Part shown: in pieces, positions 1-64,000 of the stretch
How the letters are laid out: each line of letters begins with the position of its first letter
How positions within the stretch are numbered: position 1 is the first letter of the stretch
Assembly (NCBI RefSeq): GCF_030286555.1
Contig: NZ_JASVWF010000004.1
Location: 186,001 to 250,000, forward strand
Length of the DNA: 64,000 bases
Reading direction: 5' to 3'
Source: Actinomycetospora termitidis
GTDB taxonomy: Bacteria > Actinomycetota > Actinomycetes > Mycobacteriales > Pseudonocardiaceae
Translations under genes and position numbers: made by a program
Notes under the pieces: model-generated
Database searches by the model: none
What the model was told of the DNA's origin: nothing
What the model saw: only the letters and a program-made list of their open reading frames with translations

Positions 1-1801
1 CACCGAGCGGTGCGGCGGCCGGGTCGACGCCGGCGAGCAGGGCGGCGGCGGCGGTCACGAGCTTCATCGTCGAGCCCGGCGGACCCTGCCGGGAACGGGC
101 GCGGGACGGCACCCCGGGCTCGGTCGAGGCCGAGGAGAACAGGCCGGTGACGGCCCCCGTGCGCGCGTCCAGGAGGACCGCCTCCCCGTCGAGCCCCGCC
201 ACGCCGGCGGCGAGGGCGGCCTGGACCCGGGAGTCGACGGTGGTGACGACGTCGGCGGGGCGGCAGACCGGGTGGAAGAGCCCCGCCAGCACGTCGGCGG
301 CACCCAGCGCTCCGCCGCAGGTCAGCGTGTCCGCCGCCACCGCCTCCACCCCCCGGTGCGTCCCGTTCCACCGCGCGAACCCCAGGTCCGCGTAGCGCCC
401 GCCGGCGGGGTAGGTGCGCCCCGCGCCGTCGTCCGCCGCGATCACCCTGCCGTCCGCGGTCCAGATCGTGCCCCGCGGCATGCGGACCTGCTCGGCGTCG
501 GAGATGGTCCGGGGGCCGACGACCAGCAGGACGGCCGCGGCCACGAGCAGCACGGCGACCCCGCGCACCCCGCCGACCGTCGCCGTCGTCAGGGCGGACG
601 TGCCCGGGGCGGTCCGCCCCGTGCGGTCCGGGCGGTCCAGCAGGCCGACGACGAGGCCCAGGACCAGCGCCGACGTCGTGAGCGAAGCTCTCGAGAACCC
701 CAGGAACGGCGCGTTGAGCCCGGTGAGGGGCAGGACCGCGACCGTCCCGAGCGCGTTCCACGCCCCCTGGGCGACCAGGGCAGTCGCGAGGGCCACGGCC
801 AGGGAGGCCGCCGCGCCGCGCCGGGCGGCCGCGACGCGCACCAGATGGGCCAGGGCCGCCAGCAGGCCGAGCAGGACCGGGACGACGACGAGGGCCCCGA
901 GGTCGGCGACCAGGGCCGCCACGGCGTAGTCCGACCCGATGGCGGGCACGCCGTCCACCAGCGGGCTGCGGCCGGGGCCCGGGCCGATCAGCCCGCCCGA
1001 CCACGCCGCCGTCAGGGCCGCCCGCAGCTGGTCCCCGGGATCCACGACCTCCAGCGCCCGCCCGCGCACCACCGGCACCGTCGCGAGCAGCGGGATCGCG
1101 ACCACGACGGCGAGCGCTCCCGCGACCACCCACCGGACCGGCAGACCGCGGACGTGCACGACCGCAGCGAGCACCGCCACGACGACGAGCGCGGCGGGGC
1201 CGAGATCGCGGACCACGACCAGGAGCGCGAGGGCACCCGCACCGAGCCCGCCCGCGAGCAGGTGGAACCGCCGGTCGGAGGCCCGCCAGCCCGGTGCCCG
1301 GGAGACCTGCTCCGCGACCGCCAGGGCCGCCCCGCCGACGACGAGCCACCGAGTCAGCTCGCCGACCTGCACCCCGAGCAGCGGGAGGGTGCCCGACGCG
1401 GGTGCCGGCCCCAGGAGGGTGAGCGCGCGCAGGACGAGGCCCGCCGCGAGGGCGGCCAGGGCGGCCAGCCGGCGCGAGGCCGGCCGCTCGAGGCCCCGGC
1501 CGAGCCGGGGCGAGCGACCCACCACGACCCCGGCCGTCAGCAGGACGGACGCCGCGGCCGCGACGAACGCGACCCGCCCGGCCGGCGCACCGAGGCGCAG
1601 CGGGACCAGCGTCCCGAGTGTCGCCGCGAGCAGGGCGGTCCCGACGACGGCGGGGTGGCGGCGGGCCGCGAGGCACGGCGGGACGGCGAGCACGGCGGCG
1701 CCGACGGCCCAGAGGATCGGCTCCGGGCGCGCCGGAGCCGGCAGCAGACCGGCGAGCCCGGCCGCCAGGACGGCCGGGAGCGCCCAGGCGGCGCGCCTCA
1801 T
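1..1801 (-). CDS. SEDS-PBP fusion: RodA/FtsW-type glycosyltransferase joined to class B PBP transpeptidase (C-terminus outside window)
   Basis: One open frame of at least 600 codons; I read every codon from 1801 down to 2 and found no stop. Residues about 1-410 are a polytopic SEDS domain, the family that polymerises peptidoglycan glycan strands. A G-S-D-Y loop puts the candidate catalytic Asp at D291, and N-A-P-F-L-G-F-S-R matches the conserved late RodA/FtsW segment. A further helix near 418-434 leads into R-G-T-I-W-T-A-D-G (about 440), the usual beginning of class B penicillin-binding proteins, then T-V-D-S-R-V-Q and the catalytic tetrad S577-T-M-K580. The SxN and KTG motifs would lie beyond base 1. 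The stretch between helix and Ser is about 150 residues, so the pedestal is short. In Mycobacterium rodA and pbpA are separate adjacent genes; here they are one polypeptide. The ATG overlaps the stop of the FHA gene (ATGA), so the two are translationally coupled. Confidence 0.88.
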   Translation of the reverse strand, partial: MRRAAWALPAVLAAGLAGLLPAPARPEPILWAVGAAVLAVPPCLAARRHPAVVGTALLAATLGTLVPLRLGAPAGRVAFVAAAASVLLTAGVVVGRSPRLGRGLERPASRRLAALAALAAGLVLRALTLLGPAPASGTLPLLGVQVGELTRWLVVGGAALAVAEQVSRAPGWRASDRRFHLLAGGLGAGALALLVVVRDLGPAALVVVAVLAAVVHVRGLPVRWVVAGALAVVVAIPLLATVPVVRGRALEVVDPGDQLRAALTAAWSGGLIGPGPGRSPLVDGVPAIGSDYAVAALVADLGALVVVPVLLGLLAALAHLVRVAAARRGAAASLAVALATALVAQGAWNALGTVAVLPLTGLNAPFLGFSRASLTTSALVLGLVVGLLDRPDRTGRTAPGTSALTTATVGGVRGVAVLLVAAAVLLVVGPRTISDAEQVRMPRGTIWTADGRVIAADDGAGRTYPAGGRYADLGFARWNGTHRGVEAVAADTLTCGGALGAADVLAGLFHPVCRPADVVTTVDSRVQAALAAGVAGLDGEAVLLDARTGAVTGLFSSASTEPGVPSRARSRQGPPGSTMKLVTAAAALLAGVDPAAAPLG

Positions 1802-2706
1802 CGCAGGCTCACCTGCGCCAGGCGCTGCTCGTCGAGCCACACGACGTCGCCCACGGCCAGGGCGGTCGGTGTCCCCGGCGCGAGCAGCTCGGTCTCCCCA
1901 CCGGCCCGCTCGACCCACGTGCCGTTCGCCGAGTGCAGGTCCTCGACCTGGCACGTGCCGCGGACCCAGGTCAGCTCGGCGTGGCGGCGGGAGACCTCGT
2001 CGAGGTCGTCCGGGCACCGGAGCCCGGCGTCATCGCCCCGCCCGACGACGACCAGCGGGCTGCCCGCCCCGAGCGCGGACGTCCCGCGGGAGCGACCGTC
2101 GACGGTGAGCTCCACGAGCGTGCCGATCCCGCGGCGCCGGGTCGCGCCGCCGAGGTCGTCGTGGCCGGGGCGGGTGGGCCCGTCGTCGGACGGGGGCGGC
2201 ACGCGGCGCAGGGTGCGGTCCCCGAGGTCCGGCATTCCGGTGGGCACCGGGACGGGACGCCGGGCCGGGCCCCGGACGTCGACGATCGGCTCGAACGACG
2301 CGACGAGCACCTCGTCCGGGCCGCAGGCCAGGGCGAGCCGCAGCGTGTACGACTCCGGCAGCACGAACTCGCCGCGCCCGAGCCGTCGGCTGCGCTCGAC
2401 CATCGTCTCGCAGTACCGGGCGAGGACCTCTGCGGTGAGCTGCGGTCGGGCCGCCGTCGCCGCCTCGTACACCCCGCCGGGCAGTTCCGCGCCGAGGTGG
2501 CCGGGGATCGCGTAGCTGGAGCCGAAGACGGTCGTGTTCGCGACGAGGCAGTCGGCCATCCGCTCCACGAGGTCGTCGTCGGGTCCGGGGACCCCGAGCA
2601 CGAACGCCCGCAGCCGGCCCCCGAGCCGACCGGCCCGCGAGCGCCCGAACCACCAGAGCGCGACGCCGACCCCGAGCACGACCAGCAGATACGTCAGGGT
2701 GACCAT
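1798..2706 (-). CDS. Membrane-anchored FHA-domain protein
   Basis: This 302-residue protein begins with a transmembrane helix (about residues 3-20) followed by basic residues, then a middle region of about 180 residues, and ends in a forkhead-associated domain (about 205-295). The FHA hallmarks are visible: V-G-R-G, then S-R-R-H and a later N-G-T. FHA domains bind phosphothreonine. With a Ser/Thr kinase gene 1 kb away and a SEDS-PBP gene directly downstream, a role in passing kinase signals to the wall synthase is a reasonable inference, as for FhaA/FhaB near pknA/pknB in Mycobacterium. It is longer than FhaB (about 155 residues), and I do not recognise the middle region. The ATG at 2706 is chosen because GAGGAG lies 8 bases upstream; the frame stays open further upstream but without an equal ribosome site. 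Confidence 0.85.
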   Translation of the reverse strand: MVTLTYLLVVLGVGVALWWFGRSRAGRLGGRLRAFVLGVPGPDDDLVERMADCLVANTTVFGSSYAIPGHLGAELPGGVYEAATAARPQLTAEVLARYCETMVERSRRLGRGEFVLPESYTLRLALACGPDEVLVASFEPIVDVRGPARRPVPVPTGMPDLGDRTLRRVPPPSDDGPTRPGHDDLGGATRRRGIGTLVELTVDGRSRGTSALGAGSPLVVVGRGDDAGLRCPDDLDEVSRRHAELTWVRGTCQVEDLHSANGTWVERAGGETELLAPGTPTALAVGDVVWLDEQRLAQVSLR

Positions 2707-2896
2707 CGGGCGCTCCTCGCCTCGGCTGCGCTGTGACGGCTCGGAACGATGTCCGGCGGGCGGGCCGACGGCGAGGTTCCCGGGATTTTTCCCGGGGACC
2801 GGGGCGCGGCTTGCCGGGCGTGGCGTGGCCGGGGCAAACTCGCCCGACCTGGGGGAGCGACGCCCGATCCCCCGTGCCCGCGAAGGAGCACCGGGC

Positions 2897-3622
2897 ATGG
2901 AGCCGCTCTACTTCCGCATCACCGAACGCCCCGACCCCGCGCGGTTCGAGCCGGGATGGTCCGAGATCCACGACCGCCTGGTGCTCGACCGCACGGTGTG
3001 GCGCGGCGACGAGGTGTCCCGGACGAGCGCGGGGTGCGTGGTGCTGCGCGCGGACCCGGAGGACGGGGCCTGGGAGCTGCGCAACCGCGCCGAGGGTCGC
3101 GTCGCGATCCTGCACGACGGGCGGCAGCGCTACGACGTCCTGACCGGCATGGCGATCACGATCCGTCCCGGGGTCTGGCGGGGGACGCTGACCGAGGCGT
3201 TCAGCTTCCAGCTCAGCACGGTCCGCCCGCCCGGGATCGTCCGGCCGGTGGGTGGGGCGACGGGCGAGCTGGAGGCCGTCGACGGCGGGACGACCCGGCG
3301 GCGGACCCCGGAGCTGCGGGCCCGGACCTACCTGGAGCGCTACCCGATCAAGCGCTTCGGGCTGGCGTACCTGTGGCGCCAGCACCTGGGCCACACCCCG
3401 GACATCGCCCGGGATCTGGACCCGCTGGTCGTCGGTCGGGCGTTCGGGGTCGCCGCGAAGTCCGTCACGCGGTGGCGCGAGGACCTGGCCGAGGCCGTGT
3501 TCCTGCGGCGCGGCTACCAGCAGTCCGTGCGCGACATCGTCGTCAAGCACGGGGTCATGACGCACGAGGACGTCGTCGCGGCCGACCGCTACCTCGCGGA
3601 CCTGCGCGGGGACGCGTCGTGA
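2897..3622 (+). CDS. Unknown protein beside kinase/FHA locus, possible C-terminal helix-turn-helix
   Basis: A 241-residue soluble protein that I do not recognise as a named family. The first 120 residues are predicted beta-rich and could be a diverged FHA-like sandwich, but the G-R/S-x-x-H/N-G signature is absent. After a linker rich in Thr and Arg, a helical C-terminus contains R-A-F-G-V-A-A-K-S-V-T-R-W-R (about 193-206), which looks like a helix-turn-helix. AAGGAG precedes the ATG by 8 bases. It is divergent from the FHA/SEDS-PBP pair and runs into the kinase gene, so it probably belongs to the same signalling locus. Function not assigned. Confidence 0.6.
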   Translation: MEPLYFRITERPDPARFEPGWSEIHDRLVLDRTVWRGDEVSRTSAGCVVLRADPEDGAWELRNRAEGRVAILHDGRQRYDVLTGMAITIRPGVWRGTLTEAFSFQLSTVRPPGIVRPVGGATGELEAVDGGTTRRRTPELRARTYLERYPIKRFGLAYLWRQHLGHTPDIARDLDPLVVGRAFGVAAKSVTRWREDLAEAVFLRRGYQQSVRDIVVKHGVMTHEDVVAADRYLADLRGDAS

Positions 3623-3681
3623 GCCGTCCGGCCGCACCGCCGGCCGGTGCGGGGGAGGAGGGGCAGGGTGGACAGCGCCGC

Positions 3682-5235
3682 ATGACCGATCAGCCGTGGG
3701 TGCCCGGTCAGGAGATCGGACGCCGCTACCGGCTCGAGGAGTGCGTGGGCCAGGGCGGGAACGGACAGGTCTGGCGGGCCCACGACCCGCGCCGCGCGGC
3801 CGCCGTCGCGCTCAAGGTGCTCGTCGCCCACCCCGACGCGACGCCGGACGAGCTGCGGCGCGACCGCGAGCGGTTCCTGCACGAGGCCCGCGAGACCAGC
3901 CGGCTCGAGGGCGGCCCGCACATCATCTCGATCTACGACTGGGACCAGCACGGGGACCGGCCGTACCTCGTCATGCCCTACGACGACGGGCAGAACCTCG
4001 CCCGCATCGTCGCCGGCGGACCCCTGGACCCGCCGCGCGCGGTGCACCTGCTGGGGCAGGTCGCGGAGGCCCTGGACTACGCGCACGCCCGCGGCCGGGT
4101 CCACCGCGACGTCAAGCCGTCGAACGTGCTCGTCCGACGGGTCGGTGCGCAGGAGTACGTGCGGGTGGTCGACTTCGGGATCGTCGGGCTGAGCGGCGCC
4201 GGCCCGCAGGGCCGGATGACCCGGACCGGGACCGTGATCGGGTCGCTCGCCTACATGGCGCCGGAGCGGTTCCCGAGCGGACCCGACCTGATGGTGCACG
4301 TGACGCCGGACGAGCGCTTCGACGTGTACGGGCTCGCGTGTCTGCTGTTCGAGTGCCTGACCGGGGAGCGGGCGTTCGTCGGGAACAGCGAGCTCGAGTT
4401 CGTCCGGGCGCACCGGTCCCCGCTGCGCCCGCGTCCCTCGGACGTCTCCGCGGACACCACGCTGGAGGTGTTCGACGACGTGGTGGCGGCCGGTCTCGCC
4501 CTCGACCGGGCGACGCGCACCGCGACCGCGGCCGGGTTCAAGGCCGAGATGGAGGCCGCCCTGGAACGCTGGCGGTCGGTGACCGTCCACCCGACCGTCC
4601 GGACGTCCGGTGGGGCACCGTCGGTCGCGGAGGTCCGGACGACGCCGGTCAACGGCCGCCCCGCGACGGCCCGCACCACGCCGATGACCCCAGCACCGAC
4701 CGACGCAGCCCCGACGGCGCCCCCGCACCGGGTGCCGGTCGACGGTGGCACGGACTCCGGTGCACGGGACGACGGTCCCGTCGACGCCCCCTCGGTCGAG
4801 GTCCCGTCCGTGGGGCGGTTCGTCGACGGCGAGCCGGTCGACGCGCCGTCCTCGTCGACGGTCGCCCCGTCACCCGTCGAGCCCGTCGAACCACCCGTCG
4901 AACGATCGGTCGAGCAGGCCCCCGTCGAGCAGGCACCCTCCGACCCGGACCCCGGCGAGCCGGAGCCGGAGCTCCCGGAGCGACCGGCACCCGCCGTCGG
5001 GAACGAGCCGGCCGTCGCCGCCAGTGCCGTCCCCGAGGACCCGGGGCCATCGCAGTCCGACGAACGTCCGGGTCCGGCCGGCACGGCGTTCTCGGTCGGC
5101 GCGGTCGCGGGCCTCGTCGGGACGGTGGTCTGCGTGGTTGCGGGGCTGCCGGTGGTGGCCGACGTCGTCGTGATCGCCTCGTCGTGGGCGGCCGGGACGA
5201 GCGCGGGATGGTGGGTCGGCTCCCGCCGCGGCTGA
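3682..5235 (+). CDS. Ser/Thr protein kinase with Pro-rich linker and C-terminal membrane hairpin
   Basis: A 517-residue Hanks-type kinase. Residues about 11-275 carry the glycine loop G-Q-G-G-N-G (23-28), the ATP lysine K45, the catalytic loop H-R-D-V-K-P-S-N with D143, the D-F-G of D164 and an A-P-E. Residues about 295-465 are Pro/Glu/Val rich and low complexity. The end (about 469-513) holds two closely spaced hydrophobic segments and then basic residues, so the kinase is probably anchored by a hairpin with no outside sensor domain; PknB-type kinases have one helix and PASTA repeats instead. A GTG at 3619 overlapping the previous stop would add 21 low-complexity residues; I prefer the ATG because the kinase fold starts there. 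A copy of the 15-bp dispersed repeat lies in the Pro-rich linker (4989-5003). Confidence 0.9.
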   Translation: MTDQPWVPGQEIGRRYRLEECVGQGGNGQVWRAHDPRRAAAVALKVLVAHPDATPDELRRDRERFLHEARETSRLEGGPHIISIYDWDQHGDRPYLVMPYDDGQNLARIVAGGPLDPPRAVHLLGQVAEALDYAHARGRVHRDVKPSNVLVRRVGAQEYVRVVDFGIVGLSGAGPQGRMTRTGTVIGSLAYMAPERFPSGPDLMVHVTPDERFDVYGLACLLFECLTGERAFVGNSELEFVRAHRSPLRPRPSDVSADTTLEVFDDVVAAGLALDRATRTATAAGFKAEMEAALERWRSVTVHPTVRTSGGAPSVAEVRTTPVNGRPATARTTPMTPAPTDAAPTAPPHRVPVDGGTDSGARDDGPVDAPSVEVPSVGRFVDGEPVDAPSSSTVAPSPVEPVEPPVERSVEQAPVEQAPSDPDPGEPEPELPERPAPAVGNEPAVAASAVPEDPGPSQSDERPGPAGTAFSVGAVAGLVGTVVCVVAGLPVVADVVVIASSWAAGTSAGWWVGSRRG

Positions 5236-5285
5236 GGACCCGGGGGGAGCGCGTGTCGTTCGGCGTCGGACGGGCGGGCTGCGAT

Positions 5286-5291
5286 TACCGT
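5286..5291 (+). promoter_or_regulatory. Predicted -10 (TACCGT) for leaderless DUF3097 transcript
   Basis: TACCGT fits the actinobacterial TANNNT -10 and ends 8 bases before the GTG at 5300, leaving no room for a ribosome site. This supports leaderless translation from that GTG. Prediction only. Confidence 0.45.
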
Positions 5292-5299
5292 CCGTACCC

Positions 5300-6235
5300 G
5301 TGGCGAGGACGCAGGGCCGGGGCATGAACGGGTCGGGCGGTGACGCGGCGTTCCGGACGACGGGTGGCGCCGGTCGGGCCCCGATGGGCGCGAAGCAGGG
5401 CGGCCCGTCGAGCGGCGCCGGACGCAGCGGCGGACTGCCCGGCATGGCGAGCCACAGGCCCAAGGTCGAGATCCTGACCGTCGAGGCGGAGCCCGGCCTC
5501 GTCGTCGAGGACGCCACCGGCAGTTTCTGCGGTGCGGTGATCCGCGCGGACGTGCGTGAGGTCGTGCTCGAGGACCGGGACGGACGGCGGCGGCTGTTCC
5601 CGATGAAACCGGCGTCGTTCCTGTACGAGGGCCGGCTGGCCACGCTCACCCCGCCGCGGCCCCGGCAGTCGCCGGAGCAGCAGCGCTCGGCGTCCGGGTC
5701 GGTCCGCGGCGACGACCGCCGCGCCAAGGTCGCGCTGCCGCACCGCATCTGGGTCGAGGGCCTGCACGACGCCGCGATCGTGGAGCGCGTGTGGGGCCAC
5801 GACCTGCGCGTCGAGGGCGTCGTCGTCGAACCGCTGCACGGCGCGGACGTGCTCGTCGAGGCCGCGCGGGAGTTCGCGCCGGGCCCGGACCGCAAGCTCG
5901 GCGTCCTGGTCGACCACCTGGTCACGGGCTCGAAGGAGTCCCGCATCGCCGAGGGTCTGCGCCGCGACCTGGGCCCGGCGGCGCAGTACGTGCAGATCCT
6001 CGGACACCCCTACGTCGACATCTGGGAGGCCGTGAAGCCGTCGGTCGTCGGCATCCGGGAGTGGCCGACCGTCCCGCGCGGCATCGAGTGGAAGAAGGGC
6101 GTCTGCGACGCCCTCGGCTGGTGCGACGAGCGCGACGGCGCGCGCCGCGTGCTGGGCGCGGTGTCGACGTGGAACGACCTGCAGACGCCGCTCATCACGG
6201 CGATGGAGCAGTTGATCGACTTCGTCACCACCTGA
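5300..6235 (+). CDS. DUF3097 family protein (Toprim-like)
   Basis: A 311-residue protein recognised as the actinobacterial DUF3097 family by V-V-E-D-A-T-G-S-F-C-G-A-V near the N-terminus, the central segment W-V-E-G-L-H-D-A-A-I-V-E-R-V-W-G-H-D-L-R, V-L-V-D-H-L-V-T-G-S-K-E-S-R-I and the ending M-E-Q-L-I-D-F-V. The E-G-x-x-D and V-D-H pieces resemble the acidic positions of a Toprim fold, but no biochemical role is known to me. The first about 45 residues are Gly/Ser rich and not conserved in my memory of the family, so a start at the ATG of M-A-S-H-R-P (5443) cannot be excluded. I chose the GTG at 5300 because a -10 hexamer sits directly before it. Confidence 0.88.
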   Translation: MARTQGRGMNGSGGDAAFRTTGGAGRAPMGAKQGGPSSGAGRSGGLPGMASHRPKVEILTVEAEPGLVVEDATGSFCGAVIRADVREVVLEDRDGRRRLFPMKPASFLYEGRLATLTPPRPRQSPEQQRSASGSVRGDDRRAKVALPHRIWVEGLHDAAIVERVWGHDLRVEGVVVEPLHGADVLVEAAREFAPGPDRKLGVLVDHLVTGSKESRIAEGLRRDLGPAAQYVQILGHPYVDIWEAVKPSVVGIREWPTVPRGIEWKKGVCDALGWCDERDGARRVLGAVSTWNDLQTPLITAMEQLIDFVTT

Positions 6236-6260
6236 GCGGATCCTCGGGCACACTGGAGGT

Positions 6261-6698
6261 GTGATCCCGCTCATCTGGGCGATCGCGGGAGTGGTGCTCG
6301 TCGTCGCCGAAGTGCTGTCCGGCGAGCTCGTGCTGGCCATGCTCGGCGTGGCCGCCCTCGGTGCCGCCGCGGCGTCGGCGCTCGGGGTGCCCCTCGGCCC
6401 GGACATCGCGGTGTTCGGCGTGCTGTCCGCCCTGCTCGTCCTGCTGCTGCGTCCGGCCGTGAACCGACGTCTGCGGGTGCACGACCCGGTGAACACCGGC
6501 ACGCGCGCCCTGCTCGGCGCCGAGGGCGAGGTGGTCGAGCCGATCGCGGCCGACACCGGCACGGTGCGCATCAACGGGGCCCTGTGGTCGGCCCGGGCGC
6601 TGCACGACGACGACCTCGCGGCGGGCACTGCCGTCGTGGTCGTCGAGATCTCGGGGGCGACGGCCGTCGTCACCGCCGCCGACCCCGGAAAGGGGTGA
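6261..6698 (+). CDS. NfeD-like membrane protein
   Basis: A 145-residue protein with two to three transmembrane helices in residues 1-70 followed by a small beta-barrel (about 80-140, ending V-V-V-V-E-I-S-G-A-T), which is the short NfeD architecture without the protease domain. NfeD proteins are almost always encoded beside SPFH proteins and are thought to work with them in membrane microdomains. Here the SPFH gene starts 5 bases after the stop, as expected. GGAGGT directly precedes the GTG, and a CACACT hexamer six bases upstream could serve as a -10, so the transcript may be leaderless or very short-leadered. Confidence 0.88.
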   Translation: MIPLIWAIAGVVLVVAEVLSGELVLAMLGVAALGAAAASALGVPLGPDIAVFGVLSALLVLLLRPAVNRRLRVHDPVNTGTRALLGAEGEVVEPIAADTGTVRINGALWSARALHDDDLAAGTAVVVVEISGATAVVTAADPGKG

Positions 6699-6703
6699 GG
6701 ACC

Positions 6704-7843
6704 GTGGGAACCGTCCTCCTCGTGCTCCTGGTGCTCGTGGTGATCCTCGTGATCACCACCGTCGCCAAGAGCGTCACCGTCGTCCGCCAGGCCGAGGCCG
6801 CCGTCATCGAGCGCCTCGGTCGCTACCAGCGCACCGCCGAACCGGGCCTGACGTTCCTGGTGCCGTTCATCGACCGCATCCGCGAGCGCGTGGCCCTGTG
6901 GGAGCAGGTCGTCTCGTTCCCGCCGCAGCCGGTGATCACCCGCGACAACCTGACGGTCTCGATCGACACCGTCGTCTACTACCAGGTCACCGAGCCGCGC
7001 AACGCGGTCTACGAGATCAGCGACTACATCAACGGCGTCCAGCAGCTGACCACGACGACCCTGCGCGACGTGGTCGGCGGGATGAGCCTGGAGGAGGCCC
7101 TGACCTCCAGGGAGACGATCAACACCGGGTTGCGCCGTGCCCTCGACGACGCCACCGGCCCGTGGGGCCTGCGGGTGGTCCGCGTGGAGCTCAAGGCGAT
7201 CGACCCGCCGCCGTCGATCCAGGACTCCATGGAGAAGCAGATGCGCGCCGACCGGGAGAAGCGCGCCATGATCCTCACCGCCGAGGGCCACCGCGAGGCG
7301 TCCGTGACCGAGGCGCAGGGCAACAAGCAGGCCGCGATCCTCAACGCCGAGGGCGCCAAGCAGTCCGCGATCCTGGAGGCGGAGGCCGACCGGCAGTCCC
7401 GGATGCTGCGCGCCCAGGGTGAGCGCGCCGCGCGCTACTACCAGGCGCAGGGTCAGGCCAAGGCGATCGAGAAGATTTTCGCGGCGATCAAGGCGGGCAA
7501 GCCGACGCCGGAGCTGCTGGCCTACCAGTACCTGCAGACGCTGCCGCAGATGGCGCAGGGCGACGCGAACAAGATGTGGGTGGTACCGAGCGACTTCGGC
7601 AAGGCGCTCGAGGGCTTCACCCGCATGCTCGGGGCGCCGGGGGAGGACGGCGTCTTCCGCTTCCAGCCCTCGCCGGTCGACGAGGAGACGGTCGCGAAGC
7701 GCCCGGGCGACCCGGACGACGACGTGTCCGACTGGTTCGACACCACGACCGACCCGGAGATCGCGAAGGCGGTCGCGCACGCGGAGTCGATCGCCACGCA
7801 GGGGGTCACCGACCCGGGCTCGAACGGGGGTGCGGCGCACTAG
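6704..7843 (+). CDS. SPFH/band 7 (stomatin-like) membrane protein
   Basis: A 379-residue protein with one N-terminal helix (about 3-22), the band 7 domain (about 25-200, including R-L-G-R-Y-Q-R-T-A-E-P-G-L and E-L-K-A-I-D-P-P), then an Ala/Glu/Gln-rich coiled coil (about 185-255) with repeated A-E-G and A-Q-G turns typical of stomatin/flotillin oligomers. The C-terminus is acidic. Members form large ring assemblies on the cytoplasmic membrane. AGGGGTGAGG lies 3-12 bases before the GTG. It is coupled to the upstream NfeD gene, and the following beta-propeller gene begins 48 bases after its stop. Confidence 0.92.
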   Translation: MGTVLLVLLVLVVILVITTVAKSVTVVRQAEAAVIERLGRYQRTAEPGLTFLVPFIDRIRERVALWEQVVSFPPQPVITRDNLTVSIDTVVYYQVTEPRNAVYEISDYINGVQQLTTTTLRDVVGGMSLEEALTSRETINTGLRRALDDATGPWGLRVVRVELKAIDPPPSIQDSMEKQMRADREKRAMILTAEGHREASVTEAQGNKQAAILNAEGAKQSAILEAEADRQSRMLRAQGERAARYYQAQGQAKAIEKIFAAIKAGKPTPELLAYQYLQTLPQMAQGDANKMWVVPSDFGKALEGFTRMLGAPGEDGVFRFQPSPVDEETVAKRPGDPDDDVSDWFDTTTDPEIAKAVAHAESIATQGVTDPGSNGGAAH

Positions 7844-7891
7844 GTGGTCCCACCCATCCCGTTCCCGACGACGGGTCGGGAGACTGCCGCC

Positions 7892-9580
7892 GTGCGCGCG
7901 GCGGCGGTGGTGGTGGGGCTGGTGCTCCTCGTGGTCGGGGTGGTCCTCGACCGCACCGGCTGGTGGGGCTGGGCCGGCGAGCTCACGGACGCGTCCGTGC
8001 TGGTCACCGCGCTGGTCGTGCTGGCCGTCGCCGGCCTGCTCACCCGGGTCGACGCGGTGTGGGCGCGCCGGGCCGGGGCGGTCGGCGCGGTCGTGGCCGG
8101 CGCCGCGGCGGCGGTGCTGTTGGTCGACGGGATCGCCGACGGGCTGCCGGGTCCGGCGGCCGGGGTGCTGCTCGTGGGTACGGCGGCAGTGGTGATCGCG
8201 GCGGTCGCCTTGGCGGTGGGCCCCCCACCGAGGCGACGCCCCCTCGCGGGCGCCGCACTCGCCGTCGGGCTGCTCGCCGTCGCGATCGTCGCCGGCACCG
8301 TGGTGGACGCACCCACGCGGACCACCACGGACGCCCCGGTCACGGAGGCGCCCGTCGCCGCCACGGCCGGCACGGTCCGCTGGACCTACCCGGTGGGCGG
8401 CCCGGTCGCCGACGTCGTGCCGGTCCGCGGCGGGGTGGCCGTGCTCCGCGGGCCGGACGGCCCCCGCACGGACGCCCCGTTCGACCGGCCCCGCAACGAC
8501 TCCGACGATGACGAACGCGGCGACGAGATCGTCGCCCTCGACGGGACGACCGGCACCCCGCGCTGGACCTTCCGTCACGGACGGCAGCGGGTCGACGCCC
8601 TGGTCCCGTCCCCGGGCGGCGGCGTCCTCGCGGTCTCCCACGTGCTGCCCGACGGCGGCGCGCTCGTCACCGTGCTGGACACGTCGACCGGGGTTACCCG
8701 CTTCACCGTCACGACCTCGACCCGCCGCGGCGCCCTGCAGCTGACCGATCGCGTCCTCACGGTCCTCGACGCCCGGGGCACGGCCGCCGGCGACTCCTCG
8801 CGCGACGAGGAGATCTACGGCCTCGTCGCGTACCGGCTCGACGACGGCGCCCGCGCCTGGACCTGGGACCCGCCACCCGGCTGCGCCCTCGGGGTCCCGT
8901 GGTCCCCGACCCTCGGTCCGCCCGGCCGGTGGACCCTCGCCACCCGCACCGTGGGGGTGACGCCCGTCGACTGCGGGACCGACCGCGTCCTCACCGGCCT
9001 CGACGAGGGCACCGGCGGCGTCCGCTGGACCGCCCCCGGCGTCCCGCGCGTCACGGCGGACGGGAGCACCGTGGCCGTGGAGCCGACGCTCACCGCCCTT
9101 CCCGACGGCGGGTCGGTGCTGGTCGGCGGGTCACCCGCCCAGGTCGTGGACGCCGCGACGGGCGCGACCCGGCCGGTCCCGGGGCTCGGCGAGTTCGACC
9201 TGGGCGCCGTCCGGCCCGGCCCGGTGCGCGCCCTCGCCCTCACCGACGGCGAGCCGCGCCGCTCGATCGACGCGCGGACCGGATCGCTCGTCCCTCTGCC
9301 CGCGGAGGCCCCGGGCGAGTGCTCCACCCCGCAGGGCGCCGTGGCCGTGACCGACACCGCGACGCTGCGGCTCTGCGGGGTCGGCGCCGGGTTCGGCCTG
9401 CGCCTCGACGCCGGGCCGGTGCTGCCGCTCGACCTGGGGCCACCCGCGCTGACCGGGAGCGACAGCACCCGGGACACGCTGCTCTACCGGCGCTCCGAGT
9501 ACGTGATCGTCCCTGCACCGGGCGCCCTCGTCGTCGCCACCACCCGCACGGACCCGGCGACCGTGGTCGGCGTCGCGTGA
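7892..9580 (+). CDS. Polytopic membrane protein with PQQ-like beta-propeller (first of a tandem pair)
   Basis: A 562-residue protein. Five hydrophobic segments fill residues about 1-145, then an extracytoplasmic domain of about 410 residues carries PQQ/WD-type blade motifs such as A-L-D-G-T-T-G-T-P-R-W-T-F, V-L-D-T-S-T-G-V-T-R and L-D-E-G-T-G-G-V-R-W. Blades of this type are found in BamB and quinoprotein-like domains; no cofactor residues are obvious, so binding or scaffolding is more likely than catalysis. The GTG at 7892 has GGGAG 9 bases upstream and puts the first helix at the N-terminus. A GTG at 7844 would add 16 residues with no ribosome site. A 15-bp dispersed repeat lies just before the chosen start (7862-7876), and another is inside the gene (9099-9113). 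Confidence 0.7.
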   Translation: MRAAAVVVGLVLLVVGVVLDRTGWWGWAGELTDASVLVTALVVLAVAGLLTRVDAVWARRAGAVGAVVAGAAAAVLLVDGIADGLPGPAAGVLLVGTAAVVIAAVALAVGPPPRRRPLAGAALAVGLLAVAIVAGTVVDAPTRTTTDAPVTEAPVAATAGTVRWTYPVGGPVADVVPVRGGVAVLRGPDGPRTDAPFDRPRNDSDDDERGDEIVALDGTTGTPRWTFRHGRQRVDALVPSPGGGVLAVSHVLPDGGALVTVLDTSTGVTRFTVTTSTRRGALQLTDRVLTVLDARGTAAGDSSRDEEIYGLVAYRLDDGARAWTWDPPPGCALGVPWSPTLGPPGRWTLATRTVGVTPVDCGTDRVLTGLDEGTGGVRWTAPGVPRVTADGSTVAVEPTLTALPDGGSVLVGGSPAQVVDAATGATRPVPGLGEFDLGAVRPGPVRALALTDGEPRRSIDARTGSLVPLPAEAPGECSTPQGAVAVTDTATLRLCGVGAGFGLRLDAGPVLPLDLGPPALTGSDSTRDTLLYRRSEYVIVPAPGALVVATTRTDPATVVGVA

Positions 9581-11052
9581 CCCGGGTGCTGCTCGTCGCG
9601 GGCCTCGCGGCGACGCTGGTCGGCGCGGGGTTCCTCGTCGCCGCCCGCGAGGAACCGGACCTCCCGGCGACGCTCGCCGTGATCACCGTGGCGGTCCTCG
9701 CGGTCGCCGTCGCACTCTGCTGGGACGCCGCCCGCGGCCGGGCCACCGCCGTCGTGGCGCTGCTCGCGGTCCTCGCGGCAGCGGGGACCGGCTTCACCGC
9801 CGTCCTCTCCGGCTGGCCGGGACCGGGGCCCGCGGTCGTGCTCGGCGGCGCCCTGCTCGTCCTGGTCGCGCCCGCGCTGCGACGGCTCGGGCAGGCGAGC
9901 GCCGTCGTCGTCGGGACCGTCCTCCTCCTGGCTGCGGCCGGGGCGGTCGCCGCCGGCGGACCCGTCGTCGGGACCCTGCCCGTGGGCCCGGCGGACGTGG
10001 CCGCCCCGACACCCGTCGCCGGCGCGCGGTGGCAGCTGGTCCTCGGCGAGGTGCGAGGAGCGGTCGGCGCCGGGCCGGGCCTGGTGCTCGCGGCGTCCCC
10101 GTCCGAGGAGCGCGCCACCGACGTCGCCGTCGGGGTGGACACCGCGACCGGTCGCGTCGCGTGGAGCCACCGCCGGGCGGGGACGGCGGTGGACGAGCTC
10201 GTCACGACCCCGGACGGCCGGGCCGTGGCGGTGCTGGCCCGCTTCTCCGACGGGGGCCGGCCGGACGACGACCGCGTGCTCACGGTGCTCGACGCCGCCA
10301 CCGGCCGGGTGGTCTGGTCGGACCTCGTCCACGGGACGACGCTCCGCGCGAGCGACCGCATCGTCGCCGTGGCGACGCCCGAGGGGCGCCTGGAGGCGCG
10401 GGCCCGCGACACCGGCGAGCAGGCGTGGTGGGCCGACCCGGCCCCGCGGTGCGCGTTCGTGCCGACCCGCGCGGCCGGGACGGTCGACGTCGTGCCGGTC
10501 GTCCAGGACTGCCCCGGCCCGCTCGGGGGACCGCCGGCGTTCCGGGCCACGGTCGGGCTGGCCGACGTGTCCGGGGCCGGGGTGTGGACCACGCCGCCGG
10601 AGGCCCTGTCCGGTCGGGAGGACCAGATCGCGCTGCTGCCGGTCACCGCCGGCGGCCGGTTCGTCGCCGCCGAGGGCGGCCCGGCGGTGCTCGACGTCCG
10701 CGACGGCCGCACGGTCGCGACGGTCCGGCCCGGCGACCGGCTGGACGACGACGCCGCCGGCATCGTCGTCACCGCCTCCCTCGCGCCCGCGGGGATCGTG
10801 GATCCCGCCACCGGAGCGGTGCTGCCCGTCCCGCCCTGTCCGCAGCCGCGCGTGGCCGCCCCGGCGGTGGTCGACGGCGCCCCGGTGGTCCTGTGCGAGC
10901 TCGGCGACGGAGCCGGAGAGCTCCGCGGCGCGCCGCCCGGCCGCCTGCCTCCGGGCACGGTGCCGTCGGTGCGGTCCCTGCTCGACACGGGCCCGGGCGG
11001 GCTCGTCGTCGTGCCGGACTCGTTCCGGGCCGGACCCGTCGTCGGGCTGTAG
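9577..11052 (+). CDS. Polytopic membrane protein with PQQ-like beta-propeller (second of a tandem pair)
   Basis: A 491-residue paralogue of the preceding gene, with the same plan: four to five helices in residues 1-135, then an exported beta-propeller with blade motifs V-D-T-A-T-G-R-V-A-W-S and V-L-D-A-A-T-G-R-V-V-W-S. Cys residues near A-P-R-C-A-F-V, Q-D-C and P-P-C-P-Q-P could form disulfides outside the cell; the upstream paralogue has a matching P-P-G-C-A-L-G. The GTG overlaps the upstream stop (GTGA), so the two are co-translated. The pair probably arose by duplication. Role unknown; the NfeD/SPFH neighbours suggest an envelope function. Confidence 0.68.
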   Translation: MTRVLLVAGLAATLVGAGFLVAAREEPDLPATLAVITVAVLAVAVALCWDAARGRATAVVALLAVLAAAGTGFTAVLSGWPGPGPAVVLGGALLVLVAPALRRLGQASAVVVGTVLLLAAAGAVAAGGPVVGTLPVGPADVAAPTPVAGARWQLVLGEVRGAVGAGPGLVLAASPSEERATDVAVGVDTATGRVAWSHRRAGTAVDELVTTPDGRAVAVLARFSDGGRPDDDRVLTVLDAATGRVVWSDLVHGTTLRASDRIVAVATPEGRLEARARDTGEQAWWADPAPRCAFVPTRAAGTVDVVPVVQDCPGPLGGPPAFRATVGLADVSGAGVWTTPPEALSGREDQIALLPVTAGGRFVAAEGGPAVLDVRDGRTVATVRPGDRLDDDAAGIVVTASLAPAGIVDPATGAVLPVPPCPQPRVAAPAVVDGAPVVLCELGDGAGELRGAPPGRLPPGTVPSVRSLLDTGPGGLVVVPDSFRAGPVVGL

Positions 11053-11060
11053 GGCCCGAC

Positions 11061-11066
11061 TAGCCT
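11061..11066 (+). promoter_or_regulatory. Predicted -10 (TAGCCT) for gltX
   Basis: TAGCCT lies seven bases before the ATG of the glutamyl-tRNA synthetase gene and just after the stop of the previous gene. No ribosome site is present between them, so a leaderless mRNA is likely. Prediction from pattern only. Confidence 0.45.
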
Positions 11067-11073
11067 GACGACC

Positions 11074-12729
11074 ATGCTGGACCGAGCGACCGTCGACTCC
11101 CTGTTCCCGGCCGACCTGCCCGAGACCGCGGAGTGGGAGCGGCGGTACCCGCCGCGCGACGTGCCCGAGGGCGCCCTGGTCACGCGCTTCGGCCCGAGCC
11201 CCACCGGCTTCGTGCACATCGGCGGCATCTACACCGCGATGGTGTCGCGCGACCTGGCGCACTCCACCGAGGGCGTCTACTTCCTGCGCATCGAGGACAC
11301 CGACCAGGCCCGCGAGGTCGCGGGCGCCGACGTCCAGTTCGCGCGGGCGTTCGACGCGTTCGACCTGCGGCCCGACGAGGGCCCCCTGTCCGGTCGCGAC
11401 GACGACGGGCCCTACGGCCCGTACCGGCAGTCGCAGCGCTCGGAGATCTACCTGAGCTTCGTGCGCGAGCTGATGCGCCGCGGGCTGGCGTACCCGGACT
11501 TCGCGACGAAGGAGGAGCTCGCCGAGATCTCCGACGCGCAGAAGAAGCTCAAGCTGCCGACGGGCTACTACGGCCGCTGGGCCCCGTGGCGCGACGCGGA
11601 CGACGCCGAGGTGATCCGCCGCCTGGAGGCCGGCGACCCGTACGTGGTGCGGTTCCGGTCCGAGGGCAAGGTGGGGGAGCGGGTCGCGTTCACCGACCGC
11701 CTGCGCGGCCGGGTCGAGGCCGAGGACAACCACAACGACGTCGTCGTCCTCAAGACCTCCGCGAACGAACCGCGGCTGCCGACCTACCACTTCGCGCACG
11801 TCGTCGACGACCACCTCATGCGGACCTCGCTGGTGGTCCGCGGCGACGAGTGGCTGTCGAGCGTGCCCACGCACCTGCAGCTGTTCACCGCGCTGGGCTT
11901 CGAGCAGGTCGACTATGCGCACCTCGCCCCGCTGATGAAGCAGGAGGGCAGCTCGCGGCGCAAGCTCTCCAAGCGCAAGGACGACGAGGCGTCGGTCGAC
12001 TTCTACCTGGAGGCCGGCTACCCGACCGAGGCGGTCCTGTACTACCTGCGCGGGCTGGCGAACTCGCCGCTGGCCGAGGTGCCGCTCGCCGAGGCGCTCG
12101 CGACGCCGCTGCAGCTCGACCGGTTCCAGTCCGCCGGCCCGCTGGTGGACATGGTGAAGCTGGCCGACATCTGCGCCGACCACATCGCGACGCTCCCCGC
12201 CCCGGAGGTGCTCGCCGGGGTGCGCGGCTGGGCGCAGACCTACGACACCGCCCTGGTCGAAATCCTCGACGAGTCCGAGAAGCTCGCGCTGGCCGCGATC
12301 GACGTCGAGCGCGTCGGGGTCGAGAACCCCCGGAAAGACCTCGCCCGCTGGTCGGACTTCCGCACCGCCTACGGCTTCTTCTTCCCGGCGCTGTTCACCG
12401 ACGTCGCCGACCCGGCCGACGAGCGCTTCGGCGGCCTGGACCCGGCCCTCGTCACGCGGCTGGCCGAGGACCTCGCCGGGCGCTACGTCCACGAGGGCGA
12501 CCAGCCGACGTGGTTCCAGCAGATCCGCGACCTCGCGCAGACCCACGGCTTCGCCCCCAACCCGAAGACCTACAAGAAGGACCCGGACGCCTACCCCGGC
12601 ATGCTCCGCGACGCCGCCAACGTCATCCGGGTGCTGGTCACGGGCGCGCAGCGCAGCCCGGACCTGTACGAGGTGACCCGGGTGCTCGGCGGCGACGAGG
12701 TCGTCCGCCGGCTGCGCGCCGTCACGTGA
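11074..12729 (+). CDS. gltX: Glutamate--tRNA ligase, atypical form
   Basis: A 551-residue class I aminoacyl-tRNA synthetase that charges tRNA with glutamate. The ATP signature is T-R-F-G-P-S-P-T-G-F-V-H-I-G-G-I-Y-T-A (HIGH as HIGG, residues 48-51), followed by F-L-R-I-E-D-T-D-Q, and the second signature is R-R-K-L-S-K-R-K-D-D. The 34-residue N-terminal lead and the downstream wording (G-V-Y-F-L-R-I-E-D-T-D, Y-G-P-Y-R-Q-S-Q-R-S-E-I-Y) look more like the clostridial-type enzyme than the usual actinobacterial GltX, which reads G-x-L-H-I-G-G-A-R-T-A-L-F-N. It may be a second, transferred or replacing copy. The next gene starts at an overlapping GTGA. Confidence 0.85.
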   Translation: MLDRATVDSLFPADLPETAEWERRYPPRDVPEGALVTRFGPSPTGFVHIGGIYTAMVSRDLAHSTEGVYFLRIEDTDQAREVAGADVQFARAFDAFDLRPDEGPLSGRDDDGPYGPYRQSQRSEIYLSFVRELMRRGLAYPDFATKEELAEISDAQKKLKLPTGYYGRWAPWRDADDAEVIRRLEAGDPYVVRFRSEGKVGERVAFTDRLRGRVEAEDNHNDVVVLKTSANEPRLPTYHFAHVVDDHLMRTSLVVRGDEWLSSVPTHLQLFTALGFEQVDYAHLAPLMKQEGSSRRKLSKRKDDEASVDFYLEAGYPTEAVLYYLRGLANSPLAEVPLAEALATPLQLDRFQSAGPLVDMVKLADICADHIATLPAPEVLAGVRGWAQTYDTALVEILDESEKLALAAIDVERVGVENPRKDLARWSDFRTAYGFFFPALFTDVADPADERFGGLDPALVTRLAEDLAGRYVHEGDQPTWFQQIRDLAQTHGFAPNPKTYKKDPDAYPGMLRDAANVIRVLVTGAQRSPDLYEVTRVLGGDEVVRRLRAVT

Positions 12730-13211
12730 CCGTCCCGCTGCGGCCGCCGCGCGAGCCCCTCGACCCGCGCGTGCGGTCCTGGTGGCGGGTGCACTGCCTG
12801 GCCTGGCCGGTGCTGCTCGCGGTGGTGCTGGGCGTGCTCGGGCTGCTGATCCGTCCGATCGCGTGGTTCCTGCCCGTCGCGGGTGCCGTCGTGGTCGTCG
12901 GTCTCCTGCTGGCCGTCGCGTTCCCGGCGTACTGGTACCGGGTGCACCGCTGGGAGGTCACCGACGACGCCGTCTACACCCGCTCGGGCTTCCTGTGGCA
13001 GGAGTGGCGGGCGGCGCCGCTGTCGCGGATCCAGACCGTGGACACCACCCGCGGTCCGCTGCAGCAGGCCTTCGGGCTCTCGGCGCTGGTCGTGACGACG
13101 GCGTCGTCGAGGGGGGCCGTGACCGTCGTCGGCCTGGACCACGAGCGCGCCGCGGAGATCGCCGAGCGCCTCACCCGCGCCACGCAGGCGGTGCCCGGGG
13201 ACGCGACGTGA
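12726..13211 (+). CDS. Bacterial PH-domain membrane protein, YdbS-like
   Basis: A 161-residue protein with two transmembrane helices (about 22-70) followed by a bacterial pleckstrin-homology domain (old DUF304, about 75-150) recognised by Y-R-V-H-R-W-E-V-T-D-D-A-V-Y-T-R-S-G and S-R-I-Q-T-V-D-T. In Bacillus the partners YdbS and YdbT are encoded together and affect resistance to certain antimicrobial compounds; here the YdbT-like gene follows with a GTGA overlap. The start GTG itself overlaps the gltX stop, so the pair is transcribed with gltX. Confidence 0.85.
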   Translation: MTVPLRPPREPLDPRVRSWWRVHCLAWPVLLAVVLGVLGLLIRPIAWFLPVAGAVVVVGLLLAVAFPAYWYRVHRWEVTDDAVYTRSGFLWQEWRAAPLSRIQTVDTTRGPLQQAFGLSALVVTTASSRGAVTVVGLDHERAAEIAERLTRATQAVPGDAT

Positions 13212-14797
13212 CGGCCCCGGCGGACGGCTGGCGGCAGCTGGACCGGCGCACGGTCGTCGCGTCCGCCGCGCTCGCGCTCGGCGCGTGTGTCGCGGCCGGC
13301 GTCCCGACGCTGATGGGCATGCGGAGCGCCGACCGGTTCTCCTTCACCGTGGCGGTCGGCCTGGCGGTCGGCGGAACGGTGCTGGTGGTCGGTCTGGCCG
13401 TGGTGCTGGAGTACGTCCGGCTCGCGAGGACCCGGTTCCGGGTCGGTACCGACCGCGTCGAGGTGCGCAGCGGCATCCTCGTCCGGACGTGCCGCGGGTT
13501 GGCGCGGGAACGCGTGCGCACCGTCGAGGTGACCGCGGACCCGGTCCTACGCCTGCTCGGGCTCGCGAGCGTACGGATCGGGACGGGGCAGCGGACCTCG
13601 GCGACCGACAAGCCGCTGGAGCTCCGGGCGCTGCGACGCCCCGACGCGGAGGCGCTGCGGGGGCTGCTCCTGGACCGTGAGGGGAGGATCGACCCGCCCC
13701 ACCCGCGTGAGGGGACCCCTCACGAGGCAGGGGCGGGCGGATCCTCCCCTCACGACGACGGCGCCCCGCGCGATGCGACGTTGGCCGTCCTCGACCCCAC
13801 CTGGGTCCGCTTCGCCCCGGTCTCGCTGCTGACGCCGACCCTCGGCATCGCCGCGTTCGGGGTGCTGCTCCAGGGCGCGGACTGGATCGGGCTGCAGCAG
13901 ACCGTGCTCACCGACGCCGCCGACGTGGCGATCGCGCTGGGTCTCGTCGTGTCGCTCGTCGTCGGTCTCGTGGTCGTCGTGGTGGTGGGGACCGTGGCGT
14001 CGGTGGCGGTGTTCGTCGAGTCGTGGTGGGGCTACCGGCTGACGCGGGAGCGACGGACCGGGTCGCTGCACGTCCGGCGGGGCCTGCTCACCACGCGGTC
14101 GACCACGGTGGAGGAGGACCGGCTGCGCGGCGTGGCGGTGGTCGAGCCGCCGGGGATCGCGTGGTTCCGGGCCGCGCGCGTGGACGCCGTGGCGACCGGT
14201 CTGTCCGCCGCCGACGAGCAGCGCTCCGATCCGCGGGGGCTGCTGCCGGTGGCGCCGCGGGCGGTGGTCGAGCGGGTCGTCGCGGAGGTGCTGCGCGAGC
14301 CGGTGGCCCCCACGCGGGAGGTGACGCTGCGGGCGCACCCGGTCGCGGCCCGGCGACGACGCGTCCGGTGGGCGCTGATGATCTGCCTGGTGCCGGCCGT
14401 GGCCCTCGCCGTCGTCGCCGTCCTGGTCGGGTCGACGGCGTTCGCGGTGCTGACCGCCGTCGCCGCGGTACTGGGACTCGCGGCCGGGGTCCGGCTCGGC
14501 CGGCTCGCGTACCGGAACCTGGGACACGGCCTCGTCGGGGACTACGTCGTGACCCGCCACGGCGCGCCCGGACGGCGCACCGTCGCGCTGCGGCGGGGCG
14601 GCATCCTCACCTGGACGCTCACGCAGACGCCGTTCCAGCGCCGTGCGGGCCTGGTCACCCTGTGGTTCACCACCGCGGCCGGGGACGGGCGGTACGGCGT
14701 GTTCGACGTCGGGGTCGACGAGGCGATGGCGTTCGCGGTCGAGACGCTCGGCGAGCGCTTCTCCCCGTACCTCGCCGCTGCTTCGATGACCCCATGA
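13208..14797 (+). CDS. Bacterial PH-domain membrane protein, YdbT-like, with palindrome-derived linker
   Basis: A 529-residue protein with repeated units of helix pair plus bacterial PH domain: helices about 15-70 then V-G-T-D-R-V-E-V-R-S-G-I-L, a second helix pair (about 205-275) then R-G-L-L-T-T-R-S-T-T-V-E-E-D-R, and a third helix pair (about 383-430) then Y-V-V-T-R-H-G-A. The linker between the first and second units (about residues 157-183) is encoded by a 79-bp near-perfect palindrome at 13676-13754, absent in homologues as I remember them. The frame is intact through it. The last 4 bases overlap the next gene's ATG. Confidence 0.85.
   Translation: MTAPADGWRQLDRRTVVASAALALGACVAAGVPTLMGMRSADRFSFTVAVGLAVGGTVLVVGLAVVLEYVRLARTRFRVGTDRVEVRSGILVRTCRGLARERVRTVEVTADPVLRLLGLASVRIGTGQRTSATDKPLELRALRRPDAEALRGLLLDREGRIDPPHPREGTPHEAGAGGSSPHDDGAPRDATLAVLDPTWVRFAPVSLLTPTLGIAAFGVLLQGADWIGLQQTVLTDAADVAIALGLVVSLVVGLVVVVVVGTVASVAVFVESWWGYRLTRERRTGSLHVRRGLLTTRSTTVEEDRLRGVAVVEPPGIAWFRAARVDAVATGLSAADEQRSDPRGLLPVAPRAVVERVVAEVLREPVAPTREVTLRAHPVAARRRRVRWALMICLVPAVALAVVAVLVGSTAFAVLTAVAAVLGLAAGVRLGRLAYRNLGHGLVGDYVVTRHGAPGRRTVALRRGGILTWTLTQTPFQRRAGLVTLWFTTAAGDGRYGVFDVGVDEAMAFAVETLGERFSPYLAAASMTP
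13676..13754. repeat. 79-bp palindrome inside the YdbT-like gene (repeat family C)
   Basis: Perfect outer arms CGTGAGGGGAGGATC (13676-13690) and its complement (13740-13754) enclose a perfect inner palindrome CGTGAGGGG-A-CCCCTCACG (13706-13724). The intervening 15-bp segments are complementary over CCCGCCCC. The right 49 bp (13706-13754) match, end for end and in length, the element at 51449-51497, so this looks like two head-to-head units sharing their centre. Confidence 0.9.
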
Positions 14798-15798
14798 CCT
14801 CGCGGACCGTCCTCCACCTCGCGGAGCACACGCACACCTACGGCCTGTCCCTGTCGGGGCTCGCGGTGCGGGACGACCGGATGCTGCTCGCACCGGACGA
14901 GGGTGCGGCGCTCGTGGGCCTGGCGCGTGGGGCCGGCGGCGCGGGGGCCGACTGGGGCGACCCGGTCGAGCTCCCGCTCGCCGGCCTCGTCGACCTGCCG
15001 GGCACCGCCGAGGACGAGGTCGACGTCGAGGGGATCGACGTGACCGCGGGCCACGTGTGGGTCACCGGCTCGCACTCGGCGAAGCGGAAGAAGGTGAAGG
15101 CCGGGACGCCCCCGGAGAAGGTCGGGAAGCGGCTGCGCAAGGTCAGCGCGGAGGAGCCGCGACGGCTGCTGGCCCGGCTGCCGCTCGGGCCGGACGGGCT
15201 CCCGACGGCCGGTGGGGTCCGCCTGCCGTCGGGGAGGGGCGGGCTGTTCGCGGCGCTCGAGGACGACGACCACCTCGGCCCGTTCCTGAGCATCCCGGGC
15301 AAGGACAACGGGTTCGACGTCGAGGGGCTGGCGGCGATCGCCGACGACCGGGTCCTGCTCGGGCTGCGCGGCCCGGTCCTGCGCGGGTGGGCCGTGGTGC
15401 TGGAGCTGACCCTCGGCGAGTCCGACGGCGAGCTGGAGCTGCTCGACGTCCGGAAGCACTTCCTGGACCTGGACGGCCTCGGCGTACGCGACCTCGTCCG
15501 CGACGGCGACGACCTGCTCATCCTCGCCGGGCCGACGATGGTGCTGTCGCGGCCCGCCCGGGTACTGCGGGTCCGCGAGGGAGCACACGGGCTGCCGGAC
15601 GCGGTCCCGGCGGACGGGATCGACCTGGTGGCCGAGCTGGTCACCGGCGACGGCGAGGACCATCCGGAGGCGATCGCGGTCCTCGGGCCGGGCGCGCTCC
15701 TGGTCCTGCACGACAGCCCGGCCGACGACCGCCTCGGCGAGCACACCGTGGCGGGCGACGTGCTGGAGGGGCTCGACGTCGGGCGCTCCGTGGAGTGA
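14794..15798 (+). CDS. DUF3616 family protein
   Basis: A 334-residue protein with repeated short beta segments and acidic turns (E-V-D-V-E-G-I-D-V-T-A-G-H-V-W-V-T-G-S-H-S, N-G-F-D-V-E-G-L-A-A-I-A-D-D-R-V-L-L-G-L-R-G), which I recognise as DUF3616, a probable beta-propeller of unknown activity. No signal peptide is visible. It is the last gene of the run beginning at gltX, started by ATG overlapping the previous stop. Its stop codon abuts the family A hairpin at 15799-15847. Confidence 0.78.
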   Translation: MTSRTVLHLAEHTHTYGLSLSGLAVRDDRMLLAPDEGAALVGLARGAGGAGADWGDPVELPLAGLVDLPGTAEDEVDVEGIDVTAGHVWVTGSHSAKRKKVKAGTPPEKVGKRLRKVSAEEPRRLLARLPLGPDGLPTAGGVRLPSGRGGLFAALEDDDHLGPFLSIPGKDNGFDVEGLAAIADDRVLLGLRGPVLRGWAVVLELTLGESDGELELLDVRKHFLDLDGLGVRDLVRDGDDLLILAGPTMVLSRPARVLRVREGAHGLPDAVPADGIDLVAELVTGDGEDHPEAIAVLGPGALLVLHDSPADDRLGEHTVAGDVLEGLDVGRSVE

Positions 15799-15847
15799 GC
15801 GAACGGCACTCTCGCGCGCAGAGAAGCTGCGGGAGTGCCGCTCGTTC
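15799..15847. terminator. Family A hairpin, probable bidirectional terminator (copy 1)
   Basis: A 49-bp inverted repeat with GGCACTC and GAGTGCC cores, arms of about 19 bases with three mismatches, between the stops of convergent genes; its right end overlaps the stop of the minus-strand gene. A second 49-bp copy with the same core and loop lies at 34547-34595. There is no T tract, as is common for actinobacterial terminators. Confidence 0.7.
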
Positions 15848-16574
15848 AGAGCTCCAGCAGGCCCCGCACGACCGTGGCGAGCGCCCCGACCGCCGCGACG
15901 CCGAGCATCAGGCGCCGCCCGAGCACCGGGTCCAGCCGGCGCTGGACCGGCGCGCCGAGCAGGACCCCGACGGTGATCGCGACCAGGCCCGCCACCCACG
16001 TGACCGCGCCCAGATCGGGGACCCCCTTCACGAGCAGCGCCGTGAGGTTGACCGCGAGCAGCACGGCCTGGGCGGTCGGCACGAACACGCGCGGCTCGAT
16101 CCGCTGCGAGGCTCCGTAGGCCGAGATCAGCGGTCCGCCGACGCCCGCGGTGGCGTTGACGAACCCGGCGGCGACCCCCGAGCCGACGGCCCCGACCGGC
16201 CCGCGCAGCGCCGCCCCGGCGGCCGGCACCACGGACAGCGCCACCCCGAGCAGCGCCAGCAGGCCAACGACGACGAGCAGCGGCGCCTCGGGCAGCGTCG
16301 TCGCCACCAGGGCGCCCGCGGGCACGCCGACCGCCGCCCCGGCCAGCAGCAGCCCGACGGCCGACCACCGGGCGTCCCGCCAGGTCTGCACGAGCACCAG
16401 GGTGCACAGCACGCTCTGCAGGGCGTTGCCGAACGACACCCCGTCGCGCGGTCCGAGCACCGCGACCAGGAACGGCGCCCCGACCAGCGCCAGGCCGAGT
16501 CCGGTGGTGCGCTGCAGGGTCGCGCCCGCGGCGATCGGGACGGCCACCAGGAGGGCCGCGACGACGGGGCTCAT
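15846..16574 (-). CDS. TauE/SafE-type anion permease
   Basis: A 242-residue polytopic protein with about eight hydrophobic segments arranged as two similar halves. The family features are G-A-P-F-L-V-A-V-L-G-P-R-D-G-V in the first half and G-F-V-N-A-T-A-G-V-G-G-P-L-I-S-A-Y in the second, the usual N-A-x-x-G-x-G-G-P signature of the TauE/SafE family. Members export or import sulfite, sulfoacetate or related organic anions; the substrate cannot be told from sequence. The ATG at 16574 starts right at the first helix; the frame is open 25 codons further upstream without support. Confidence 0.85.
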   Translation of the reverse strand: MSPVVAALLVAVPIAAGATLQRTTGLGLALVGAPFLVAVLGPRDGVSFGNALQSVLCTLVLVQTWRDARWSAVGLLLAGAAVGVPAGALVATTLPEAPLLVVVGLLALLGVALSVVPAAGAALRGPVGAVGSGVAAGFVNATAGVGGPLISAYGASQRIEPRVFVPTAQAVLLAVNLTALLVKGVPDLGAVTWVAGLVAITVGVLLGAPVQRRLDPVLGRRLMLGVAAVGALATVVRGLLEL

Positions 16575-16689
16575 GGCGGCATCCTCGCACTGCGTAGTCA
16601 GCACGGTGCGTGACTGGATCTGGCGATGACTGCCCCGAATCGGGCACAATCACGGCGTTCGTGACACTCAGAGTGAGAAGAGGTGCGCC

Positions 16690-17175
16690 ATGTCCACTCG
16701 CCTGGCCCAGCCGACCCGCCCCGTAGTCGGGAAGGAGGTCGCGGAGCGTCAGCACATCGGTGGGCAACCCCACGCGAAGACCGCCGGTGCCCCGCCGGGC
16801 CGGCGCGTGCTCGCCGTCCTCGGGCTGGCGTCCCTGCTGCTGCTCGGTGCCTGCGGCTCCGGTGGCGGCGGCGTGTCCGTGCGATGCAGCGGCCCGAACT
16901 GCACCGCGACCGTGAGCGCCGCCCCCATCGAGGTGGAGGAGCCCGGCACGAGCTCGACCCAGACGGTGCGCCGCAACGGCACCACCACCAAGACCACGAC
17001 CCGGCGCGACGGCGACGTCGACTTCCGCGTCGTCGCGATGGGCCCGGGCTGGGTGGACGTGGTCGACGACGGGCAGTTCCGCCTGCCGGTCGGCAGCGAG
17101 TTCCCGGAGGACGACTCCCGCGTGCGCCTGGCGAGCTCCGACGGCCGCACGGCGGTGTTCACCTGGGGGAGGTGA
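16690..17175 (+). CDS. Putative lipoprotein, hypothetical
   Basis: A 161-residue protein with a hydrophobic stretch R-V-L-A-V-L-G-L-A-S-L-L-L-L-G-A-C ending in lipobox Cys C55, then G-S-G-G-G-G and a short Thr-rich beta domain with one Cys pair (R-C-S-G-P-N-C). The 37 residues before the signal are unusually long for a lipoprotein, but GAAGAGG stands 7 bases before this ATG and I see no better internal start. The upstream 115 bases hold a CACAAT hexamer near 16645 that could be its -10. Function unknown. Confidence 0.6.
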   Translation: MSTRLAQPTRPVVGKEVAERQHIGGQPHAKTAGAPPGRRVLAVLGLASLLLLGACGSGGGGVSVRCSGPNCTATVSAAPIEVEEPGTSSTQTVRRNGTTTKTTTRRDGDVDFRVVAMGPGWVDVVDDGQFRLPVGSEFPEDDSRVRLASSDGRTAVFTWGR

Positions 17176-17193
17176 GCACCGCCGCGCGCGGGA

Positions 17194-18660
17194 CTACACG
17201 TTCATCGCGACGTACTTGATCTCCAGGTACTCGTCGATCCCGACGTCGCCGCCCTCACGGCCCAGACCGGACTGCTTGACCCCGCCGAAGGGGGCGCCGG
17301 CGTTGGACACCATGCCCTGGTTCAGGCCGACCATGCCCGCCTCGAGGCGCTCCGAGAGCCGGATGGCCCGCTGCAGGTCCTTGGTGTAGAGGTAGCTGAC
17401 CAGGCCGAACTCGGTGTCGTTGGCCGCGCGGATGGCCTCGTCGTCGTCGGTGAAGGTGAAGATCGGGGCCACCGGCCCGAAGATCTCCTCCTTGACCAGG
17501 CGCGCGGAGGTCGGCACGTCGGCGAGCACGGTCGGCGGGTAGAAGTAGCCGGCGCCGTTCGGGATCTGCCCGCCGGTGCGGACCTTCGCGCCCTTCTGGA
17601 CGGCGTCGTCGACCAGCTCGGCGACCTTGTCGCGCTGGTCGGCCTCGACGAGCGGGCCGACCTCGACGCCCTCGTCAGTGCCGCGGCCGACCGTCATCGC
17701 GCCCATCCGGTCGACGAGCTTCTTGGTGAACTCCTCGGCGACGTCGGCGTGCACGTAGAAGCGGTTGGCCGCGGTGCAGGCCTCGCCGATGTTGCGCATC
17801 TTGGCGAGCATCGCGCCGTCCACCGCGGCGTCGACGTCGGCGTCGGCGCACACCACGAACGGTGCGTTGCCGCCGAGCTCCATCGAGGTCTTGAGCACCT
17901 GCTTCGCGGACTGCTCGATGAGCTTCTGCCCGACCTCGGTCGACCCGGTGAACGACAGCTTGCGGATGCGGCCGTCCTCGATCAGCGGGCCCATCACCCT
18001 GCCGGTCGACTTCGTGGTGACGACGTTGAGCACGCCCTCGGGCAGCCCCGCCTGCGCCAGGATGTCGGCGAGCTTGAGGATCGTCAGCGGCGTCAGCGAC
18101 GCCGGCTTGATCACCATCGTGCAGCCGGCGGCGATCGCCGGGCCGATCTTGCGGGTGCCCATCGCCAGCGGGAAGTTCCACGGCGTGATGAGCAGGCACG
18201 GCCCGATCGGCTGGCGCATCACCAGCACGCGGCCGTTGCCGGTCGCGTTGACCTTCCACTCGCCGTTGATGCGCACGGTCTCCTCGGAGAACCAGCGGAA
18301 GAACTCGGCGGCGTAGGTGATCTCGGCCTTGGACTCGGCCAGCGGCTTGCCCATCTCGAGGGTCATGAGCATCGCGATGTCGTCGGCCTGCTCGGTGATC
18401 ATCTCGAAGGCGCGGCGCAGGATCTCCCCGCGCTCGCGGGGTGCGGTCGCCGCCCACTCGGCCTGCTTGGCGTGCGCGGCCTCGAGGGCCGCGATGCCGT
18501 CCTCGGGGGACGCGTCGGCGACCTCGCACAGGATCTCACCGGTGGACGGGTCCTCGACCGGGAACGTCTTCCCCTCCGCGGCGTCCCGTTCGCGGCCGCC
18601 GATCAGCAGCTTCTTCGGGACGTCCTCGATGACCCGTCGCTCGCGGTCGGCGTCACTCAT
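17194..18660 (-). CDS. gabD: NAD(P)-dependent succinate-semialdehyde dehydrogenase-type aldehyde dehydrogenase
   Basis: A 488-residue aldehyde dehydrogenase. The general base glutamate E261 (M-E-L-G-G-N-A-P-F) and nucleophile C295 (G-E-A-C-T-A-A-N-R) are in place, and W-N-F-P-L-A-M and F-T-G-S-T-E-V-G mark the cofactor site. The wording fits the actinobacterial GabD group, which oxidises succinate semialdehyde to succinate in GABA breakdown; related aldehydes remain possible. No aminotransferase gene is adjacent. ATG at 18660 has GAGGAGCTGAGCGC just upstream. It is divergent from the CrtU-like gene across a 139-bp gap. Confidence 0.82.
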   Translation of the reverse strand: MSDADRERRVIEDVPKKLLIGGRERDAAEGKTFPVEDPSTGEILCEVADASPEDGIAALEAAHAKQAEWAATAPRERGEILRRAFEMITEQADDIAMLMTLEMGKPLAESKAEITYAAEFFRWFSEETVRINGEWKVNATGNGRVLVMRQPIGPCLLITPWNFPLAMGTRKIGPAIAAGCTMVIKPASLTPLTILKLADILAQAGLPEGVLNVVTTKSTGRVMGPLIEDGRIRKLSFTGSTEVGQKLIEQSAKQVLKTSMELGGNAPFVVCADADVDAAVDGAMLAKMRNIGEACTAANRFYVHADVAEEFTKKLVDRMGAMTVGRGTDEGVEVGPLVEADQRDKVAELVDDAVQKGAKVRTGGQIPNGAGYFYPPTVLADVPTSARLVKEEIFGPVAPIFTFTDDDEAIRAANDTEFGLVSYLYTKDLQRAIRLSERLEAGMVGLNQGMVSNAGAPFGGVKQSGLGREGGDVGIDEYLEIKYVAMNV

Positions 18661-18786
18661 CTCTGCGCTCAGCTCCTCTTCGCAGCTCGTCCGGCGCGCC
18701 GTAGGTGCCCGGACCGGCGGTCGGCTACGCACCGGCCGGGGAGCGACGCCACATCCGCTCCGAGGGCGCGGCCCCTCCACCACTCC

Positions 18787-18792
18787 TACGCT
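18787..18792 (+). promoter_or_regulatory. Predicted -10 (TACGCT) for the CrtU-like gene
   Basis: TACGCT followed after seven bases by GTG, with no ribosome site, is the same leaderless arrangement seen before gltX and several other genes here. Confidence 0.45.
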
Positions 18793-18799
18793 CGCGGGC

Positions 18800-20311
18800 G
18801 TGTTCTCTCCACACGTCGTGGTCGCTCCCCGCCCCGATCTCCCGCAGCGCGTGCCCGACGACCGCTCCTCGGGCAAGGTCGTGGTCGTCGGCGGGGGACT
18901 CGCCGGGGTGACCGCCGCGACCGTCCTCGCCGAGCGGGGACTGACGGTGGAGCTGCTCGAGGCCGCGCCGCGGCTCGGGGGCCGGCTCGGCACGTGGCCG
19001 CGCACGCTGCCCGACGGGACCGACGTCACCGTCGAGCACGGCTACCACGGGTTCTTCCGGCAGTACTACACGCTGCGCGACGTCCTGCGGCGGATCGACC
19101 CGGACCTCGCCTTCCTGCGCGACGTCGGCGGCTACCCGGTCGAGAGCCGGGAGTGGGAGTCCGAGGACTTCTCCGACCTCCCGACGACGCCGCTGGCCAA
19201 CCTCGCCGCCCTGGTCTGGAAGTCCCCGAGCTTCCGCCTCCGCGACCTGCGCAAGGTCGACGGCCGCGAGGCCCTCGCCATGCTGCGCTACGACCCGGTG
19301 CGCACCTTCGCCGAGCACGACCACCGCACCACCGCCGAGCTGCTGGACTCGTTCGGCTTCTCCGAGCGCGGCCGCGCGATGCTCTTCGAGGTCTTCGCGC
19401 ACTCGTTCTTCAACACCGAGCAGCGCTACTCGGCGGCCGAGTTCCTCGCGATGTGCCACTTCTACTTCACCGGCAACCCCGAGGGCCTCGGGATGGACGT
19501 CCCGGTCGACCAGTACGCGGCGACGATCTGGGACCCGTTCGCCCGGCTGCTGGACAAGCACGGTGCGACGGTGACGACGGGGGCGCGCGCCACGATGGTC
19601 GTGGACGGGCCGGGCGGCTGGTCGGTGGGCGTCGAGGGCGGCGCGTCCCGGACCGCGCGCCACCTCGTCGTCGCCACCGACGTCCCGGCCACCCGCGAGC
19701 TGTTCGCCCGCTCTCCCGCCTTCGCGACGACGGGTCCGCGGCTGGCCGCGCAGGTGGCCGACCTGCCCGGCGGGGAGCCCTACGTCGTCGCGCGCCTGTG
19801 GTGCCGGGGCGACGTCGACGCGGCGCACGCCCCCTTCACCGGGGTCACCCGCGAACGGATCCTCGACTCGGTGACGCTGTTCCACCGCATCGAGGCGGAG
19901 TCCGCGGCGTGGGCCGCGCGCACCGGCGGTTCGGTGATCGAGCTGCACTCCTACGCCTGCCCGCACTCCGCGACGCGGGACGAGCTGGTCGCCGAGATGC
20001 GCCGTGAGCTCGCGGGGCTGTGGCCGGAGTTCGCCGGCCTCGAGGTGCTCGACGTCGACGCCCACCTCTACGACAACGCGCCCGGCTTCGACCCGGGGTT
20101 CCACGTGCGCCGGCCCGGCGTGGTCACCGACGCCCGCGGGCTGCGGCTGGCGGGGGACTGGGTGGCCACCGACATCCCGTCCGCCCTCATGGAGCGGGCC
20201 GCCGTGACCGGCGTGCTCGCGGCCAACGACGTCCTGCGTGAGGAGGGCGTGGCGCCCGAGCCGATCCGCTCGATCGCGCCGCGCGGCGTGCTCGCGGGAC
20301 GCAGACGATAA
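18800..20311 (+). CDS. FAD-dependent oxidoreductase, CrtU/phytoene desaturase-like
   Basis: A 503-residue flavoprotein. Residues about 31-60 form the ADP-binding fold (V-V-V-V-G-G-G-L-A-G-V-T-A-A, then E at the second strand end, and G-G-R-L-G-T). The segments H-G-Y-H-G-F-F-R-Q-Y-Y and the C-terminal flavin motif L-A-G-D-W-V-A-T-D-I-P-S-A-L-M-E-R-A-A are close to the actinobacterial isorenieratene synthase group (CrtU), which desaturates and rearranges carotenoid rings. No other carotenoid genes are present in the window, so a different substrate is quite possible. The GTG start is supported by the -10 hexamer seven bases upstream. Confidence 0.68.
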   Translation: MFSPHVVVAPRPDLPQRVPDDRSSGKVVVVGGGLAGVTAATVLAERGLTVELLEAAPRLGGRLGTWPRTLPDGTDVTVEHGYHGFFRQYYTLRDVLRRIDPDLAFLRDVGGYPVESREWESEDFSDLPTTPLANLAALVWKSPSFRLRDLRKVDGREALAMLRYDPVRTFAEHDHRTTAELLDSFGFSERGRAMLFEVFAHSFFNTEQRYSAAEFLAMCHFYFTGNPEGLGMDVPVDQYAATIWDPFARLLDKHGATVTTGARATMVVDGPGGWSVGVEGGASRTARHLVVATDVPATRELFARSPAFATTGPRLAAQVADLPGGEPYVVARLWCRGDVDAAHAPFTGVTRERILDSVTLFHRIEAESAAWAARTGGSVIELHSYACPHSATRDELVAEMRRELAGLWPEFAGLEVLDVDAHLYDNAPGFDPGFHVRRPGVVTDARGLRLAGDWVATDIPSALMERAAVTGVLAANDVLREEGVAPEPIRSIAPRGVLAGRRR

Positions 20312-20354
20312 GGTGCGGCGCACAGTTCGATCACGGCTCGACGAGAGGGAGAAC

Positions 20355-20672
20355 GTGCAGACCCGACGGGTGGCGTCCTTGCTGGTCATCGCGGCGGCCT
20401 CGGCGGCCGTGCTGTCGGGGTGCGTGTACTCCGCGGAGCCCGCGCCCGGCTCGCCGTCGAACCCGAACGTGTTCTCCACCGAGGGCTTCCCGCCGCCCGG
20501 CCCCGCGCCGGTGCCCGGGCAGATCACCCCCGGCCCGGTCGCCCCGCCCGCCCCGGCCGACGAGCCCCGCCCGGCCACCGGCCCGCAGGGCCCCCAGCCG
20601 ACCCCGTCGCCGGCCACCCGCGAGGGCGAGCCGGTGCCGTCGAACGCGCCCGCGCCGGCCCCGGGCAGCTAG
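20355..20672 (+). CDS. Proline-rich small lipoprotein
   Basis: A 105-residue protein: signal sequence with V-L-S-G-C and lipid-anchor Cys C23, then about 80 residues almost entirely Pro, Ala, Gly and Ser with no fold visible. GAGAGGGAG is 4 bases before the GTG. It lies 43 bases after the oxidoreductase gene and may be cotranscribed. Such Pro-rich tails often act as spacers through the wall; nothing more can be said. Confidence 0.6.
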   Translation: MQTRRVASLLVIAAASAAVLSGCVYSAEPAPGSPSNPNVFSTEGFPPPGPAPVPGQITPGPVAPPAPADEPRPATGPQGPQPTPSPATREGEPVPSNAPAPAPGS

Positions 20673-20684
20673 GCACCCTCCTCC

Positions 20685-20722
20685 GTGTCAGCAATGCGGC
20701 CTTGCTGACGTCGGACGTCACA
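20685..20722 (+). repeat. Family B hairpin repeat, copy 1
   Basis: A 38-bp element with perfect stem GTCAGCAA/TTGCTGAC around a 7-base loop, followed by CGGACGTCACA. It sits between convergent genes just after a stop. The reverse complement of 59859-59896 matches 35 of 38 bases. It may serve as a terminator. Confidence 0.8.
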
Positions 20723-20745
20723 AATCCGGGTGGTACGACGGCGGG

Positions 20746-21402
20746 TCAGGCCGACCCGTCGTCGGGAAGGGCCCGGCGACGACGGCGGCCGCGGGACGAG
20801 ATGACGATCCCGATCAGGCCGAGCGTGCCCGAGATCGCGAACGCGATGAACGACTGCGGCGAGATCCCACCGGTGACCGCGTCGCCGAGGAACACCACCG
20901 CCGCCGTGCCCGGGACGAGCCCGACGAGCGTGCCGATCACGTAGGCGGGCCACCGCACGCTCGTGACGCCCAGGGTGTAGTTCAGCGGCGCGAACGGGAT
21001 GCCGACCAGGCGTGACGAGGTCACCGTCAGCAACTCCCGCTCGCAGAGCCGTTCCTCCAGCGCCTGCACGCGCTTCGGTCCGAGCCGGTGGATCGCCCGG
21101 CCGCCCAGGCGGCGCGCGATCCAGAAGCCGATCAGCGCCGAGACCATCGACGCGGCCACCGCGATCGCGATGCCCCACGCCGGGCCGAACATCAACCCCG
21201 CCGCGAGCGTGAACGCGGTGCGGGGGATGGGCGTCGTCGTGATGATCGCGTGGACGAGGAAGAAGACCAGCGGGGCGGCGGGACCGATCTCCATGACCCA
21301 CGCGCGCAGCTCCGACGGCGAGGGCAGCGGGACGACGATCGCCACCACCAGCACCGCGGCCAGCACGGCGAGAGCCACCAGGCCCCGCGTCCGGTTCCGC
21401 AC
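20746..21402 (-). CDS. TVP38/TMEM64 (DedA-superfamily) membrane protein
   Basis: A 218-residue protein with five to six helices and the family signature T-T-T-P-I-P-R-T-A-F-T-L-A-A-G-L-M-F-G-P-A-W-G, followed by S-R-L-V-G-I-P-F-A-P-L-N-Y and G-T-L-V-G-L-V-P-G-T-A. DedA/TVP38 proteins include flippases for undecaprenyl phosphate and phospholipids. The C-terminus is very basic and its last codons contain the 15-bp dispersed repeat (20754-20768). Confidence 0.88.
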   Translation of the reverse strand: MRNRTRGLVALAVLAAVLVVAIVVPLPSPSELRAWVMEIGPAAPLVFFLVHAIITTTPIPRTAFTLAAGLMFGPAWGIAIAVAASMVSALIGFWIARRLGGRAIHRLGPKRVQALEERLCERELLTVTSSRLVGIPFAPLNYTLGVTSVRWPAYVIGTLVGLVPGTAAVVFLGDAVTGGISPQSFIAFAISGTLGLIGIVISSRGRRRRRALPDDGSA

Positions 21403-21447
21403 CTCGGTCCCCTCGTTCGGCAGCCGCCCGACGGGCCCCCAGACTAC

Positions 21448-22059
21448 TCAGCCGACGCGCGCGAAGAGTCCCTGGTATTCCCGCACGATGCCGATCTCGT
21501 CGACGGTGAAGCCGAACTCGCCGTAGGTGGGGTCCGCGTAGACCCACCGGTCCTCGGTCTCGCGGCGGTAGGTCTGCGCCACCCGCTGCACCGCGAGCGA
21601 GGGCACGTCGACCCACGCCACGTCGACCGTCCGCTGCTCGCCGACCGCCAGCCCGAGCCGGCGCACGACGAGCGTGTTCGTCAGCGGCGAGACCGAGATG
21701 TCGACGTCGTGGCAGCCCTCGAGGTCCGACCAGTCGCGGCCGTCCAGGGTCCAGTGGCCGAGCGCGTCGGCGGTGAGGGTCACCCGGTCCAGGCCGTCGC
21801 CGCCGAGGGCCTCGAGGAAGCACGCGCGGGTCTGCCAGCGCGCGTCGACGACCACCGAGAACCGCGCCGACCACGGCCGGGGGGCCGCCTGCTCACCGAT
21901 CGGACCGGTGTCGTCGGGGGAGTCCGCACCGATCGCGGCGCCGTCGAGGAGGAACGCCGCGTCCGGCTGCTCGGGGGTCGGCTCCATCTCGGAGATCGCG
22001 CCGTGCACCAGCCCGTGCGGCTCGTCCAGGCGACGCCAGAGTGCGGAGGTCAGGGGCAC
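21448..22059 (-). CDS. Putative glycolipid-binding protein (PF06475-like)
   Basis: A 203-residue soluble beta-rich protein. R-F-S-V-V-V-D-A-R-W-Q-T-R, D-L-E-G-C-H-D-V-D-I-S-V-S-P-L-T-N-T-L and A-W-V-D-V-P-S-L-A-V-Q-R-V-A-Q-T-Y match my memory of the putative glycolipid-binding family; the precise ligand is unknown. The GTG at 22059 is inferred from the position of W-R-R-L-D near the N-terminus. It diverges from the membrane-protein operon starting at 22117. Confidence 0.72.
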   Translation of the reverse strand: MPLTSALWRRLDEPHGLVHGAISEMEPTPEQPDAAFLLDGAAIGADSPDDTGPIGEQAAPRPWSARFSVVVDARWQTRACFLEALGGDGLDRVTLTADALGHWTLDGRDWSDLEGCHDVDISVSPLTNTLVVRRLGLAVGEQRTVDVAWVDVPSLAVQRVAQTYRRETEDRWVYADPTYGEFGFTVDEIGIVREYQGLFARVG

Positions 22060-22116
22060 CGCGACATCGTGGCACGATCGGGAGGGGACGAAGTCGATCA
22101 GGTCGGAGGGCGAGGC

Positions 22117-23250
22117 GTGACCGAGCCGCAGGACAGCAGGCGCCCCGACGACGCGAGCGGGCCGGCCGGGGTCCCGCCCTGGAATCCGGGGAGCGCGGGC
22201 CCGGGCACCGGCGGGTGGCAGGCGCCGACGCCCTCGACACCGCCGACACCCCCGCCCGGCCCCGCCCCGGCCGCCGGCCCGCCCCCGCAGGACCCATGGG
22301 GCTTCGGCGGTCCGGTCGCCGCCCCGCGCCCCGGGATCGTCCCGCTGCGCCCCCTGGCCCTCGGCGAGCTGCTGGACGGGGCGTTCCAGTACATCCGCGC
22401 GCACCCGCGGGTGGTGCTGGGCGTGTCGGCGGTGATCGCCGTGATCACGACCCTCGTCCAGGCCCCCTTCCAGGCCACCTACGGCCAGTCGCTGGAGACC
22501 TTCGTCGGGCCCACCGGCGGGCAGCCGGACCTGGACGCCCTCGCCGGGGTGCTCGGCGGGGCCTCCGCGCTGCTCGGGGTGAGCGCCGTCGTCGGGCTGC
22601 TGGCGAACACGGTGCTGACGGGGCTGCTCGTCGTCGTGCTGTCGCGGTCGGTCCTCGGCGCACCGGTCGACGCCCGGGAGTGCTGGAACGCAGCCCGGCC
22701 GCGGCTGCCGGGCCTGCTGGGCGTGGTCCTGCTCGTGGCGCTCGCGACGATCCTGGCCTTCGCGGTGTTCCTCGTCCCGGCCGGCGTCGTCGCCCTGGCC
22801 GGTTCGACCGGGGTGGCCGCGGCGCTGGCCGTGCTCGGCACGCTCGCCGGCGCGGCCGCGGCGATCGTGGTCGGGGTGCTGCTCGCGCTGGCCGCCCCCG
22901 CCTACGTGCTCGAGGGGGTCGGCGTGATGGCGGCGCTGACTCGGTCCCGCGCACTGGTCACCGGCCGGTTCTGGCCGGTCCTGGGCATCCTGCTGCTGGG
23001 CACCGTCATCGTGGTGATCGTGTCCGGGCTGGTCGGGGTGCCGTTCGGGCTGGCCGCGACCGGGGTTGCCGTGGCCGCCGACACCAGCCCCTACGCGACG
23101 CTGCCGCTGCTCGTCTCGTCCGTCGGCACCGTCATCGGCGCCACGCTCACCGCGCCGTTCCAGGCCGGGGTCACCGGGCTGCTCTACATCGACCAGCGGA
23201 TGCGCCGCGAGGGCTTCGACATCGAGCTGCAGCGGGCCGCGCGAGCCTGA
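22117..23250 (+). CDS. Six-helix membrane protein with Pro-rich N-terminus
   Basis: A 377-residue protein: a Pro/Gly-rich cytoplasmic lead (about 1-75), then L-R-P-L-A-L-G-E-L-L-D-G-A-F-Q-Y-I-R, a phrase typical of membrane proteins near DUF4129 genes, and six hydrophobic segments to the end. This group resembles the membrane domain of glycerophosphoryl diester phosphodiesterases, but no catalytic domain is present. First gene of a tightly coupled run (TGATG and GTGA overlaps) with DUF4129, DUF4350, MoxR and DUF58. CGGAGGG lies 6 bases before the GTG. Confidence 0.7.
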   Translation: MTEPQDSRRPDDASGPAGVPPWNPGSAGPGTGGWQAPTPSTPPTPPPGPAPAAGPPPQDPWGFGGPVAAPRPGIVPLRPLALGELLDGAFQYIRAHPRVVLGVSAVIAVITTLVQAPFQATYGQSLETFVGPTGGQPDLDALAGVLGGASALLGVSAVVGLLANTVLTGLLVVVLSRSVLGAPVDARECWNAARPRLPGLLGVVLLVALATILAFAVFLVPAGVVALAGSTGVAAALAVLGTLAGAAAAIVVGVLLALAAPAYVLEGVGVMAALTRSRALVTGRFWPVLGILLLGTVIVVIVSGLVGVPFGLAATGVAVAADTSPYATLPLLVSSVGTVIGATLTAPFQAGVTGLLYIDQRMRREGFDIELQRAARA

Positions 23251-23873
23251 TGGCCCCACCCCCGCCGCCGCTCACCCCGACCGCCGACGAGGCCCGGGGA
23301 CTCGCGGCGCGCGAGCTGGCGCAGGCCGCCTACCGGACCCGGGAGCCGGGCGTGCTCGAGCAGCTCGGCCGGTGGCTGCTCGAGCGGCTCGACGATCTGG
23401 TCGGGCTCCTCACGGCGCAGCGCGCCGGCGGGGCGGGCGGGGTGCTGGTGGTCCTCGCGCTCGTGGTGGTCGTGGTCGTCGTCGTGCGGCGCCGGCTCGG
23501 CCGCGCGGCCCGCACCGCCCACGCCGGCGCGGCCTCCCTCGACGACACCGGGCTCACCGCCGCCGACCACCGCCGTCGGGCGGAGGACCACGCCGACGAC
23601 GGCCGGTTCGACGACGCGGTCCGCGAGTGGATGCGGGCGCTCGTGCGCGGGCTGGAGGAGCGCGACGTGCTCGCCGGCCGTCCCGGCCGGACCGCCGGGG
23701 AGGCCGCCCGCGAGGCGTCCGCGGTGCTCCCCGGCGCGGCGGACGCCCTGGCCGACGCCGCCCGGTGCTTCGACGAGACCGTGTACGGCGGGCGGTCCGC
23801 CGACGCCGGCTCGGTGGCCCGGATGCGGGCGGCCGACCGGGCCGTCGGCGAGCAGCGGGTGGCGGCCGGGTGA
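23250..23873 (+). CDS. DUF4129 protein
   Basis: A 207-residue protein with one central helix (about 64-82) and a cytoplasmic C-terminal domain whose D-D-A-V-R-E-W-M-R-A-L-V-R-G-L-E-E-R-D-V-L-A-G-R-P-G-R-T (about 122-150) is the DUF4129 signature. This domain accompanies MoxR/DUF58 systems and bacterial transglutaminase-like proteins. The ATG overlaps the upstream stop (TGATG). Confidence 0.82.
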   Translation: MAPPPPPLTPTADEARGLAARELAQAAYRTREPGVLEQLGRWLLERLDDLVGLLTAQRAGGAGGVLVVLALVVVVVVVVRRRLGRAARTAHAGAASLDDTGLTAADHRRRAEDHADDGRFDDAVREWMRALVRGLEERDVLAGRPGRTAGEAAREASAVLPGAADALADAARCFDETVYGGRSADAGSVARMRAADRAVGEQRVAAG

Positions 23874-24966
23874 GCCTCGCCGGGCGGGTGCGGCGCAGTC
23901 GGGGTCCGGTGGTCGTCGGCGTGCTGATCCTGGTCGCGGCGGCGGTGCTGGCGATCGCGGGGACGCGGGTGGGTGAGGGTCTCCTGGAGCCGGCGGGCGT
24001 CGACCCGTCGGGCAGCGGCGCCCTCGTCGCGGTGCTGCGCGAGCAGGGCGTGCGGGTGGACGTCGCCACCCGCCCCGAGGACGTCGTCGGGGCCGGTCCG
24101 GCGACGACGGTGCTGGTCGCGTTCCCCGAGCGGCTCGGGACGGCGGGTCGGCTGGCCCTCGCGCACGCCGGCTCCGACGTCGTCCTCGTGGCACCCGACG
24201 CGGCGACGCTCGAGGCCCTCGCGCCGGGTGTGCGGCGCACCGAGCCGCCGTCCTCGCTGACCACCACCGGCGTCGTCCCGACCCCCGACTGCGCCCTGCC
24301 CGCCGCCCGCGCCGCCGGCCCCCTGGTCCTGGACGGCGACGTCTACGAACTCACCCCGCCCGCCGTCGGCTGCTACCCGACCGACGGCACCGTGCCGCTC
24401 GCGGTCAGCGGACGGACCGTCGTGGTCGGGACGCCGGGTCCCTTCACCAACGAGACCCTCGACCGGAACGGCAACGCCGCGCTCGTCCTGACGCTCCTCG
24501 GCGCCCACCCGCGGGTCCTCTGGTACCTGCCCGCGCCGGGCGCCGGGGGCGACGTGTCGGTGGCCGACCTGGTCCCGCGCGGCGTCGTCTGGGGCACGGT
24601 GATGCTGCTGCTGGCCGGGGGAGCGGCGGCGCTGTGGCGGGGACGGCGACTCGGGCCGGTCGTCGCGGAACGCCTGCCGGTGCGAGTCGCGGCGGCGGAG
24701 ACCACCCGAGGGCGCGCGGCGCTCTACCGGCGGATCGGGGCCCGCGGGCGGGCGGCGGCGATCCTGCGGGCGGACGCCCGGCGCCGGTGGACGACGCGTC
24801 TCGGCCTCCCGCCCGACGCGCCCACACCCGCCGTCGGGAAGGATCTCCTGGACGGCCCGGAGCCGGCGGACGACGCCGCGCTCGTGCAGCTGGCGGACGA
24901 CCTGGACGACCTCGTGTCGGGAGACGTAGCGCAGCGGAGCTCGACCCGAAGAGACAGGAGAGAGAC

Positions 24967-24970
<4 letters not shown>
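23870..24970 (+). CDS. DUF4350 membrane protein
   Basis: A 366-residue protein with an N-terminal helix (about 14-34), an outside domain with G-S-G-A-L-V-A-V-L-R-E-Q-G-V-R-V and a later T-N-E-T-L-D-R-N-G-N-A-A (DUF4350 fits a glutamine-amidotransferase-like fold lacking catalysis), a second helix (about 243-258) and a basic cytoplasmic tail. The tail carries a 15-bp repeat (24826-24840) and a family D repeat (24919-24946) within its last 50 codons, so its sequence has probably been reshaped by repeats. GTGA overlap with DUF4129. Confidence 0.75.
24919..24946 (+). repeat. Family D short repeat, copy 1
   Basis: Shares GGAGACG and AGCGCAGCGGAGCTCGACC with 58049-58075 and, less exactly, with 33907-33936. 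It forms the last codons of the DUF4350 gene, 20 bases before the moxR start. Confidence 0.8.
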
Positions 24971-25916
<946 letters not shown>

Positions 25917-25917
<1 letters not shown>

Positions 25918-27209
25918 TGGCGGTCTCCGGGCGGTTCGCGGCGGCCATGGTGGTCGGGGCCCTGGTCGTGGGGTTCGTCGTGCCGTCGCTCGCGGGGTTC
26001 CTGGGCGTCGTCGCGGCGCTGCTCGTGGGCGTGCTGGTGGATCTGGTGCGGGCGGGGTCGCCGTCCGGCGTGGGGCTCGAGCGCGCCGAGGACCTCGTGC
26101 AGGTGCGGCTGGGGGACGAGGTCGCGACCGCGGTCGTCGTCACGAACCCTTCCCGACGACGGGTCGTGGGCGTCCTGCGCGACGCCTGGCCGCCGTCGTG
26201 TTCCGCCGCTCCCGAGCGCCACCCGCTGGACGTGCCGCCGGGGGAGCGGCGGCGGGTGGTCTCCGTCCTGCGGCCGTCCCGGCGCGGTGAGCACGCGGCC
26301 GCCGTGGTGACGCTCCGGGCGTGGGGGCCGCTGGGGCTCGCGGCACGGCAGGCCTCGCGGGCGGTGCCCGGCCGGGTGCGGGTGCTGCCGGAGTTCGCCT
26401 CCCGACGCCACCTGCCGGCCCGGCTGGCCCGGCTGCGGGAGCTGGACGGACGGCGGGCGGTGCAGGTCCGCGGGGCCGGGACGGAGTTCGACTCGCTGCG
26501 GGAGTACGTCGAGGGCGACGACGTCCGGTCGATCGACTGGCGGGCGTCGGCGCGCTCGGCCGGCCCGGTGGTGCGCACCTGGAGGCCCGAGCGCGACCGG
26601 CACGTGCTGGTCGTGCTGGACACCGGCCGCACCGCGGCGGCCCTGGTGGGAGACGCGCCGCGGCTCGACGCCGCCCTGGACGCCGCGCTGCTGCTCGCCG
26701 CGCTGGCCACCCGTGGCGGGGACCGGGTCGACCTCCTGGCCGTGGACCGTTCTGTGCGCGCCTCCGTGATCGGCGCCCGCGACCCGCTCCCCGCCATGAC
26801 GACGGCCCTCTCCGGGGTGGAGGCGACCCTCGTGGAGACCGACATGCGGCTGCTCGCGGCAGCCGTGCTGCGGCGGGCGTCGCGGCGTTCGCTCGTCGTG
26901 CTGTTCACCGGTCTCGACGACACCGCCCTCGCCGAGGGCCTCGAACCGGTGCTCGGCCCGCTGCTGCACCGGCACACGCTGCTCGTGGCGGGGGTGACCG
27001 ACCCGGTCGTGACGGCGATGGCGGCAGGTCGGGGGTCGGGCGAGGCGGTCTACGGCGCGGCCGCGGCGTCGGTGGCGCTGGCGGAGCGGCAGGGTGTCGT
27101 GGGGCGACTCGCCCGGCGCGGGGTCGAGGTCGTGGACGCCCCGCCGGACGAGCTCGCGCCCGCCGTCGCCGACCGGTACCTGGCGTTGAAGGCGCGGGGA
27201 CGGATGTAG
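25917..27209 (+). CDS. DUF58 / VWA-like membrane protein partner of MoxR
   Basis: A 430-residue protein: two helices (about 5-45), a beta-rich middle, then the DUF58 core F-D-S-L-R-E-Y-V-E-G-D-D-V-R-S-I-D-W-R-A-S-A-R (about 198-220) and a VWA-like domain starting H-V-L-V-V-L-D-T-G-R-T, where D-x-G-R-T replaces the full D-x-S-x-S metal motif. Expected to be the target or adaptor of the MoxR ATPase. A 15-bp repeat (26150-26164) encodes N-P-S-R-R-R-V. The stop opens onto the repeat-rich gap at 27210. Confidence 0.9.
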
Positions 27210-27744
27210 CGCTGCGGGCCCGAGGGGTACATGAGGCACCTCCCGACGGCGTTCGAGGTGCCTGGTGTACCTCTCGCGCTCACGCACCCCGCTGGGCCGA
27301 TCGCGAGAGGTACATGGCGCACCGTTCGCGGCTCCCCGAGGTGCGTCATGGAGTTCTCGCGGTGGCAGCGCCTGCCCGCGTTGCGCCACGCACACGGCCC
27401 GGGCGGGCGGCCCGACCCCCCATCACCGTTGCGCCACGCACACGGCCCGGGCGGGCGAGCCCCCCGGTCACCGTTGCGCCACGCACACGGCTCGGGCGGG
27501 CAGCCCCACCCCACACCACCGTTGCGCCACGCACACGGCTGGCTCGGTCCCTCGCGGACCGTGCGCGTCCCGCAACACCCCACCGACGGCACGTCGCTGG
27601 ACGTCGCCGTGTGCGCGACGCAACGCCTCGCAGCGGCTGCACCAAGTCCGACGACCGTGTGCGCGACGCAACGTCGTGGTGCTCGGGCCCGCGACGGTGC
27701 GGCTTTTCTGACGTCCAGTGACAGCAGTGACGCATTGCTGCCAC
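27210..27744. repeat. 535-bp intergenic repeat block: hairpins plus a 45-48 bp periodic array
   Basis: No credible gene lies here. First part (27222-27350): GAGRGGTACATGRSGCACC occurs at 27222 and 27306, inverted at 27255, and GTACCTCTCGCG (27267-27278) pairs perfectly with 27302-27313. Second part: CGTTGCGYCRCGCACACGG occurs directly at 27379, 27427, 27472 and 27520, then inverted at 27607 and 27655; spacings are 48, 45, 48 and, for the inverted pair, 48. The first three units extend to about 30 bp with GGGCGGGC. A family B hairpin closes the block (27707-27744). Flanked by convergent genes. Confidence 0.9.
27707..27744 (-). repeat. Family B hairpin repeat, copy 3 (diverged)
   Basis: The reverse complement matches 29 of 38 positions of copy 1, keeping CAGCAATGCG, TGCTG and GGACGTCA. 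Its stem is GTGaCAGCA/TGCTGcCAC with one mismatch. It directly precedes the stop codon of the SpoIIM-like gene, so it lies at the gene's 3' end. Confidence 0.7.
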
Positions 27745-28710
27745 TCAGGCGCCCGCGTCGAGCACCTCCGCCCGCGTGCGCAGCACCCGCCGACCGTGCA
27801 GCACGTAGGCCAGGAACAGCAGCTCGGCCACCACGCCGATGCCGATGCGCGCCCACGTGGGGAGGCCGGACGGCGTCACGAAGGCCTCGATGATCCCCGA
27901 GACGAGCAGCACGCCGACGAGGCCGAGCGCGATCCCGACCGTGATCCGCGCCTGCCGCGCGAGCGACCGCGCCCGGGTCAGAGGGCCCGGGTCGATCCAC
28001 GACCACCCCAGCTTCAGGCCCGCCCCCGCGGCCACGAACACCGCCGTCAGTTCGAGCAGGCCGTGCGGGGTGATGAGGCCGAGGAAGAGGCCGAGGCGGT
28101 CGTTGGCGGTCAGGATGCCGGCCGAGATGCCGACGTTGACGACGTTCTGCGCCAGCACCCACAGCACCGGCAGCACGAGGACACCGCTGATCAGGCAGGT
28201 GGCGGCGACCAGGGCGTTGTTCGTCCACACGCGCGCGGCGAACGAGGCCGCCGGGTTGGACGAGTAGTAGGAGGCGAACTCCTCGTCGACGAGGCGCCTG
28301 GTCTCCTCGGGCGTGGCGATGGCCGCAGCGACGTCCGGACTCGCGGCGATCCACCACCCGACGACGACCATGAGCAGCACCGAGAGCACCGCCGTCGGCA
28401 CCCACCACCGGGCGGACGCGGCGAGGGCCGCGGGGAACTCCTCGACCACGAACCGCCGTACCACGCCCCAGCTCCACGGCGTCGTGCCCAGCACCGCGGA
28501 TCGTCCCCGCGCCACCAACGACGACAGCCGGGACACCAGCGCCGGGTCGGGGGAGGAGGACCGCACGACCGACAGGTGCGTCGCGGTGCGCCGGTAGAGG
28601 TCCAGGGCTTCGTCGGCCTCGTCGGCGGACCAGCGCCCGCGTCCGCGCAGCAGCGCCTCGAGCCGGTCCCACTCGGCGCGGTGGGCGTCGGTGTACGCGT
28701 CGACGTCCAC
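27745..28710 (-). CDS. SpoIIM/DUF95-like membrane protein
   Basis: A 321-residue protein: a helical cytoplasmic N-terminus (about 1-90, with D-L-Y-R-R-T-A-T-H-L), then five helices. N-N-A-L-V-A-A-T-C-L-I-S-G-V and F-L-G-L-I-T-P-H-G-L-L-E-L-T-A-V-F match the SpoIIM/stage II sporulation M family, which in non-sporulating actinobacteria is regularly paired with an RDD gene and a MoxR/DUF58 operon, as found here. Start GTG has AAGGAG 8 bases upstream. Divergent from the RDD gene across 48 bp. Confidence 0.87.
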   Translation of the reverse strand: MDVDAYTDAHRAEWDRLEALLRGRGRWSADEADEALDLYRRTATHLSVVRSSSPDPALVSRLSSLVARGRSAVLGTTPWSWGVVRRFVVEEFPAALAASARWWVPTAVLSVLLMVVVGWWIAASPDVAAAIATPEETRRLVDEEFASYYSSNPAASFAARVWTNNALVAATCLISGVLVLPVLWVLAQNVVNVGISAGILTANDRLGLFLGLITPHGLLELTAVFVAAGAGLKLGWSWIDPGPLTRARSLARQARITVGIALGLVGVLLVSGIIEAFVTPSGLPTWARIGIGVVAELLFLAYVLHGRRVLRTRAEVLDAGA

Positions 28711-28758
28711 TCGCGGATCTCCTTCCCGTGTTCTCCCGGCCTGGCAGCATGTCCGCCC

Positions 28759-29520
28759 GTGGCCCCACCGGAACCCGGCGTCGACTCGATCGTCACCGGC
28801 GAAGCCGTCGAACTCGATCTCGCTCCCGCCAAGCTACCGAGCCGGGCGCTGGCGTTCGCGCTGGACGTGGTGATCATCGGGGCGCTGATGACGGCGGCGA
28901 TCGTGGTCGTGGTGGTGAGCGGCGTCGAGGTCGACGGGGCCGCCGCGGCGGCGATCGGGGTCACCCTCGCCGTGCTCGCGTTCGTGGTGTGGCCGACGGC
29001 GTGGGAGACGCTGACCCGCGGGCGCTCGCCGGGCAAGGCGGCGTTCGGACTGCGGGTGGTCTCCGACGACGGCGGGCCGATCCGCTTCCGGCAGGCGCTC
29101 GTCCGCGCGCTCGCGGGCCTGTTCGTCGACTTCGGGCTGCTCAGCGGGGTGGTCGCGGTCGTCGTGTCCGCGTGCACCCGGCGCGGGCAGCGCGTGGGTG
29201 ACCTGCTGGCCGGGACGATCGTGCTGCGGGAGCGGGTTCCGCGCTCGACCCGCCGGGTCGCCCTGCCCGACCCCGACCCGGCCCTGGCCGGCTGGGCCTC
29301 GACGCTGCAGCTCTCCGCCCTGCCCGACGACCTCGCCCTCGCCGCGCGGCAGTTCCTCGGCCGCGCCGGCGACCTCGACCCGACCGTGCGCCGCACCCTC
29401 GGCGAGCAGCTCGCGACCGACGTGGCGCAGCGGGTCGCGCCGGACCCGCCGTCGGGAACGAGCGCGGAGGCCTTCCTGACGGCGGTCCTGGCGGAGCGCC
29501 GACGCCGGGCGTCGTCCTAG
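28759..29520 (+). CDS. RDD-family membrane protein
   Basis: A 253-residue protein with three helices in the RDD domain (about 24-150): the R of S-R-A-L-A-F-A-L-D, R-G-R-S-P-G-K-A-A-F-G-L-R-V-V, and R-R-G-Q-R-V-G-D-L-L-A-G-T. The remaining 100 residues are soluble and helical. RDD proteins have been linked to ion transport but most are uncharacterised. CAGCAT lies eight bases before the GTG as a possible -10. A 15-bp repeat (29444-29458) is in the tail. Its stop overlaps the stop of the convergent DUF1801 gene. Confidence 0.87.
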   Translation: MAPPEPGVDSIVTGEAVELDLAPAKLPSRALAFALDVVIIGALMTAAIVVVVVSGVEVDGAAAAAIGVTLAVLAFVVWPTAWETLTRGRSPGKAAFGLRVVSDDGGPIRFRQALVRALAGLFVDFGLLSGVVAVVVSACTRRGQRVGDLLAGTIVLRERVPRSTRRVALPDPDPALAGWASTLQLSALPDDLALAARQFLGRAGDLDPTVRRTLGEQLATDVAQRVAPDPPSGTSAEAFLTAVLAERRRRASS

Positions 29521-29933
29521 CGGACCTGGCCCTCGCCTCCGAGCTCGACCGCCCGCCGGACGACGTCGGCGAAGCCGGCGAGGTCGAGGTCCCCGGACCG
29601 CGTGACCTTGATGCAGCTCCGTCCGACCGACACCTTCCCGAGCGTCGGCACGTGGGCCTCCGGCAGGTACCGGCCGTCCTCGACGGCGCTGACGTAGATG
29701 CTGAGCTGCCTGCTCCCGCCACGCAGCGAGATCAGGTGGGCGTCGCCCTCCCGGCCGGAGTCGTAGCGGTAGTGGAACCGGCCGTACCCGAGCATCGACC
29801 CGGTCCGGATCGGCGGCACGAGACCGGGCGCGGCCTCGGCGATCGTCCGGTGGACCTCGTCGACGACCGCGGCCTGCCTGGCGTCGAGGGCGTCGCGGAA
29901 CGCCATGAGGTCCGGGCCGTCGGAGTCGGTCAC
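29517..29933 (-). CDS. DUF1801 family protein
   Basis: A 138-residue soluble protein with the frataxin-like DUF1801 layout: helix, then P-P-I-R-T-G-S-M-L-G-Y-G-R-F-H-Y-R and S-R-Q-L-S-I-Y-V-S and a terminal G-R-S-C-I-K-V-T-R-S-G-D-L-D. Role unknown; Fe or DNA links have been suggested for relatives. The gene ends 10 bases upstream of copA's coding end and may be read with it or separately. GTG start assigned from a GAGG eight bases upstream. Confidence 0.75.
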   Translation of the reverse strand: MTDSDGPDLMAFRDALDARQAAVVDEVHRTIAEAAPGLVPPIRTGSMLGYGRFHYRYDSGREGDAHLISLRGGSRQLSIYVSAVEDGRYLPEAHVPTLGKVSVGRSCIKVTRSGDLDLAGFADVVRRAVELGGEGQVR

Positions 29934-29943
29934 GAGGAGCGCC

Positions 29944-32154
29944 TCAGTTCCGCAGCCGGACGCTCGAGGACACGACCAGCACCGACGACAGCGCCATCGC
30001 CAACCCCGCGATCAGCGGGCTGAGCAGGCCGAACGCCGCCAACGGGATCGCGGCGACGTTGTAGCCGAAGGCCCAGACGAGGTTGCGGCGGATCGTCGTG
30101 GCGGTGCGCTTCGCGAGGTCCAGGGCGTCCGGGACGGCGCCCAGGTCGTCGCGCACGAGGATCACGTCGGCCGCCTCCAGGGCGACGTCGGTGCCGGCAC
30201 CGACCGCGAGGCCGAGGTCGGCGGCGGCCAGAGCGGGGCCGTCGTTGACGCCGTCGCCGACCATGGCCACGCGACGCCCGCCCTCCTGCAGGGACCGCAG
30301 CGCGTCGACCTTGCCCTCGGGCAGCACGTCGGCGATCACCTCGTCGACCCCGACGGCCGCGCCGACCGCCGACGCCGCCTCGGACCGGTCGCCCGACAGC
30401 AGGACCGTCCGCAGCCCGGCCACGCGGAGGCGCGCGATCGCAGGCGCCGCCGAGGGCTTGACCTCGTCGGTCAGCTCGAACACGGCCACCTCGTCGCCGT
30501 CCAGCGTGACGACGACGAGCGTCGAGTCCGCTTGCGGCTCCGGGGCCCACGCCGGGAGCGCTCCGGTCGGCTTGCCGAGCCGCACCTCAACCCCGTCGAC
30601 CACGCCGCGGGCGCCGAGCCCGGGCAGCGCCTCGAAGCCCTCCACCGCCGGCAGGTCGGGGACCTCGGCCCGCGCGCACGCCACGACCGCCCGGGCGACG
30701 GCGTGCTCCGACGCGTCCTCCACGGCCCCCGAAGCCGCCAGCACCCGCCGTCGGGAATCGTCGTGGAGGAGGTGCACGGCCCGGACCGTCATCGCGCCGG
30801 TCGTCACCGTGCCGGTCTTGTCCAGGACGACGGTGTCGACGACGCGCGACGTCTCCAGCGCCTGGTGGCTCTTGAGGAAGATGCCCTCGCGGGCGCCGCG
30901 CCCGGAGGCGACGAGCATCGCGGTCGGCGTGGCCAGGCCCAGCGCGCACGGGCACGCGATCACCAGCACCGCGAGCGCGGCGGAGAAGACCTGCCCCGCG
31001 GACCCGCCGAACGCCCACCAGCCCAGCGCGGTCAGCACGGACAGCGCGATGACGATCGGCACGAACACCGACGAGATGCGGTCGACGAGCCGCTGCACCG
31101 ACGCCTTCGACGCCTGCGCGGACTCGACCAGCCGGATCATCCCGGCGAGCTGCGTCGCCCCGCCGACCGCCGTCGCCGTCACGACGAGCCGCCCCGACGT
31201 CGCGACCGTCCCGCCCGTCACCGCGTCGCCGGCGGCGACCTCGACGGGCACGGTCTCGCCGGTCAGCATCGACCGGTCCACGGCACTCGCGCCGATGTCG
31301 ACGGTCCCGTCGGTCGCGATCTTCTCGCCGGGCCGCACCACGAAGCGGGTCCCGACGGCGAGCGCGGAGGCCGGGATGCGGGTCTCGGTGCCGTCGGGCA
31401 GCAGCACCGCGACGTCCCGGGCGGCCAACGCGGCCAGGGCCGCCAGCGCGTCCCCGGCGGAGCGCTTCGCCCGGGCCTCGACGTAGCGCCCGGCGAGCAC
31501 GAACGTCGTCACCGCCGCCGCGACCTCGAGGTAGAGCGGGCCGACCGGGTCGAGGAAGACCGACAACGCGCCCTGCGAGGGGTCGGGGAGGTGCCCCGTC
31601 AGGATCGACCCCAACGACCACACCGTCGCCGCGATGATCCCCAGCGAGATCAGCGTGTCCATCGACGACGCCCCGTGCCGGGCGTTGACGAACGCCGCGC
31701 GGTGCAGCGGCCACGCGGACCACACGACGACGGGCGCCGCCAGCGCCGTCACCACCCACTCCCACCCGGGGAAGCGCGCCTCGGGCAGCACCGCGAGGAC
31801 CAGGGGCAGGTCGACCATCGGGATGAACAGCACGGCCGCGACGACGAGCCGGCGCCAGAGGTCGGCCACGCGGTCGTCGCGGACGGCCGCGACCTCGTCG
31901 CGCTCGTCGTCGGGGTCGGCCGAGAGCGGCGTCGCCCCGTAGCCGAGCCGGGCGACGACGTCCACGACGTCCTGGCGCGCGACGTCGGGCCGCAGGGTCA
32001 CCGTGGCGCGCTCGGTCGCGTAGTTGACCGCGGCCGTCACGCCGTCGACCTTGTTCAGCCGGCGCTCGATGCGCGACGCGCACGCGGCGCAGGTCATCCC
32101 CGTGAGCAGGAAGTCCTGGGGAGCGCTCTCCTCCCGCGCGTCGACGACGGTCAT
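29944..32154 (-). CDS. copA: Copper-exporting P1B-type ATPase
   Basis: A 736-residue heavy-metal ATPase. One N-terminal HMA domain with G-M-T-C-A-A-C (C22, C25), the transmembrane C401-P-C403 metal site, phosphorylated D445 in [10 protein letters not shown] and [10 protein letters not shown]. The last helices carry Y-N-V-A-A-I-P and M-A-L-S-S, the set that specifies Cu(I) (P1B-1). The nucleotide-site motif reads S-E-H-A-V-A rather than S-E-H-P, an unusual substitution. It pumps Cu(I) out of the cytoplasm. The ATG at 32154 is preferred over one 12 codons upstream because the HMA domain follows directly. Divergent from DUF4190/CopD-CtaG, also copper related. A 15-bp repeat lies at 30743-30757. 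Confidence 0.92.
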
Positions 32155-32213
32155 GCTCCGATGGTGCGCCCCCGGCGCGGGCGCGTCCACGTCGGGGTGT
32201 CACCATCGGGCCC

Positions 32214-32657
32214 GTGACCAGCACCAGCGAGCCCGGGACGACGGAGCCGGAGGCCGACCCCGATCCCGACGGCCGCGGTGCCACCGGCGCGGCGACGTTC
32301 GCGCTGGTCGTCGCGGGGATGGCACTCGTCAGCGCCTGGACCGGCTGGGGCGGGATGGTCCTCGGGCTGGTCGCGCTCGTCGCCGCCGTCGTGGCGCTGA
32401 TGCGGGTGCGCTCCGGGCGGGCGTCGGGTCGGGGTAAGCCCCTGGCCGCGCTCGGTGTGGCGATCATCGCCGTCGTGATCGGCACCGCGATCGAGTGGCC
32501 GACCATCGAGTCCGCGGTGACGTACCTGCACGCCTCGCAGGCCCGCACGCTCGACGAGTGCATGCGCCAGGCGATCAACGAGAAGGAACAGCACGTCTGC
32601 AAGTCCCAGCACCTCGACGAGTACCGGGCGCGCTACCCGGACCGTCTCGACCCGTGA
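32214..32657 (+). CDS. DUF4190-like small membrane protein
   Basis: A 147-residue protein: acidic lead, two helices (about 27-62) joined by a short turn, a third (about 78-95) after G-R-G-K-P-L-A-A-L-G-V, and a C-terminal tail with two Cys (E-C-M-R-Q and H-V-C-K-S). The G-K-P-L-A-A-x-G segment fits DUF4190. A CACCAT hexamer lies seven bases before the GTG. Coupled by GTGA to the copper-resistance gene. Confidence 0.68.
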   Translation: MTSTSEPGTTEPEADPDPDGRGATGAATFALVVAGMALVSAWTGWGGMVLGLVALVAAVVALMRVRSGRASGRGKPLAALGVAIIAVVIGTAIEWPTIESAVTYLHASQARTLDECMRQAINEKEQHVCKSQHLDEYRARYPDRLDP

Positions 32658-34525
32658 GGCGCCTCCTCCCCGCTCTCGCCGCGGGCCTGGTGACGGTGCT
32701 CGTCGCCGCCCTGCTGCTGGGCCGCTCGGCCTACCCGGTGCTGGGGCTGGCCGATCCCGGCGAGCTCGTCCAGCTCGGGGTGCCGCTGCTGCGCGCCCTC
32801 GCGGCCGGTGCGGCCGCCGTCGTGCTCGGGGCGCTGGTGCACGGGCTGGTCGTCGTCCCCGGCACGCCCTCCGCGACGGTGCGCGGGGTCGCCTCCGGTG
32901 CCGCCTGGGCGTGGGCCGTCCTCGCGTTCGGGACCGCGGTGTTCACGGTCGCGGACGTCTCCGGCGGCTTCGTCGCGCCCGGCCCGGACCTCGTCGTCGG
33001 GATGGTGGTGCGCGCGGCACCCGTCGGGTGGCTGGCGTGCGCGGTCGGCGCGGCCGTCGTCGCGGTGTGGGTGCGCGAGGCGCGGACCTGGTCGTCGTCG
33101 CTGGGCGCCGGGGTGCTGGCGTGCGTGTCGCTGCTCGGGCCGGTGATGACCGGGCACGCGATCGACGGGGTCGGGAAGGACCTCGGGACGCCGGCGGTCG
33201 CGCTGCACGTGATCGCGGCGACGGTGTGGCTCGGAACGATCGGGGCCCAGCTGGTCGCGCCGGTCTCCCCGGCGCGCAGCGGTGCGGTGTCCACGGTGTG
33301 CGCGGTGGTGACGATCGCGAGCGGGGTCCTCGCGTCGGCGGTGCTCGTGCCGTCGTGGGGCGAGCTCGCGACCGCCTACGGCGTGCTCGTGCTGGCCGCG
33401 GCCGCCGTCACCGTGGTGGTGCTCGGGGTACTCGTCCGGCGGCGCCTCACGGGGTCGACGGCCCTCGTGGTCACGGAGCTGGCGCTGCTCGCCGTCGTGA
33501 CGGCGTTGTCGGTGGCGATGACCCGCGCGGTGCCGCCGGTCCAGGCGCCCTTCCACACGACACCGACCGAGGCGATGCTCGGCTTCCGCATCCCCGATCC
33601 GCCGACGGTCGGGAGGCTCCTCACGGAGTGGCGGCTCGACGTGTGGTTCGCGGCGCTCGCGGTCGTGCTCGTGGTGGTCTATGCCCGGTGGCTCCGGCGG
33701 GTCGAGGGATGGCCGCTCGGTCGGTCGGTGTCGTGGTTCGCCGGCTGCGCGCTGCTGGTGGTGGCCACGTCCTCGGGGATCGGGCGCTACGCGGACGCCC
33801 TGTACAGCGTGCACGTCGCGGAGCACATGCTGATCAGCATCGTCGTGCCGGTGCTGCTGGTGCTCGGGGCGCCGATCACCCTCGCCCGGCGTGCGCTGCC
33901 GGACGAGGGGGACACGCAGCGCAGCGGAGCTGGACCATCCGGCACAGACGCCCGCGACCGGCTCGAGGCCGCCCTCGACGCCCCGCTGCTGCGCCTGCTG
34001 ACCCACCCGGCCGTCGCGGCCGTCGTCATGGTGGGGTCGCCGTTCGCGTTCTACCTGACCCCGCTGTTCTCCCTGCTCCAGCCGCTGGGCTGGCTCATGC
34101 CCGCGATCTCGCTGTGGTTCCTGACGGCGGGCGTGCTGTTCTTCTGGGTGATCATCGGGGTCGACCCGGTCCCGGGGCGGGAGCTGCCCCACGTCGCCCG
34201 GCTCGCCGTGCTCATCGCGTCGATGCCGTTCCACGCGCTGTTCGGCGCGATCCTGCTGGCCGCCGACACCCCGGTCGCGCAGACCCCCTCGACCCTGGCC
34301 GCCGACGGCGGGGGCGGGCAGGTCTTCGTCACCGACTTCTACTCGCGCCTGCGCCTGCCCTGGGCGCCGGACCTGCTCGCCGACCAGCACGTCGCGGCGC
34401 TGCTGTCGTGGGGGATGGGCGACCTGCCACTCGTGGGCGTCCTGGTGATCCTGCTGGTCCAGTGGCACCGGGCCAGCGTCGCCGAGGACGCGGCCGCCCG
34501 GGACCTGCTCGCCGCCCGGCGCTGA
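32654..34525 (+). CDS. CopD-CtaG fusion copper/cytochrome oxidase assembly membrane protein
   Basis: A 623-residue polytopic protein. The first half (about 1-310) is CopD-like, with L-H-V-I-A-A-T-V-W-L-G-T; the second half (about 325-610) is the CtaG_Cox11 domain found in caa3 oxidase assembly, with S-V-H-V-A-E-H-M-L-I-S, M-P-F-H-A-L-F-G and D-Q-H-V-A-A-L-L-S-W-G. Mycobacterium has the same fusion. The His and Met pairs are candidate copper ligands. A cytoplasmic loop (about 420-430) is encoded by a family D repeat at 33907-33936. Located opposite copA, it likely brings copper in or delivers it to oxidase. Confidence 0.88.
   Translation: MRRLLPALAAGLVTVLVAALLLGRSAYPVLGLADPGELVQLGVPLLRALAAGAAAVVLGALVHGLVVVPGTPSATVRGVASGAAWAWAVLAFGTAVFTVADVSGGFVAPGPDLVVGMVVRAAPVGWLACAVGAAVVAVWVREARTWSSSLGAGVLACVSLLGPVMTGHAIDGVGKDLGTPAVALHVIAATVWLGTIGAQLVAPVSPARSGAVSTVCAVVTIASGVLASAVLVPSWGELATAYGVLVLAAAAVTVVVLGVLVRRRLTGSTALVVTELALLAVVTALSVAMTRAVPPVQAPFHTTPTEAMLGFRIPDPPTVGRLLTEWRLDVWFAALAVVLVVVYARWLRRVEGWPLGRSVSWFAGCALLVVATSSGIGRYADALYSVHVAEHMLISIVVPVLLVLGAPITLARRALPDEGDTQRSGAGPSGTDARDRLEAALDAPLLRLLTHPAVAAVVMVGSPFAFYLTPLFSLLQPLGWLMPAISLWFLTAGVLFFWVIIGVDPVPGRELPHVARLAVLIASMPFHALFGAILLAADTPVAQTPSTLAADGGGGQVFVTDFYSRLRLPWAPDLLADQHVAALLSWGMGDLPLVGVLVILLVQWHRASVAEDAAARDLLAARR
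33907..33936 (+). repeat. Family D short repeat, copy 2 (diverged, in coding region)
   Basis: GACACGCAGC then GCAGCGGAGCTGGACC matches copies at 24919 and 58049 except for a few bases. It is read in frame within the CopD-CtaG gene as D-T-Q-R-S-G-A-G-P. Confidence 0.7.
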
Positions 34526-34546
34526 TCCCGCGCCCCGCTTCCCGAT

Positions 34547-34595
34547 CGAACGGCACTCTCGCGCGCATAGAAGCAGCGAGAGTGCCGCTCGCTCG
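34547..34595. terminator. Family A hairpin, probable terminator (copy 2)
   Basis: CGAaCGGCACTCTCGC pairs with GCGAGAGTGCCGcTCG (one mismatch) around a loop shared with copy 1 (15799-15847). It follows the CopD-CtaG stop by 21 bases. No gene converges here, so it would end that operon and shield the next gene. Confidence 0.72.
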
Positions 34596-34663
34596 GAAGG
34601 TGCATCTCACCTTGTGGGACGAGTTCTCGCATCGTGAGCACTCGTGAGGCATGCTGACGACCC

Positions 34664-35857
34664 GTGAGCACGGAGACGAGCGCCCCCGCCCGACCACGAC
34701 GCCGCTGGGCGATCCTCGTGGTCGGCGTGCTCGCCCAGACCGCGGCGTCGGCCTTCGTCTACGGCATCCCGTTCCTGGTCCCGACGCTGCGCGACGAGCG
34801 GGGCCTGTCGCTGGCCGAGGTGGGGGTCGTCGTCGCGGCCCCGACGACGGGTCTGCTGCTCGCTCTCGTCGCGTGGGGCGTGGTGGTCGACCGGGTGGGG
34901 GAGCGGGTCCCGATGGCGACCGGGCTGGGCGTCGCCGGCCTCGTCGTCGGCGGGCTGGCGCTCGAGACCCCGTCGTCGCTGGTCACGATCGTGCTGCTGC
35001 TGGCCGTGGGCGGGCTCGGCGCGGCCTCGGTGAACGCGGCGAGCGGGCGGCTGATCATGGGCTGGTTCTCCGCCGACGAGCGCGGGGTCGCCATGGGCAT
35101 CCGCCAGACCGCCCAGCCGCTCGGTGTGGCGCTCGCGGCCCTGCTGCTGCCGGTGCTCGCGACGACCCAGGGGCCGTTCGTCGCCCTGGGCTGGACGGGC
35201 CTGGCCTGCCTGATCGCCGCGGTGCTCGTCGTCGTGGTGGCCCAGGACGCACCCCGGCGGGCCCCGGAGCCGCACGAGCCGACCGGCAACCCGTACCGCA
35301 CACCAACCCTGTACCGCCTGCACGCGGCCTCGGCGATGCTCGTGCTGCCGCAGTTCGCGATCTCCGCGTTCGCCCTCGAGTACCTGGTCCGCGAGCAGGG
35401 GTGGTCACCGGGGATCGCCGGCGTCTTCGTCGCGGTGTCCCAGATCGCGGGAGCGGCGGGCCGGATCGCGACCGGCTGGTGGTCCGACCGCGTCCGCTCC
35501 CGGCTGCGCCCCATGCGCCAGCTGGCCGTCGGCTCCGCCCTGGTGATGCTCGGGTTCGCCGCGGGATCGGTGTGGGTGCCGGTGATCGCGGTCGCGGCAA
35601 TCGCGGTCGGCGCGATCGTGACGGTGGCCGACAACGGCCTGGCCTTCGTGTCCACGGCGGAGATGGCCGGACAGGCGTGGTCGGGCCGGGCGCTGGGCGT
35701 GCAGAACACGACCCAGAACATCGTCGCCTCGGCCGCCCCGCCCGTCCTGGGCGCGATCATCGGCGCGACGAGCTACGGCGTCGGGTTCACCGCGGCCGCC
35801 CTGGCGCCGCTGGTCGCGTTCGTCGTCACGCCGGTGCGCGCCGAACGCCGGTCATGA
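34664..35857 (+). CDS. MFS transporter
   Basis: A 397-residue carrier with twelve predicted helices. The loop 2-3 motif V-V-D-R-V-G-E-R-V-P and the loop 8-9 counterpart W-W-S-D-R-V-R-S-R-L are present. M-G-I-R-Q-T-A-Q-P-L-G in helix 5 resembles the oxalate/formate or cyanate-type branches, but the substrate is unknown. A CATGCT hexamer stands 8 bases before the GTG, followed by GACGACC as before gltX. The stop overlaps the stop of the convergent VOC gene. Confidence 0.88.
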   Translation: MSTETSAPARPRRRWAILVVGVLAQTAASAFVYGIPFLVPTLRDERGLSLAEVGVVVAAPTTGLLLALVAWGVVVDRVGERVPMATGLGVAGLVVGGLALETPSSLVTIVLLLAVGGLGAASVNAASGRLIMGWFSADERGVAMGIRQTAQPLGVALAALLLPVLATTQGPFVALGWTGLACLIAAVLVVVVAQDAPRRAPEPHEPTGNPYRTPTLYRLHAASAMLVLPQFAISAFALEYLVREQGWSPGIAGVFVAVSQIAGAAGRIATGWWSDRVRSRLRPMRQLAVGSALVMLGFAAGSVWVPVIAVAAIAVGAIVTVADNGLAFVSTAEMAGQAWSGRALGVQNTTQNIVASAAPPVLGAIIGATSYGVGFTAAALAPLVAFVVTPVRAERRS

Positions 35858-36297
35858 TGCGTCCGGGCCCCACTCGCCCGGGGTGAACGCGCGCGACTCG
35901 ACCAGGACGAGCCAGTTGCCCGAGTTGTCGCGCATGACCGCCTCCACGCCGTAGGGACGCTCGGACGGCGGCTGCACGAACTCGACGCCGAGGTCGACGA
36001 GGCGCGCGTACTCGGCCTGGCAGTCGTCGGTCGAGAGACCGAAGCCGCCCATGCTGCCCGCGGCGAGCGAGCGGCGGACCGCGTCGGCCATGTCCTCGGT
36101 CAGCGGCGGACCCGGCTCCATCAGCGTGACCTCGAGCTCTTGCTGCGACGGGTGCTTCACCGTCAGCCAGCGGAACCCCCCGCCCATGGTCACGTCGGTG
36201 CCCTCGACGAAGCCGAGGACGTCTCGTCGCAGGAGAACCTCTTGGCGTCGTCCTGGTCGGTGACGTACAGGGAGAACAGCGAGATGTTGGTGATCAC
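35852..36297 (-). pseudogene. VOC (glyoxalase-fold) protein gene broken by a frameshift
   Basis: The gene starts at GTG 36297 with I-T-N-I-S-L-F-S-L-Y-V-T-D-Q-D-D-A-K-R-F, the usual start of this VOC group, but the frame then runs to a stop. The remaining family sequence (D-V-L-G-F-V-E-G-T-D-V-T-M-G-G-G-F-R-W, ending E-S-R-A-F-T-P-G-E) continues in another frame down to 35852. The switch is near 36221-36230, where removing a 5-bp apparent duplication (GACGA on the minus strand) would restore frame and spacing. The GTG overlaps the stop of the AraC gene, so the two were once coupled. A fragment from 36193 could still be translated as 113 residues. A base-calling error is the alternative. Confidence 0.78.
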
Positions 36298-36749
36298 GAC
36301 GACGATCCTGCCGCCGCCCCCGGGCCGGACGGCTTCTCCCGGATTGCTCGGTCGGACAGCCCGTGCATCAGCACGAAGCAGCCCGGGATGCGCGGCGCAC
36401 CGGAGGCCCAGCGGGCCTGGTACTCCGACGGGCTGACCCCGACGAGCCGGCGGAATCTCGTCGAGAACGACCCGAGCGAGGCGTAGCCGACGAGCCAACA
36501 CACCTCGGTCACGGTCAGGTTCGTCGCGCGCAGCAGGTCCTGCGCGCGCTCCACCCGCCGCTCGGTGAGATACGCCGCCGGGGTGCGGCCGTAGGTCCGG
36601 GAGAAGCAGCGCAGGAAGTGGTACTTGGACAGGCCCGCCGTCGCCGCGAGGGCGTCGAGGTCGAGCGGCTCGGCGTACTCGCGGTCGATCCGGTCGCGGG
36701 CGCGGCGCAGGCCGACGAGGAGGTCCTCGGACACCTCCCGCGCGGCCAC
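36294..36749 (-). CDS. AraC-family transcriptional regulator (DNA-binding domain only)
   Basis: A 151-residue protein consisting of the two helix-turn-helix units of AraC (about 13-115): L-A-A-T-A-G-L-S-K-Y-H-F-L-R-C-F, then V-T-E-V-C-W-L-V-G-Y-A-S-L-G-S-F-S-T-R-F-R-R-L-V-G-V-S-P-S-E-Y. There is no ligand domain, only a 35-residue tail with P-G-C-F-V-L-M-H. It overlaps the VOC gene by GTGA and probably controlled it. It begins 5 bases after the IlvA gene's end on the same strand. Confidence 0.88.
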   Translation of the reverse strand: MAAREVSEDLLVGLRRARDRIDREYAEPLDLDALAATAGLSKYHFLRCFSRTYGRTPAAYLTERRVERAQDLLRATNLTVTEVCWLVGYASLGSFSTRFRRLVGVSPSEYQARWASGAPRIPGCFVLMHGLSDRAIREKPSGPGAAAGSSS

Positions 36750-36754
36750 GGCGC

Positions 36755-38023
36755 TCAGACCAGGAAGCGGAAGGCCGGCGAGCCCGGCTCGAGCGCCTCG
36801 ATCTGCAGCGGCGAGCGGGCCATGCGCTCCAGGAGCGGCTCGTAGTCCTCGCGGCGGCCGATCTCGACGCCGACGAGCGCCGGGCCGGACTCCCGGTTGT
36901 CGCGCTTGACGTACTCGAAGCGCGTGACGTCGTCGTCGGGACCGAGCACCTCGTCGAGGAAGCGACGGAGCGCGCCCGGCTCCTGCGGGAACTCGACGAG
37001 GAAGTAGTGCTTGAGCCCCTGGAAGCGCAGCGAGCGCTCGATGACCTCGGCGTAGCGCGACACGTCGTTGTTGCCGCCGGAGAGGATGACGACGACGGTC
37101 TCGCCGGGCGCCAGGTCGAGCTCCGGGCCGTCGGAGCGCACCGCGGCCCCGGCGAGCGCTCCGGCGGGCTCCGCGATGATGCCCTCGGTCTGGTAGAGCG
37201 CCAGCATCTCGGTGCAGACGAGGCCCTCGTCGACCGCGAGCACCTGCGCTCCGGAGCGCCGGATCAGCGGGAATGTCACCGCGCCCGCCTTGCGGACGGC
37301 GGCGCCGTCGACGAAGCGGTCGAAGCCGTCCTCGTCGAGCACCACGGGGCTGCCCGCGTGCAGGGCCGCCGCGACGTTGCGGGCCCCGGCCGGCTCGACC
37401 CCGATCACGCGCGTGCGCGGATGCGTCGCGGCCAGCCAGGTCGCGGTGCCGGCGAGCAGGCCGCCACCCCCGACCGGGACCACGACGACGTCGGGTGCGT
37501 GCCCGAGCTGCTCGACGACCTCGGCGATCACCGTGGCCTGGCCGGCCACGGTGCGGGAGTCGTCGAACGCGGGCACCAGCGTCGCCCCGGTCTCCTCGGC
37601 GTACGCGGTGGCCGCCGCGGAGGCCTCGTCGTAGGTGTCGCCGGTGACGACCAGCTCGACCATGTCCCCGCCCAGCGCGGCGATCCGCTCGCGCTTCTGG
37701 CGCGGCGTGGTGGACGGGATCACGACCCGCCCGCGCACCCGGTGCGTGGCGCAGGCGAAGGCGAAGCCCTGGGCGTGGTTGCCCGCGGACGCACAGACCA
37801 CCCCGGCCGCGCGGGCCTCGTCGTCCAGCTGGGAGATCAGGTTGTAGGCGCCGCGCAGCTTGTAGGAGCGCCCGACCTGCAGGTCCTCGCGCTTGAACCA
37901 GACCTCGGCGCCGGAGTCGGCCGACAGGCGGGGGTTGTACTGCAGCTGGGTCCGCTCGGAAATGCCGGTGAGACGCTCCGCGGCCTCGAGTACCTGCTTC
38001 TCGAACGCGGTCCCGCCCGTCAT
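36755..38023 (-). CDS. ilvA: Threonine dehydratase with C-terminal ACT-like domain
   Basis: A 422-residue PLP enzyme that deaminates threonine to 2-oxobutanoate at the start of isoleucine synthesis. K55 in S-Y-K-L-R-G-A-Y-N binds PLP, G-G-G-G-L-L holds its phosphate, and S-A-G-N-H-A-Q-G is present. Residues about 330-420 (H-Y-F-L-V-E-F-P-Q-E-P-G-A-L-R-R-F-L) form the ACT-like regulatory domain of the shorter biosynthetic type. ATG 38023 is chosen over 38065: CAGGA lies 6 bases before it, and a TACGAT -10 overlaps the upstream ATG, which would place that ATG before the transcript start. Confidence 0.9.
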   Translation of the reverse strand: MTGGTAFEKQVLEAAERLTGISERTQLQYNPRLSADSGAEVWFKREDLQVGRSYKLRGAYNLISQLDDEARAAGVVCASAGNHAQGFAFACATHRVRGRVVIPSTTPRQKRERIAALGGDMVELVVTGDTYDEASAAATAYAEETGATLVPAFDDSRTVAGQATVIAEVVEQLGHAPDVVVVPVGGGGLLAGTATWLAATHPRTRVIGVEPAGARNVAAALHAGSPVVLDEDGFDRFVDGAAVRKAGAVTFPLIRRSGAQVLAVDEGLVCTEMLALYQTEGIIAEPAGALAGAAVRSDGPELDLAPGETVVVILSGGNNDVSRYAEVIERSLRFQGLKHYFLVEFPQEPGALRRFLDEVLGPDDDVTRFEYVKRDNRESGPALVGVEIGRREDYEPLLERMARSPLQIEALEPGSPAFRFLV

Positions 38024-38141
38024 CGCCGTCCTGCTTCCTGCTGGTGGTTGATCCGAACGGCTCATCGTAGGTCGCGCCGGGCCCGGAGGTTGTCGGTGGG
38101 TCCTGCTATCACTCGATCATCAGTTCGAACGAGGAGGACCG

Positions 38142-38540
38142 ATGAAGGTGCTGGTGGCCACGGGGCGGACCCAAGGCGCGCGGGACAACGACTACCACCA
38201 TGCGATCGAGGGGGAGCTGGTGCGGATCGACCCTCCGTGCCGGAAGGACCGCGACGATCCCGACGGCCGGTGCGGCTGCGGCCGGGGCTTCGCGGGGATG
38301 AACTCGCAACGGGCGACCACGACGGCGCGGGTGGCCGAGGTGCCGCTCACCCGCGAGGAGTACGCGGAGGCGCTGCGCTCGTCGCTGGAGCACGACGGGT
38401 ACGAGCCCTGCACCTGCCGGTCCACCGACGAGGCCGACGCCCTCGCCGAGCTCGCCGCGACGTGGCCGGTCGGCGCGGTGATCGAACGCCGCCTCGACGA
38501 GCTGGCGCGCCGGGTCTCGCCCGAGGAGGTCCCGGCGTGA
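38142..38540 (+). CDS. Conserved actinobacterial hypothetical protein with Cys-rich centre
   Basis: A 132-residue soluble protein starting V-L-V-A-T-G-R-T-Q-G-A-R-x-N-D-Y, with Cys clusters C-R-K, C-G-C-G and C-T-C around residues 34-93. G-F-A-G-M-N-S-Q-R-A-T-T-T-A-R-V resembles a family I remember as common in Actinobacteria and numbered DUF7715, though I cannot confirm this. The Cys set could bind zinc. GAGGAGGA lies five bases before the ATG, and GCTATCACT at 38104-38112 holds a candidate -10. Confidence 0.6.
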   Translation: MKVLVATGRTQGARDNDYHHAIEGELVRIDPPCRKDRDDPDGRCGCGRGFAGMNSQRATTTARVAEVPLTREEYAEALRSSLEHDGYEPCTCRSTDEADALAELAATWPVGAVIERRLDELARRVSPEEVPA

Positions 38541-38553
38541 GGAGTTCCGGAGG

Positions 38554-38559
38554 TACCGT
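38554..38559 (+). promoter_or_regulatory. Predicted -10 (TACCGT) for the RHH antitoxin gene
   Basis: TACCGT followed after seven bases by ATG gives a leaderless start. The hexamer lies just after the stop of the upstream gene, so the antitoxin could be transcribed alone. Confidence 0.42.
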
Positions 38560-38566
38560 CGGGGCC

Positions 38567-38797
38567 ATGGCGGCCAAGCGGCGGGTGAGCTTCTCGATCG
38601 ACGAGTTCTCCCTGGAACTCCTCCAGGCCGCCGCCGACCGTGCCGGGAAGCCTCTGTCCGCGTGGCTCGCGAAGGCCGCCATCAGCGAGGCCGTGCGTCA
38701 GGGGGCACCGCGCGAGAACACCTGGGACGAGGCTGCCGCGATCGCCGACGACGCCGAACTCGCTGCGTCGGAGGCGATGATGCGTGCGTCGGGGTGA
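38567..38797 (+). CDS. Ribbon-helix-helix antitoxin-like protein
   Basis: A 76-residue protein whose first half, K-R-R-V-S-F-S-I-D-E-F-S-L-E-L-L-Q-A-A-A, fits a ribbon-helix-helix strand plus helix, followed by G-K-P-L-S-A-W-L-A-K-A-A and an acidic C-terminus that would contact a toxin. This is the usual MazE-like antitoxin layout. It overlaps by 14 bases the remnant of a MazF-like toxin. Confidence 0.7.
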   Translation: MAAKRRVSFSIDEFSLELLQAAADRAGKPLSAWLAKAAISEAVRQGAPRENTWDEAAAIADDAELAASEAMMRASG

Positions 38798-38924
38798 GCT
38801 GAACACCTACGTGGGCGACCTCGGTCGTCTGTGCCGCGCGTGGTTCGGACGGCGGGCAGGCCGCATCGATGCCCTGACTCTCGCTCGGGTGGACACCGTG
38901 CTGCGAGTGGCTCTCGACCTCTGA
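38784..38924 (+). pseudogene. Internally deleted MazF-like toxin
   Basis: A 46-codon frame (GTG start) overlapping the antitoxin end. It opens V-R-R-G-E-L-N-T-Y-V, the start of MazF/PemK proteins, and ends I-D-A-L-T-L-A-R-V-D-T-V-L-R-V-A-L-D-L, which is the typical MazF C-terminal helix. The 60 or more residues between, including the catalytic region, are missing, so no active RNase is expected. The order antitoxin-toxin with overlap is standard for the module. Confidence 0.62.
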
Positions 38925-38928
38925 CGGT

Positions 38929-39387
38929 TCATTCCCGGAGGACGTGCAGCAGCGGAGCCCCGGCCGCCACCGGGACCCCGATCGTCGCCGCTACGGACAC
39001 GCGATCCGGGTCGACGTCGAGCACCACCGCCGGGCACACGGCCGACATCCCGCGGGCGCGGACGTCGTCCGGGGACCACCGCACGATCACGTCGCCGACC
39101 TGCACGCTTTCGCCCTCCGTGCGCACCACCTCGAACCCCTCGCCGCGCAGCCGCACGGTGTCGATGCCGAGATGCACGAGGACCCCGGTCGCGTCCCCCG
39201 TCGTCATCGCGAACGCGTGCGGGTGCACCTTCACCAGCGTCCCGGCGACCGGCGCGACCACCTCGACGGTGCCCGGGCCACTCGGCTCCACGGCCACACC
39301 CGGGCCGACCATCCCGGCCGCGAAGACCTCGTCGGGCACGGCGTCGAGCCCGACCACGGTGCCGGCCACCGGCGCCGCGACGATCAC
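38929..39387 (-). CDS. crr: PTS glucose-type EIIA component
   Basis: A 152-residue EIIA-Glc protein. It carries A-P-V-A-G-T-V, then H57 in V-H-P-H-A-F-A-M-T-T, and phosphorylated H72 in V-L-V-H-L-G-I-D-T-V, followed by G-E-G-F. It passes phosphate from HPr to EIIB. It is encoded 7 bases downstream of eiiB with TTGAGGAG before the GTG, and divergent from eiiC, so all three parts of the permease are separate polypeptides at one locus. Confidence 0.92.
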   Translation of the reverse strand: MIVAAPVAGTVVGLDAVPDEVFAAGMVGPGVAVEPSGPGTVEVVAPVAGTLVKVHPHAFAMTTGDATGVLVHLGIDTVRLRGEGFEVVRTEGESVQVGDVIVRWSPDDVRARGMSAVCPAVVLDVDPDRVSVAATIGVPVAAGAPLLHVLRE

Positions 39388-39394
39388 CGGCTCC

Positions 39395-39646
39395 TCAACT
39401 CCCCGTCGCTCCGCTCGCCTCGATCAGGTCGTGCACGTCGTCGGCGATCACGTCCGCCTGCGGACCGACCACCACCTGGACGACGCTGCCCTGCACGACG
39501 ACGCCCGAGGCGCCCAGGGCCTTGAGGGCGGCCTGGTCGACGAGCGCGGGATCGCGGACCTCGGTGCGCAGGCGCGTGATGCAGGCCTCGAGGTCGTCGA
39601 TGTTCGCCGCGCCGCCGAGTCCGGCGACGATCGCCGCTGCGTCCAT
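39395..39646 (-). CDS. PTS glucose/GlcNAc-type EIIB component
   Basis: An 83-residue EIIB domain: G-L-G-G-A-A-N-I-D-D-L-E-A-C-I-T-R-L-R with the phosphorylated cysteine C22, and L-G-A-S-G-V-V at the typical spacing. It transfers phosphate from EIIA to sugar bound in EIIC. GGAGG lies 10 bases before the ATG. It diverges from eiiC across 74 bp that hold a promoter and an inverted repeat. Confidence 0.92.
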   Translation of the reverse strand: MDAAAIVAGLGGAANIDDLEACITRLRTEVRDPALVDQAALKALGASGVVVQGSVVQVVVGPQADVIADDVHDLIEASGATGS

Positions 39647-39662
39647 GGCCCCGCACCCTCCC

Positions 39663-39691
39663 TTGACACCCCTCGTTGCTGCCTGCAACGT
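39663..39691 (+). promoter_or_regulatory. Promoter with internal inverted repeat upstream of eiiC
   Basis: TTGACA (39663-39668) and CAACGT (39686-39691) are separated by 17 bases, a good housekeeping promoter. A perfect inverted repeat CGTTGC-N5-GCAACG (39674-39690) fills the spacer and -10, so a repressor bound there would block the polymerase. It lies in the shared gap between eiiB and eiiC. Confidence 0.55.
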
Positions 39692-39720
39692 CCGCCGCAC
39701 GGTACTGGAGGTGGGGCCCG

Positions 39721-40962
39721 ATGACCGCGAGCACGGAGACGCCGTCCCGGGGCACACGGGGCCTCGCCGGGCTCCAGCGGCTCGGCCGCAGCCTCATGCT
39801 GCCGATCGCCGCGCTCCCGGCGGCCGGGCTCCTGCAGCGGCTCGGGCAGGACGACCTGCTCGGCGGGGTCGACGCCCTGAAGAACGTGGCCACGGTGCTC
39901 ACCGGTGCCGGCGGCGCCCTCTTCGACAACCTGCCGCTGATCTTCGCGGTCGGCATCGCGATCGGGTGGGCCCGCCGCTCCGACGGGTCGACGGCCCTGG
40001 CCGCGGTCGTCGGCTACCTCGTACTCGCCGGGGTGTTCGAGGCACTCAGCCCGGTCCTGCTGCCGGGGCAGGTGGACTCGAAGGGCGAACCGGCGACGAT
40101 CGACTACGGGGTGCTGGGCGGCATCCTCGTCGGCCTGGTCGCCGCGATCCTCTGGCAGCGCTACCACCGGATCAAGCTCCCGACCTACCTCGCGTTCTTC
40201 GGTGGTCGCCGCTTCGTCCCGATCGTCACCGCGCTCGCGACGATGCTGCTCGCCGTCGTGCTCGCGCTGGTCTACCCGCTGTTCAACGCGGGGCTGACCG
40301 CGCTCGGCAACGCCGTGGCGGCGAACGCGGTGGTCGGCGGGGGCATCTTCGGCATGGCCAACCGGCTGCTCATCCCGCTCGGCCTGCACCACATCCTCAA
40401 CTCCGTGGTGTGGTTCGTCCTCGGCGACTACAACGGCGCCCAGGGCGACATCGCCCGGTTCTTCGCCGGCGACCCGACGGCCGGGACGTTCATGACGGGC
40501 TTCTTCCCTATCATGATGTTCGCGCTCCCCGCCGCCGCTCTCGCGATCGTCCACGAGGCACGCCCGGAGCAGCGCAAGGTCGTCGGCGGGATCATGGCCT
40601 CGGTCGCGCTGACCTCGTTCCTCACCGGCATCACCGAGCCGTTGGAGTACGCGTTCGTCTACGTCGCCTGGCCGCTCTACGTGGTGCACGCCGTGCTGAC
40701 CGGCACCTCGCTGGCGCTGTGCAATGCGCTCGGCATCCACGACGGCTTCACCTTCTCCGCGGGCGCCATCGACTACGTCATCAACTTCGGGCAGGCGACG
40801 CGTCCGCTCTGGCTGATCCCGATCGGGTTGGGCTACGCCGTCGTCTACTACGTCGTGTTCCGCGTGGTGATCCGACGCTTCAACCTGCGCACGCCGGGGC
40901 GGGAGGAGGACGGCGAGGGCGCGGCGGTGTCGGCCGACCCGACCCGCGGGCCGGAGACCTGA
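39721..40962 (+). CDS. PTS glucose/GlcNAc-type EIIC permease
   Basis: A 413-residue polytopic EIIC. Family features are R-S-L-M-L-P-I-A-A-L-P-A-A-G-L-L near the N-terminus, F-D-N-L-P-L-I-F-A-V-G, G-L-H-H-I-L-N-S-V-V-W and the sugar-site phrase F-L-T-G-I-T-E-P-L-E-Y-A-F. The separate B and C proteins resemble the Streptomyces GlcNAc system (NagF/NagE2), and the H-H-I-L-N wording favours GlcNAc, but glucose cannot be excluded. GGAGGTGGGG lies just before the ATG. Confidence 0.9.
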   Translation: MTASTETPSRGTRGLAGLQRLGRSLMLPIAALPAAGLLQRLGQDDLLGGVDALKNVATVLTGAGGALFDNLPLIFAVGIAIGWARRSDGSTALAAVVGYLVLAGVFEALSPVLLPGQVDSKGEPATIDYGVLGGILVGLVAAILWQRYHRIKLPTYLAFFGGRRFVPIVTALATMLLAVVLALVYPLFNAGLTALGNAVAANAVVGGGIFGMANRLLIPLGLHHILNSVVWFVLGDYNGAQGDIARFFAGDPTAGTFMTGFFPIMMFALPAAALAIVHEARPEQRKVVGGIMASVALTSFLTGITEPLEYAFVYVAWPLYVVHAVLTGTSLALCNALGIHDGFTFSAGAIDYVINFGQATRPLWLIPIGLGYAVVYYVVFRVVIRRFNLRTPGREEDGEGAAVSADPTRGPET

Positions 40963-41324
40963 TGTACGCGGTGGTGGGTGCATCGGACACGCTGGCATGG
41001 CGGGTCGTCGAGGCGTTGCTCACCGAGGTCACCGGCGACGAGATCGCCTTCCTGGTCCCGGACGCCGAGCGCTTCGCCGCGTACGCGACCAGCCGCAACG
41101 TCGACGTCCGGGGCGACGAGGACGACGGACGCCTCGACGACGCCGAGGTCGTGGTCCTGCTCGGTCCCGACGACGGGTCGCTCGTCCCGTCCGTGGTCGG
41201 GCGCGTGGTCACCTGGGACGGCGGGCCCACGGTGTCCGTGCTCCGGCCCGGGCCCGCCGACCTCGACGGCGGCGACGACCCGCTCCTGGCGGTCGTGGCC
41301 GCGACGCTCGCCGACCGCCCCTGA
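40962..41324 (+). CDS. Hypothetical protein coupled to eiiC
   Basis: A 120-residue acidic protein starting M-Y-A-V-V-G-A-S-D-T-L-A-W-R-V-V-E-A-L-L, which resembles the first strand and helix of a Rossmann fold, and repeated short strands (V-V-V-L-L-G, V-V-T-W). I do not know the family. The ATG overlaps the eiiC stop (TGATG), so it is made with the permease. Confidence 0.5.
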   Translation: MYAVVGASDTLAWRVVEALLTEVTGDEIAFLVPDAERFAAYATSRNVDVRGDEDDGRLDDAEVVVLLGPDDGSLVPSVVGRVVTWDGGPTVSVLRPGPADLDGGDDPLLAVVAATLADRP

Positions 41325-41360
41325 GCGGACGAGGCCGTCGAGGCTGTCGGGGGGTCCTCA

Positions 41361-41366
41361 TATCAT
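41361..41366 (+). promoter_or_regulatory. Predicted -10 (TATCAT) for htpG
   Basis: TATCAT lies 45 bases before the htpG ATG, in a gap after the previous stop. The leader carries GAGAGGACGCAGGA before the start. No inverted repeat of the CIRCE or HAIR type is seen. Confidence 0.4.
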
Positions 41367-41411
41367 GGTCACCGACCCCGCCGGTGAGCCACGAGAGGAC
41401 GCAGGACAGCA

Positions 41412-43331
41412 ATGACTGAGACGATCGAGTTCCAGGCCGAGGCCCGTCAGCTGCTGCAGCTGATGATCCACTCGATCTACTCCGACAAGGACGTGTTCCT
41501 GCGGGAGCTGATCTCCAACGCCTCGGACGCGCTGGACAAGCTGCGCATGGAGTCCTACCGGGACAAGGACCTCGGGGTCGACACCTCCGACCTGCACGTC
41601 GAGCTGCGCACCGATTCCGCCGCGCGCACGATCACGATCGCCGACAACGGCATCGGCATGAGCCGCGACGACGTGGTGACGCTGATCGGGACCATCGCGA
41701 AGTCGGGGACGGCGGAGACCCTCGCGAAGCTGCGCGAGGCCCAGGCGTCGGGCAGCGAGGAGGTCACCGCGGAGCTGATCGGGCAGTTCGGGATCGGCTT
41801 CTACTCCAGCTTCATGGTGGCCGACCGGGTGGAGATGACCACGCGTCGCGCCGGTACCGACGGCGGCGTGCACTGGGAGTCGGCGGGGGAGGGCACCTAC
41901 GAGCTCTCCGAGGTGGCCGACGCCCCGCAGGGCACCAGCATCACCGTGCACCTCAAGGCGGAGGACGCCGAGGACAACCTGCACGACTACGCGGATCCCG
42001 CCGTCGTGAAGCGCATCGTCAAGCGCTACTCGGACTTCATCACCTGGCCGATCCTGCTCAACCCGACCGCGGACGGCGCCGTCGTCGAGGGGGCCGAGGA
42101 GGAGGACTCCGAGCAGGAGGCCTCGAACGAGCCGATCAACTCCCGCAAGGCGCTGTGGGCGCGGCCGCGCTCCGAGGTCAGCGACGAGGAGTACGCCGAG
42201 TTCTACCGCCACGTCTCGCACGACTGGCAGGAGCCGCTCGAGACGATGCGGTTCACCGGCGAGGGCACCTTCGAGTACCAGGCACTGCTCTTCCTCCCCG
42301 CGCACGCGCCGATGGACCTGTACTACCGCGACGCGAAGCGCGGCGTGCAGCTCTACGTCAAGCGCGTCTTCGTCATGGAGGACTGCGAGGCGCTCGTCCC
42401 GGAGTACCTGCGGTTCGTGAAGGGCGTCGTCGACGCCCAGGACCTCTCGCTCAACGTCTCCCGCGAGATCCTCCAGCAGGATCGCCAGATCCAGCTGATC
42501 CGCAAGCGCCTGGTCAAGCGCGTGCTGCAGACGATCACGGCGCTGCGCGGGGAGGACGCCGAGAAGTACGACACCTTCTGGCGCGAGTGCGGGCGGGCGC
42601 TCAAGGAGGGTCTGCTCTCCGACCAGGACAACACCCAGGCGATCCTCGAGGCGTCCAGCTTCGCCTCGACGCACGACCCGGAGAAGCTCACCACCCTGGC
42701 CGACTACGTCGCGCGGATGCCCGAGGGTCAGGAGTCCATCTACTACGTCACCGGCGAGTCCCGGGCCGCCGTGGAGAACTCCCCGCACATCGAGGCGTTC
42801 CGGGCCAAGGGCTACGAGGTCCTGCTGCTGACCGACCAGGTCGACGAGGTCTGGGTCGGCATGGTCCCGTCGTACGGCGCCGGCGACGACGCGAAGCCCT
42901 TCGCCTCCATTGCCCAGGGCGACGTCGACCTCGCCGACGACGCCGAGAAGCCCGAGGGCTTCGACGACCTGCTCTCCTGGATGACGACGACGCTGGCCGA
43001 CGACGTCTCCGAGGTCCGGCTCTCCACCCGCCTGACGACGAGCCCCGCGTGCCTGGTGGGCGAGGTCGGTGGGCTCCCGCCGCAGCTCGAGCAGATGATG
43101 CGCTCGATGGGGCAGGAGATCCCGGTGCAGAAGCGGGCGCTCGAGCTGAACCCGAAGCACCCGCTGGTGGAGAACCTGAAGGCCGCCCACGAGGCCCGGC
43201 CCGAGGACGCCGGTGTCGCCGAGACGGCGTCGTTGCTGCACGACATGGCCCTGCTCGCGGAGGGCGGCGAGCTCAAGGAGCCGTCGGCCTTCGTCGGCAA
43301 GCTCGCGCAGCGGCTCGCCGCCACGCTCTGA
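41412..43331 (+). CDS. htpG: Hsp90-family chaperone HtpG
   Basis: A 639-residue ATPase, the normal length. The GHKL nucleotide site shows E-L-I-S-N-A-S-D-A-L-D-K, D-N-G-I-G-M, G-T-I-A-K-S-G-T and Q-F-G-I-G-F-Y-S. The middle domain has Y-V-K-R-V-F and S-L-N-V-S-R-E-I-L-Q-Q. The C-terminal dimer domain ends in A-A-T-L. It helps fold or remodel client proteins in the cytosol. It appears monocistronic, with its own -10 at 41361. Confidence 0.96.
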   Translation: MTETIEFQAEARQLLQLMIHSIYSDKDVFLRELISNASDALDKLRMESYRDKDLGVDTSDLHVELRTDSAARTITIADNGIGMSRDDVVTLIGTIAKSGTAETLAKLREAQASGSEEVTAELIGQFGIGFYSSFMVADRVEMTTRRAGTDGGVHWESAGEGTYELSEVADAPQGTSITVHLKAEDAEDNLHDYADPAVVKRIVKRYSDFITWPILLNPTADGAVVEGAEEEDSEQEASNEPINSRKALWARPRSEVSDEEYAEFYRHVSHDWQEPLETMRFTGEGTFEYQALLFLPAHAPMDLYYRDAKRGVQLYVKRVFVMEDCEALVPEYLRFVKGVVDAQDLSLNVSREILQQDRQIQLIRKRLVKRVLQTITALRGEDAEKYDTFWRECGRALKEGLLSDQDNTQAILEASSFASTHDPEKLTTLADYVARMPEGQESIYYVTGESRAAVENSPHIEAFRAKGYEVLLLTDQVDEVWVGMVPSYGAGDDAKPFASIAQGDVDLADDAEKPEGFDDLLSWMTTTLADDVSEVRLSTRLTTSPACLVGEVGGLPPQLEQMMRSMGQEIPVQKRALELNPKHPLVENLKAAHEARPEDAGVAETASLLHDMALLAEGGELKEPSAFVGKLAQRLAATL

Positions 43332-43355
43332 CGGAATAGCGGGCGCCTCGCCCTA

Positions 43356-43369
43356 GTTGACGCTTCAAC
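43356..43369. promoter_or_regulatory. Inverted repeat GTTGA-CGCT-TCAAC, candidate operator
   Basis: A perfect 5-bp inverted repeat with a 4-base centre lies 27 bases before the LLM oxidoreductase start. Such TTGA...TCAA sites are typical of MarR/HxlR-type regulators, which often control flavin oxidoreductases. No regulator gene is adjacent. Confidence 0.4.
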
Positions 43370-43395
43370 AAGCACCGACCTGGGAGGTACGTGCC

Positions 43396-44421
43396 GTGCA
43401 CATCGGCGTCGACAGCTTCGTCGCGAAGGTCACCGACCCGGACACCGAGCAGGTGGTCGGGCCGGTGGAGCGGTTCGCACACCTGCTCGAGGAGATCGAG
43501 ACCGCCGACCGGGCGGGGCTGTACTCCTACGGCATCGGGGAGCACCACCGCAGCGAGTACTACGACGCCGCGCCCGCCGTGATCCTGGCGGCGGCCGCGG
43601 CGCGCACGCAGAACATCCGGATGCGGTCCGCGGTCACGGTGCTCTCCGCGGCCGACCCGGTGCGGGTCTGGCAGGAGTACGCCACGGTCGACCTGATCTC
43701 GGGCGGCCGGGTGGAACTCGTCGTCGGGCGTGGCTCCTTCACCGAGGCGTTCCCGCTGTTCGGGCTGGCGTTCTCCGACTACGACGAACTCTTCACCTCG
43801 AAGCTCGACCTGTTGCTGAAGATCCGTGACAGCGAGCGGGTCACCTGGTCCGGGCCGCACCGGCCCGCCCTGAACGACCAGCCCGTCTACCCGCGCCCGG
43901 CGCAGGACCCGTTCCCGATCTGGGTCGGCGTCGGCGGGTCGCCGGAGTCGTTCTACCGGGCCGGCGCGCTCGGGCTGCCGCTGATGGTGGCGATCATCGG
44001 TGGGGCCCCGGCGCAGTTCGCCCCGCTGATCGACCTCTACCGCCGGGCCGGCGCCGAGGCCGGGCACTCGCCCGAGCAGCTGAAGGTCGGGCTGCACGTC
44101 TTCGGGTTCCTCGGCGACGACGTCGCGCAGGCGACGAACGCGTTCTACCCCGGCTGGGAGGCGATGTTCACCCAGATCGCCCGGGAGCGCGGGGGCATGC
44201 CGCCGTCGCGCCGGCAGTTCGACGCGACCCGCGGCCCGGACGGCGCCTACTTCGTGGGCGACCCGGACATGATCGTCGACAAGGCGACGCGCGTGGCGGA
44301 GCAGCTCGGTGGGGTGGACCGGATCAACCTGCAGATGACGAACCCGCGGTTGCGCCACGCGGACCTGCTGCACTCCATCGAGCTGCTGGGGGAGGCCGCG
44401 CCGAAGCTCGCCGACGTGTGA
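43396..44421 (+). CDS. LLM-class flavin-dependent oxidoreductase
   Basis: A 341-residue TIM-barrel protein of the luciferase-like group. G-I-G-E-H-H-R-S-E-Y and A-A-A-A-R-T-Q-N-I-R-M-R-S-A-V-T-V-L-S follow the usual LLM layout, then V-D-L-I-S-G-G-R-V-E-L-V-V-G-R-G-S-F-T-E. FMN or F420 use cannot be told. GGGAGG stands eight bases before GTG 43396; an in-frame TTG at 43357 would have no ribosome site. Confidence 0.9.
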   Translation: MHIGVDSFVAKVTDPDTEQVVGPVERFAHLLEEIETADRAGLYSYGIGEHHRSEYYDAAPAVILAAAAARTQNIRMRSAVTVLSAADPVRVWQEYATVDLISGGRVELVVGRGSFTEAFPLFGLAFSDYDELFTSKLDLLLKIRDSERVTWSGPHRPALNDQPVYPRPAQDPFPIWVGVGGSPESFYRAGALGLPLMVAIIGGAPAQFAPLIDLYRRAGAEAGHSPEQLKVGLHVFGFLGDDVAQATNAFYPGWEAMFTQIARERGGMPPSRRQFDATRGPDGAYFVGDPDMIVDKATRVAEQLGGVDRINLQMTNPRLRHADLLHSIELLGEAAPKLADV

Positions 44422-44461
44422 GTGGAACCGTGGGAGGATCGGGCGCCTCGGAAGGAGTGTG

Positions 44462-45010
44462 ATGACCATGCAACCGACCCGGCCCGATCACCTCCTGAGC
44501 CTCGACGAGTGGATCGCGCTCCCGGAGACGTCGGAGTGGCGGTTCGAGCTCGCCGAGGGAGTCCTCGTCGTGGCGGCCCGCCCGATCCGTCGACACCAGA
44601 AACTGATCATGCGCCTCGGCGCGCAGCTGGAGGAGCGGGCCGAGGGGCGCTTCTCGGTGACTCCTGAGTTCGAACTCGTCGTCGATCCCGGGTCCGCGGC
44701 CACCGTCCGCGTGCCCGATCTCGTCCTCGGACCACCGGACCTGCCCGACGAGACCCCCCGCCTGGTCGGGTCCGACGCGGTGGCGGCGATCGAGGTCCTC
44801 TCGCCGGGGTCCCGCCGGCTGGACCGCATCCTGAAGCACTCGGAGTACGCCGAGTGCGGTGTGCCGTTCTACCTGCTCGTCGAGCCGGGGCCACCGGTGA
44901 CGGTCACGGAGTTCCGGTCGGTCGGGGACGCCTACGAGCTGGTGGCCGAGCACCGCGGGAGCGCGCCGCTGCAGATCGGCGTGACGCTCGATCTCGACGC
45001 CCTCGGCTGA
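44462..45010 (+). CDS. Uma2 family PD-(D/E)XK nuclease-fold protein
   Basis: A 182-residue protein with the Uma2 (DUF820) pattern: R-F-E-L-A-E-G early, V-R-V-P-D-L-V-L-G, A-I-E-V-L-S-P-G-S and D-R-I-L-K-H-S-E-Y-A-E-C-G-V-P-F-Y-L-L-V-E-P. The D and E-x-L plus K are the presumed metal and catalytic positions. Most members are uncharacterised. AAGGAG precedes; an ATG at 44468 would give better spacing (10 bases) than 44462 (4 bases), and a GTG at 44459 is also in frame. Confidence 0.85.
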   Translation: MTMQPTRPDHLLSLDEWIALPETSEWRFELAEGVLVVAARPIRRHQKLIMRLGAQLEERAEGRFSVTPEFELVVDPGSAATVRVPDLVLGPPDLPDETPRLVGSDAVAAIEVLSPGSRRLDRILKHSEYAECGVPFYLLVEPGPPVTVTEFRSVGDAYELVAEHRGSAPLQIGVTLDLDALG

Positions 45011-45034
45011 CGCCGCTTGTGATCAGATGGCGCC

Positions 45035-45874
45035 ATGGATCCCACGGCGCTCCCGCCCGGCTTCGCCGACCAGCTCGCCGACTTCCAGGCCCGCGCGGCG
45101 GACCCGGTGACCCCGAAGGTCGCGGCATCGACGATCCTGCTCCGTCCCGGAGCGACGGGGGTCGAGGTCTTCCTGATGCGCCGCCGGACCCAGATGGCGT
45201 TCGCGGGCGGGATGGTCGTCTTCCCGGGCGGCGGGGTCGACCCGCGCGACACCAGCGACGAGGTCGCGTGGGCGGGCCCCTCCCCGGAGGTCTGGGCCGA
45301 GCGCCTCGGGCTGGGGGTCGACGAGGCCCGCGCGGTCGTGTGCGCCGCGGTGCGGGAGACGTTCGAGGAGTCGGGCGTCCTCCTCGCGGGTCCCGACGAC
45401 GGGTCCGTGGTCCCGTCCACGTCCGGCGAGGAGTGGGCCGAGGCGCGACGGGCCCTGGAGGCCCGGGAGATCGCGTTCAGCGACCTGCTGCGCGACCGCG
45501 GCCTGGTGCTCCGCACCGACCTGCTGCGCGGCTGGACCTGCTGGATCACCCCGGAGTTCGAGCCGCGCCGCTACCGGACCTTCTTCTTCGTGACGGCGAG
45601 CCCCGAGGGCCAGGAGGCGGCCGGCGTCTCCACCGAGTCCGACGCCGCGGCGTGGATGGGCGTCGACGACGCCCTCGCGGCGGCGGGGGAGACCGTGATG
45701 GTGCTGCCGCCGCAGTACTGCACGTTCCTGGAGCTCGCGCAGTACGGCACCGTCGCGCAGATCCTCGCGGCGGCCGACCGTCCGATCCCGGAGCCGGTCA
45801 TTCCGGGCCTGGAACCGGACGGGTCGGCGCTGACGCTGCCCGGGCACTACCTGGAGCTGAACGCCTCGCGGTGA
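45035..45874 (+). CDS. Nudix hydrolase
   Basis: A 279-residue Nudix protein of the longer type found in actinobacteria. The Nudix box is spread as F-P-G-G-G-V-D then [10 protein letters not shown], with a large insertion between, and the protein continues through [16 protein letters not shown], typical of relatives of coenzyme A or NADH pyrophosphatases. Substrate unknown. It starts 24 bases after the Uma2 gene. Confidence 0.85.
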
Positions 45875-45883
45875 GGCCGCCCG

Positions 45884-47110
45884 TCACCAGGTGACGGGCA
45901 GCGCCTCCACGCCGTGGATCAGGTTCTCGTGGCGGAACTCGACGGCGTCGGGGTCCGTCGCGAGCGCCAGCCCGGGGAAGCGGCGCAGGATCGCTTGGAA
46001 CGCGATCCGCAGCTCGATGCGCGCCAGCGGCGCCCCCAGGCAGTGGTGGATGCCGTAGCCGAAGGCGACGTGCGGGAGCGGGTCGCGACGCACGTCGAGG
46101 TGGTCCAGGCCCTCGCCGAGCGCGGGGTCGCGATTCGCGGCGCACAGCGAGGCGGTGACGACGGTGCCCGCGGAGATCACGTGCGGGCCGACCTCGACGT
46201 CCTGCGTCGCGGCCCGCGGGAAGCCCGCGGACACCGGCGTGACGTGCCGCAGCATCTCCTCGACCGCCCGGGACGTCGCGGCGTCGTCGTCCAGTGCGGC
46301 GCGCATCGCCGCCATCTGCTCGGGGTCGCGCAGCAGCTCGTACGTCCCGAGGGCGATCACGTTGGACGTCGTCTCGTGGCCCGCGACGAGCAGCAGGTTC
46401 GCGAGCCCGACCATCTCGTCGTCGTCGATCCCGCCCTCGGCCGCGGGCCGGTCGCCGTGCTCCCGGACGAGCAGGCCGAGGAGGTCCTCGCCCGGGTCGC
46501 GGCGGGCCCGCGCGACGAGCGAGGCCATGTACTCGCGGGACTCCGCGAACAGCCGCGTCCGCTCCTCCACGGAGAGGTCGGAGCGCAGCGTGCGCTCCGC
46601 CCGCTCCTGGAACCCGTCCCGGTCCTCGTAGGGCACGCCCAGCAGCTCGCAGATGACCAGGGACGGCACCGGGAGCGCGAAGTCGGCGACCAGGTCGGCG
46701 GGCGGGCCGCCGGCCGCCATCGCCTCCAGGGCGTCGTCGACGATCGCGACCACCCGCGGCTCGAGGGCCTTCATCGCGCGCACCGTGAACCGCCCGGTGA
46801 GCATCCGCCGCAGGCGCGTGTGGACCGGCGGGTCGAGCGCGAGCAGCATCCCGGCGCGTCGGCGCGCCATCTCGTCGGCGTCCAGCCCGCCGGGCGGCAG
46901 CGGCAGCCCGTCGAACCCGAACGCCGGGTCGCCGTGCACCGTGCGCGCCTCCGCGTAGCCGGCGACCAGGGTCGCGGTGTGCCCGACCAGGGTGGTCACC
47001 GGACAGGTGCCGTGCGCCTCGCGCACCGACGTCACCTCCGGGGCGGGGTCCAGGCCGTCGCGACGGAGGCCGAGCCGCGGCGGGACGTCCGTCGTCTGAT
47101 CGGTGCTCAT
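45884..47110 (-). CDS. Cytochrome P450
   Basis: A 408-residue P450. The I-helix shows A-G-H-E-T-T, the K-helix E-x-x-R is E-E-M-L-R, and the heme loop F-G-Y-G-I-H-H-C-L-G-A-P-L-A-R places the thiolate at C357. Size and wording fit bacterial class I enzymes such as the CYP105/107 groups, which need ferredoxin. No ferredoxin or reductase gene is adjacent. Start chosen at ATG 47110; another ATG four codons upstream is possible. A CATGGT hexamer seven bases upstream suggests a leaderless start. Confidence 0.92.
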   Translation of the reverse strand: MSTDQTTDVPPRLGLRRDGLDPAPEVTSVREAHGTCPVTTLVGHTATLVAGYAEARTVHGDPAFGFDGLPLPPGGLDADEMARRRAGMLLALDPPVHTRLRRMLTGRFTVRAMKALEPRVVAIVDDALEAMAAGGPPADLVADFALPVPSLVICELLGVPYEDRDGFQERAERTLRSDLSVEERTRLFAESREYMASLVARARRDPGEDLLGLLVREHGDRPAAEGGIDDDEMVGLANLLLVAGHETTSNVIALGTYELLRDPEQMAAMRAALDDDAATSRAVEEMLRHVTPVSAGFPRAATQDVEVGPHVISAGTVVTASLCAANRDPALGEGLDHLDVRRDPLPHVAFGYGIHHCLGAPLARIELRIAFQAILRRFPGLALATDPDAVEFRHENLIHGVEALPVTW

Positions 47111-47182
47111 GCCAACGACCATGCCCCACCGGCCTCGTGAAGTCGATCGAGACCGTCGGGGGTCGCTGGTAGGGATGCCGGC

Positions 47183-47689
47183 ATGGCCGACTTCGTCCTC
47201 GGGGACCGTCCCGACCCGCCGATCGCCGCCGGGGAGGTGGAGACGCTCCTCGGCTTCCTGGAGTTCCAGCGCGCCACCCTGGCCTGGAAGTGCGCGGGCC
47301 TCGACGCGGACGGTCTGGCCGCCACGGTCGGCGGTTCGTCCCTGACCCTCGGCGGGCTGCTCGCCCACCTCGCGCACGTCGAGGACGGCTGGTTCACCGA
47401 GGACTTCGCGGGGCGTCCGGCGGCCGCCTGGAACCCGTGGACCTGGGCCGTGGGTCGCGGACCCGACGAGCTGCGCGCGGAGTGGGAGGCGGCGGTCGAT
47501 CGATCCCGGGCAGTCGTCGCCGCGGCCCTGGGCGGGCCGGGGCTGGACGCGGTCGCGCGCGACCCGAAGCCGCCGGACCGCCCCGTGACCCTGCGCTGGA
47601 TCGTCGTGCACATGATCGAGGAGTACGCCCGCCACAACGGCCACGCCGATCTCCTGCGCGAGGCGGTCGACGGTGCGACGGGGGAGTGA
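47183..47689 (+). CDS. DinB-like (DUF664) protein
   Basis: A 168-residue four-helix protein of the DinB/YfiT group. L-L-A-H-L-A-H-V-E-D-G-W-F and V-V-H-M-I-E-E-Y-A-R-H-N-G-H carry the His residues that bind metal (H at first helix pair, H-x-x-x-H at the last). In actinobacteria such proteins often act as mycothiol-dependent transferases; the substrate is not known. TAGGGA lies 7 bases before the ATG and no ribosome site is seen. Confidence 0.85.
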   Translation: MADFVLGDRPDPPIAAGEVETLLGFLEFQRATLAWKCAGLDADGLAATVGGSSLTLGGLLAHLAHVEDGWFTEDFAGRPAAAWNPWTWAVGRGPDELRAEWEAAVDRSRAVVAAALGGPGLDAVARDPKPPDRPVTLRWIVVHMIEEYARHNGHADLLREAVDGATGE

Positions 47690-47699
47690 CGCCGACGCC

Positions 47700-48782
47700 T
47701 CAGCGGCCGGCCAGCAGGCGCCCGTAGGCCCGCACGGCGTCGTCGATCCTCGCGACCGAGCAGGTCTCGTCGGTGACGTGGGCCTGGTCGGGGTCGCCGG
47801 GGCCGGAGACGATCGTGGCGGCCCCGCCGAGGGCACCGGCCAGGACCGCGGCGTCGGTGAAGTAGGTGGCGTAGCCGGGGGTGGCGCCGTCGGCGAGCAG
47901 GCGGCAGGCCCGGCCCACGGTCGCGGGGTCGGTGTCGACGACGGGGAGGTCCACCAGTCGCTCGATCACGACGCCGTCGCCGACCAGGCCGGCCACCGTG
48001 GACTCCACGGTGTCGGCGTCGGCGCCGGGCACGAGGCGCAGGTCGACGCGGGCCTCGGCGTGGTCGGGGACCAGGTTCGGCTGCAGGCCGGCGTGGAAGG
48101 TGCCGACGTTGACGGTCGTCGGCCCGTGGGTGTCGCTCGCGGGCCAGTCCTCGTGGGCGTGCACGGCCAGGGCGGCGCGGGCGAGGTCGACGAGGGCGTT
48201 GTGTCCGAGCTCGGGCCGCGAGCCGTGGGCGGAGACGCCGCGCGCGGTCAGCCGCAGCCACAGCGCGCCCTTGTGCCCGAGCAGGGGCCGGTTGCCGGTC
48301 ATCTCGCCCACGACGAGCAGCGGCGACGGCGCGAGCAGCGTCCGGTCGAGCGCGCGGGCGCCGTCGCAGCCGGTCTCCTCGCCGAACGTGAACACGACCT
48401 GGAGGTCGCCGCCCCCGGCGCGCGCGTGAGCTACGGCGGCCTCGACCATGGCCGCGACACCGGCCTTCATGTCGCTGGCGCCGCGTCCACGCAGCCGCCC
48501 GTCGACCAGATCGCCCGCCAACGGGTCGAACGACCACGCGTCGTCGTCGGCCGGGACGGTGTCGAGGTGCCCGCTGAGCGTGGTCGCGACGGACCGGTCC
48601 GCGCCGGTCGCGTCGCGGGTGCGCGCGACGAGGTTCGCCCGGCCCGGCTCCGGCTCGTCGAGGTGCACCCGCAGCCCGGCGTCGGTGAGCCGCCCGGCGA
48701 CGAGGTCGGCCGCGACGCGTTCCCCGCCGCCGCGGGTGTCCAGGCGGACGAGGTCGCACGCGAGGTCGAGCGCGTCGCCCAC
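47700..48782 (-). CDS. M20 metallo-deacylase, DapE/ArgE-like
   Basis: A 360-residue M20 hydrolase. Metal ligands lie in S-G-H-L-D-T-V-P, G-R-G-A-S-D-M-K-A-G and F-G-E-E-T-G-C-D-G, with the dimer domain entry H-G-S-R-P-E-L-G-H-N-A. The spacing matches succinyl-diaminopimelate desuccinylase (DapE), but acetylornithine deacetylase and other amidases share it, and no other lysine pathway gene is near. Encoded 3 bases after an enoyl-CoA hydratase on the same strand; GTG start. Confidence 0.78.
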   Translation of the reverse strand: MGDALDLACDLVRLDTRGGGERVAADLVAGRLTDAGLRVHLDEPEPGRANLVARTRDATGADRSVATTLSGHLDTVPADDDAWSFDPLAGDLVDGRLRGRGASDMKAGVAAMVEAAVAHARAGGGDLQVVFTFGEETGCDGARALDRTLLAPSPLLVVGEMTGNRPLLGHKGALWLRLTARGVSAHGSRPELGHNALVDLARAALAVHAHEDWPASDTHGPTTVNVGTFHAGLQPNLVPDHAEARVDLRLVPGADADTVESTVAGLVGDGVVIERLVDLPVVDTDPATVGRACRLLADGATPGYATYFTDAAVLAGALGGAATIVSGPGDPDQAHVTDETCSVARIDDAVRAYGRLLAGR

Positions 48783-48785
48783 GGG

Positions 48786-49559
48786 TCAGCGACCGCGGAA
48801 GACCGGGGAGCGCTTCTCCAGGAACGCGGCGCGCCCCTCGGTGAAGTCCTCGGTCTCGAACATGGCGACCTGCGCGGTCTCCTCGGCGTGCAGGGTCTGC
48901 GCCAGGGTCGCCGGCGGGTCGGCGAGGATCCGCTTGGTCGCGGCCAGGGCGAGCGGCGCGGCCTCCGCCATCTCCTTCGCGCGGTCGATCGCCACCGCGA
49001 GGGCGGACCCGTCGTCGACCAGCTCGTCGACCAGCCCGAGGCGGTGGGCCTCGTCGGCGTCGATGATGTTCCCGCGCAGCAGCAGGCGGCGGGCCGGGCC
49101 GGCGCCGACCTTGCGCGGGAGGGTCCAGAACAGCCCGGAGTCGGCCACGAGCCCGATCCGCCCGAAGATCGCGCCGTACCGGGAGCCGCGCGCGGCGACC
49201 ACGTAGTCGCACGCCGCGACCACCGAGGTGCCGGCGCCCACCGCGGCGCCCTCGACCGCGGCGACGACCGGCAGCGGCCCCTCCACCAGCAGGGAGATCA
49301 CATCGGCCACGAGGTGCAGCCGGTCGCGGGCGTCGGCGCGGTCGCCCTGCGGCATGGAGGAGATGTCGCCGCCGGAGCTGAAGTGCTTCCCGGCGCCGGT
49401 GACGACGAGGGCCCGGCAGGTCTCGTCGGCGTGCGCGGCCTCCAGCGCGGCCCGCAGCTCACGGCGCAGCGGCACCGTGATCGCGTTCCGGCGCTCGGGC
49501 ACGTCGAAGGTCAGGACCCGCACCGGCCCGTCGTCGTGAACCTGCAGGGGGCCGGTCAT
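48786..49559 (-). CDS. Enoyl-CoA hydratase/isomerase family protein
   Basis: A 257-residue crotonase-fold protein. Oxyanion-hole phrases are G-K-H-F-S-S-G-G-D-I-S-S and V-E-G-A-A-V-G-A-G. The two Glu residues of classical hydratases are not both evident: R-I-G-L-V-A-D-S-G replaces the usual second-Glu region with Asp, which is common in isomerases. The reaction is therefore open. Its ATG overlaps the stop of the upstream cation-efflux gene (ATGA). Confidence 0.85.
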   Translation of the reverse strand: MTGPLQVHDDGPVRVLTFDVPERRNAITVPLRRELRAALEAAHADETCRALVVTGAGKHFSSGGDISSMPQGDRADARDRLHLVADVISLLVEGPLPVVAAVEGAAVGAGTSVVAACDYVVAARGSRYGAIFGRIGLVADSGLFWTLPRKVGAGPARRLLLRGNIIDADEAHRLGLVDELVDDGSALAVAIDRAKEMAEAAPLALAATKRILADPPATLAQTLHAEETAQVAMFETEDFTEGRAAFLEKRSPVFRGR

Positions 49560-50668
49560 CGGCGCGCCTCCTCGTCGGCGGTGGAGGAGTGCCGGCGGTC
49601 CTGCTCGGCACGCCAGTCGGCCAGGGTCGTCCCGAAGCGTTCCAGGACGGCGTCGCGCAGGCTCTCGTCCTCGCGGGGCACGGGTTCGAGGAAGACCTGG
49701 TCGAGGTCGGTGAAGCGGGCGCGCAGCTCCTCGTCGAGCCGGACGCACGCGCGCTCGAGGTCGCCGACGGTGAGGTGGTCCTTGAAGTCGACCCGCGCGC
49801 AGAGCAGGACGCTGTCCGTGCCGGTCAGCATGGTCTGCAGGTCGACGACCGCGGTGACCTCGGGGGCTGCGGACAGCTGGTCGTAGATCGCGGCGGTCAC
49901 CCGGGGCTCCGCGGCGCGTCCGATCAGGAGGTTCTTGTTGGTGCGACCGAGGATGAAGGCGACGACGGCCAGCAGCACACCGATCATGATCGAGGCGATG
50001 CCGTCCCACACCGACGAGCCGGTCTGCTGGTGCAGCACCACTCCGACCGCCGCGAAGGCGAGGCCCAGCAGCGCCGCGGTGTCCTCGAACAGGACGCTCT
50101 TGACGGTGGGGTCGTCGGAGAGGCGCAGGTAGCGGCTCAGCGAGAGCCGCAGCTCGCGCTTCTCGTGCAGCACCTGGCGCAGCGCCTGCTGCCAGGAGAT
50201 GCCCTCGATGACCGCCGAGAGCGCGAGCACCGAGTAGGCGACCCAGGCGAACTGCTCCTCGGCCGGGTCGGGGGCGTTCTCGATGATCGTCGTGATGCCC
50301 TCGTAGACCGAGTACGTCGCCCCGACGACGAACACCGAGACCGAGGCGATCATCGCCCAGAAGAACCGCTCCTTGCCGTAGCCGAAGGGGTGCACCCGGT
50401 CGGCCTGCTTGCCGGAGCGGCGCAGGGCGGTGAACAGCAGCACCTCGGTGACGCAGTCGGCGGCGCTGTGCGCGGCCTCCGCGAGCATCGCCGAGGAGCC
50501 CGTGAGGAGCCCGGCGATCAGCTTGAGCACACCGACCGCCGCGTTGGCGGCGAACGCCAGCACGACGGAGAGCGTGCTCTGCCCGGACGCCGAGTCCTGG
50601 GCCTCGCGGCCCTCGTCGGTGGGGTCGTCCGGCGAGTGCTCGGCGGCGGCCCGGTCGGTGGCGGTCAT
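49556..50668 (-). CDS. Cation diffusion facilitator transporter
   Basis: A 370-residue CDF protein with six helices. H-S-A-A-D-C-V-T-E in helix 2 and D-T-A-A-L-L-G in helix 5 replace the usual H-x-x-x-D/H-x-x-x-D zinc site with Asp-rich forms typical of the branch thought to move Zn, Fe or Mn. The C-terminal cytoplasmic domain (about 270-350) has V-V-D-L-Q-T-M-L-T-G-T-D-S. ATG 50668 is favoured over one 8 codons upstream since GAGG stands just before it. Confidence 0.85.
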   Translation of the reverse strand: MTATDRAAAEHSPDDPTDEGREAQDSASGQSTLSVVLAFAANAAVGVLKLIAGLLTGSSAMLAEAAHSAADCVTEVLLFTALRRSGKQADRVHPFGYGKERFFWAMIASVSVFVVGATYSVYEGITTIIENAPDPAEEQFAWVAYSVLALSAVIEGISWQQALRQVLHEKRELRLSLSRYLRLSDDPTVKSVLFEDTAALLGLAFAAVGVVLHQQTGSSVWDGIASIMIGVLLAVVAFILGRTNKNLLIGRAAEPRVTAAIYDQLSAAPEVTAVVDLQTMLTGTDSVLLCARVDFKDHLTVGDLERACVRLDEELRARFTDLDQVFLEPVPREDESLRDAVLERFGTTLADWRAEQDRRHSSTADEEARR

Positions 50669-50708
50669 GTCCCTCGGGGATTCCTTCCTCATGCCAACGA
50701 CCCCTGCT

Positions 50709-51416
50709 CTACCCGCCCGACGTCACCTTCACCCGTCGTCGGGACCCCGTCCACGGCCATGTGATCAACGCCCACACGAGGAGCACGACGGCGGCCTCGA
50801 CGAACAGGTAGACCGGCCACGGCCCGAACAGGTCGAGCACCGAGGCGGCGTCGGGCTTGCGGTCGAGATACCCGTAGTTCGCACCCGAGAGCTGGTTCGC
50901 GACCTGGGCGACGACGGCCCAGACCAGGGTCGCGACGACGGTCCGGCGGTAGTCCGCCCAGCCCGGCCGCCGACCCCGACCCCACGTGAGCAGCACGGCC
51001 GCCCAGATCGGCAGGACGTGGGCGGCGAAGAACGCGAGGAAGCTCGGCGCCGGGAAGTCCGGGCCGCCGAGCGCGGGAGTGGCGAGCGCCTGCACCGTCA
51101 GGGTGAGGGCCCAGTAGTAGGTCATGCCGTACGCCCACTGGGCCCGCGACCAGAGCGCCCAGGCGGCGACGTAGGGCACCAGGTCGGAGAGCCAGAGCGG
51201 CAGCGTCTGCCCCGCCCGGCCCGGCTCGAAGGCGTAGATCTGGTACGCGACCGTGGTGAGGACCAGCACCACGGCCAGGGCCCGCGCGGTGTTCCCGACG
51301 ACGGGTGCGGGGGCGCGGCGGCCGAGCGGCACCAGGGCGGCGGCCCCGAGGACCGCGACGATCACGACGACGACGTGCGAGGTCCCCCAGGGGACGAAGG
51401 GCACGTCGGCGTGCAC
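50709..51416 (-). CDS. TIGR02206/YwaF-like membrane protein
   Basis: A 235-residue protein with seven helices. The YwaF-family phrases are present: L-P-L-W-L-S-D-L-V-P-Y-V-A-A-W-A-L in helix 3-4, A-Y-G-M-T-Y-Y-W-A-L-T-L-T-V-Q-A-L-A-T-P, and the late N-Q-L-S-G-A-N-Y-G-Y-L-D-R-K-P. Function unknown. The 15-bp repeat is read as A-P-V-V-G-N-T (51292-51306). It starts 4 bases after the previous minus-strand gene, so it belongs to that operon. Confidence 0.8.
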   Translation of the reverse strand: MHADVPFVPWGTSHVVVVIVAVLGAAALVPLGRRAPAPVVGNTARALAVVLVLTTVAYQIYAFEPGRAGQTLPLWLSDLVPYVAAWALWSRAQWAYGMTYYWALTLTVQALATPALGGPDFPAPSFLAFFAAHVLPIWAAVLLTWGRGRRPGWADYRRTVVATLVWAVVAQVANQLSGANYGYLDRKPDAASVLDLFGPWPVYLFVEAAVVLLVWALITWPWTGSRRRVKVTSGG

Positions 51417-51420
51417 GCGG

Positions 51421-52644
51421 TCATGCTCCCACCGCCCTCCTCCTCCGGCGTGAGGGGACCCCTCGGGCCACAAGAGCGCTCGGATCCTCCCCTCGCGAGC
51501 GGGCGAGTGCCCACGCCGCGAACGGGATCGCGCCGGCCCCGAGCGTCAGGTCCGCCTGCCAGACGCTGCCGGTGACCAGCAGCCAGAACCCGGCCGACAG
51601 CACCGTCGGCGCGACCAGCACCGCGGCGGCGCACCACCCGAGGGCCGCGTCGCTCGTCGGGCGCAGCCGCACCAGGAGGGCGACCAGCAGGCCCAGCGCC
51701 GCGAGCGCGATCACGACGATCCCGAGGTGCAGCCCGCGTTCTCCGGTGACCTTCGCGCCGACGTGCAGCGGGGAGAAGCGCTCGGCGCCCCCGAGGAGGA
51801 AGGGGACGATCAGCGCCGCCCACGTCAGCGCCGCCACGCCGCCCACGAGCAACCCGTGGCGGACCGAAACACCTCCCTCGTCTGGCAGCGAAGCGTCGTT
51901 GCTGGCACTGGGTGCAAGCAACGACGCTTTGCTGCCATCCCCGGCCCGCAGCGCCACCCCGACGGCGACGATCACGACGACGAGCGCCAGGTGCGGCCGG
52001 GTGCAGGTCGCGACGCCCAGGGCGACCGCACCCGCCGTCAGGAACGGGATCGAGCGGGCGCGCAGGACCCACGCCGCCGCGGCGACGGCGGGCACGACGC
52101 TGGTGACGAGGTCATCGCCGACGAGGTACTCCCGCAGCACCTCCGGCGTGATCACGACGAGCACCCAGAGCAGGGTCGGGACCCGGCGCAGCCGCCACCC
52201 GCCGTTCAGCACCGGCAGCAGCGCGAGCGTCCACGCGACGTTCTGCCCGGCCGCGTGCCCGGTGACCGCCCAGAACGGCGCGGCGAGGACCAGCGAACCG
52301 GGCAGCGGGGTGATCGGGTTCCCGAGGTAGGTCACCCCGGTCCAGGGGTACAGCCCGCCGGCGAGGCGGGAGAGCGCGACGTCCAGCGCGTCGGCCCGGT
52401 CGCTGCCGACGCCGGGCACCCACGACGGCGGGCCGACGACGAAGGCCGCCACCAGGCCGACGGCGACGACCGCGACCAGGCCCGGGAGCACCCACCTCGG
52501 CACGCGCACGTGCGGCACCGCGAGGGCGGCCGCACCGAGGAGCACGTAGACGGCGACGACCGCCGGGGGACCGCCGAGCTCCATCGCCGGGAACGTCGAC
52601 ACGACGGCGAGGACGGCGCCGAGCGCCAGGGCACCCGGTGTCAT
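51421..52644 (-). CDS. Polytopic membrane protein, possibly GT-C glycosyltransferase-like, carrying two repeat insertions
   Basis: A 407-residue protein with about ten helices. A periplasmic loop after helix 3-4 (G-V-G-S-D-R-A-D-A-L-D-V-A-L and L-Y-P-W-T-G-V-T-Y-L-G-N-P) hints at a GT-C type glycosyltransferase, but no D/E-x-D motif is certain. A cytoplasmic loop (about 236-254) is encoded by a 55-bp hairpin (51883-51937), and the C-terminus by a family C repeat (51449-51497). Start ATG overlaps the stop of the LysR-domain gene (ATGA). Confidence 0.6.
   Translation of the reverse strand: MTPGALALGAVLAVVSTFPAMELGGPPAVVAVYVLLGAAALAVPHVRVPRWVLPGLVAVVAVGLVAAFVVGPPSWVPGVGSDRADALDVALSRLAGGLYPWTGVTYLGNPITPLPGSLVLAAPFWAVTGHAAGQNVAWTLALLPVLNGGWRLRRVPTLLWVLVVITPEVLREYLVGDDLVTSVVPAVAAAAWVLRARSIPFLTAGAVALGVATCTRPHLALVVVIVAVGVALRAGDGSKASLLAPSASNDASLPDEGGVSVRHGLLVGGVAALTWAALIVPFLLGGAERFSPLHVGAKVTGERGLHLGIVVIALAALGLLVALLVRLRPTSDAALGWCAAAVLVAPTVLSAGFWLLVTGSVWQADLTLGAGAIPFAAWALARSRGEDPSALVARGVPSRRRRRAVGA
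51449..51497 (+). repeat. Family C repeat, 49-bp copy 2
   Basis: Begins CGTGAGGGGACCCCTC and ends GGATCCTCCCCTCGCG, matching both ends of 13706-13754 over the same 49-bp length, with a different 17-bp centre. It forms the last 15-30 codons of a membrane-protein gene on the minus strand. Confidence 0.82.
51883..51937. repeat. 55-bp hairpin inside a coding region (family B derivative)
   Basis: Left arm 51883-51903 and right arm 51917-51937 pair over 21 bases with one mismatch (TGGCAGCgAAGCGTCGTTGCT), loop 13 bases. The left arm and loop resemble family B copy 3 (CAGC, GCGTC, TGCTG, CACTGG). The host gene stays in frame through it. Confidence 0.82.
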
Positions 52645-53318
52645 CGGCGTCGCGCGCCGCGGCGGGGCGGGCGGCGGCGGTCGGCCTTCGGCTGCGGCGC
52701 CGCCTCGCGACGCGGCGTGCGGGAGCTGTTGACCGTGCGGCCGCGGACGATGCCGATCAGCTCCTCCATCTCGTCGCTGTTCTCGGCGTCGGGCCAGGTG
52801 AGCGCCACGGTCGACGTCGGGGCGTCGGTCAGCGCCCGGTGGGTGAGGTCGCGGCGGTGGTGCAGGCGGGCCAGCGAGAGGGGGAGGACCAGCAGACCGA
52901 CGCCGGCGGCGACGAGCTCGATCGCGTCGGCGGTGGTGGCGGGGTCGGACACGGCGGCGCGGCCCGGACGGCCGTCGGCCCAGTCCAGGGTGTCGTCCTG
53001 CGGGTGCTGGACGACCTCGTCGGCGAGGTCGTCGAGGGTGGCCTCCTCGGCCACTGTGATCACGTGGTCCTTCGGGACGACGACCACGGTGGTCTCGGTG
53101 TAGAGCGGGATCGCGTGCAGCCCGTCGCGGTCGATCGGCAGCCGGACCAGCCCGGCGTCCAGCTCCGTGGCACGGACCCCGGCCACCACCTCGTCCGTCG
53201 GGGCCTGTTCCAACTCGAGGGCGACCCCGGGGAGGCGTTCGGCCCACATCCGCGCCCACTTGTCCGGGGTGACGCCCGCGACGAAGCCGAGCCGGAAGGT
53301 CGCGCTCTGGCCGGTCAC
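52641..53318 (-). CDS. LysR-type substrate-binding domain protein without HTH
   Basis: A 225-residue protein that starts directly with the effector domain of a LysR regulator: F-R-L-G-F-V-A-G-V-T-P-D-K-W, V-R-A-T-E-L-D-A-G-L-V-R-L-P, and V-A-A-G-V-G-L-L-V-L-P-L-S. The N-terminal winged helix is absent and no open frame upstream supplies it. The C-terminus is strongly basic (R-R-R-P-P-R-R-G-A-R-R-R). It is divergent from a DUF5997 gene, a pairing I remember from many actinobacteria, so the short form is probably ancestral and not a truncation. Confidence 0.82.
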   Translation of the reverse strand: MTGQSATFRLGFVAGVTPDKWARMWAERLPGVALELEQAPTDEVVAGVRATELDAGLVRLPIDRDGLHAIPLYTETTVVVVPKDHVITVAEEATLDDLADEVVQHPQDDTLDWADGRPGRAAVSDPATTADAIELVAAGVGLLVLPLSLARLHHRRDLTHRALTDAPTSTVALTWPDAENSDEMEELIGIVRGRTVNSSRTPRREAAPQPKADRRRPPRRGARRR

Positions 53319-53349
53319 CCGTGCAGGTTATCGACCCGCCCCTGCTCGA

Positions 53350-53355
53350 TATCGT
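53350..53355 (+). promoter_or_regulatory. Predicted -10 (TATCGT) for the DUF5997 gene
   Basis: TATCGT is followed after six bases by the ATG at 53362, in the 43-bp gap shared with the divergent LysR-domain gene. A leaderless start is implied. Confidence 0.42.
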
Positions 53356-53361
53356 GGGCGC

Positions 53362-53781
53362 ATGAGCCGCCAGACGCAGACGATGAAGCCCGCGACGACG
53401 GCGAAGAAGCTCGGCGTCCTGCTCGAGGCGACCCCCGCGGACTTCCGGGAGGGCGTCGTCTCCCGCGAGGAGCTGGACGCCCTGCAGGCCGAGCCGCCGG
53501 AGTGGCTGCGCGACCTGCGCCGCGACGGCCCGCACCCGCGACCCGTCGTCGCGGACCGGCTCGGGGTGTCGATCTCGGGCCTGGCCCGCGCGGAGATCAC
53601 CGAGCCCCTGACCACCGAGCAGATCACGGCGATCAAGGACGAGCAGCCGGAGTGGCTGCGCCACGAGCGGAACCTGCGCGCCGAGACCCAGCGCGAGGAG
53701 GCCCGGCTGCGGGCGGAGAAGTCGGACAAGGCAGTGACGGCCGGGAAGTCGGGGCGTTCGGGGAGCCGGCCCGCGCGGTGA
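53362..53781 (+). CDS. DUF5997 family protein
   Basis: A 139-residue basic protein recognised by Q-T-M-K-P-A-T-T-A-K-K-L-G-V-L-L, two copies of P-E-W-L-R around residues 47 and 96, and H-P-R-P-V-V-A-D-R-L-G-V-S-I-S-G-L-A-R, which could be a DNA-binding helix pair. Lys/Arg/Glu-rich helical tail. Probably works with the divergent LysR-domain protein; perhaps it supplies the DNA-binding part that the other lacks (inference). Confidence 0.8.
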   Translation: MSRQTQTMKPATTAKKLGVLLEATPADFREGVVSREELDALQAEPPEWLRDLRRDGPHPRPVVADRLGVSISGLARAEITEPLTTEQITAIKDEQPEWLRHERNLRAETQREEARLRAEKSDKAVTAGKSGRSGSRPAR

Positions 53782-55202
53782 CCGGCCCGCCGTCCGGCCG
53801 CGCCCGCGCCCTGACGGCGGGGGGCGCGGGCCTGGCCGCCGTCGCGATGGTGCTGGTCGCGCTGGGTTCACGCGGGGTCGAGGACAACGGCGACGGGTTC
53901 CGGCTGATCTGCGGCGAGGGCCTCGTGCCGCGGACGGTCGACGGGATCGCGTCGTGGAAGGGCGGGGTCGTCACCGACTTCGCGCTCGCGTCCGCGCCGA
54001 CGTGCGCCGAGTCGGCCCCGTCCTCGGCGCGCCTGGTGCTCCGGGCGGCGGCCCTGCTGTCGGACGACACGCTGGACCTGCGCACCGTCGGGCTGATCTA
54101 CGCCCTCCTCGTGGGGCTGGTGGTCGGTGTCGCCGCGTGGGCGGCGACCGCGACGGGGCTGCGGCGCGCGCTCGTGCTCGTCGTGCCGGTCGCGCCCCTG
54201 GCCCTGCCGTGGTTCTCCCGGTTCTTCGTCTCCACCTACGCGGAGCCGGCCGGGCTGCTCGGCACGGTCGCGGTCGGGTGCGGCCTCGGGGCGTTCCTCG
54301 CGGCGCGCCACGCGGGGCCGGCTGACCGCGCGACGGCCCTTGCCCTGGTGGCGGTCGGCGGGCTGGTCGCCGGGACGGCGAAGCCGGCCTACCTGCCGGT
54401 CCTGGCGGTGACGGTCGCCGTCGTCGCAGTCGGGTCGCGTTCCCTGGTGCGTCGGGGGCGACTCCGGACACCGGTCGTCGTGGTCGCGGTCCTGGTGGGG
54501 GTCGCCGCGGTACCCGTCGGAGCCGCGCTGCGCTTCCAGTCGCTCGCCTACGAGAGCGCGAACGTGCACGACCTCGTCTTCACGCTCGTGCTGCCCGAGC
54601 TCGGGCCAGGAGCCACCGCCGACCTGGGCCTGCCTGGAGAAGCCGCCGCGTATACCGGCACCGGGTTCTTCAACGGGCCACCGCACCCGTCGGCGGCGTG
54701 GTGGCGGGAGGCCGTGCTGACGCAGCCGGATGCCACCCGGGCCCGGGTCCACCGGACGCTGGTGTCCGAGCCGGCGACCGTGGTCCGGGCGATCGGAGTC
54801 GGGCTGCGGGCCACCGTGCGCCCGGACCTGCCCTACCTCGCCTCCGGACCCGCCGTCGCGAACCGCCTCTCGCCGCTCGGCGGGGACCCGGGGTGGTCGG
54901 GGGCCCGACAGTCGGACTTCCGCCGGGTCCTCGACGCGGGCGGGTGGTGGCAGTGGCTGCCGGCGCTGCTCGTGGCCGCGTGCCTGGTCATCGGCTCGCG
55001 CCGGTCACCGTGGTGCCGGGCAGCGGGCCTCGTCGGCATAACGGCGCTCGGGCTCGTCGTCGCGGCGGTGTTCGGGGACGGCTACTTCGAGCTGTTCAAG
55101 CACGTCTGGCTGGCGTCGTACGTGCTGATCGTGGCTGCGCTGTGCCTGGTCGGTGCAAGCTTCTCCAACCTCGGTGGCGGTGAAGTCAGGCGATGGCGCT
55201 GA
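53778..55202 (+). CDS. Polytopic membrane protein, hypothetical
   Basis: A 474-residue protein with about nine helices and a periplasmic loop near the N-terminus containing two Cys (I-C-G-E-G and T-C-A-E-S). A large segment (about 265-375) faces outside. The layout recalls GT-C or arabinosyltransferase-like proteins, and the phrase F-S-R-F-F-V-S-T-Y-A-E-P follows helix 4, but I see no family signature. Started by GTG overlapping the DUF5997 stop. The last 17 bases overlap the end of the convergent XRE gene. Confidence 0.6.
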   Translation: MTGPPSGRARALTAGGAGLAAVAMVLVALGSRGVEDNGDGFRLICGEGLVPRTVDGIASWKGGVVTDFALASAPTCAESAPSSARLVLRAAALLSDDTLDLRTVGLIYALLVGLVVGVAAWAATATGLRRALVLVVPVAPLALPWFSRFFVSTYAEPAGLLGTVAVGCGLGAFLAARHAGPADRATALALVAVGGLVAGTAKPAYLPVLAVTVAVVAVGSRSLVRRGRLRTPVVVVAVLVGVAAVPVGAALRFQSLAYESANVHDLVFTLVLPELGPGATADLGLPGEAAAYTGTGFFNGPPHPSAAWWREAVLTQPDATRARVHRTLVSEPATVVRAIGVGLRATVRPDLPYLASGPAVANRLSPLGGDPGWSGARQSDFRRVLDAGGWWQWLPALLVAACLVIGSRRSPWCRAAGLVGITALGLVVAAVFGDGYFELFKHVWLASYVLIVAALCLVGASFSNLGGGEVRRWR

Positions 55203-55503
55203 TGTCGCCGTCGTCGAAGTAGATCGCTTGGTGGAGCCGACCACCGAGGGCCACCGCGTAGCGCGCCAGGACCTCCTGCCCGGAGACCTTGCCGCGCTCG
55301 ATCTGGGAGACACGACCCTTCGTGACCTTCACACGATCGGCGACCTGCTGCTGGGTCAGGCCTCGGGAGCGACGCACCTCGGCCAAGCGGTGACCGACCA
55401 CCTCGGCCAGCAACTCCCGCTTGCCCGCGTCCACGGCGTCCTCCCCGCCGGCGCGCTCCACGTAGTCAGACCGGATGTCCCTCCAAGCCACGTACTCGCT
55501 CAT
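55186..55503 (-). CDS. XRE-family helix-turn-helix protein
   Basis: A 105-residue protein with an N-terminal lead resembling HigA-type antitoxins (Y-V-A-W-R-D-I-R-S-D-Y) and the XRE domain E-V-R-R-S-R-G-L-T-Q-Q-Q-V-A-D-R-V-K-V-T-K-G-R-V-S-Q-I-E-R-G (about 42-75). HigB-like toxin genes usually lie next to such proteins, but none does here. GAGGAG stands 10 bases before the ATG. Confidence 0.86.
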   Translation of the reverse strand: MSEYVAWRDIRSDYVERAGGEDAVDAGKRELLAEVVGHRLAEVRRSRGLTQQQVADRVKVTKGRVSQIERGKVSGQEVLARYAVALGGRLHQAIYFDDGDISAIA

Positions 55504-55550
55504 GTCTGGCGCTCCTCCTCGTCGCTCCCTCGGCCCGTGGGGCCGAGACC

Positions 55551-56483
55551 TCAGAGGCGCTCGACGCGGTCCGCCTGCGGGCCCCGGTCGCTCTGGCGCA
55601 CCTTGTAGCGCACCCGGTCACCCTTCTCGAGCGGCTCCGACCCCACGATCACGGACACGTGGAGGAAGAGATCGTCGCCGCCCGAGTCCGGGGTGATGAA
55701 ACCGAAGCCACGCTCGGCGTCGTAGCGCGCGACGACGCCCTCGCCGCCTCGTGCGGGCGCGTTCCGCGACGCCGGCTTGGCGGGCGCAGGTGCTGACCGC
55801 TGCGGCGCGGCCGGGGGCTCGGCGCTCCGGACCAGGCCCACGCCACGGGCCTGCGGACCCCGGTCTCCCTCGGCCACGTCGTAGACGACACGGTCGCCCT
55901 CCGCGAGCCACGTCAGCCCGTCGGCCAGGGCGCGGACGTGCACGAAGACGTCCCCGGCACCGGAGTCGGGGGTGATGAAGCCGAATCCCTTGTCCTCGTC
56001 GTACCAGGCCACCGTGCCGTCGGCACCGTCCGCGGTACCGGTCGCGGCGGGGCCGACCTCGGCTCCAAGCGGGATCACGTGCCCGGCCTGCGGGCCGCGC
56101 TCGCCTTCGACCACCACGAACGCCACCCGCTGCCCCTCGGCGACCACCCCGCCGGTCACGATCGCGGAGCTGTGGACGAAGACGTCGGGACCGCCGCCGT
56201 CCGGTGAGGCGAAGCCGTATCCCTTGCCCGGCTCGTACCACTTGACGGTGCCGAGCAGACCCACGGCGCCGGCGGTCGCGTCGGCGGTGACGCTGACACG
56301 GAGCGCCTGGGGCCCGCGGTCGTTCTCGCCGGTCTCGAACTCGACGGCCTGACCCTCGCGCAACACCGTCCCGTCCCCGAGGACCTCGGAGGCGTGGACG
56401 AACACGTCCGGCGAGCCGTCCTCGGGGGCGAGGAAGCCGAAACCCCGCTCCACGTCGAACCAACGGACGGTTCCCTGCGGCAT
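55551..56483 (-). CDS. Protein with four tandem cold-shock domains
   Basis: A 310-residue protein made of four CSDs, at about 3-66, 78-139, 156-218 and 249-310, joined by short Ala/Gly or Ala/Pro linkers. Each repeats G-x-V-x-W/R-Y/F, an RNP1 core (G-F-G-F, G-Y-G-F, G-F-G-F, G-F-G-F), RNP2 (V-F-V-H three times, L-F-L-H in the last) and a closing D/E-R-G-P-Q-A. Ordinary bacterial Csp proteins have one domain of about 67 residues and bind single-stranded RNA or DNA. Four in one chain would allow long or multivalent binding. The repeats are diverged, so the protein is not a recent tandem copy. ATG 56483 is the first start before domain 1. Confidence 0.9.
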
Positions 56484-56518
56484 CGAAGGCTCCGGTTCGA
56501 AGGGTGGACGGGCGCGCG

Positions 56519-56533
56519 ACCCGTCGTCGGGAA
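56519..56533 (+). repeat. 15-bp dispersed repeat ACCCGYCGTCGGGAA (intergenic copy)
   Basis: One of ten copies. Others, plus orientation: 4989, 20754, 24826, 29444, 30743; reverse orientation: 7862, 9099, 26150, 51292. Near matches (13-14 of 15) are at 9960, 11035, 41163, 45390, 50731 and 62142. This copy lies between the cold-shock gene and the tRNA terminator. Confidence 0.85.
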
Positions 56534-56537
56534 CGAG

Positions 56538-56564
56538 AAAAGGGCCGTCGGTTCGACGGCCCTT
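56538..56564 (-). terminator. Intrinsic terminator of tRNA-Leu
   Basis: An 11-bp perfect stem (AAGGGCCGTCG and its complement) with a 3-base loop, followed on the minus strand by TTTTC. It lies 7 bases beyond the tRNA 3' end and is the only terminator in the window with a clear T run. Confidence 0.88.
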
Positions 56565-56570
56565 CGCGTG

Positions 56571-56654
56571 TGTCCGAGGGGGGACTTGAACCCCCACCCC
56601 CTACTCGGGGACTAGCACCTCAAGCTAGCGCGTCTGCCATTCCGCCACTCGGAC
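56571..56654 (-). tRNA. tRNA-Leu (anticodon GAG)
   Basis: An 84-nt class II tRNA. The acceptor stem GTCCGAG pairs with CTCGGAC, the anticodon stem CTAGC/GCTAG holds loop TTGAGGT with anticodon GAG, a long variable arm follows, and the T arm is GGGGG-TTCAAGT-CCCCC. Discriminator A; CCA is not encoded. Upstream on its strand TAAGCT (56667-56672) fits a -10. Confidence 0.96.
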
Positions 56655-56730
56655 CTGCAGGTGGAGAGCTTACGCGACAGCGCTCCCGGCGATCACACGG
56701 GGTACCCGTGCGGCTGGCAGGATGCGCCGC

Positions 56731-58047
56731 ATGGGTCGCGCCGAGGACGAGGTCGTACAGCTCACCAGCGAGCTCATCCAGATCGACAGCTGCAACACCG
56801 GCGAGCTCGAGACGACGACGGGGGAGGCCGAGGCCGCCCGGTACGTCGACGCGTTGCTCCGCGAGGTCGGCTACGAGACCGAGATCGTCGAGTCCGGGGC
56901 GCCAGGTCGCGACAACGTGTTCTGCCGGCTCGAGGGCGCGGACCGCTCGCGGCCGGCGCTCCTGGTGCACGGCCACCTCGACGTCGTGCCCTTCAACGCC
57001 GAGGAGTGGTCGGTGCACCCACTCTCCGGCGCGGTGCAGGAGGGCTACGTCTGGGGCCGCGGCGCGGTCGACATGAAGGACATGGACGCGATGATCCTGG
57101 CGCTCGCACGCCAGTTCAAGGCGGAGGGGACGGTGCCCCCGCGCGACATCGTGTTCGCCTTCCTCGCCGACGAGGAGGCCGGCGGCGCCTACGGCTCGCA
57201 CTGGCTCGCCGAGCACCGCCCGGACCTGTTCGAGGGGTGCACCGAGGCGCTCGGCGAGGTCGGCGGGTTCTCGGTGACGCTGGGCGAGGACGTGCGCGTC
57301 TACCCCGTCATGACGGCGGAGAAGTCGATCGCGTGGATGAAGCTGCGGGTCCGTTCGCGGCCCGGGCACGGCTCGATGGTCCACGACGAGAACGCCGTGA
57401 CGATCCTGTCGGAGGCGGTCGCGCGGTTGGGGCGCCACCGGTTCCCGCTGACCCTGACGGAGTCCGTGCAGGGCTTCTTCGACGAGGTCACGAAGCTGAC
57501 CGGGATCGAGTTCCCGACCGACTCCGCCGCGGCCCTCGACGGCGCCGTCGCGAAGCTCGGGGGGGTCGCCCGTGTGGTCGGCGCGACCACCCGCGACACC
57601 GCCAACCCGACGATGTTGCAGGCCGGCTACAAGGCCAACGTCATCCCGTCGACCGCCGAGGCGACCGTCGACTGCCGCGTGCTCCCCGGACGCCAGGAGG
57701 CCTTCGAGCGGGAGCTCGACGAGATCCTCGGGCCGGACGTCGAGCGGGAGTGGATCCGCAACCTGCCCGCCGTCGAGACCGAGTTCTCCGGCGAGCTGGT
57801 CGACTGCATCACCGCCGCGGTGCAGGCCGAGGACGGCGACGCCCGCACGCTGCCCTACATGATGTCCGGCGGCACCGACGCGAAGGCGTTCGAGCAGCTC
57901 GGGATGCGCTGCTTCGGGTTCGCGCCGCTGCGCCTGCCCCCGGACCTCGACTTCACCGCGCTCTTCCACGGCATCGACGAGCGGGTGCCGGTCGACGCGC
58001 TGCACTTCGGCGTCCGCGTCCTGGAGAGGATCCTGAAGACGTGCTGA
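56731..58047 (+). CDS. M20 family metallopeptidase
   Basis: A 438-residue M20 protein. Metal ligands lie in H-G-H-L-D-V-V-P, G-A-V-D-M-K-D-M-D, F-L-A-D-E-E-A-G and, near the end, A-L-F-H-G-I-D-E-R. The dimerisation domain begins R-S-R-P-G-H-G-S-M. It most resembles the actinobacterial M20 group annotated as dipeptidases or succinyl-diaminopimelate desuccinylase-like; the substrate is unknown. I chose ATG 56731 because CAGGAT stands seven bases before it as a -10; ATG 56722 is the alternative. The family D repeat starts 2 bases after the stop. Confidence 0.86.
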   Translation: MGRAEDEVVQLTSELIQIDSCNTGELETTTGEAEAARYVDALLREVGYETEIVESGAPGRDNVFCRLEGADRSRPALLVHGHLDVVPFNAEEWSVHPLSGAVQEGYVWGRGAVDMKDMDAMILALARQFKAEGTVPPRDIVFAFLADEEAGGAYGSHWLAEHRPDLFEGCTEALGEVGGFSVTLGEDVRVYPVMTAEKSIAWMKLRVRSRPGHGSMVHDENAVTILSEAVARLGRHRFPLTLTESVQGFFDEVTKLTGIEFPTDSAAALDGAVAKLGGVARVVGATTRDTANPTMLQAGYKANVIPSTAEATVDCRVLPGRQEAFERELDEILGPDVEREWIRNLPAVETEFSGELVDCITAAVQAEDGDARTLPYMMSGGTDAKAFEQLGMRCFGFAPLRLPPDLDFTALFHGIDERVPVDALHFGVRVLERILKTC

Positions 58048-58048
58048 C

Positions 58049-58075
58049 GGAGACGAAGCGCAGCGGAGCTCGACC
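58049..58075 (+). repeat. Family D short repeat, copy 3, carrying the SDR ribosome site
   Basis: GGAGACG then AGCGCAGCGGAGCTCGACC, nearly identical to 24919-24946. Its internal GGAG is seven bases before the SDR start, so the repeat appears to supply the ribosome-binding site. Confidence 0.8.
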
Positions 58076-58885
58076 ATGATGACGGCTCTCGTGACCGGTG
58101 GCGCCTCGGGAATCGGCGAGGCGGTGTCGCGGCGACTGGCCGCGGCGGGCGCGAAGGTGGCGGTCGTCGACCGGGACGCGGTGGCCGCGACGAAGGTCGC
58201 CGAGGAGATCTCGGGGCTCGCCGTCGCCTGCGACGTCACGTCGGAGTCGGCTCTGTCGGCCGCCTTCGCGGAGGCGGAGTCGTGGGGCGGGCGGCTCGAC
58301 GTCGTGCACCTCAACGCCGGCTCGGTCGGCGGGCAGTCGGGGATCACCGACCTCGACGTCGAGGCCTACCGCCGGGTGGTCGGGGTGAACGTCGACCACG
58401 TCGTGTTCGGCCTGAACGCAGCCGTTCCGGCCCTGCGACGAGCGGGTGGCGGAACGATCATCGCGACGGCGTCCCTGGCCGGGCTCGTCCCGCTGCCCGG
58501 CGACGCGATCTACACCATGACGAAGCACGCCGTCGTCGGGTACGTCCGCTCGGCCGCCGCGACGCTGGCACCCGAGGGCATCCGGGCGATGGCGCTGTGC
58601 CCGGGCTACGCCGACACCGCGCTGATCGCCCACATGCGCGACCAGTTCGGCGACTTCCCGCTCCTGACGGCGGGTGACGTCGCCGACGCCGTCGACGCGA
58701 TGCTCGACCGCGGCGAGCCGGGGGAGTGCTGGTACGTCCAGCCCGGCCGCGAGCCGGGGCCGTACGGGTTCCGCGGGGTGCCGGGCCCGCGGACCGGCGA
58801 GGCGCCGCCGTCGTTGTCCTGGGAGACGCAGCATCAAGGGGAGCACGCCGATAGGGGAGCTCGACCCTCCGATGAGGAGGGCTGA
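58076..58885 (+). CDS. Short-chain dehydrogenase/reductase
   Basis: A 269-residue SDR. The cofactor loop is T-G-G-A-S-G-I-G, N-A-G-S-V-G-G follows, and the catalytic set is S in T-A-S-L-A-G with Y-T-M-T-K. D at the end of strand 2 (V-V-D-R-D) favours NAD(H). The C-terminal 35 residues are disordered, and their coding segment (from 58829) contains a rearranged family D repeat. Two further genes follow closely: quinone reductase starts 2 bases after its stop. Confidence 0.9.
   Translation: MMTALVTGGASGIGEAVSRRLAAAGAKVAVVDRDAVAATKVAEEISGLAVACDVTSESALSAAFAEAESWGGRLDVVHLNAGSVGGQSGITDLDVEAYRRVVGVNVDHVVFGLNAAVPALRRAGGGTIIATASLAGLVPLPGDAIYTMTKHAVVGYVRSAAATLAPEGIRAMALCPGYADTALIAHMRDQFGDFPLLTAGDVADAVDAMLDRGEPGECWYVQPGREPGPYGFRGVPGPRTGEAPPSLSWETQHQGEHADRGARPSDEEG
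58829..58873 (+). repeat. Family D-like repeat, rearranged, at the end of the SDR gene
   Basis: GGGAGACGCAGC at 58831 and GGGGAGCTCGACC at about 58855 match the two halves of family D, with a 21-bp different segment replacing the middle. It lies in the last codons of the gene. Confidence 0.5.
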
Positions 58886-58887
58886 GG

Positions 58888-59835
58888 ATGCGCGGCTGGA
58901 CGGTCGGCTCGTTCGGGGAGCCGCGGGAGGTCCTGTCGCTCGAGTCGGACCTGCCCGAGCCTTCCGGACGGCGGGTGGTGCGGGTCGAGGCCGCCTCGGT
59001 CAACTTCGCGGACATCCTGTACTGCCGCGGGACGTACCAGGAGAAGCCGCCGCTGCCGTTCACACCGGGGCTCGAGGTGGCCGGGGTGGACGTGGAGACC
59101 GGCGAGCGGGTGTTCGGCCCGGCCGCGATGCCGCACGGCGGATACGCGGAGGTCGCGGCGCTGTCGTGGGCCTACCCGTGGCCGGAGGGCATGTCCGCGG
59201 CGCAGGCGTCCGGGTTCTGGGTCGCGTACCAGACCGGCTGGTGCGCCCTGCACCACCGGACGTCGCTGTCGGCGGGCGAGACGCTGCTGGTCCACGCCGC
59301 CGCCGGGGGAGTGGGCGCCGCGGCGGTGCAGCTCGGGAAGGCCGCGGGCGCGCGGGTGATCGCGACGGTCGGGTCGGAGGACAAGGCCGACGTGGCGCGC
59401 CGGCTGGGCGCGGACGAGGTGCTGGTGCTGTCGGACGTGTCGACGCTCGTGCCCACGGTGAAGGAGCTCACCGACGGCCGCGGGGTCGACGTGGTCTACG
59501 ACCCGGTCGGCGGCGACACCTTCGACGCGTCCCGCCGGGTCGTGGCGTGGGAGGGACGGATCCTCGTGATCGGGTTCGCCGGCGGCCGGATCGCCGATGC
59601 CCCGACCAACCACGCGCTCGTCAAGAACTACGACGTCGTCGGCGTGCACTGGGCGGCGTACCAGAAGCGCTCGCCCGAGCTGATCGACGCGTGGCAGCGG
59701 GAACTCGAGGCGCTGTGGGCCCGGCGGGCGATCGACCCGCTGGTCGGCGCCGAGTACCCGCTCGAGCAGCTCCCGGACGCCCTGGACGCGATCGCGAACC
59801 GCACGATGACGGGCCGGGTCGTCGTCACGCCCTGA
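58888..59835 (+). CDS. NADPH:quinone oxidoreductase-type MDR protein
   Basis: A 315-residue zinc-free medium-chain reductase. Features: V-N-F-A-D-I-L-Y-C-R-G-T-Y, cofactor site L-V-H-A-A-A-G-G-V-G-A-A-A-V-Q-L-G-K-A, then Y-D-P-V-G-G-D-T-F. It reduces quinones or enoyl thioesters with NADPH; the substrate is unknown. TGAGG precedes the ATG. Likely the last gene of the M20-SDR-quinone reductase operon, ending in a family B hairpin. Confidence 0.9.
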   Translation: MRGWTVGSFGEPREVLSLESDLPEPSGRRVVRVEAASVNFADILYCRGTYQEKPPLPFTPGLEVAGVDVETGERVFGPAAMPHGGYAEVAALSWAYPWPEGMSAAQASGFWVAYQTGWCALHHRTSLSAGETLLVHAAAGGVGAAAVQLGKAAGARVIATVGSEDKADVARRLGADEVLVLSDVSTLVPTVKELTDGRGVDVVYDPVGGDTFDASRRVVAWEGRILVIGFAGGRIADAPTNHALVKNYDVVGVHWAAYQKRSPELIDAWQRELEALWARRAIDPLVGAEYPLEQLPDALDAIANRTMTGRVVVTP

Positions 59836-59858
59836 CCCGCCGTCGAGCATGCGGCGCC

Positions 59859-59896
59859 TGTGACGTCCGGCGTCAGCATGGCCGCAGTGCTGACAC
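59859..59896 (-). repeat. Family B hairpin repeat, copy 2, probable terminator
   Basis: In reverse complement it matches 35 of 38 bases of copy 1 (20685-20722). Stem GTCAGCA/TGCTGAC. It lies between the convergent quinone reductase and DUF5703 genes. Confidence 0.8.
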
Positions 59897-59907
59897 CCCG
59901 GGGACCC

Positions 59908-60156
59908 CTAGACCGCCGCCCCTTCGCGCATCCGCGACAGCTTGCGGCGCAGCCACACCTTCCGCGTGCCGTCGGCGTAGAGCAGCGTCCGGGCCAGCTC
60001 CCACCCGCCGAACCGGGACCGCAGGCCGAGCTCCGCGGTGGCGTTCAGCCGCGTCACGTCCCGGGGCAGGCGGACGGGCTGGTACTCCCAGTCACCGTGC
60101 ACCACGCTGGCCTCGAGGGTCATGCCGGCGGGGACGGAACGCTGCGAGTCACTCAC
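59908..60156 (-). CDS. DUF5703 family protein
   Basis: An 82-residue protein with W-E-Y-Q-P-V-R-L-P-R-D-V-T-R, then F-G-G-W-E-L-A-R-T-L-L-Y-A-D-G-T-R-K-V-W-L-R-R-K-L, the whole of this small actinobacterial family. Unknown role. AGGAGG lies 7 bases before the GTG. It follows the aldo/keto reductase on the same strand by 35 bases. Confidence 0.88.
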   Translation of the reverse strand: MSDSQRSVPAGMTLEASVVHGDWEYQPVRLPRDVTRLNATAELGLRSRFGGWELARTLLYADGTRKVWLRRKLSRMREGAAV

Positions 60157-60191
60157 GGGCAACCTCCTGGACGACCGCCGACCACCGTACG

Positions 60192-61181
60192 TCAGGTCCA
60201 GGGTGCGGGGGCATCGTCGATCGACTCGCCGACGCCGACCGGCACGAGCGGCGAGGAGGACACGTCGTCCAGCGCGCCGCGGATCGCCGGGGGCAGGGTC
60301 AGCTCCTCGGCGGCGAGCGACCCGAGCAGCTGCGCCCCGTCCCGGGCCCCGACGACGGGAGCCACCACGCCCGGGCGGTCGCGCACCCACGCCAGGGCGA
60401 CCGCCAGCGGTGAGGTCCCCAGGCCGTGCGCGGCCGTGACGACGGCCTGCACGATCCGTGCGGCCCGGTCGGTGCGCCGCGCGCCCACGTAGGACCCGAG
60501 GTGGGCCGACGCGCCCCGTGAGTCGGCCGGGGTCCCGTCGCGGTACTTGCCGGTCAGGACACCCCGGCCCAGCGGACCCCAGGGCAGCAGGCCGAGCCCG
60601 TGGTACTCGGCGGCCGGGAGCACCTCGTCCTCCACGGAGCGATCGAGCAGCGAGTACTCCGACTGCACGCTGACCAGCGGCAGGCCCGCGGAGCGTGCGG
60701 CCGCCGCCACCTGCCAGCCCGCGTAGTTCGCCACCCCGGCGTAGCGCACCCGCCCCGACGAGACGGCGAGGTCGACGGCGGAGAGCGTCTCGTCCAGCGG
60801 CACCTCGGCGTCCCAGGCGTGCAGCTGCCAGAGGTCGACGTAGTCGGTGCCCATGCGGGCCAGCGAGGCGTCGAGCGAGGCGAGCAGCGACGACCGGGAC
60901 GCGCCGCCGCCGAACGGGCCGTCCCCCCGGCGCGCGCCGGCCTTCGTCGCGACGACGACCTCCGTGCGCGGGATCACGTCGGCGAACAGCCCGCCCAGGA
61001 TGGCCTCGGCCTCGCCGTCGGCGTAGACGTCCGCGGTGTCGACCAGCGTGCCGCCGGCGTCGAGGAAGGCCAGCAGCGCGGCGCCGGCCTCGTCGGCGTC
61101 GGTGTCGCGGCCCCAGGTCATGGTGCCGAGGGCCAGGCGCGAGACCCGCAGTCCGCTGGCGCCGAGCCGTCGCTGTTCCAC
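60192..61181 (-). CDS. Aldo/keto reductase
   Basis: A 329-residue NADPH-dependent AKR. The catalytic tetrad is visible: D-T-A-D-V-Y (Asp and Tyr), A-T-K-A-G (Lys) and L-W-Q-L-H (His). The end has V-A-P-V-V-G-A-R as cofactor contact. Close to actinobacterial AKRs encoded between DUF5703 and uppP; substrate unknown. TATCCT stands eight bases before the GTG, so a leaderless start is likely. Confidence 0.92.
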   Translation of the reverse strand: MEQRRLGASGLRVSRLALGTMTWGRDTDADEAGAALLAFLDAGGTLVDTADVYADGEAEAILGGLFADVIPRTEVVVATKAGARRGDGPFGGGASRSSLLASLDASLARMGTDYVDLWQLHAWDAEVPLDETLSAVDLAVSSGRVRYAGVANYAGWQVAAAARSAGLPLVSVQSEYSLLDRSVEDEVLPAAEYHGLGLLPWGPLGRGVLTGKYRDGTPADSRGASAHLGSYVGARRTDRAARIVQAVVTAAHGLGTSPLAVALAWVRDRPGVVAPVVGARDGAQLLGSLAAEELTLPPAIRGALDDVSSSPLVPVGVGESIDDAPAPWT

Positions 61182-61189
61182 GGCTCGGC

Positions 61190-61195
61190 AGGATA
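61190..61195 (-). promoter_or_regulatory. Predicted -10 (TATCCT) for the aldo/keto reductase
   Basis: TATCCT on the minus strand ends eight bases before GTG 61181, and no ribosome site is present. Confidence 0.42.
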
Positions 61196-61268
61196 GGGGT
61201 GGCCGGGCCCTCCCCGATCGGGGACACACCACGGGACCCGCCGCGGCCGGGCCCGGACCCCCATCGGA

Positions 61269-61274
61269 TACCGT
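61269..61274 (+). promoter_or_regulatory. Predicted -10 (TACCGT) for uppP
   Basis: TACCGT ends nine bases before GTG 61284, with no ribosome site between. Together with the divergent TATCCT at 61190 it marks a divergent pair of leaderless promoters. Confidence 0.42.
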
Positions 61275-61283
61275 CCCGGACCC

Positions 61284-62123
61284 GTGCAGATGAGCTGGCT
61301 GGAGTCGGTCGTCCTCGGTCTCGTCCAGGGGCTGACCGAGTTCCTGCCCGTGTCCTCCTCGGCGCACCTGCGCTTCACGTCGGCCTTCTTCTTCGGCCAC
61401 GACGCCGGGGCCGCCTTCACCGCGGTGTCGCAGCTGGGGACCGAGCTCGCGGTGCTCATCTACTTCTGGCCGGACATCAAGCGCCTGGTCCTCGCGTGGT
61501 TCCGCGGGCTGCGGGACCGCAACCGGCGCGACTACGACTACCGGCTCGCCTGGTACGTCGGCCTCGGCTCGCTGCCCATCGGCGTCGCGGGCCTGCTCTT
61601 CCAGGACCTCATCGACGGGCCGGCGCGCAACCTGGCGCTGAACGGCGCGGTCCTGATCATCTTCGGCCTCGTCCTCGCCGCCGCCGAGAAGTACGGCCGC
61701 CAGCGCCGCGGGGCCGACCAGCTCACCCTGCGCGACGGCGTCATGATGGGGCTCGGGCAGATGCTCGCGCTGATCCCCGGCGTCTCCCGGTCGGGTGCGA
61801 CGACGAGCGCGGGCCTGTTCCTCGGGCTCGAGCGGGCCGTCGCGGTGCGGTTCTCCTTCCTGCTCGCCCTGCCCGCGGTGTTCGCCTCCGGGATCTACAA
61901 GCTCAAGGACATCGGCGAGCCGGCCCTGCCGGGCCAGGTCACGTCGAGCTGGGCGCAGATCGGCGTCGCGACGGTGATCGCGTTCGGCGTCGGCTACGCC
62001 TCGATCGCCTGGCTGCTGCGCTACGTCGAGAACCACACGATCTACGTGTTCGTCTGGTACCGCGTGCTGCTCGGCCTGGTCGTGCTGCTGGCGGTGCTCG
62101 GCGGCGTCGTGCCCGCGACCTGA
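61284..62123 (+). CDS. uppP: Undecaprenyl-diphosphate phosphatase
   Basis: A 279-residue membrane enzyme that recycles the lipid carrier for peptidoglycan. Signature segments are [17 protein letters not shown] and, in the second half, [13 protein letters not shown]. It has eight helices and the normal length. The GTG at 61284 is favoured by the -10 position; ATG 61290 is the other choice. First gene of a run with a histidine phosphatase, DUF3090 and SCO1664. Confidence 0.95.
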
Positions 62124-62161
62124 GCCGACCCGCCCGACCCGACCCGCCGTCGCGAAAGGGA

Positions 62162-62167
62162 TAGGGT
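62162..62167 (+). promoter_or_regulatory. Predicted -10 (TAGGGT) for the histidine phosphatase gene
   Basis: TAGGGT ends eight bases before GTG 62176 and only two before GTG 62170, so it favours the second GTG as a leaderless start. Confidence 0.42.
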
Positions 62168-62175
62168 CGGTGGAC

Positions 62176-62907
62176 GTGACCACGGTGATCCTCCTGCGCC
62201 ACGGACGCTCGACGGCGAACGTCTCGGGGGTGCTGGCCGGCCGATCGCCCGGCGTCGGGCTCGACGACACCGGACGCGGCCAGGCCGAGAAGCTCGTGGA
62301 CCGGCTCGCCCAGCTCCCGATCGCCGCGGCCGTCCGGTCCCCGCTGCAGCGCTGCGAGGAGACCCTCGCGCCGCTGCTGGAGGCCCGCGGCCTGTCGGCC
62401 GTCGTCGAGGACGACCTCGCGGAGGTGGACTACGGCGACTGGACCGGAAAGACGCTCGGCGAGCTCGGCAAGGAGGACCTCTGGAAGGTCGTCCAGGCGC
62501 ACCCGTCGGCCGCGGTCTTCCCCGGCGGCGAGGGGCTCGCGACGGTCCAGCACCGCTCGGTCGCGGCGATCCGCCGGCACGCCGCGCGGATCGGCGAGGA
62601 GCACGGCCCGAAGGCCATCTGGGTCGCGTGCAGCCACGGCGACGTGATCAAGTCCGTGATCGCGGACGCCCTCGGGCTGCACCTCGACTCGTTCCAGCGG
62701 ATCACCGTCGACCCGTGCTCGATCAGCGTGATCAGCTACACACCGACCCGGCCGTTCGTGGTCCGCGTGAACGACACCGGCGGCGACCTCGCCGCGCTGG
62801 TGCCCAAGCCGGAGACCGAGGAGGAGACCGCCGACCGGGACGCCGCCGAGGGCGCCGCCGAGGAGCGCTCCGACGCGGTGGTCGGTGGTTCGACCGGCGT
62901 AAACTGA
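62176..62907 (+). CDS. Histidine phosphatase family protein (MSMEG_4193-like)
   Basis: A 243-residue phosphoglycerate mutase-like protein. The phosphohistidine motif is L-L-R-H-G-R-S-T-A-N, E-V-D-Y-G-D-W-T-G gives the acid, and C-S-H-G-D-V the second His. It belongs to the group found with DUF3090 and SCO1664 beside mshC in actinobacteria; the substrate is unknown. Acidic C-terminal tail. Confidence 0.9.
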   Translation: MTTVILLRHGRSTANVSGVLAGRSPGVGLDDTGRGQAEKLVDRLAQLPIAAAVRSPLQRCEETLAPLLEARGLSAVVEDDLAEVDYGDWTGKTLGELGKEDLWKVVQAHPSAAVFPGGEGLATVQHRSVAAIRRHAARIGEEHGPKAIWVACSHGDVIKSVIADALGLHLDSFQRITVDPCSISVISYTPTRPFVVRVNDTGGDLAALVPKPETEEETADRDAAEGAAEERSDAVVGGSTGVN

Positions 62908-62977
62908 CGCCGCGCATGTTGAGCAGTCCCGCCGGGAATCCGTTCCCGGCCCGATCAGCACGAACAGTCGAGGGGCC

Positions 62978-63547
62978 ATGCCCAGGGTGATCCACGTCTT
63001 CCGCCAGCCCGACCGGTTCGTCGCCGGCACGGTCGGCGAGCCCGGCGACCGCTCGTTCTACCTCCAGGCGACCGAGTCGGCGCGGAAGGTCTCCGTCCTG
63101 CTCGAGAAGCAGCAGGTGACGGTGCTCTCCGAGCGGATCGGCACGCTGCTCGAGGAGGTCTCGCGCCGCTTCGGCGCCGAGGTCCCGCCGACCACCCCCG
63201 AGGGCGACGTCGACACCTCGCCGCTGGACGTCCCGGTGGAGGAGGAGTTCCGCGTCGGCACGATGGGCCTGGGCTGGGACGCCGAGTCCCGCAGCGTCGT
63301 GGTGGAGCTGCTCGCGGTCACCGAGGAGGAGGTCGACGAGTCGGTCGTGCTCGACGACACCGAGGAGGGCCCGGACGCGCTGCGCGTGTTCCTCAGCCCG
63401 GAGCGCGCCCGCGCGTTCGCGACCCGCGCCGAGCGGGTCGTCGGTGCCGGGCGCCGGCTCTGCCCGCTGTGCACCCAGCCCCTCGACGCCGCCGGGCACG
63501 TCTGTCCCCGCCAGAACGGCTTCCGACGCGTGGCCGCGGAGTCGTGA
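62978..63547 (+). CDS. DUF3090 family protein
   Basis: A 189-residue protein starting P-R-V-I-H-V-F-R-Q-P-D-R-F-V-A-G-T-V-G, with Q-A-T-E-S-A-R-K-V-S-V-L-L-E-K-Q-Q-V and a C-terminal Cys motif C-P-L-C-T-Q-P-L-D-x-x-G-H-V-C-P-R-x-N-G that should bind zinc or an Fe-S cluster. It is always next to SCO1664 in my memory of actinobacterial genomes. Role unknown. Confidence 0.93.
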   Translation: MPRVIHVFRQPDRFVAGTVGEPGDRSFYLQATESARKVSVLLEKQQVTVLSERIGTLLEEVSRRFGAEVPPTTPEGDVDTSPLDVPVEEEFRVGTMGLGWDAESRSVVVELLAVTEEEVDESVVLDDTEEGPDALRVFLSPERARAFATRAERVVGAGRRLCPLCTQPLDAAGHVCPRQNGFRRVAAES

Positions 63548-63563
63548 TGTCTGGACGGAGCGC

Positions 63564-64000
63564 TTGACCGGGACCCAGAGCACGCCGGACCCGGTCGACG
63601 TCGACCGCCTCGAGGACCTGCTGCGGCGGGGGACCATCGACGTCGAGGGCCGGTTGACCGACGCCTCGAACACGACCCTGTTCTGCAGCGTGACCCTCGA
63701 CGGCGTCGAGGAGCACTGCGTCTACAAGCCGGTCCGCGGCGAGCGGCCGCTGTGGGACTTCCCCGACGGCACGCTCGCCGGGCGCGAGGTCGCCACCTAC
63801 CTCGTGAGCAAGGCGGCCGAGTTCCACGTCGTGCCGCCGACGGTGCTGCGCGACGGTCCGTTCGGCCCCGGCATGGTCCAGCGCTGGATCGAGACCGACG
63901 ACGAGCGCGAGCTGGTCGACATCGTCGAGCCGAAGGACGTGCAGCCGGGATGGCGCACGGTGCTGCGCGCGCGGGGCGCCGACGGCGAGCCCGCCCTGCT
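63564..64000 (+). CDS. SCO1664 family protein (partial, runs off window)
   Basis: The first 145 codons of a PI3K-like family gene: L-E-D-L-L-R-R-G-T-I-D-V-E-G-R-L-T-D-A-S-N, V-Y-K-P-V-R-G-E-R-P-L-W-D-F-P and L-A-x-R-E-V-A-T-Y-L-V-S fit the SCO1664 family, where Y-K-P is the nucleotide-binding Lys region. TTG start with ACGGAG 5 bases upstream; other starts in this frame are not available close by. Next in related genomes would be mshC of mycothiol synthesis, beyond base 64000. Confidence 0.88.
   Translation, partial: MTGTQSTPDPVDVDRLEDLLRRGTIDVEGRLTDASNTTLFCSVTLDGVEEHCVYKPVRGERPLWDFPDGTLAGREVATYLVSKAAEFHVVPPTVLRDGPFGPGMVQRWIETDDERELVDIVEPKDVQPGWRTVLRARGADGEPAL

Follow-up and report, generated by a model that had tools for sequence, protein, structure and literature searches.

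Why should a 15-bp word recur ten times, exactly and on both strands, within a short stretch of an actinomycete chromosome? The window analysed here, 64,000 nucleotides of Actinomycetospora termitidis DNA, does contain all ten copies given in the original prediction, each at its predicted coordinate and on its predicted strand (Table 1), and the exact word was matched 0 times across 100 dinucleotide shuffles of the window. Eight copies had been described as coding, and 8 of the 10 indeed lie inside called genes, those at 7862 and 56519 being intergenic. The six near copies also reported were an undercount, because the window holds 31 matches at up to two mismatches (10 exact, 10 with one and 11 with two; shuffle mean 1.53). 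At position 15 C is tolerated besides A, and the extended consensus ACCCGYCGTCGGGAM, counted with CGTC at positions 7–10 obligatory, is matched exactly at 14 places in the window and with one mismatch at 7. Since the genome average is 3.9 exact copies per 64 kb, this window, which was singled out for these very copies, is approximately 2.6 times denser in the exact word (Poisson p 0.007, uncorrected for that choice).

Table 1. Copies of the word in the 64-kb window; the base at position 6 is given for exact copies.
Copy	Positions	Strand	Context or source
Exact (C)	4989..5003	+	Within called gene 3682-5235 (+)
Exact (T)	7862..7876	-	48-bp gap between two + genes; 18 nt past stop codon
Exact (C)	9099..9113	-	Within called gene 7892-9580 (+)
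Exact (T)	20754..20768	+	3' end of called gene 20746-21402 (-)
Exact (C)	24826..24840	+	Within called gene 23909-24970 (+); indel adjoins
Exact (T)	26150..26164	-	Within called gene 25917-27209 (+)
Exact (C)	29444..29458	+	Close to 3' end of called gene 28759-29520 (+)
Exact (C)	30743..30757	+	Within called gene 29944-32154 (-)
Exact (T)	51292..51306	-	Within called gene 50709-51416 (-)
Exact (T)	56519..56533	+	238-bp gap, divergent genes either side
C at position 15, exact to ACCCGYCGTCGGGAM	9960..9974	+	Mismatch scan
C at position 15	41164..41178	-	Mismatch scan
C at position 15	45390..45404	-	Mismatch scan
C at position 15	50731..50745	+	Mismatch scan
One mismatch (position 11)	5351..5365	-	Mismatch scan
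One mismatch (position 12)	19721..19735	-	Mismatch scan
One mismatch (position 11)	52030..52044	+	Mismatch scan
One mismatch (position 12)	54848..54862	+	Mismatch scan
One mismatch (position 11)	58962..58976	-	Mismatch scan
One mismatch (position 12)	62142..62156	+	46-bp gap; 18 nt past stop codon

The word is not peculiar to this window. A genome-wide count, proposed as a check, gave 400 exact copies in the 6.56-Mb assembly (203 on the plus and 197 on the minus strand, about 60 per Mb), far above expectation and against 0 for the reversed control word; hundreds to thousands of copies of a short word, shared about equally between the strands, are also what characterizes DUS and USS. Five of the 18 Actinomycetospora genomes compared, related soil bacteria forming a single branch of the genus tree (built on one syntenic region from 15 of the 18 genomes), contain 375–440 exact copies each, three contain 11–37, and the remaining ten contain 0–1, as do 43 genomes from outside the genus. 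Word-bearing strains include A. soli and A. chiangmaiensis. The reversed word is missing from all 18. Sites with up to two mismatches number 2,662–3,134 in the five word-rich genomes (one per about 2–2.5 kb) versus 196–359 in the ten congeners with 0–1 copies. This distribution is phylogenetically coherent, again as in DUS and USS. In the sister group the core of the word shows a mild enrichment without any new word standing out clearly, and 420 kb of the word-free genome G012, scanned for a word of its own, yielded nothing comparable. In G005, G008, and G010, some words recur within individual 20-kb stretches. A phage origin was considered and rejected: the viral scan returned 90 stretches, and among the 80 listed, 79 had one copy and one had two.

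One- and two-mismatch forms occur in graded excess, with positions 1, 4, 6, 11, 12, and 15 tolerant and further positions near-invariant. Around aligned copies no conserved flank longer than the word was found, only weak base preferences, and no A/T-rich tracts flank it. As originally described, the core CCCG-N-CG-N-CGGG is an imperfect inverted repeat; its two halves are unequally constrained. Constraint on a hairpin was rejected, the pairs 4/11 and 3/12 being without clear compensatory changes.

In fetched stretches, word windows were identical at 17 of 36 aligned sites; among windows in the flanks identity was seen in 131 of 831, and among those adjoining the word in 3 of 72. Divergence is higher directly beside the word than at a greater distance. 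A further 13 of the 36 sites are one or two substitutions off the word. DNA unshared with the sister species has about half the word density, as judged against the fetched stretches rather than whole genomes. Core-genome enrichment, a permissive neighborhood, and a conserved word, the combination expected of DUS and USS, are all found in the two species pairs compared over fetched stretches. Differences at aligned sites are mostly substitutions or irregular gaps, and gaps are in excess at the word relative to the flanks (7/36 vs. 81/831, p 0.08; 11/34 vs. 116/798, p 0.01; against G015, 9/21 vs. 76/468, p 0.005, and 14/23 vs. 112/532, p 0.00006), so that some sites may have arisen or vanished by insertion, deletion, or replacement. 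At position 160682 of a G003 stretch the word nearly fills a 14-base alignment gap. The suggested comparison with relatives showed that the more distant congeners lack the word at aligned sites; neither of the two outcomes named beforehand as refuting, counts near expectation or the motif at every site in distant relatives, was obtained. Site 26150 carries it in G001, G003, G014, and G016 (the last with C at position 15) and site 29444 in G014 and G016, with G001 and G003 one base off; at both, it is missing in the 10 other aligned genomes. At 30743 it is present in G001, G003, G014, and G016 and missing in G009 and G015, and at 24826 G003 and G001 are one base off and G014 and G016 lack it. 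The word at 20754 is also found in G003 and, through G003, in G014 and G016, while G001 has three additional bases inside it; the words at 51292 and 56519 recur in G003, the latter in G015 as well.

Could coding constraint or base composition produce such a pattern? Among 100 exact copies, 69 lie wholly within called genes and 29 are intergenic, an approximately threefold enrichment over the expected 9% or so. One reading frame (PDDG/PDGG on the opposite strand) accounts for 28 of the 69 genic copies instead of one sixth, a point in favor of codon usage or a protein motif. All six frames are used, however, in agreement with the earlier statement that copies are read in different frames, and together with the intergenic copies, the absence of the reversed word, and the ten congeners of similar composition with 0–1 copies, this refutes codon usage, protein motifs, and chance composition as explanations. 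Intergenic copies are densest between convergent genes, and 55% of 38 intergenic copies lie no more than 40 nt from a stop codon (28% of random positions); 53 of 176 copies fall into the outer tenths of genes. Close inverted pairs were few, which weighs against an uptake role: 944 kb contained only four, involving 5 of the 100 exact copies, of which three are intergenic with a stop codon 1–5 nt away and one lies within a gene. The G014 and G016 stretches with ComEC contain further inverted pairs. Strands are mixed, with 50 plus and 41 minus copies across 1.6 Mb of contig C1 of G000; two stretches of G003 have 8/8 and 19/16. Polarity in the single-contig genome G003 was likewise rejected (204/182 genome-wide, fetched stretches mixed).

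Three other processes might maintain such a word. It could be the binding site of a sequence-specific, chromosome-wide protein (acting in nucleoid organization, segregation, condensation, or division control) that is selected at many sites. The genome-wide, strand-symmetric occurrence, the maintenance relative to the flanks, and the partial dyad symmetry common to many protein sites are consistent with this, but such a site shows no reason to be sparser in unshared DNA or enriched just past stop codons, no polarity is seen, and thousands of graded near-matches appear to be more than single-site selection needs; we regard this explanation as unlikely. Still less probable is a Chi-like signal for a RecBCD- or AdnAB-type helicase-nuclease in break repair. 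The word is conserved and permissively placed, and its near-match density is of the same order as known Chi densities, yet the strands, mixed over 1.6 Mb, show no replication-strand bias, and switching from hundreds of copies to none within one genus would require an altered core enzyme. A tiny element that moves or spreads itself would accommodate the copies in indel-rich spots, including the nearly filled 14-base gap, and other, longer hairpin repeats do exist in the genus. This explanation is disfavored and seems quite improbable, as the copies share nothing beyond the word save weak base preferences, 13 of the 36 aligned sites are one or two substitutions from it, unshared DNA is sparser rather than denser in it, and most copies sit wholly within genes in all six frames. 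Of the options offered by the original prediction, an uptake signal fits best and a protein-binding landmark persists as a rival; the mobile repeat fares poorly, and a polar, KOPS-style segregation signal is unsupported because the strands are mixed.

On the basis of these sequence comparisons, we lean toward interpreting ACCCGYCGTCGGGAM as a lineage-specific DNA recognition word, most likely an uptake-sequence-like signal that evolved within the Actinomycetota. In this scenario, the word would have spread genome-wide in a single Actinomycetospora group, upheld there by selection or biased recombination: a putative cell-surface DNA receptor would favor word-bearing fragments, imported DNA of the same kind would recombine into the chromosome, and copies could be gained and repaired wherever protein coding allows (molecular drive). 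We infer that an uptake receptor, in concert with ComEA/ComEC and the Tad/Flp pilus, would read the word and that the word-bearing bacteria would be naturally transformable. The uptake machinery is indeed encoded, as in DUS and USS bearers, yet it is not specific to the word-bearing species. ComEC was found in 16 of the 18 genomes (in 15 of 15 at least 90% complete), TadA in 16 of 18 (split in G015), and the Tad locus in all 14 stretches compared; ComEA was recognized by Pfam in G000 only, and Tad/Flp genes were found in G003. Since ComEC and Tad genes occur in word-free species too, the machinery does not explain the difference in the word, and these genes were rejected as discriminators. Pilus loss as the cause of low copy numbers was also rejected: the Tad ATPase gene is interrupted in G015, but the Tad genes of the low-copy genome G009 read open. 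A search for TadE found none among the 18 genomes at the threshold used; as one TadE-like gene scored just under the Pfam cut-off, it is uninformative. About even, in our estimation, are the chances that an independent DNA uptake-sequence system of the Actinomycetota has here been caught at different stages within one genus, fully spread in the five-genome clade, weakly in its nearest relatives, and absent elsewhere, even though ComEC and the Tad pilus genes are encoded there as well.

To our knowledge, the known uptake words are those of Neisseriaceae and Pasteurellaceae (PMC1939737). Searches of open-licence PMC papers turned up no title or abstract opening on an uptake word in actinobacteria, and the 12-letter core string is absent from open-licence PMC papers. 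If the proposed reading is true, an uptake system in a distant phylum with word-free close relatives would offer a direct test of how such words originate and of whether the preference of a receptor is enough to carry a word through a genome. Natural transformation would then shape these actinomycete genomes, and the word might serve as a DNA tag for bringing DNA into hard-to-engineer strains. Even if it plays no part in uptake, the word marks a sequence-specific process acting at hundreds to thousands of chromosomal sites.

Among known systems, Chi sites are likewise frequent short words and are tied to recombination, but they usually are shorter and biased by replication strand, whereas the Actinomycetospora word is longer, lacks this bias, and is confined to part of one genus. 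USS have A/T-rich flanking tracts, which the Actinomycetospora word does not. With USS it shares near-matches graded around a core and a bias toward gene ends, as far as these features are outlined for Pasteurellaceae (PMC1939737, PMC2346458), and a drive of near-matches has been reported for uptake sequences (PMC1939737). Cyanobacterial HIP1, as summarized in PMC4390886, is also a very frequent word of particular lineages, but it is a perfect 8-base palindrome linked to orphan methyltransferases and not an asymmetric 15-mer. The Neisseriaceae DUS, which in Neisseria is bound by the receptor ComP, differs in sequence and phylum and is denser, with 2,426 to 5,918 copies in each of the example genomes given (PMC3630211), compared to about 60 exact copies per Mb of the 15-mer described here. 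In the accounts of DUS drawn on here, core-genome enrichment, permissive and more divergent neighborhoods, and high conservation of the word itself (PMC2397512) are accompanied by dialects that differ between lineages and by inverted pairs at terminators (PMC3630211). The Actinomycetospora word resembles it in being short, abundant, and present on both strands in some branches of its group and not in others, in its permissive placement in core DNA, in being conserved unlike its neighborhood, and perhaps, to judge from a few cases, in forming inverted pairs after genes (PMC3630211, PMC2397512).

The original prediction of ten exact copies of a 15-bp word in the window holds at every position named, and shuffled versions of the sequence contained none; when up to two mismatches were allowed, 31 matches were found where 1.53 were expected. 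This word, an imperfect inverted repeat with C or T at position 6, occurs 203 times on the forward and 197 times on the reverse strand of the entire Actinomycetospora termitidis assembly (G000; 6,562,599 bases in 30 contigs), where the reversed control, the pattern read backwards, had no match. Among the 18 genomes of the genus set, five are rich in exact copies (400 in G000, 375 in G001, 386 in G003, 408 in G014, and 440 in G016), three carry few (37 in G015, 21 in G009, and 11 in G013, which is 59% complete), G006 has one and nine have none; the reversed control was absent from all 18. Outside the genus, 37 of 43 genomes lacked the word and six had one copy, while the reversed control occurred once in two. 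The same grading appears within two mismatches of ACCCGYCGTCGGGAM: 2,662–3,134 sites in each of the word-rich five (406–508 per Mb), 1,060 in G009, 1,268 in G015 and 628 in G013 (163–181 per Mb), and 196–359 in each of the other ten (43–55 per Mb), against 52–107 for the reversed controls. A scan of named genomes found at least 111 stretches with the word; among the 80 matches listed, 29 belong to Actinomycetospora (A. soli, A. sp. NBRC 106378, A. chiangmaiensis, A. endophytica, and A. cinnamomea), and the remaining 51 are single copies dispersed across many groups.

In an unrooted tree of 15 genomes, built on a single syntenic region (5,537 columns; G004, G007, and G013 excluded), the word-rich five are split from the rest, G009 joins G015, and the word-free species group together, each with support of 1.0; branch order within the five is partly poorly supported. 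G009 and G015 are taken as the nearest relatives of the five because their identities to them are 0.78–0.80, compared with 0.74–0.77 to the word-free species.

G000 and G003 together supplied 944 kb for studying the anatomy of the word, with 100 exact sites when either A or C is accepted at position 15. Among one-mismatch forms, positions 2, 3, 5, 7–10, 13, and 14 were altered in at most five cases each, whereas positions 1, 4, 6, 11, 12, and 15 were altered in 28, 14, 20, 34, 27, and 8. Contrary to base composition, T is preferred over C at position 6 (62 vs. 38) and A over C at position 15 (69 vs. 31). Preferences beyond the word are weak (C at −3 to −1, G or C at 0 and 16, G at 17); no A/T tracts were found in the flanks, and there was no clear compensation between the inverted-repeat halves. 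In 420 kb of the word-free G012, no exact copy and two one-mismatch forms occur.

Gene calls from our own codon-usage script place 12 of the 49 exact sites of G000, and 17 of the 51 of G003, between genes, where about 9% would be expected; 69 lie wholly within genes and two overlap a gene edge. In-gene exact copies use all six frames, with one over-represented (28/69), and in-gene copies are over-represented in the outer gene tenths (53/176, p 0.0009). Between genes, the density of the 60 sites with at most one mismatch is 1.39 per kb in convergent, 0.76 in divergent, and 0.48 in tandem arrangements, and 55% of the 38 such sites with a neighboring stop codon lie within 40 nt of it, vs. 28% of random positions. 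Close inverted pairs number four and take in five of the 100 exact sites; three are intergenic, 1–5 nt from a stop codon, and one is within a gene. The ComEC stretches of G016 and G014 also hold inverted pairs with one or two members one base off; two of these pairs sit directly after the gene that comes next.

When exact G000 sites were compared with stretches of G003, 36 of 49 could be aligned and 13 were dropped. The 13 fixed positions were identical in 17 of the 36; among windows in the flanks 131 of 831 were identical, and among those directly adjoining the word, 3 of 72. Reciprocally, 34 of 51 G003 sites aligned and 14 were identical, vs. 134 of 798 flank windows. Against G015, the word was hardly ever retained (1 of 21 and 1 of 23 sites). 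Divergence is higher in DNA adjoining the word than farther away, as one study describes for DUS, the DNA uptake sequences of Neisseriaceae (PMC2397512). Of the 36 aligned sites, 13 differ from the word in G003 by one or two bases, and seven fall in alignment gaps. In each of the four comparisons, such gaps were commoner at the word than in the flanks (p 0.08, 0.01, 0.005, and 0.00006), which argues against an origin by point mutation alone; the same study likewise reports that many recent DUSs differ too much from their homologues for point mutation to account for them, and proposes recombination (PMC2397512). DNA shared between the compared blocks of G000 and G003 holds 26.6 and 30.7 sites (at most one mismatch) per 100 kb, and DNA not found in the other species' blocks 14.6 and 16.9 (p 0.035 and 0.011).

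ComEC is encoded in 16 of the 18 genus genomes, and none of the 15 with a completeness of 90% or more lacks it; in G000 its neighbor is a ComEA carrying SLBB and helix-hairpin-helix domains. A Tad/Flp locus, assigned by Pfam in G003 (TadA, two T2SSF-type proteins, DUF4244, and a Tad-like protein, with a TadE-like protein below cut-off), has identical gene order in 14 word-bearing and word-free genomes, tadB of G009 included. An account of Micrococcus luteus describes transformation that needs Flp pili, with comEA and comEC homologues present (PMC6370729); together with these genes, this precedent makes uptake plausible. ComEC and the Tad locus do not distinguish word-rich species from word-free ones. 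G009, whose exact copies ending in AA total just 21, has three word copies in one orientation within 87 bp, immediately upstream of the gene in the ComEA position. In G015 (A. endophytica), about 57.3 kb of DNA starting with a serine recombinase (Pfam Resolvase) interrupts the Tad pilus ATPase gene within the part encoding the ATP-binding loop; one source describes competence genes interrupted by prophages and other elements (PMC4774983).

Coordinates of individual features in Actinomycetospora genomes
Feature	Genome	Position in stretch	Position in contig
Split Tad ATPase gene	G015	L121:3236 and L124:585	C9:1815236 and C9:1872585
Inverted word pairs in ComEC stretches	G016/G014	L368:rc 894-936, 15922-15956; L369:16697-16731	
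Word triplet	G009	L372:8792-8878	
27-base stretch	G000	L040:2322-2348	C1:182322-182348
Repeat starting AACGGCACTCTC	G000	window 15802 and 34549 (+)	

Other repeats were also seen. The AACGGCACTCTC repeat, whose second arm is inverted, has eight intergenic copies across 464 kb of G000, two of them in the window. Other hairpin-like families, of 9–12 copies in 480 kb, occur in G003 and G015. The 27-base stretch has many matches in G003, G010, and G015 (97–100%) and includes GAGCTCCGCTGCGCTC, present once or twice per 420–480 kb. The word-rich species and their sister group also carry another short word, GTGGTCCC, at about four times its frequency in word-free species (97 vs. 22 expected in G000/G003; 47 vs. 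12 in G015/G009).

Regardless of what reads it, the word is a genuine DNA signal that is maintained within one clade. Base composition as its origin failed specific tests. A polar, strand-biased signal likewise failed its specific test, the strands being mixed (50 forward and 41 reverse across 1.6 Mb); spacing between copies is not beyond random (CV 1.13 vs. 0.82–1.22). A reading as a mobile repeat is disfavored. We lean slightly toward a role like that of the uptake sequences of Neisseriaceae and Pasteurellaceae (DUS/USS), which would be a working likeness rather than proven membership: with reservations about the few inverted pairs and the excess of gaps, the distribution features tested agree with those of uptake sequences.
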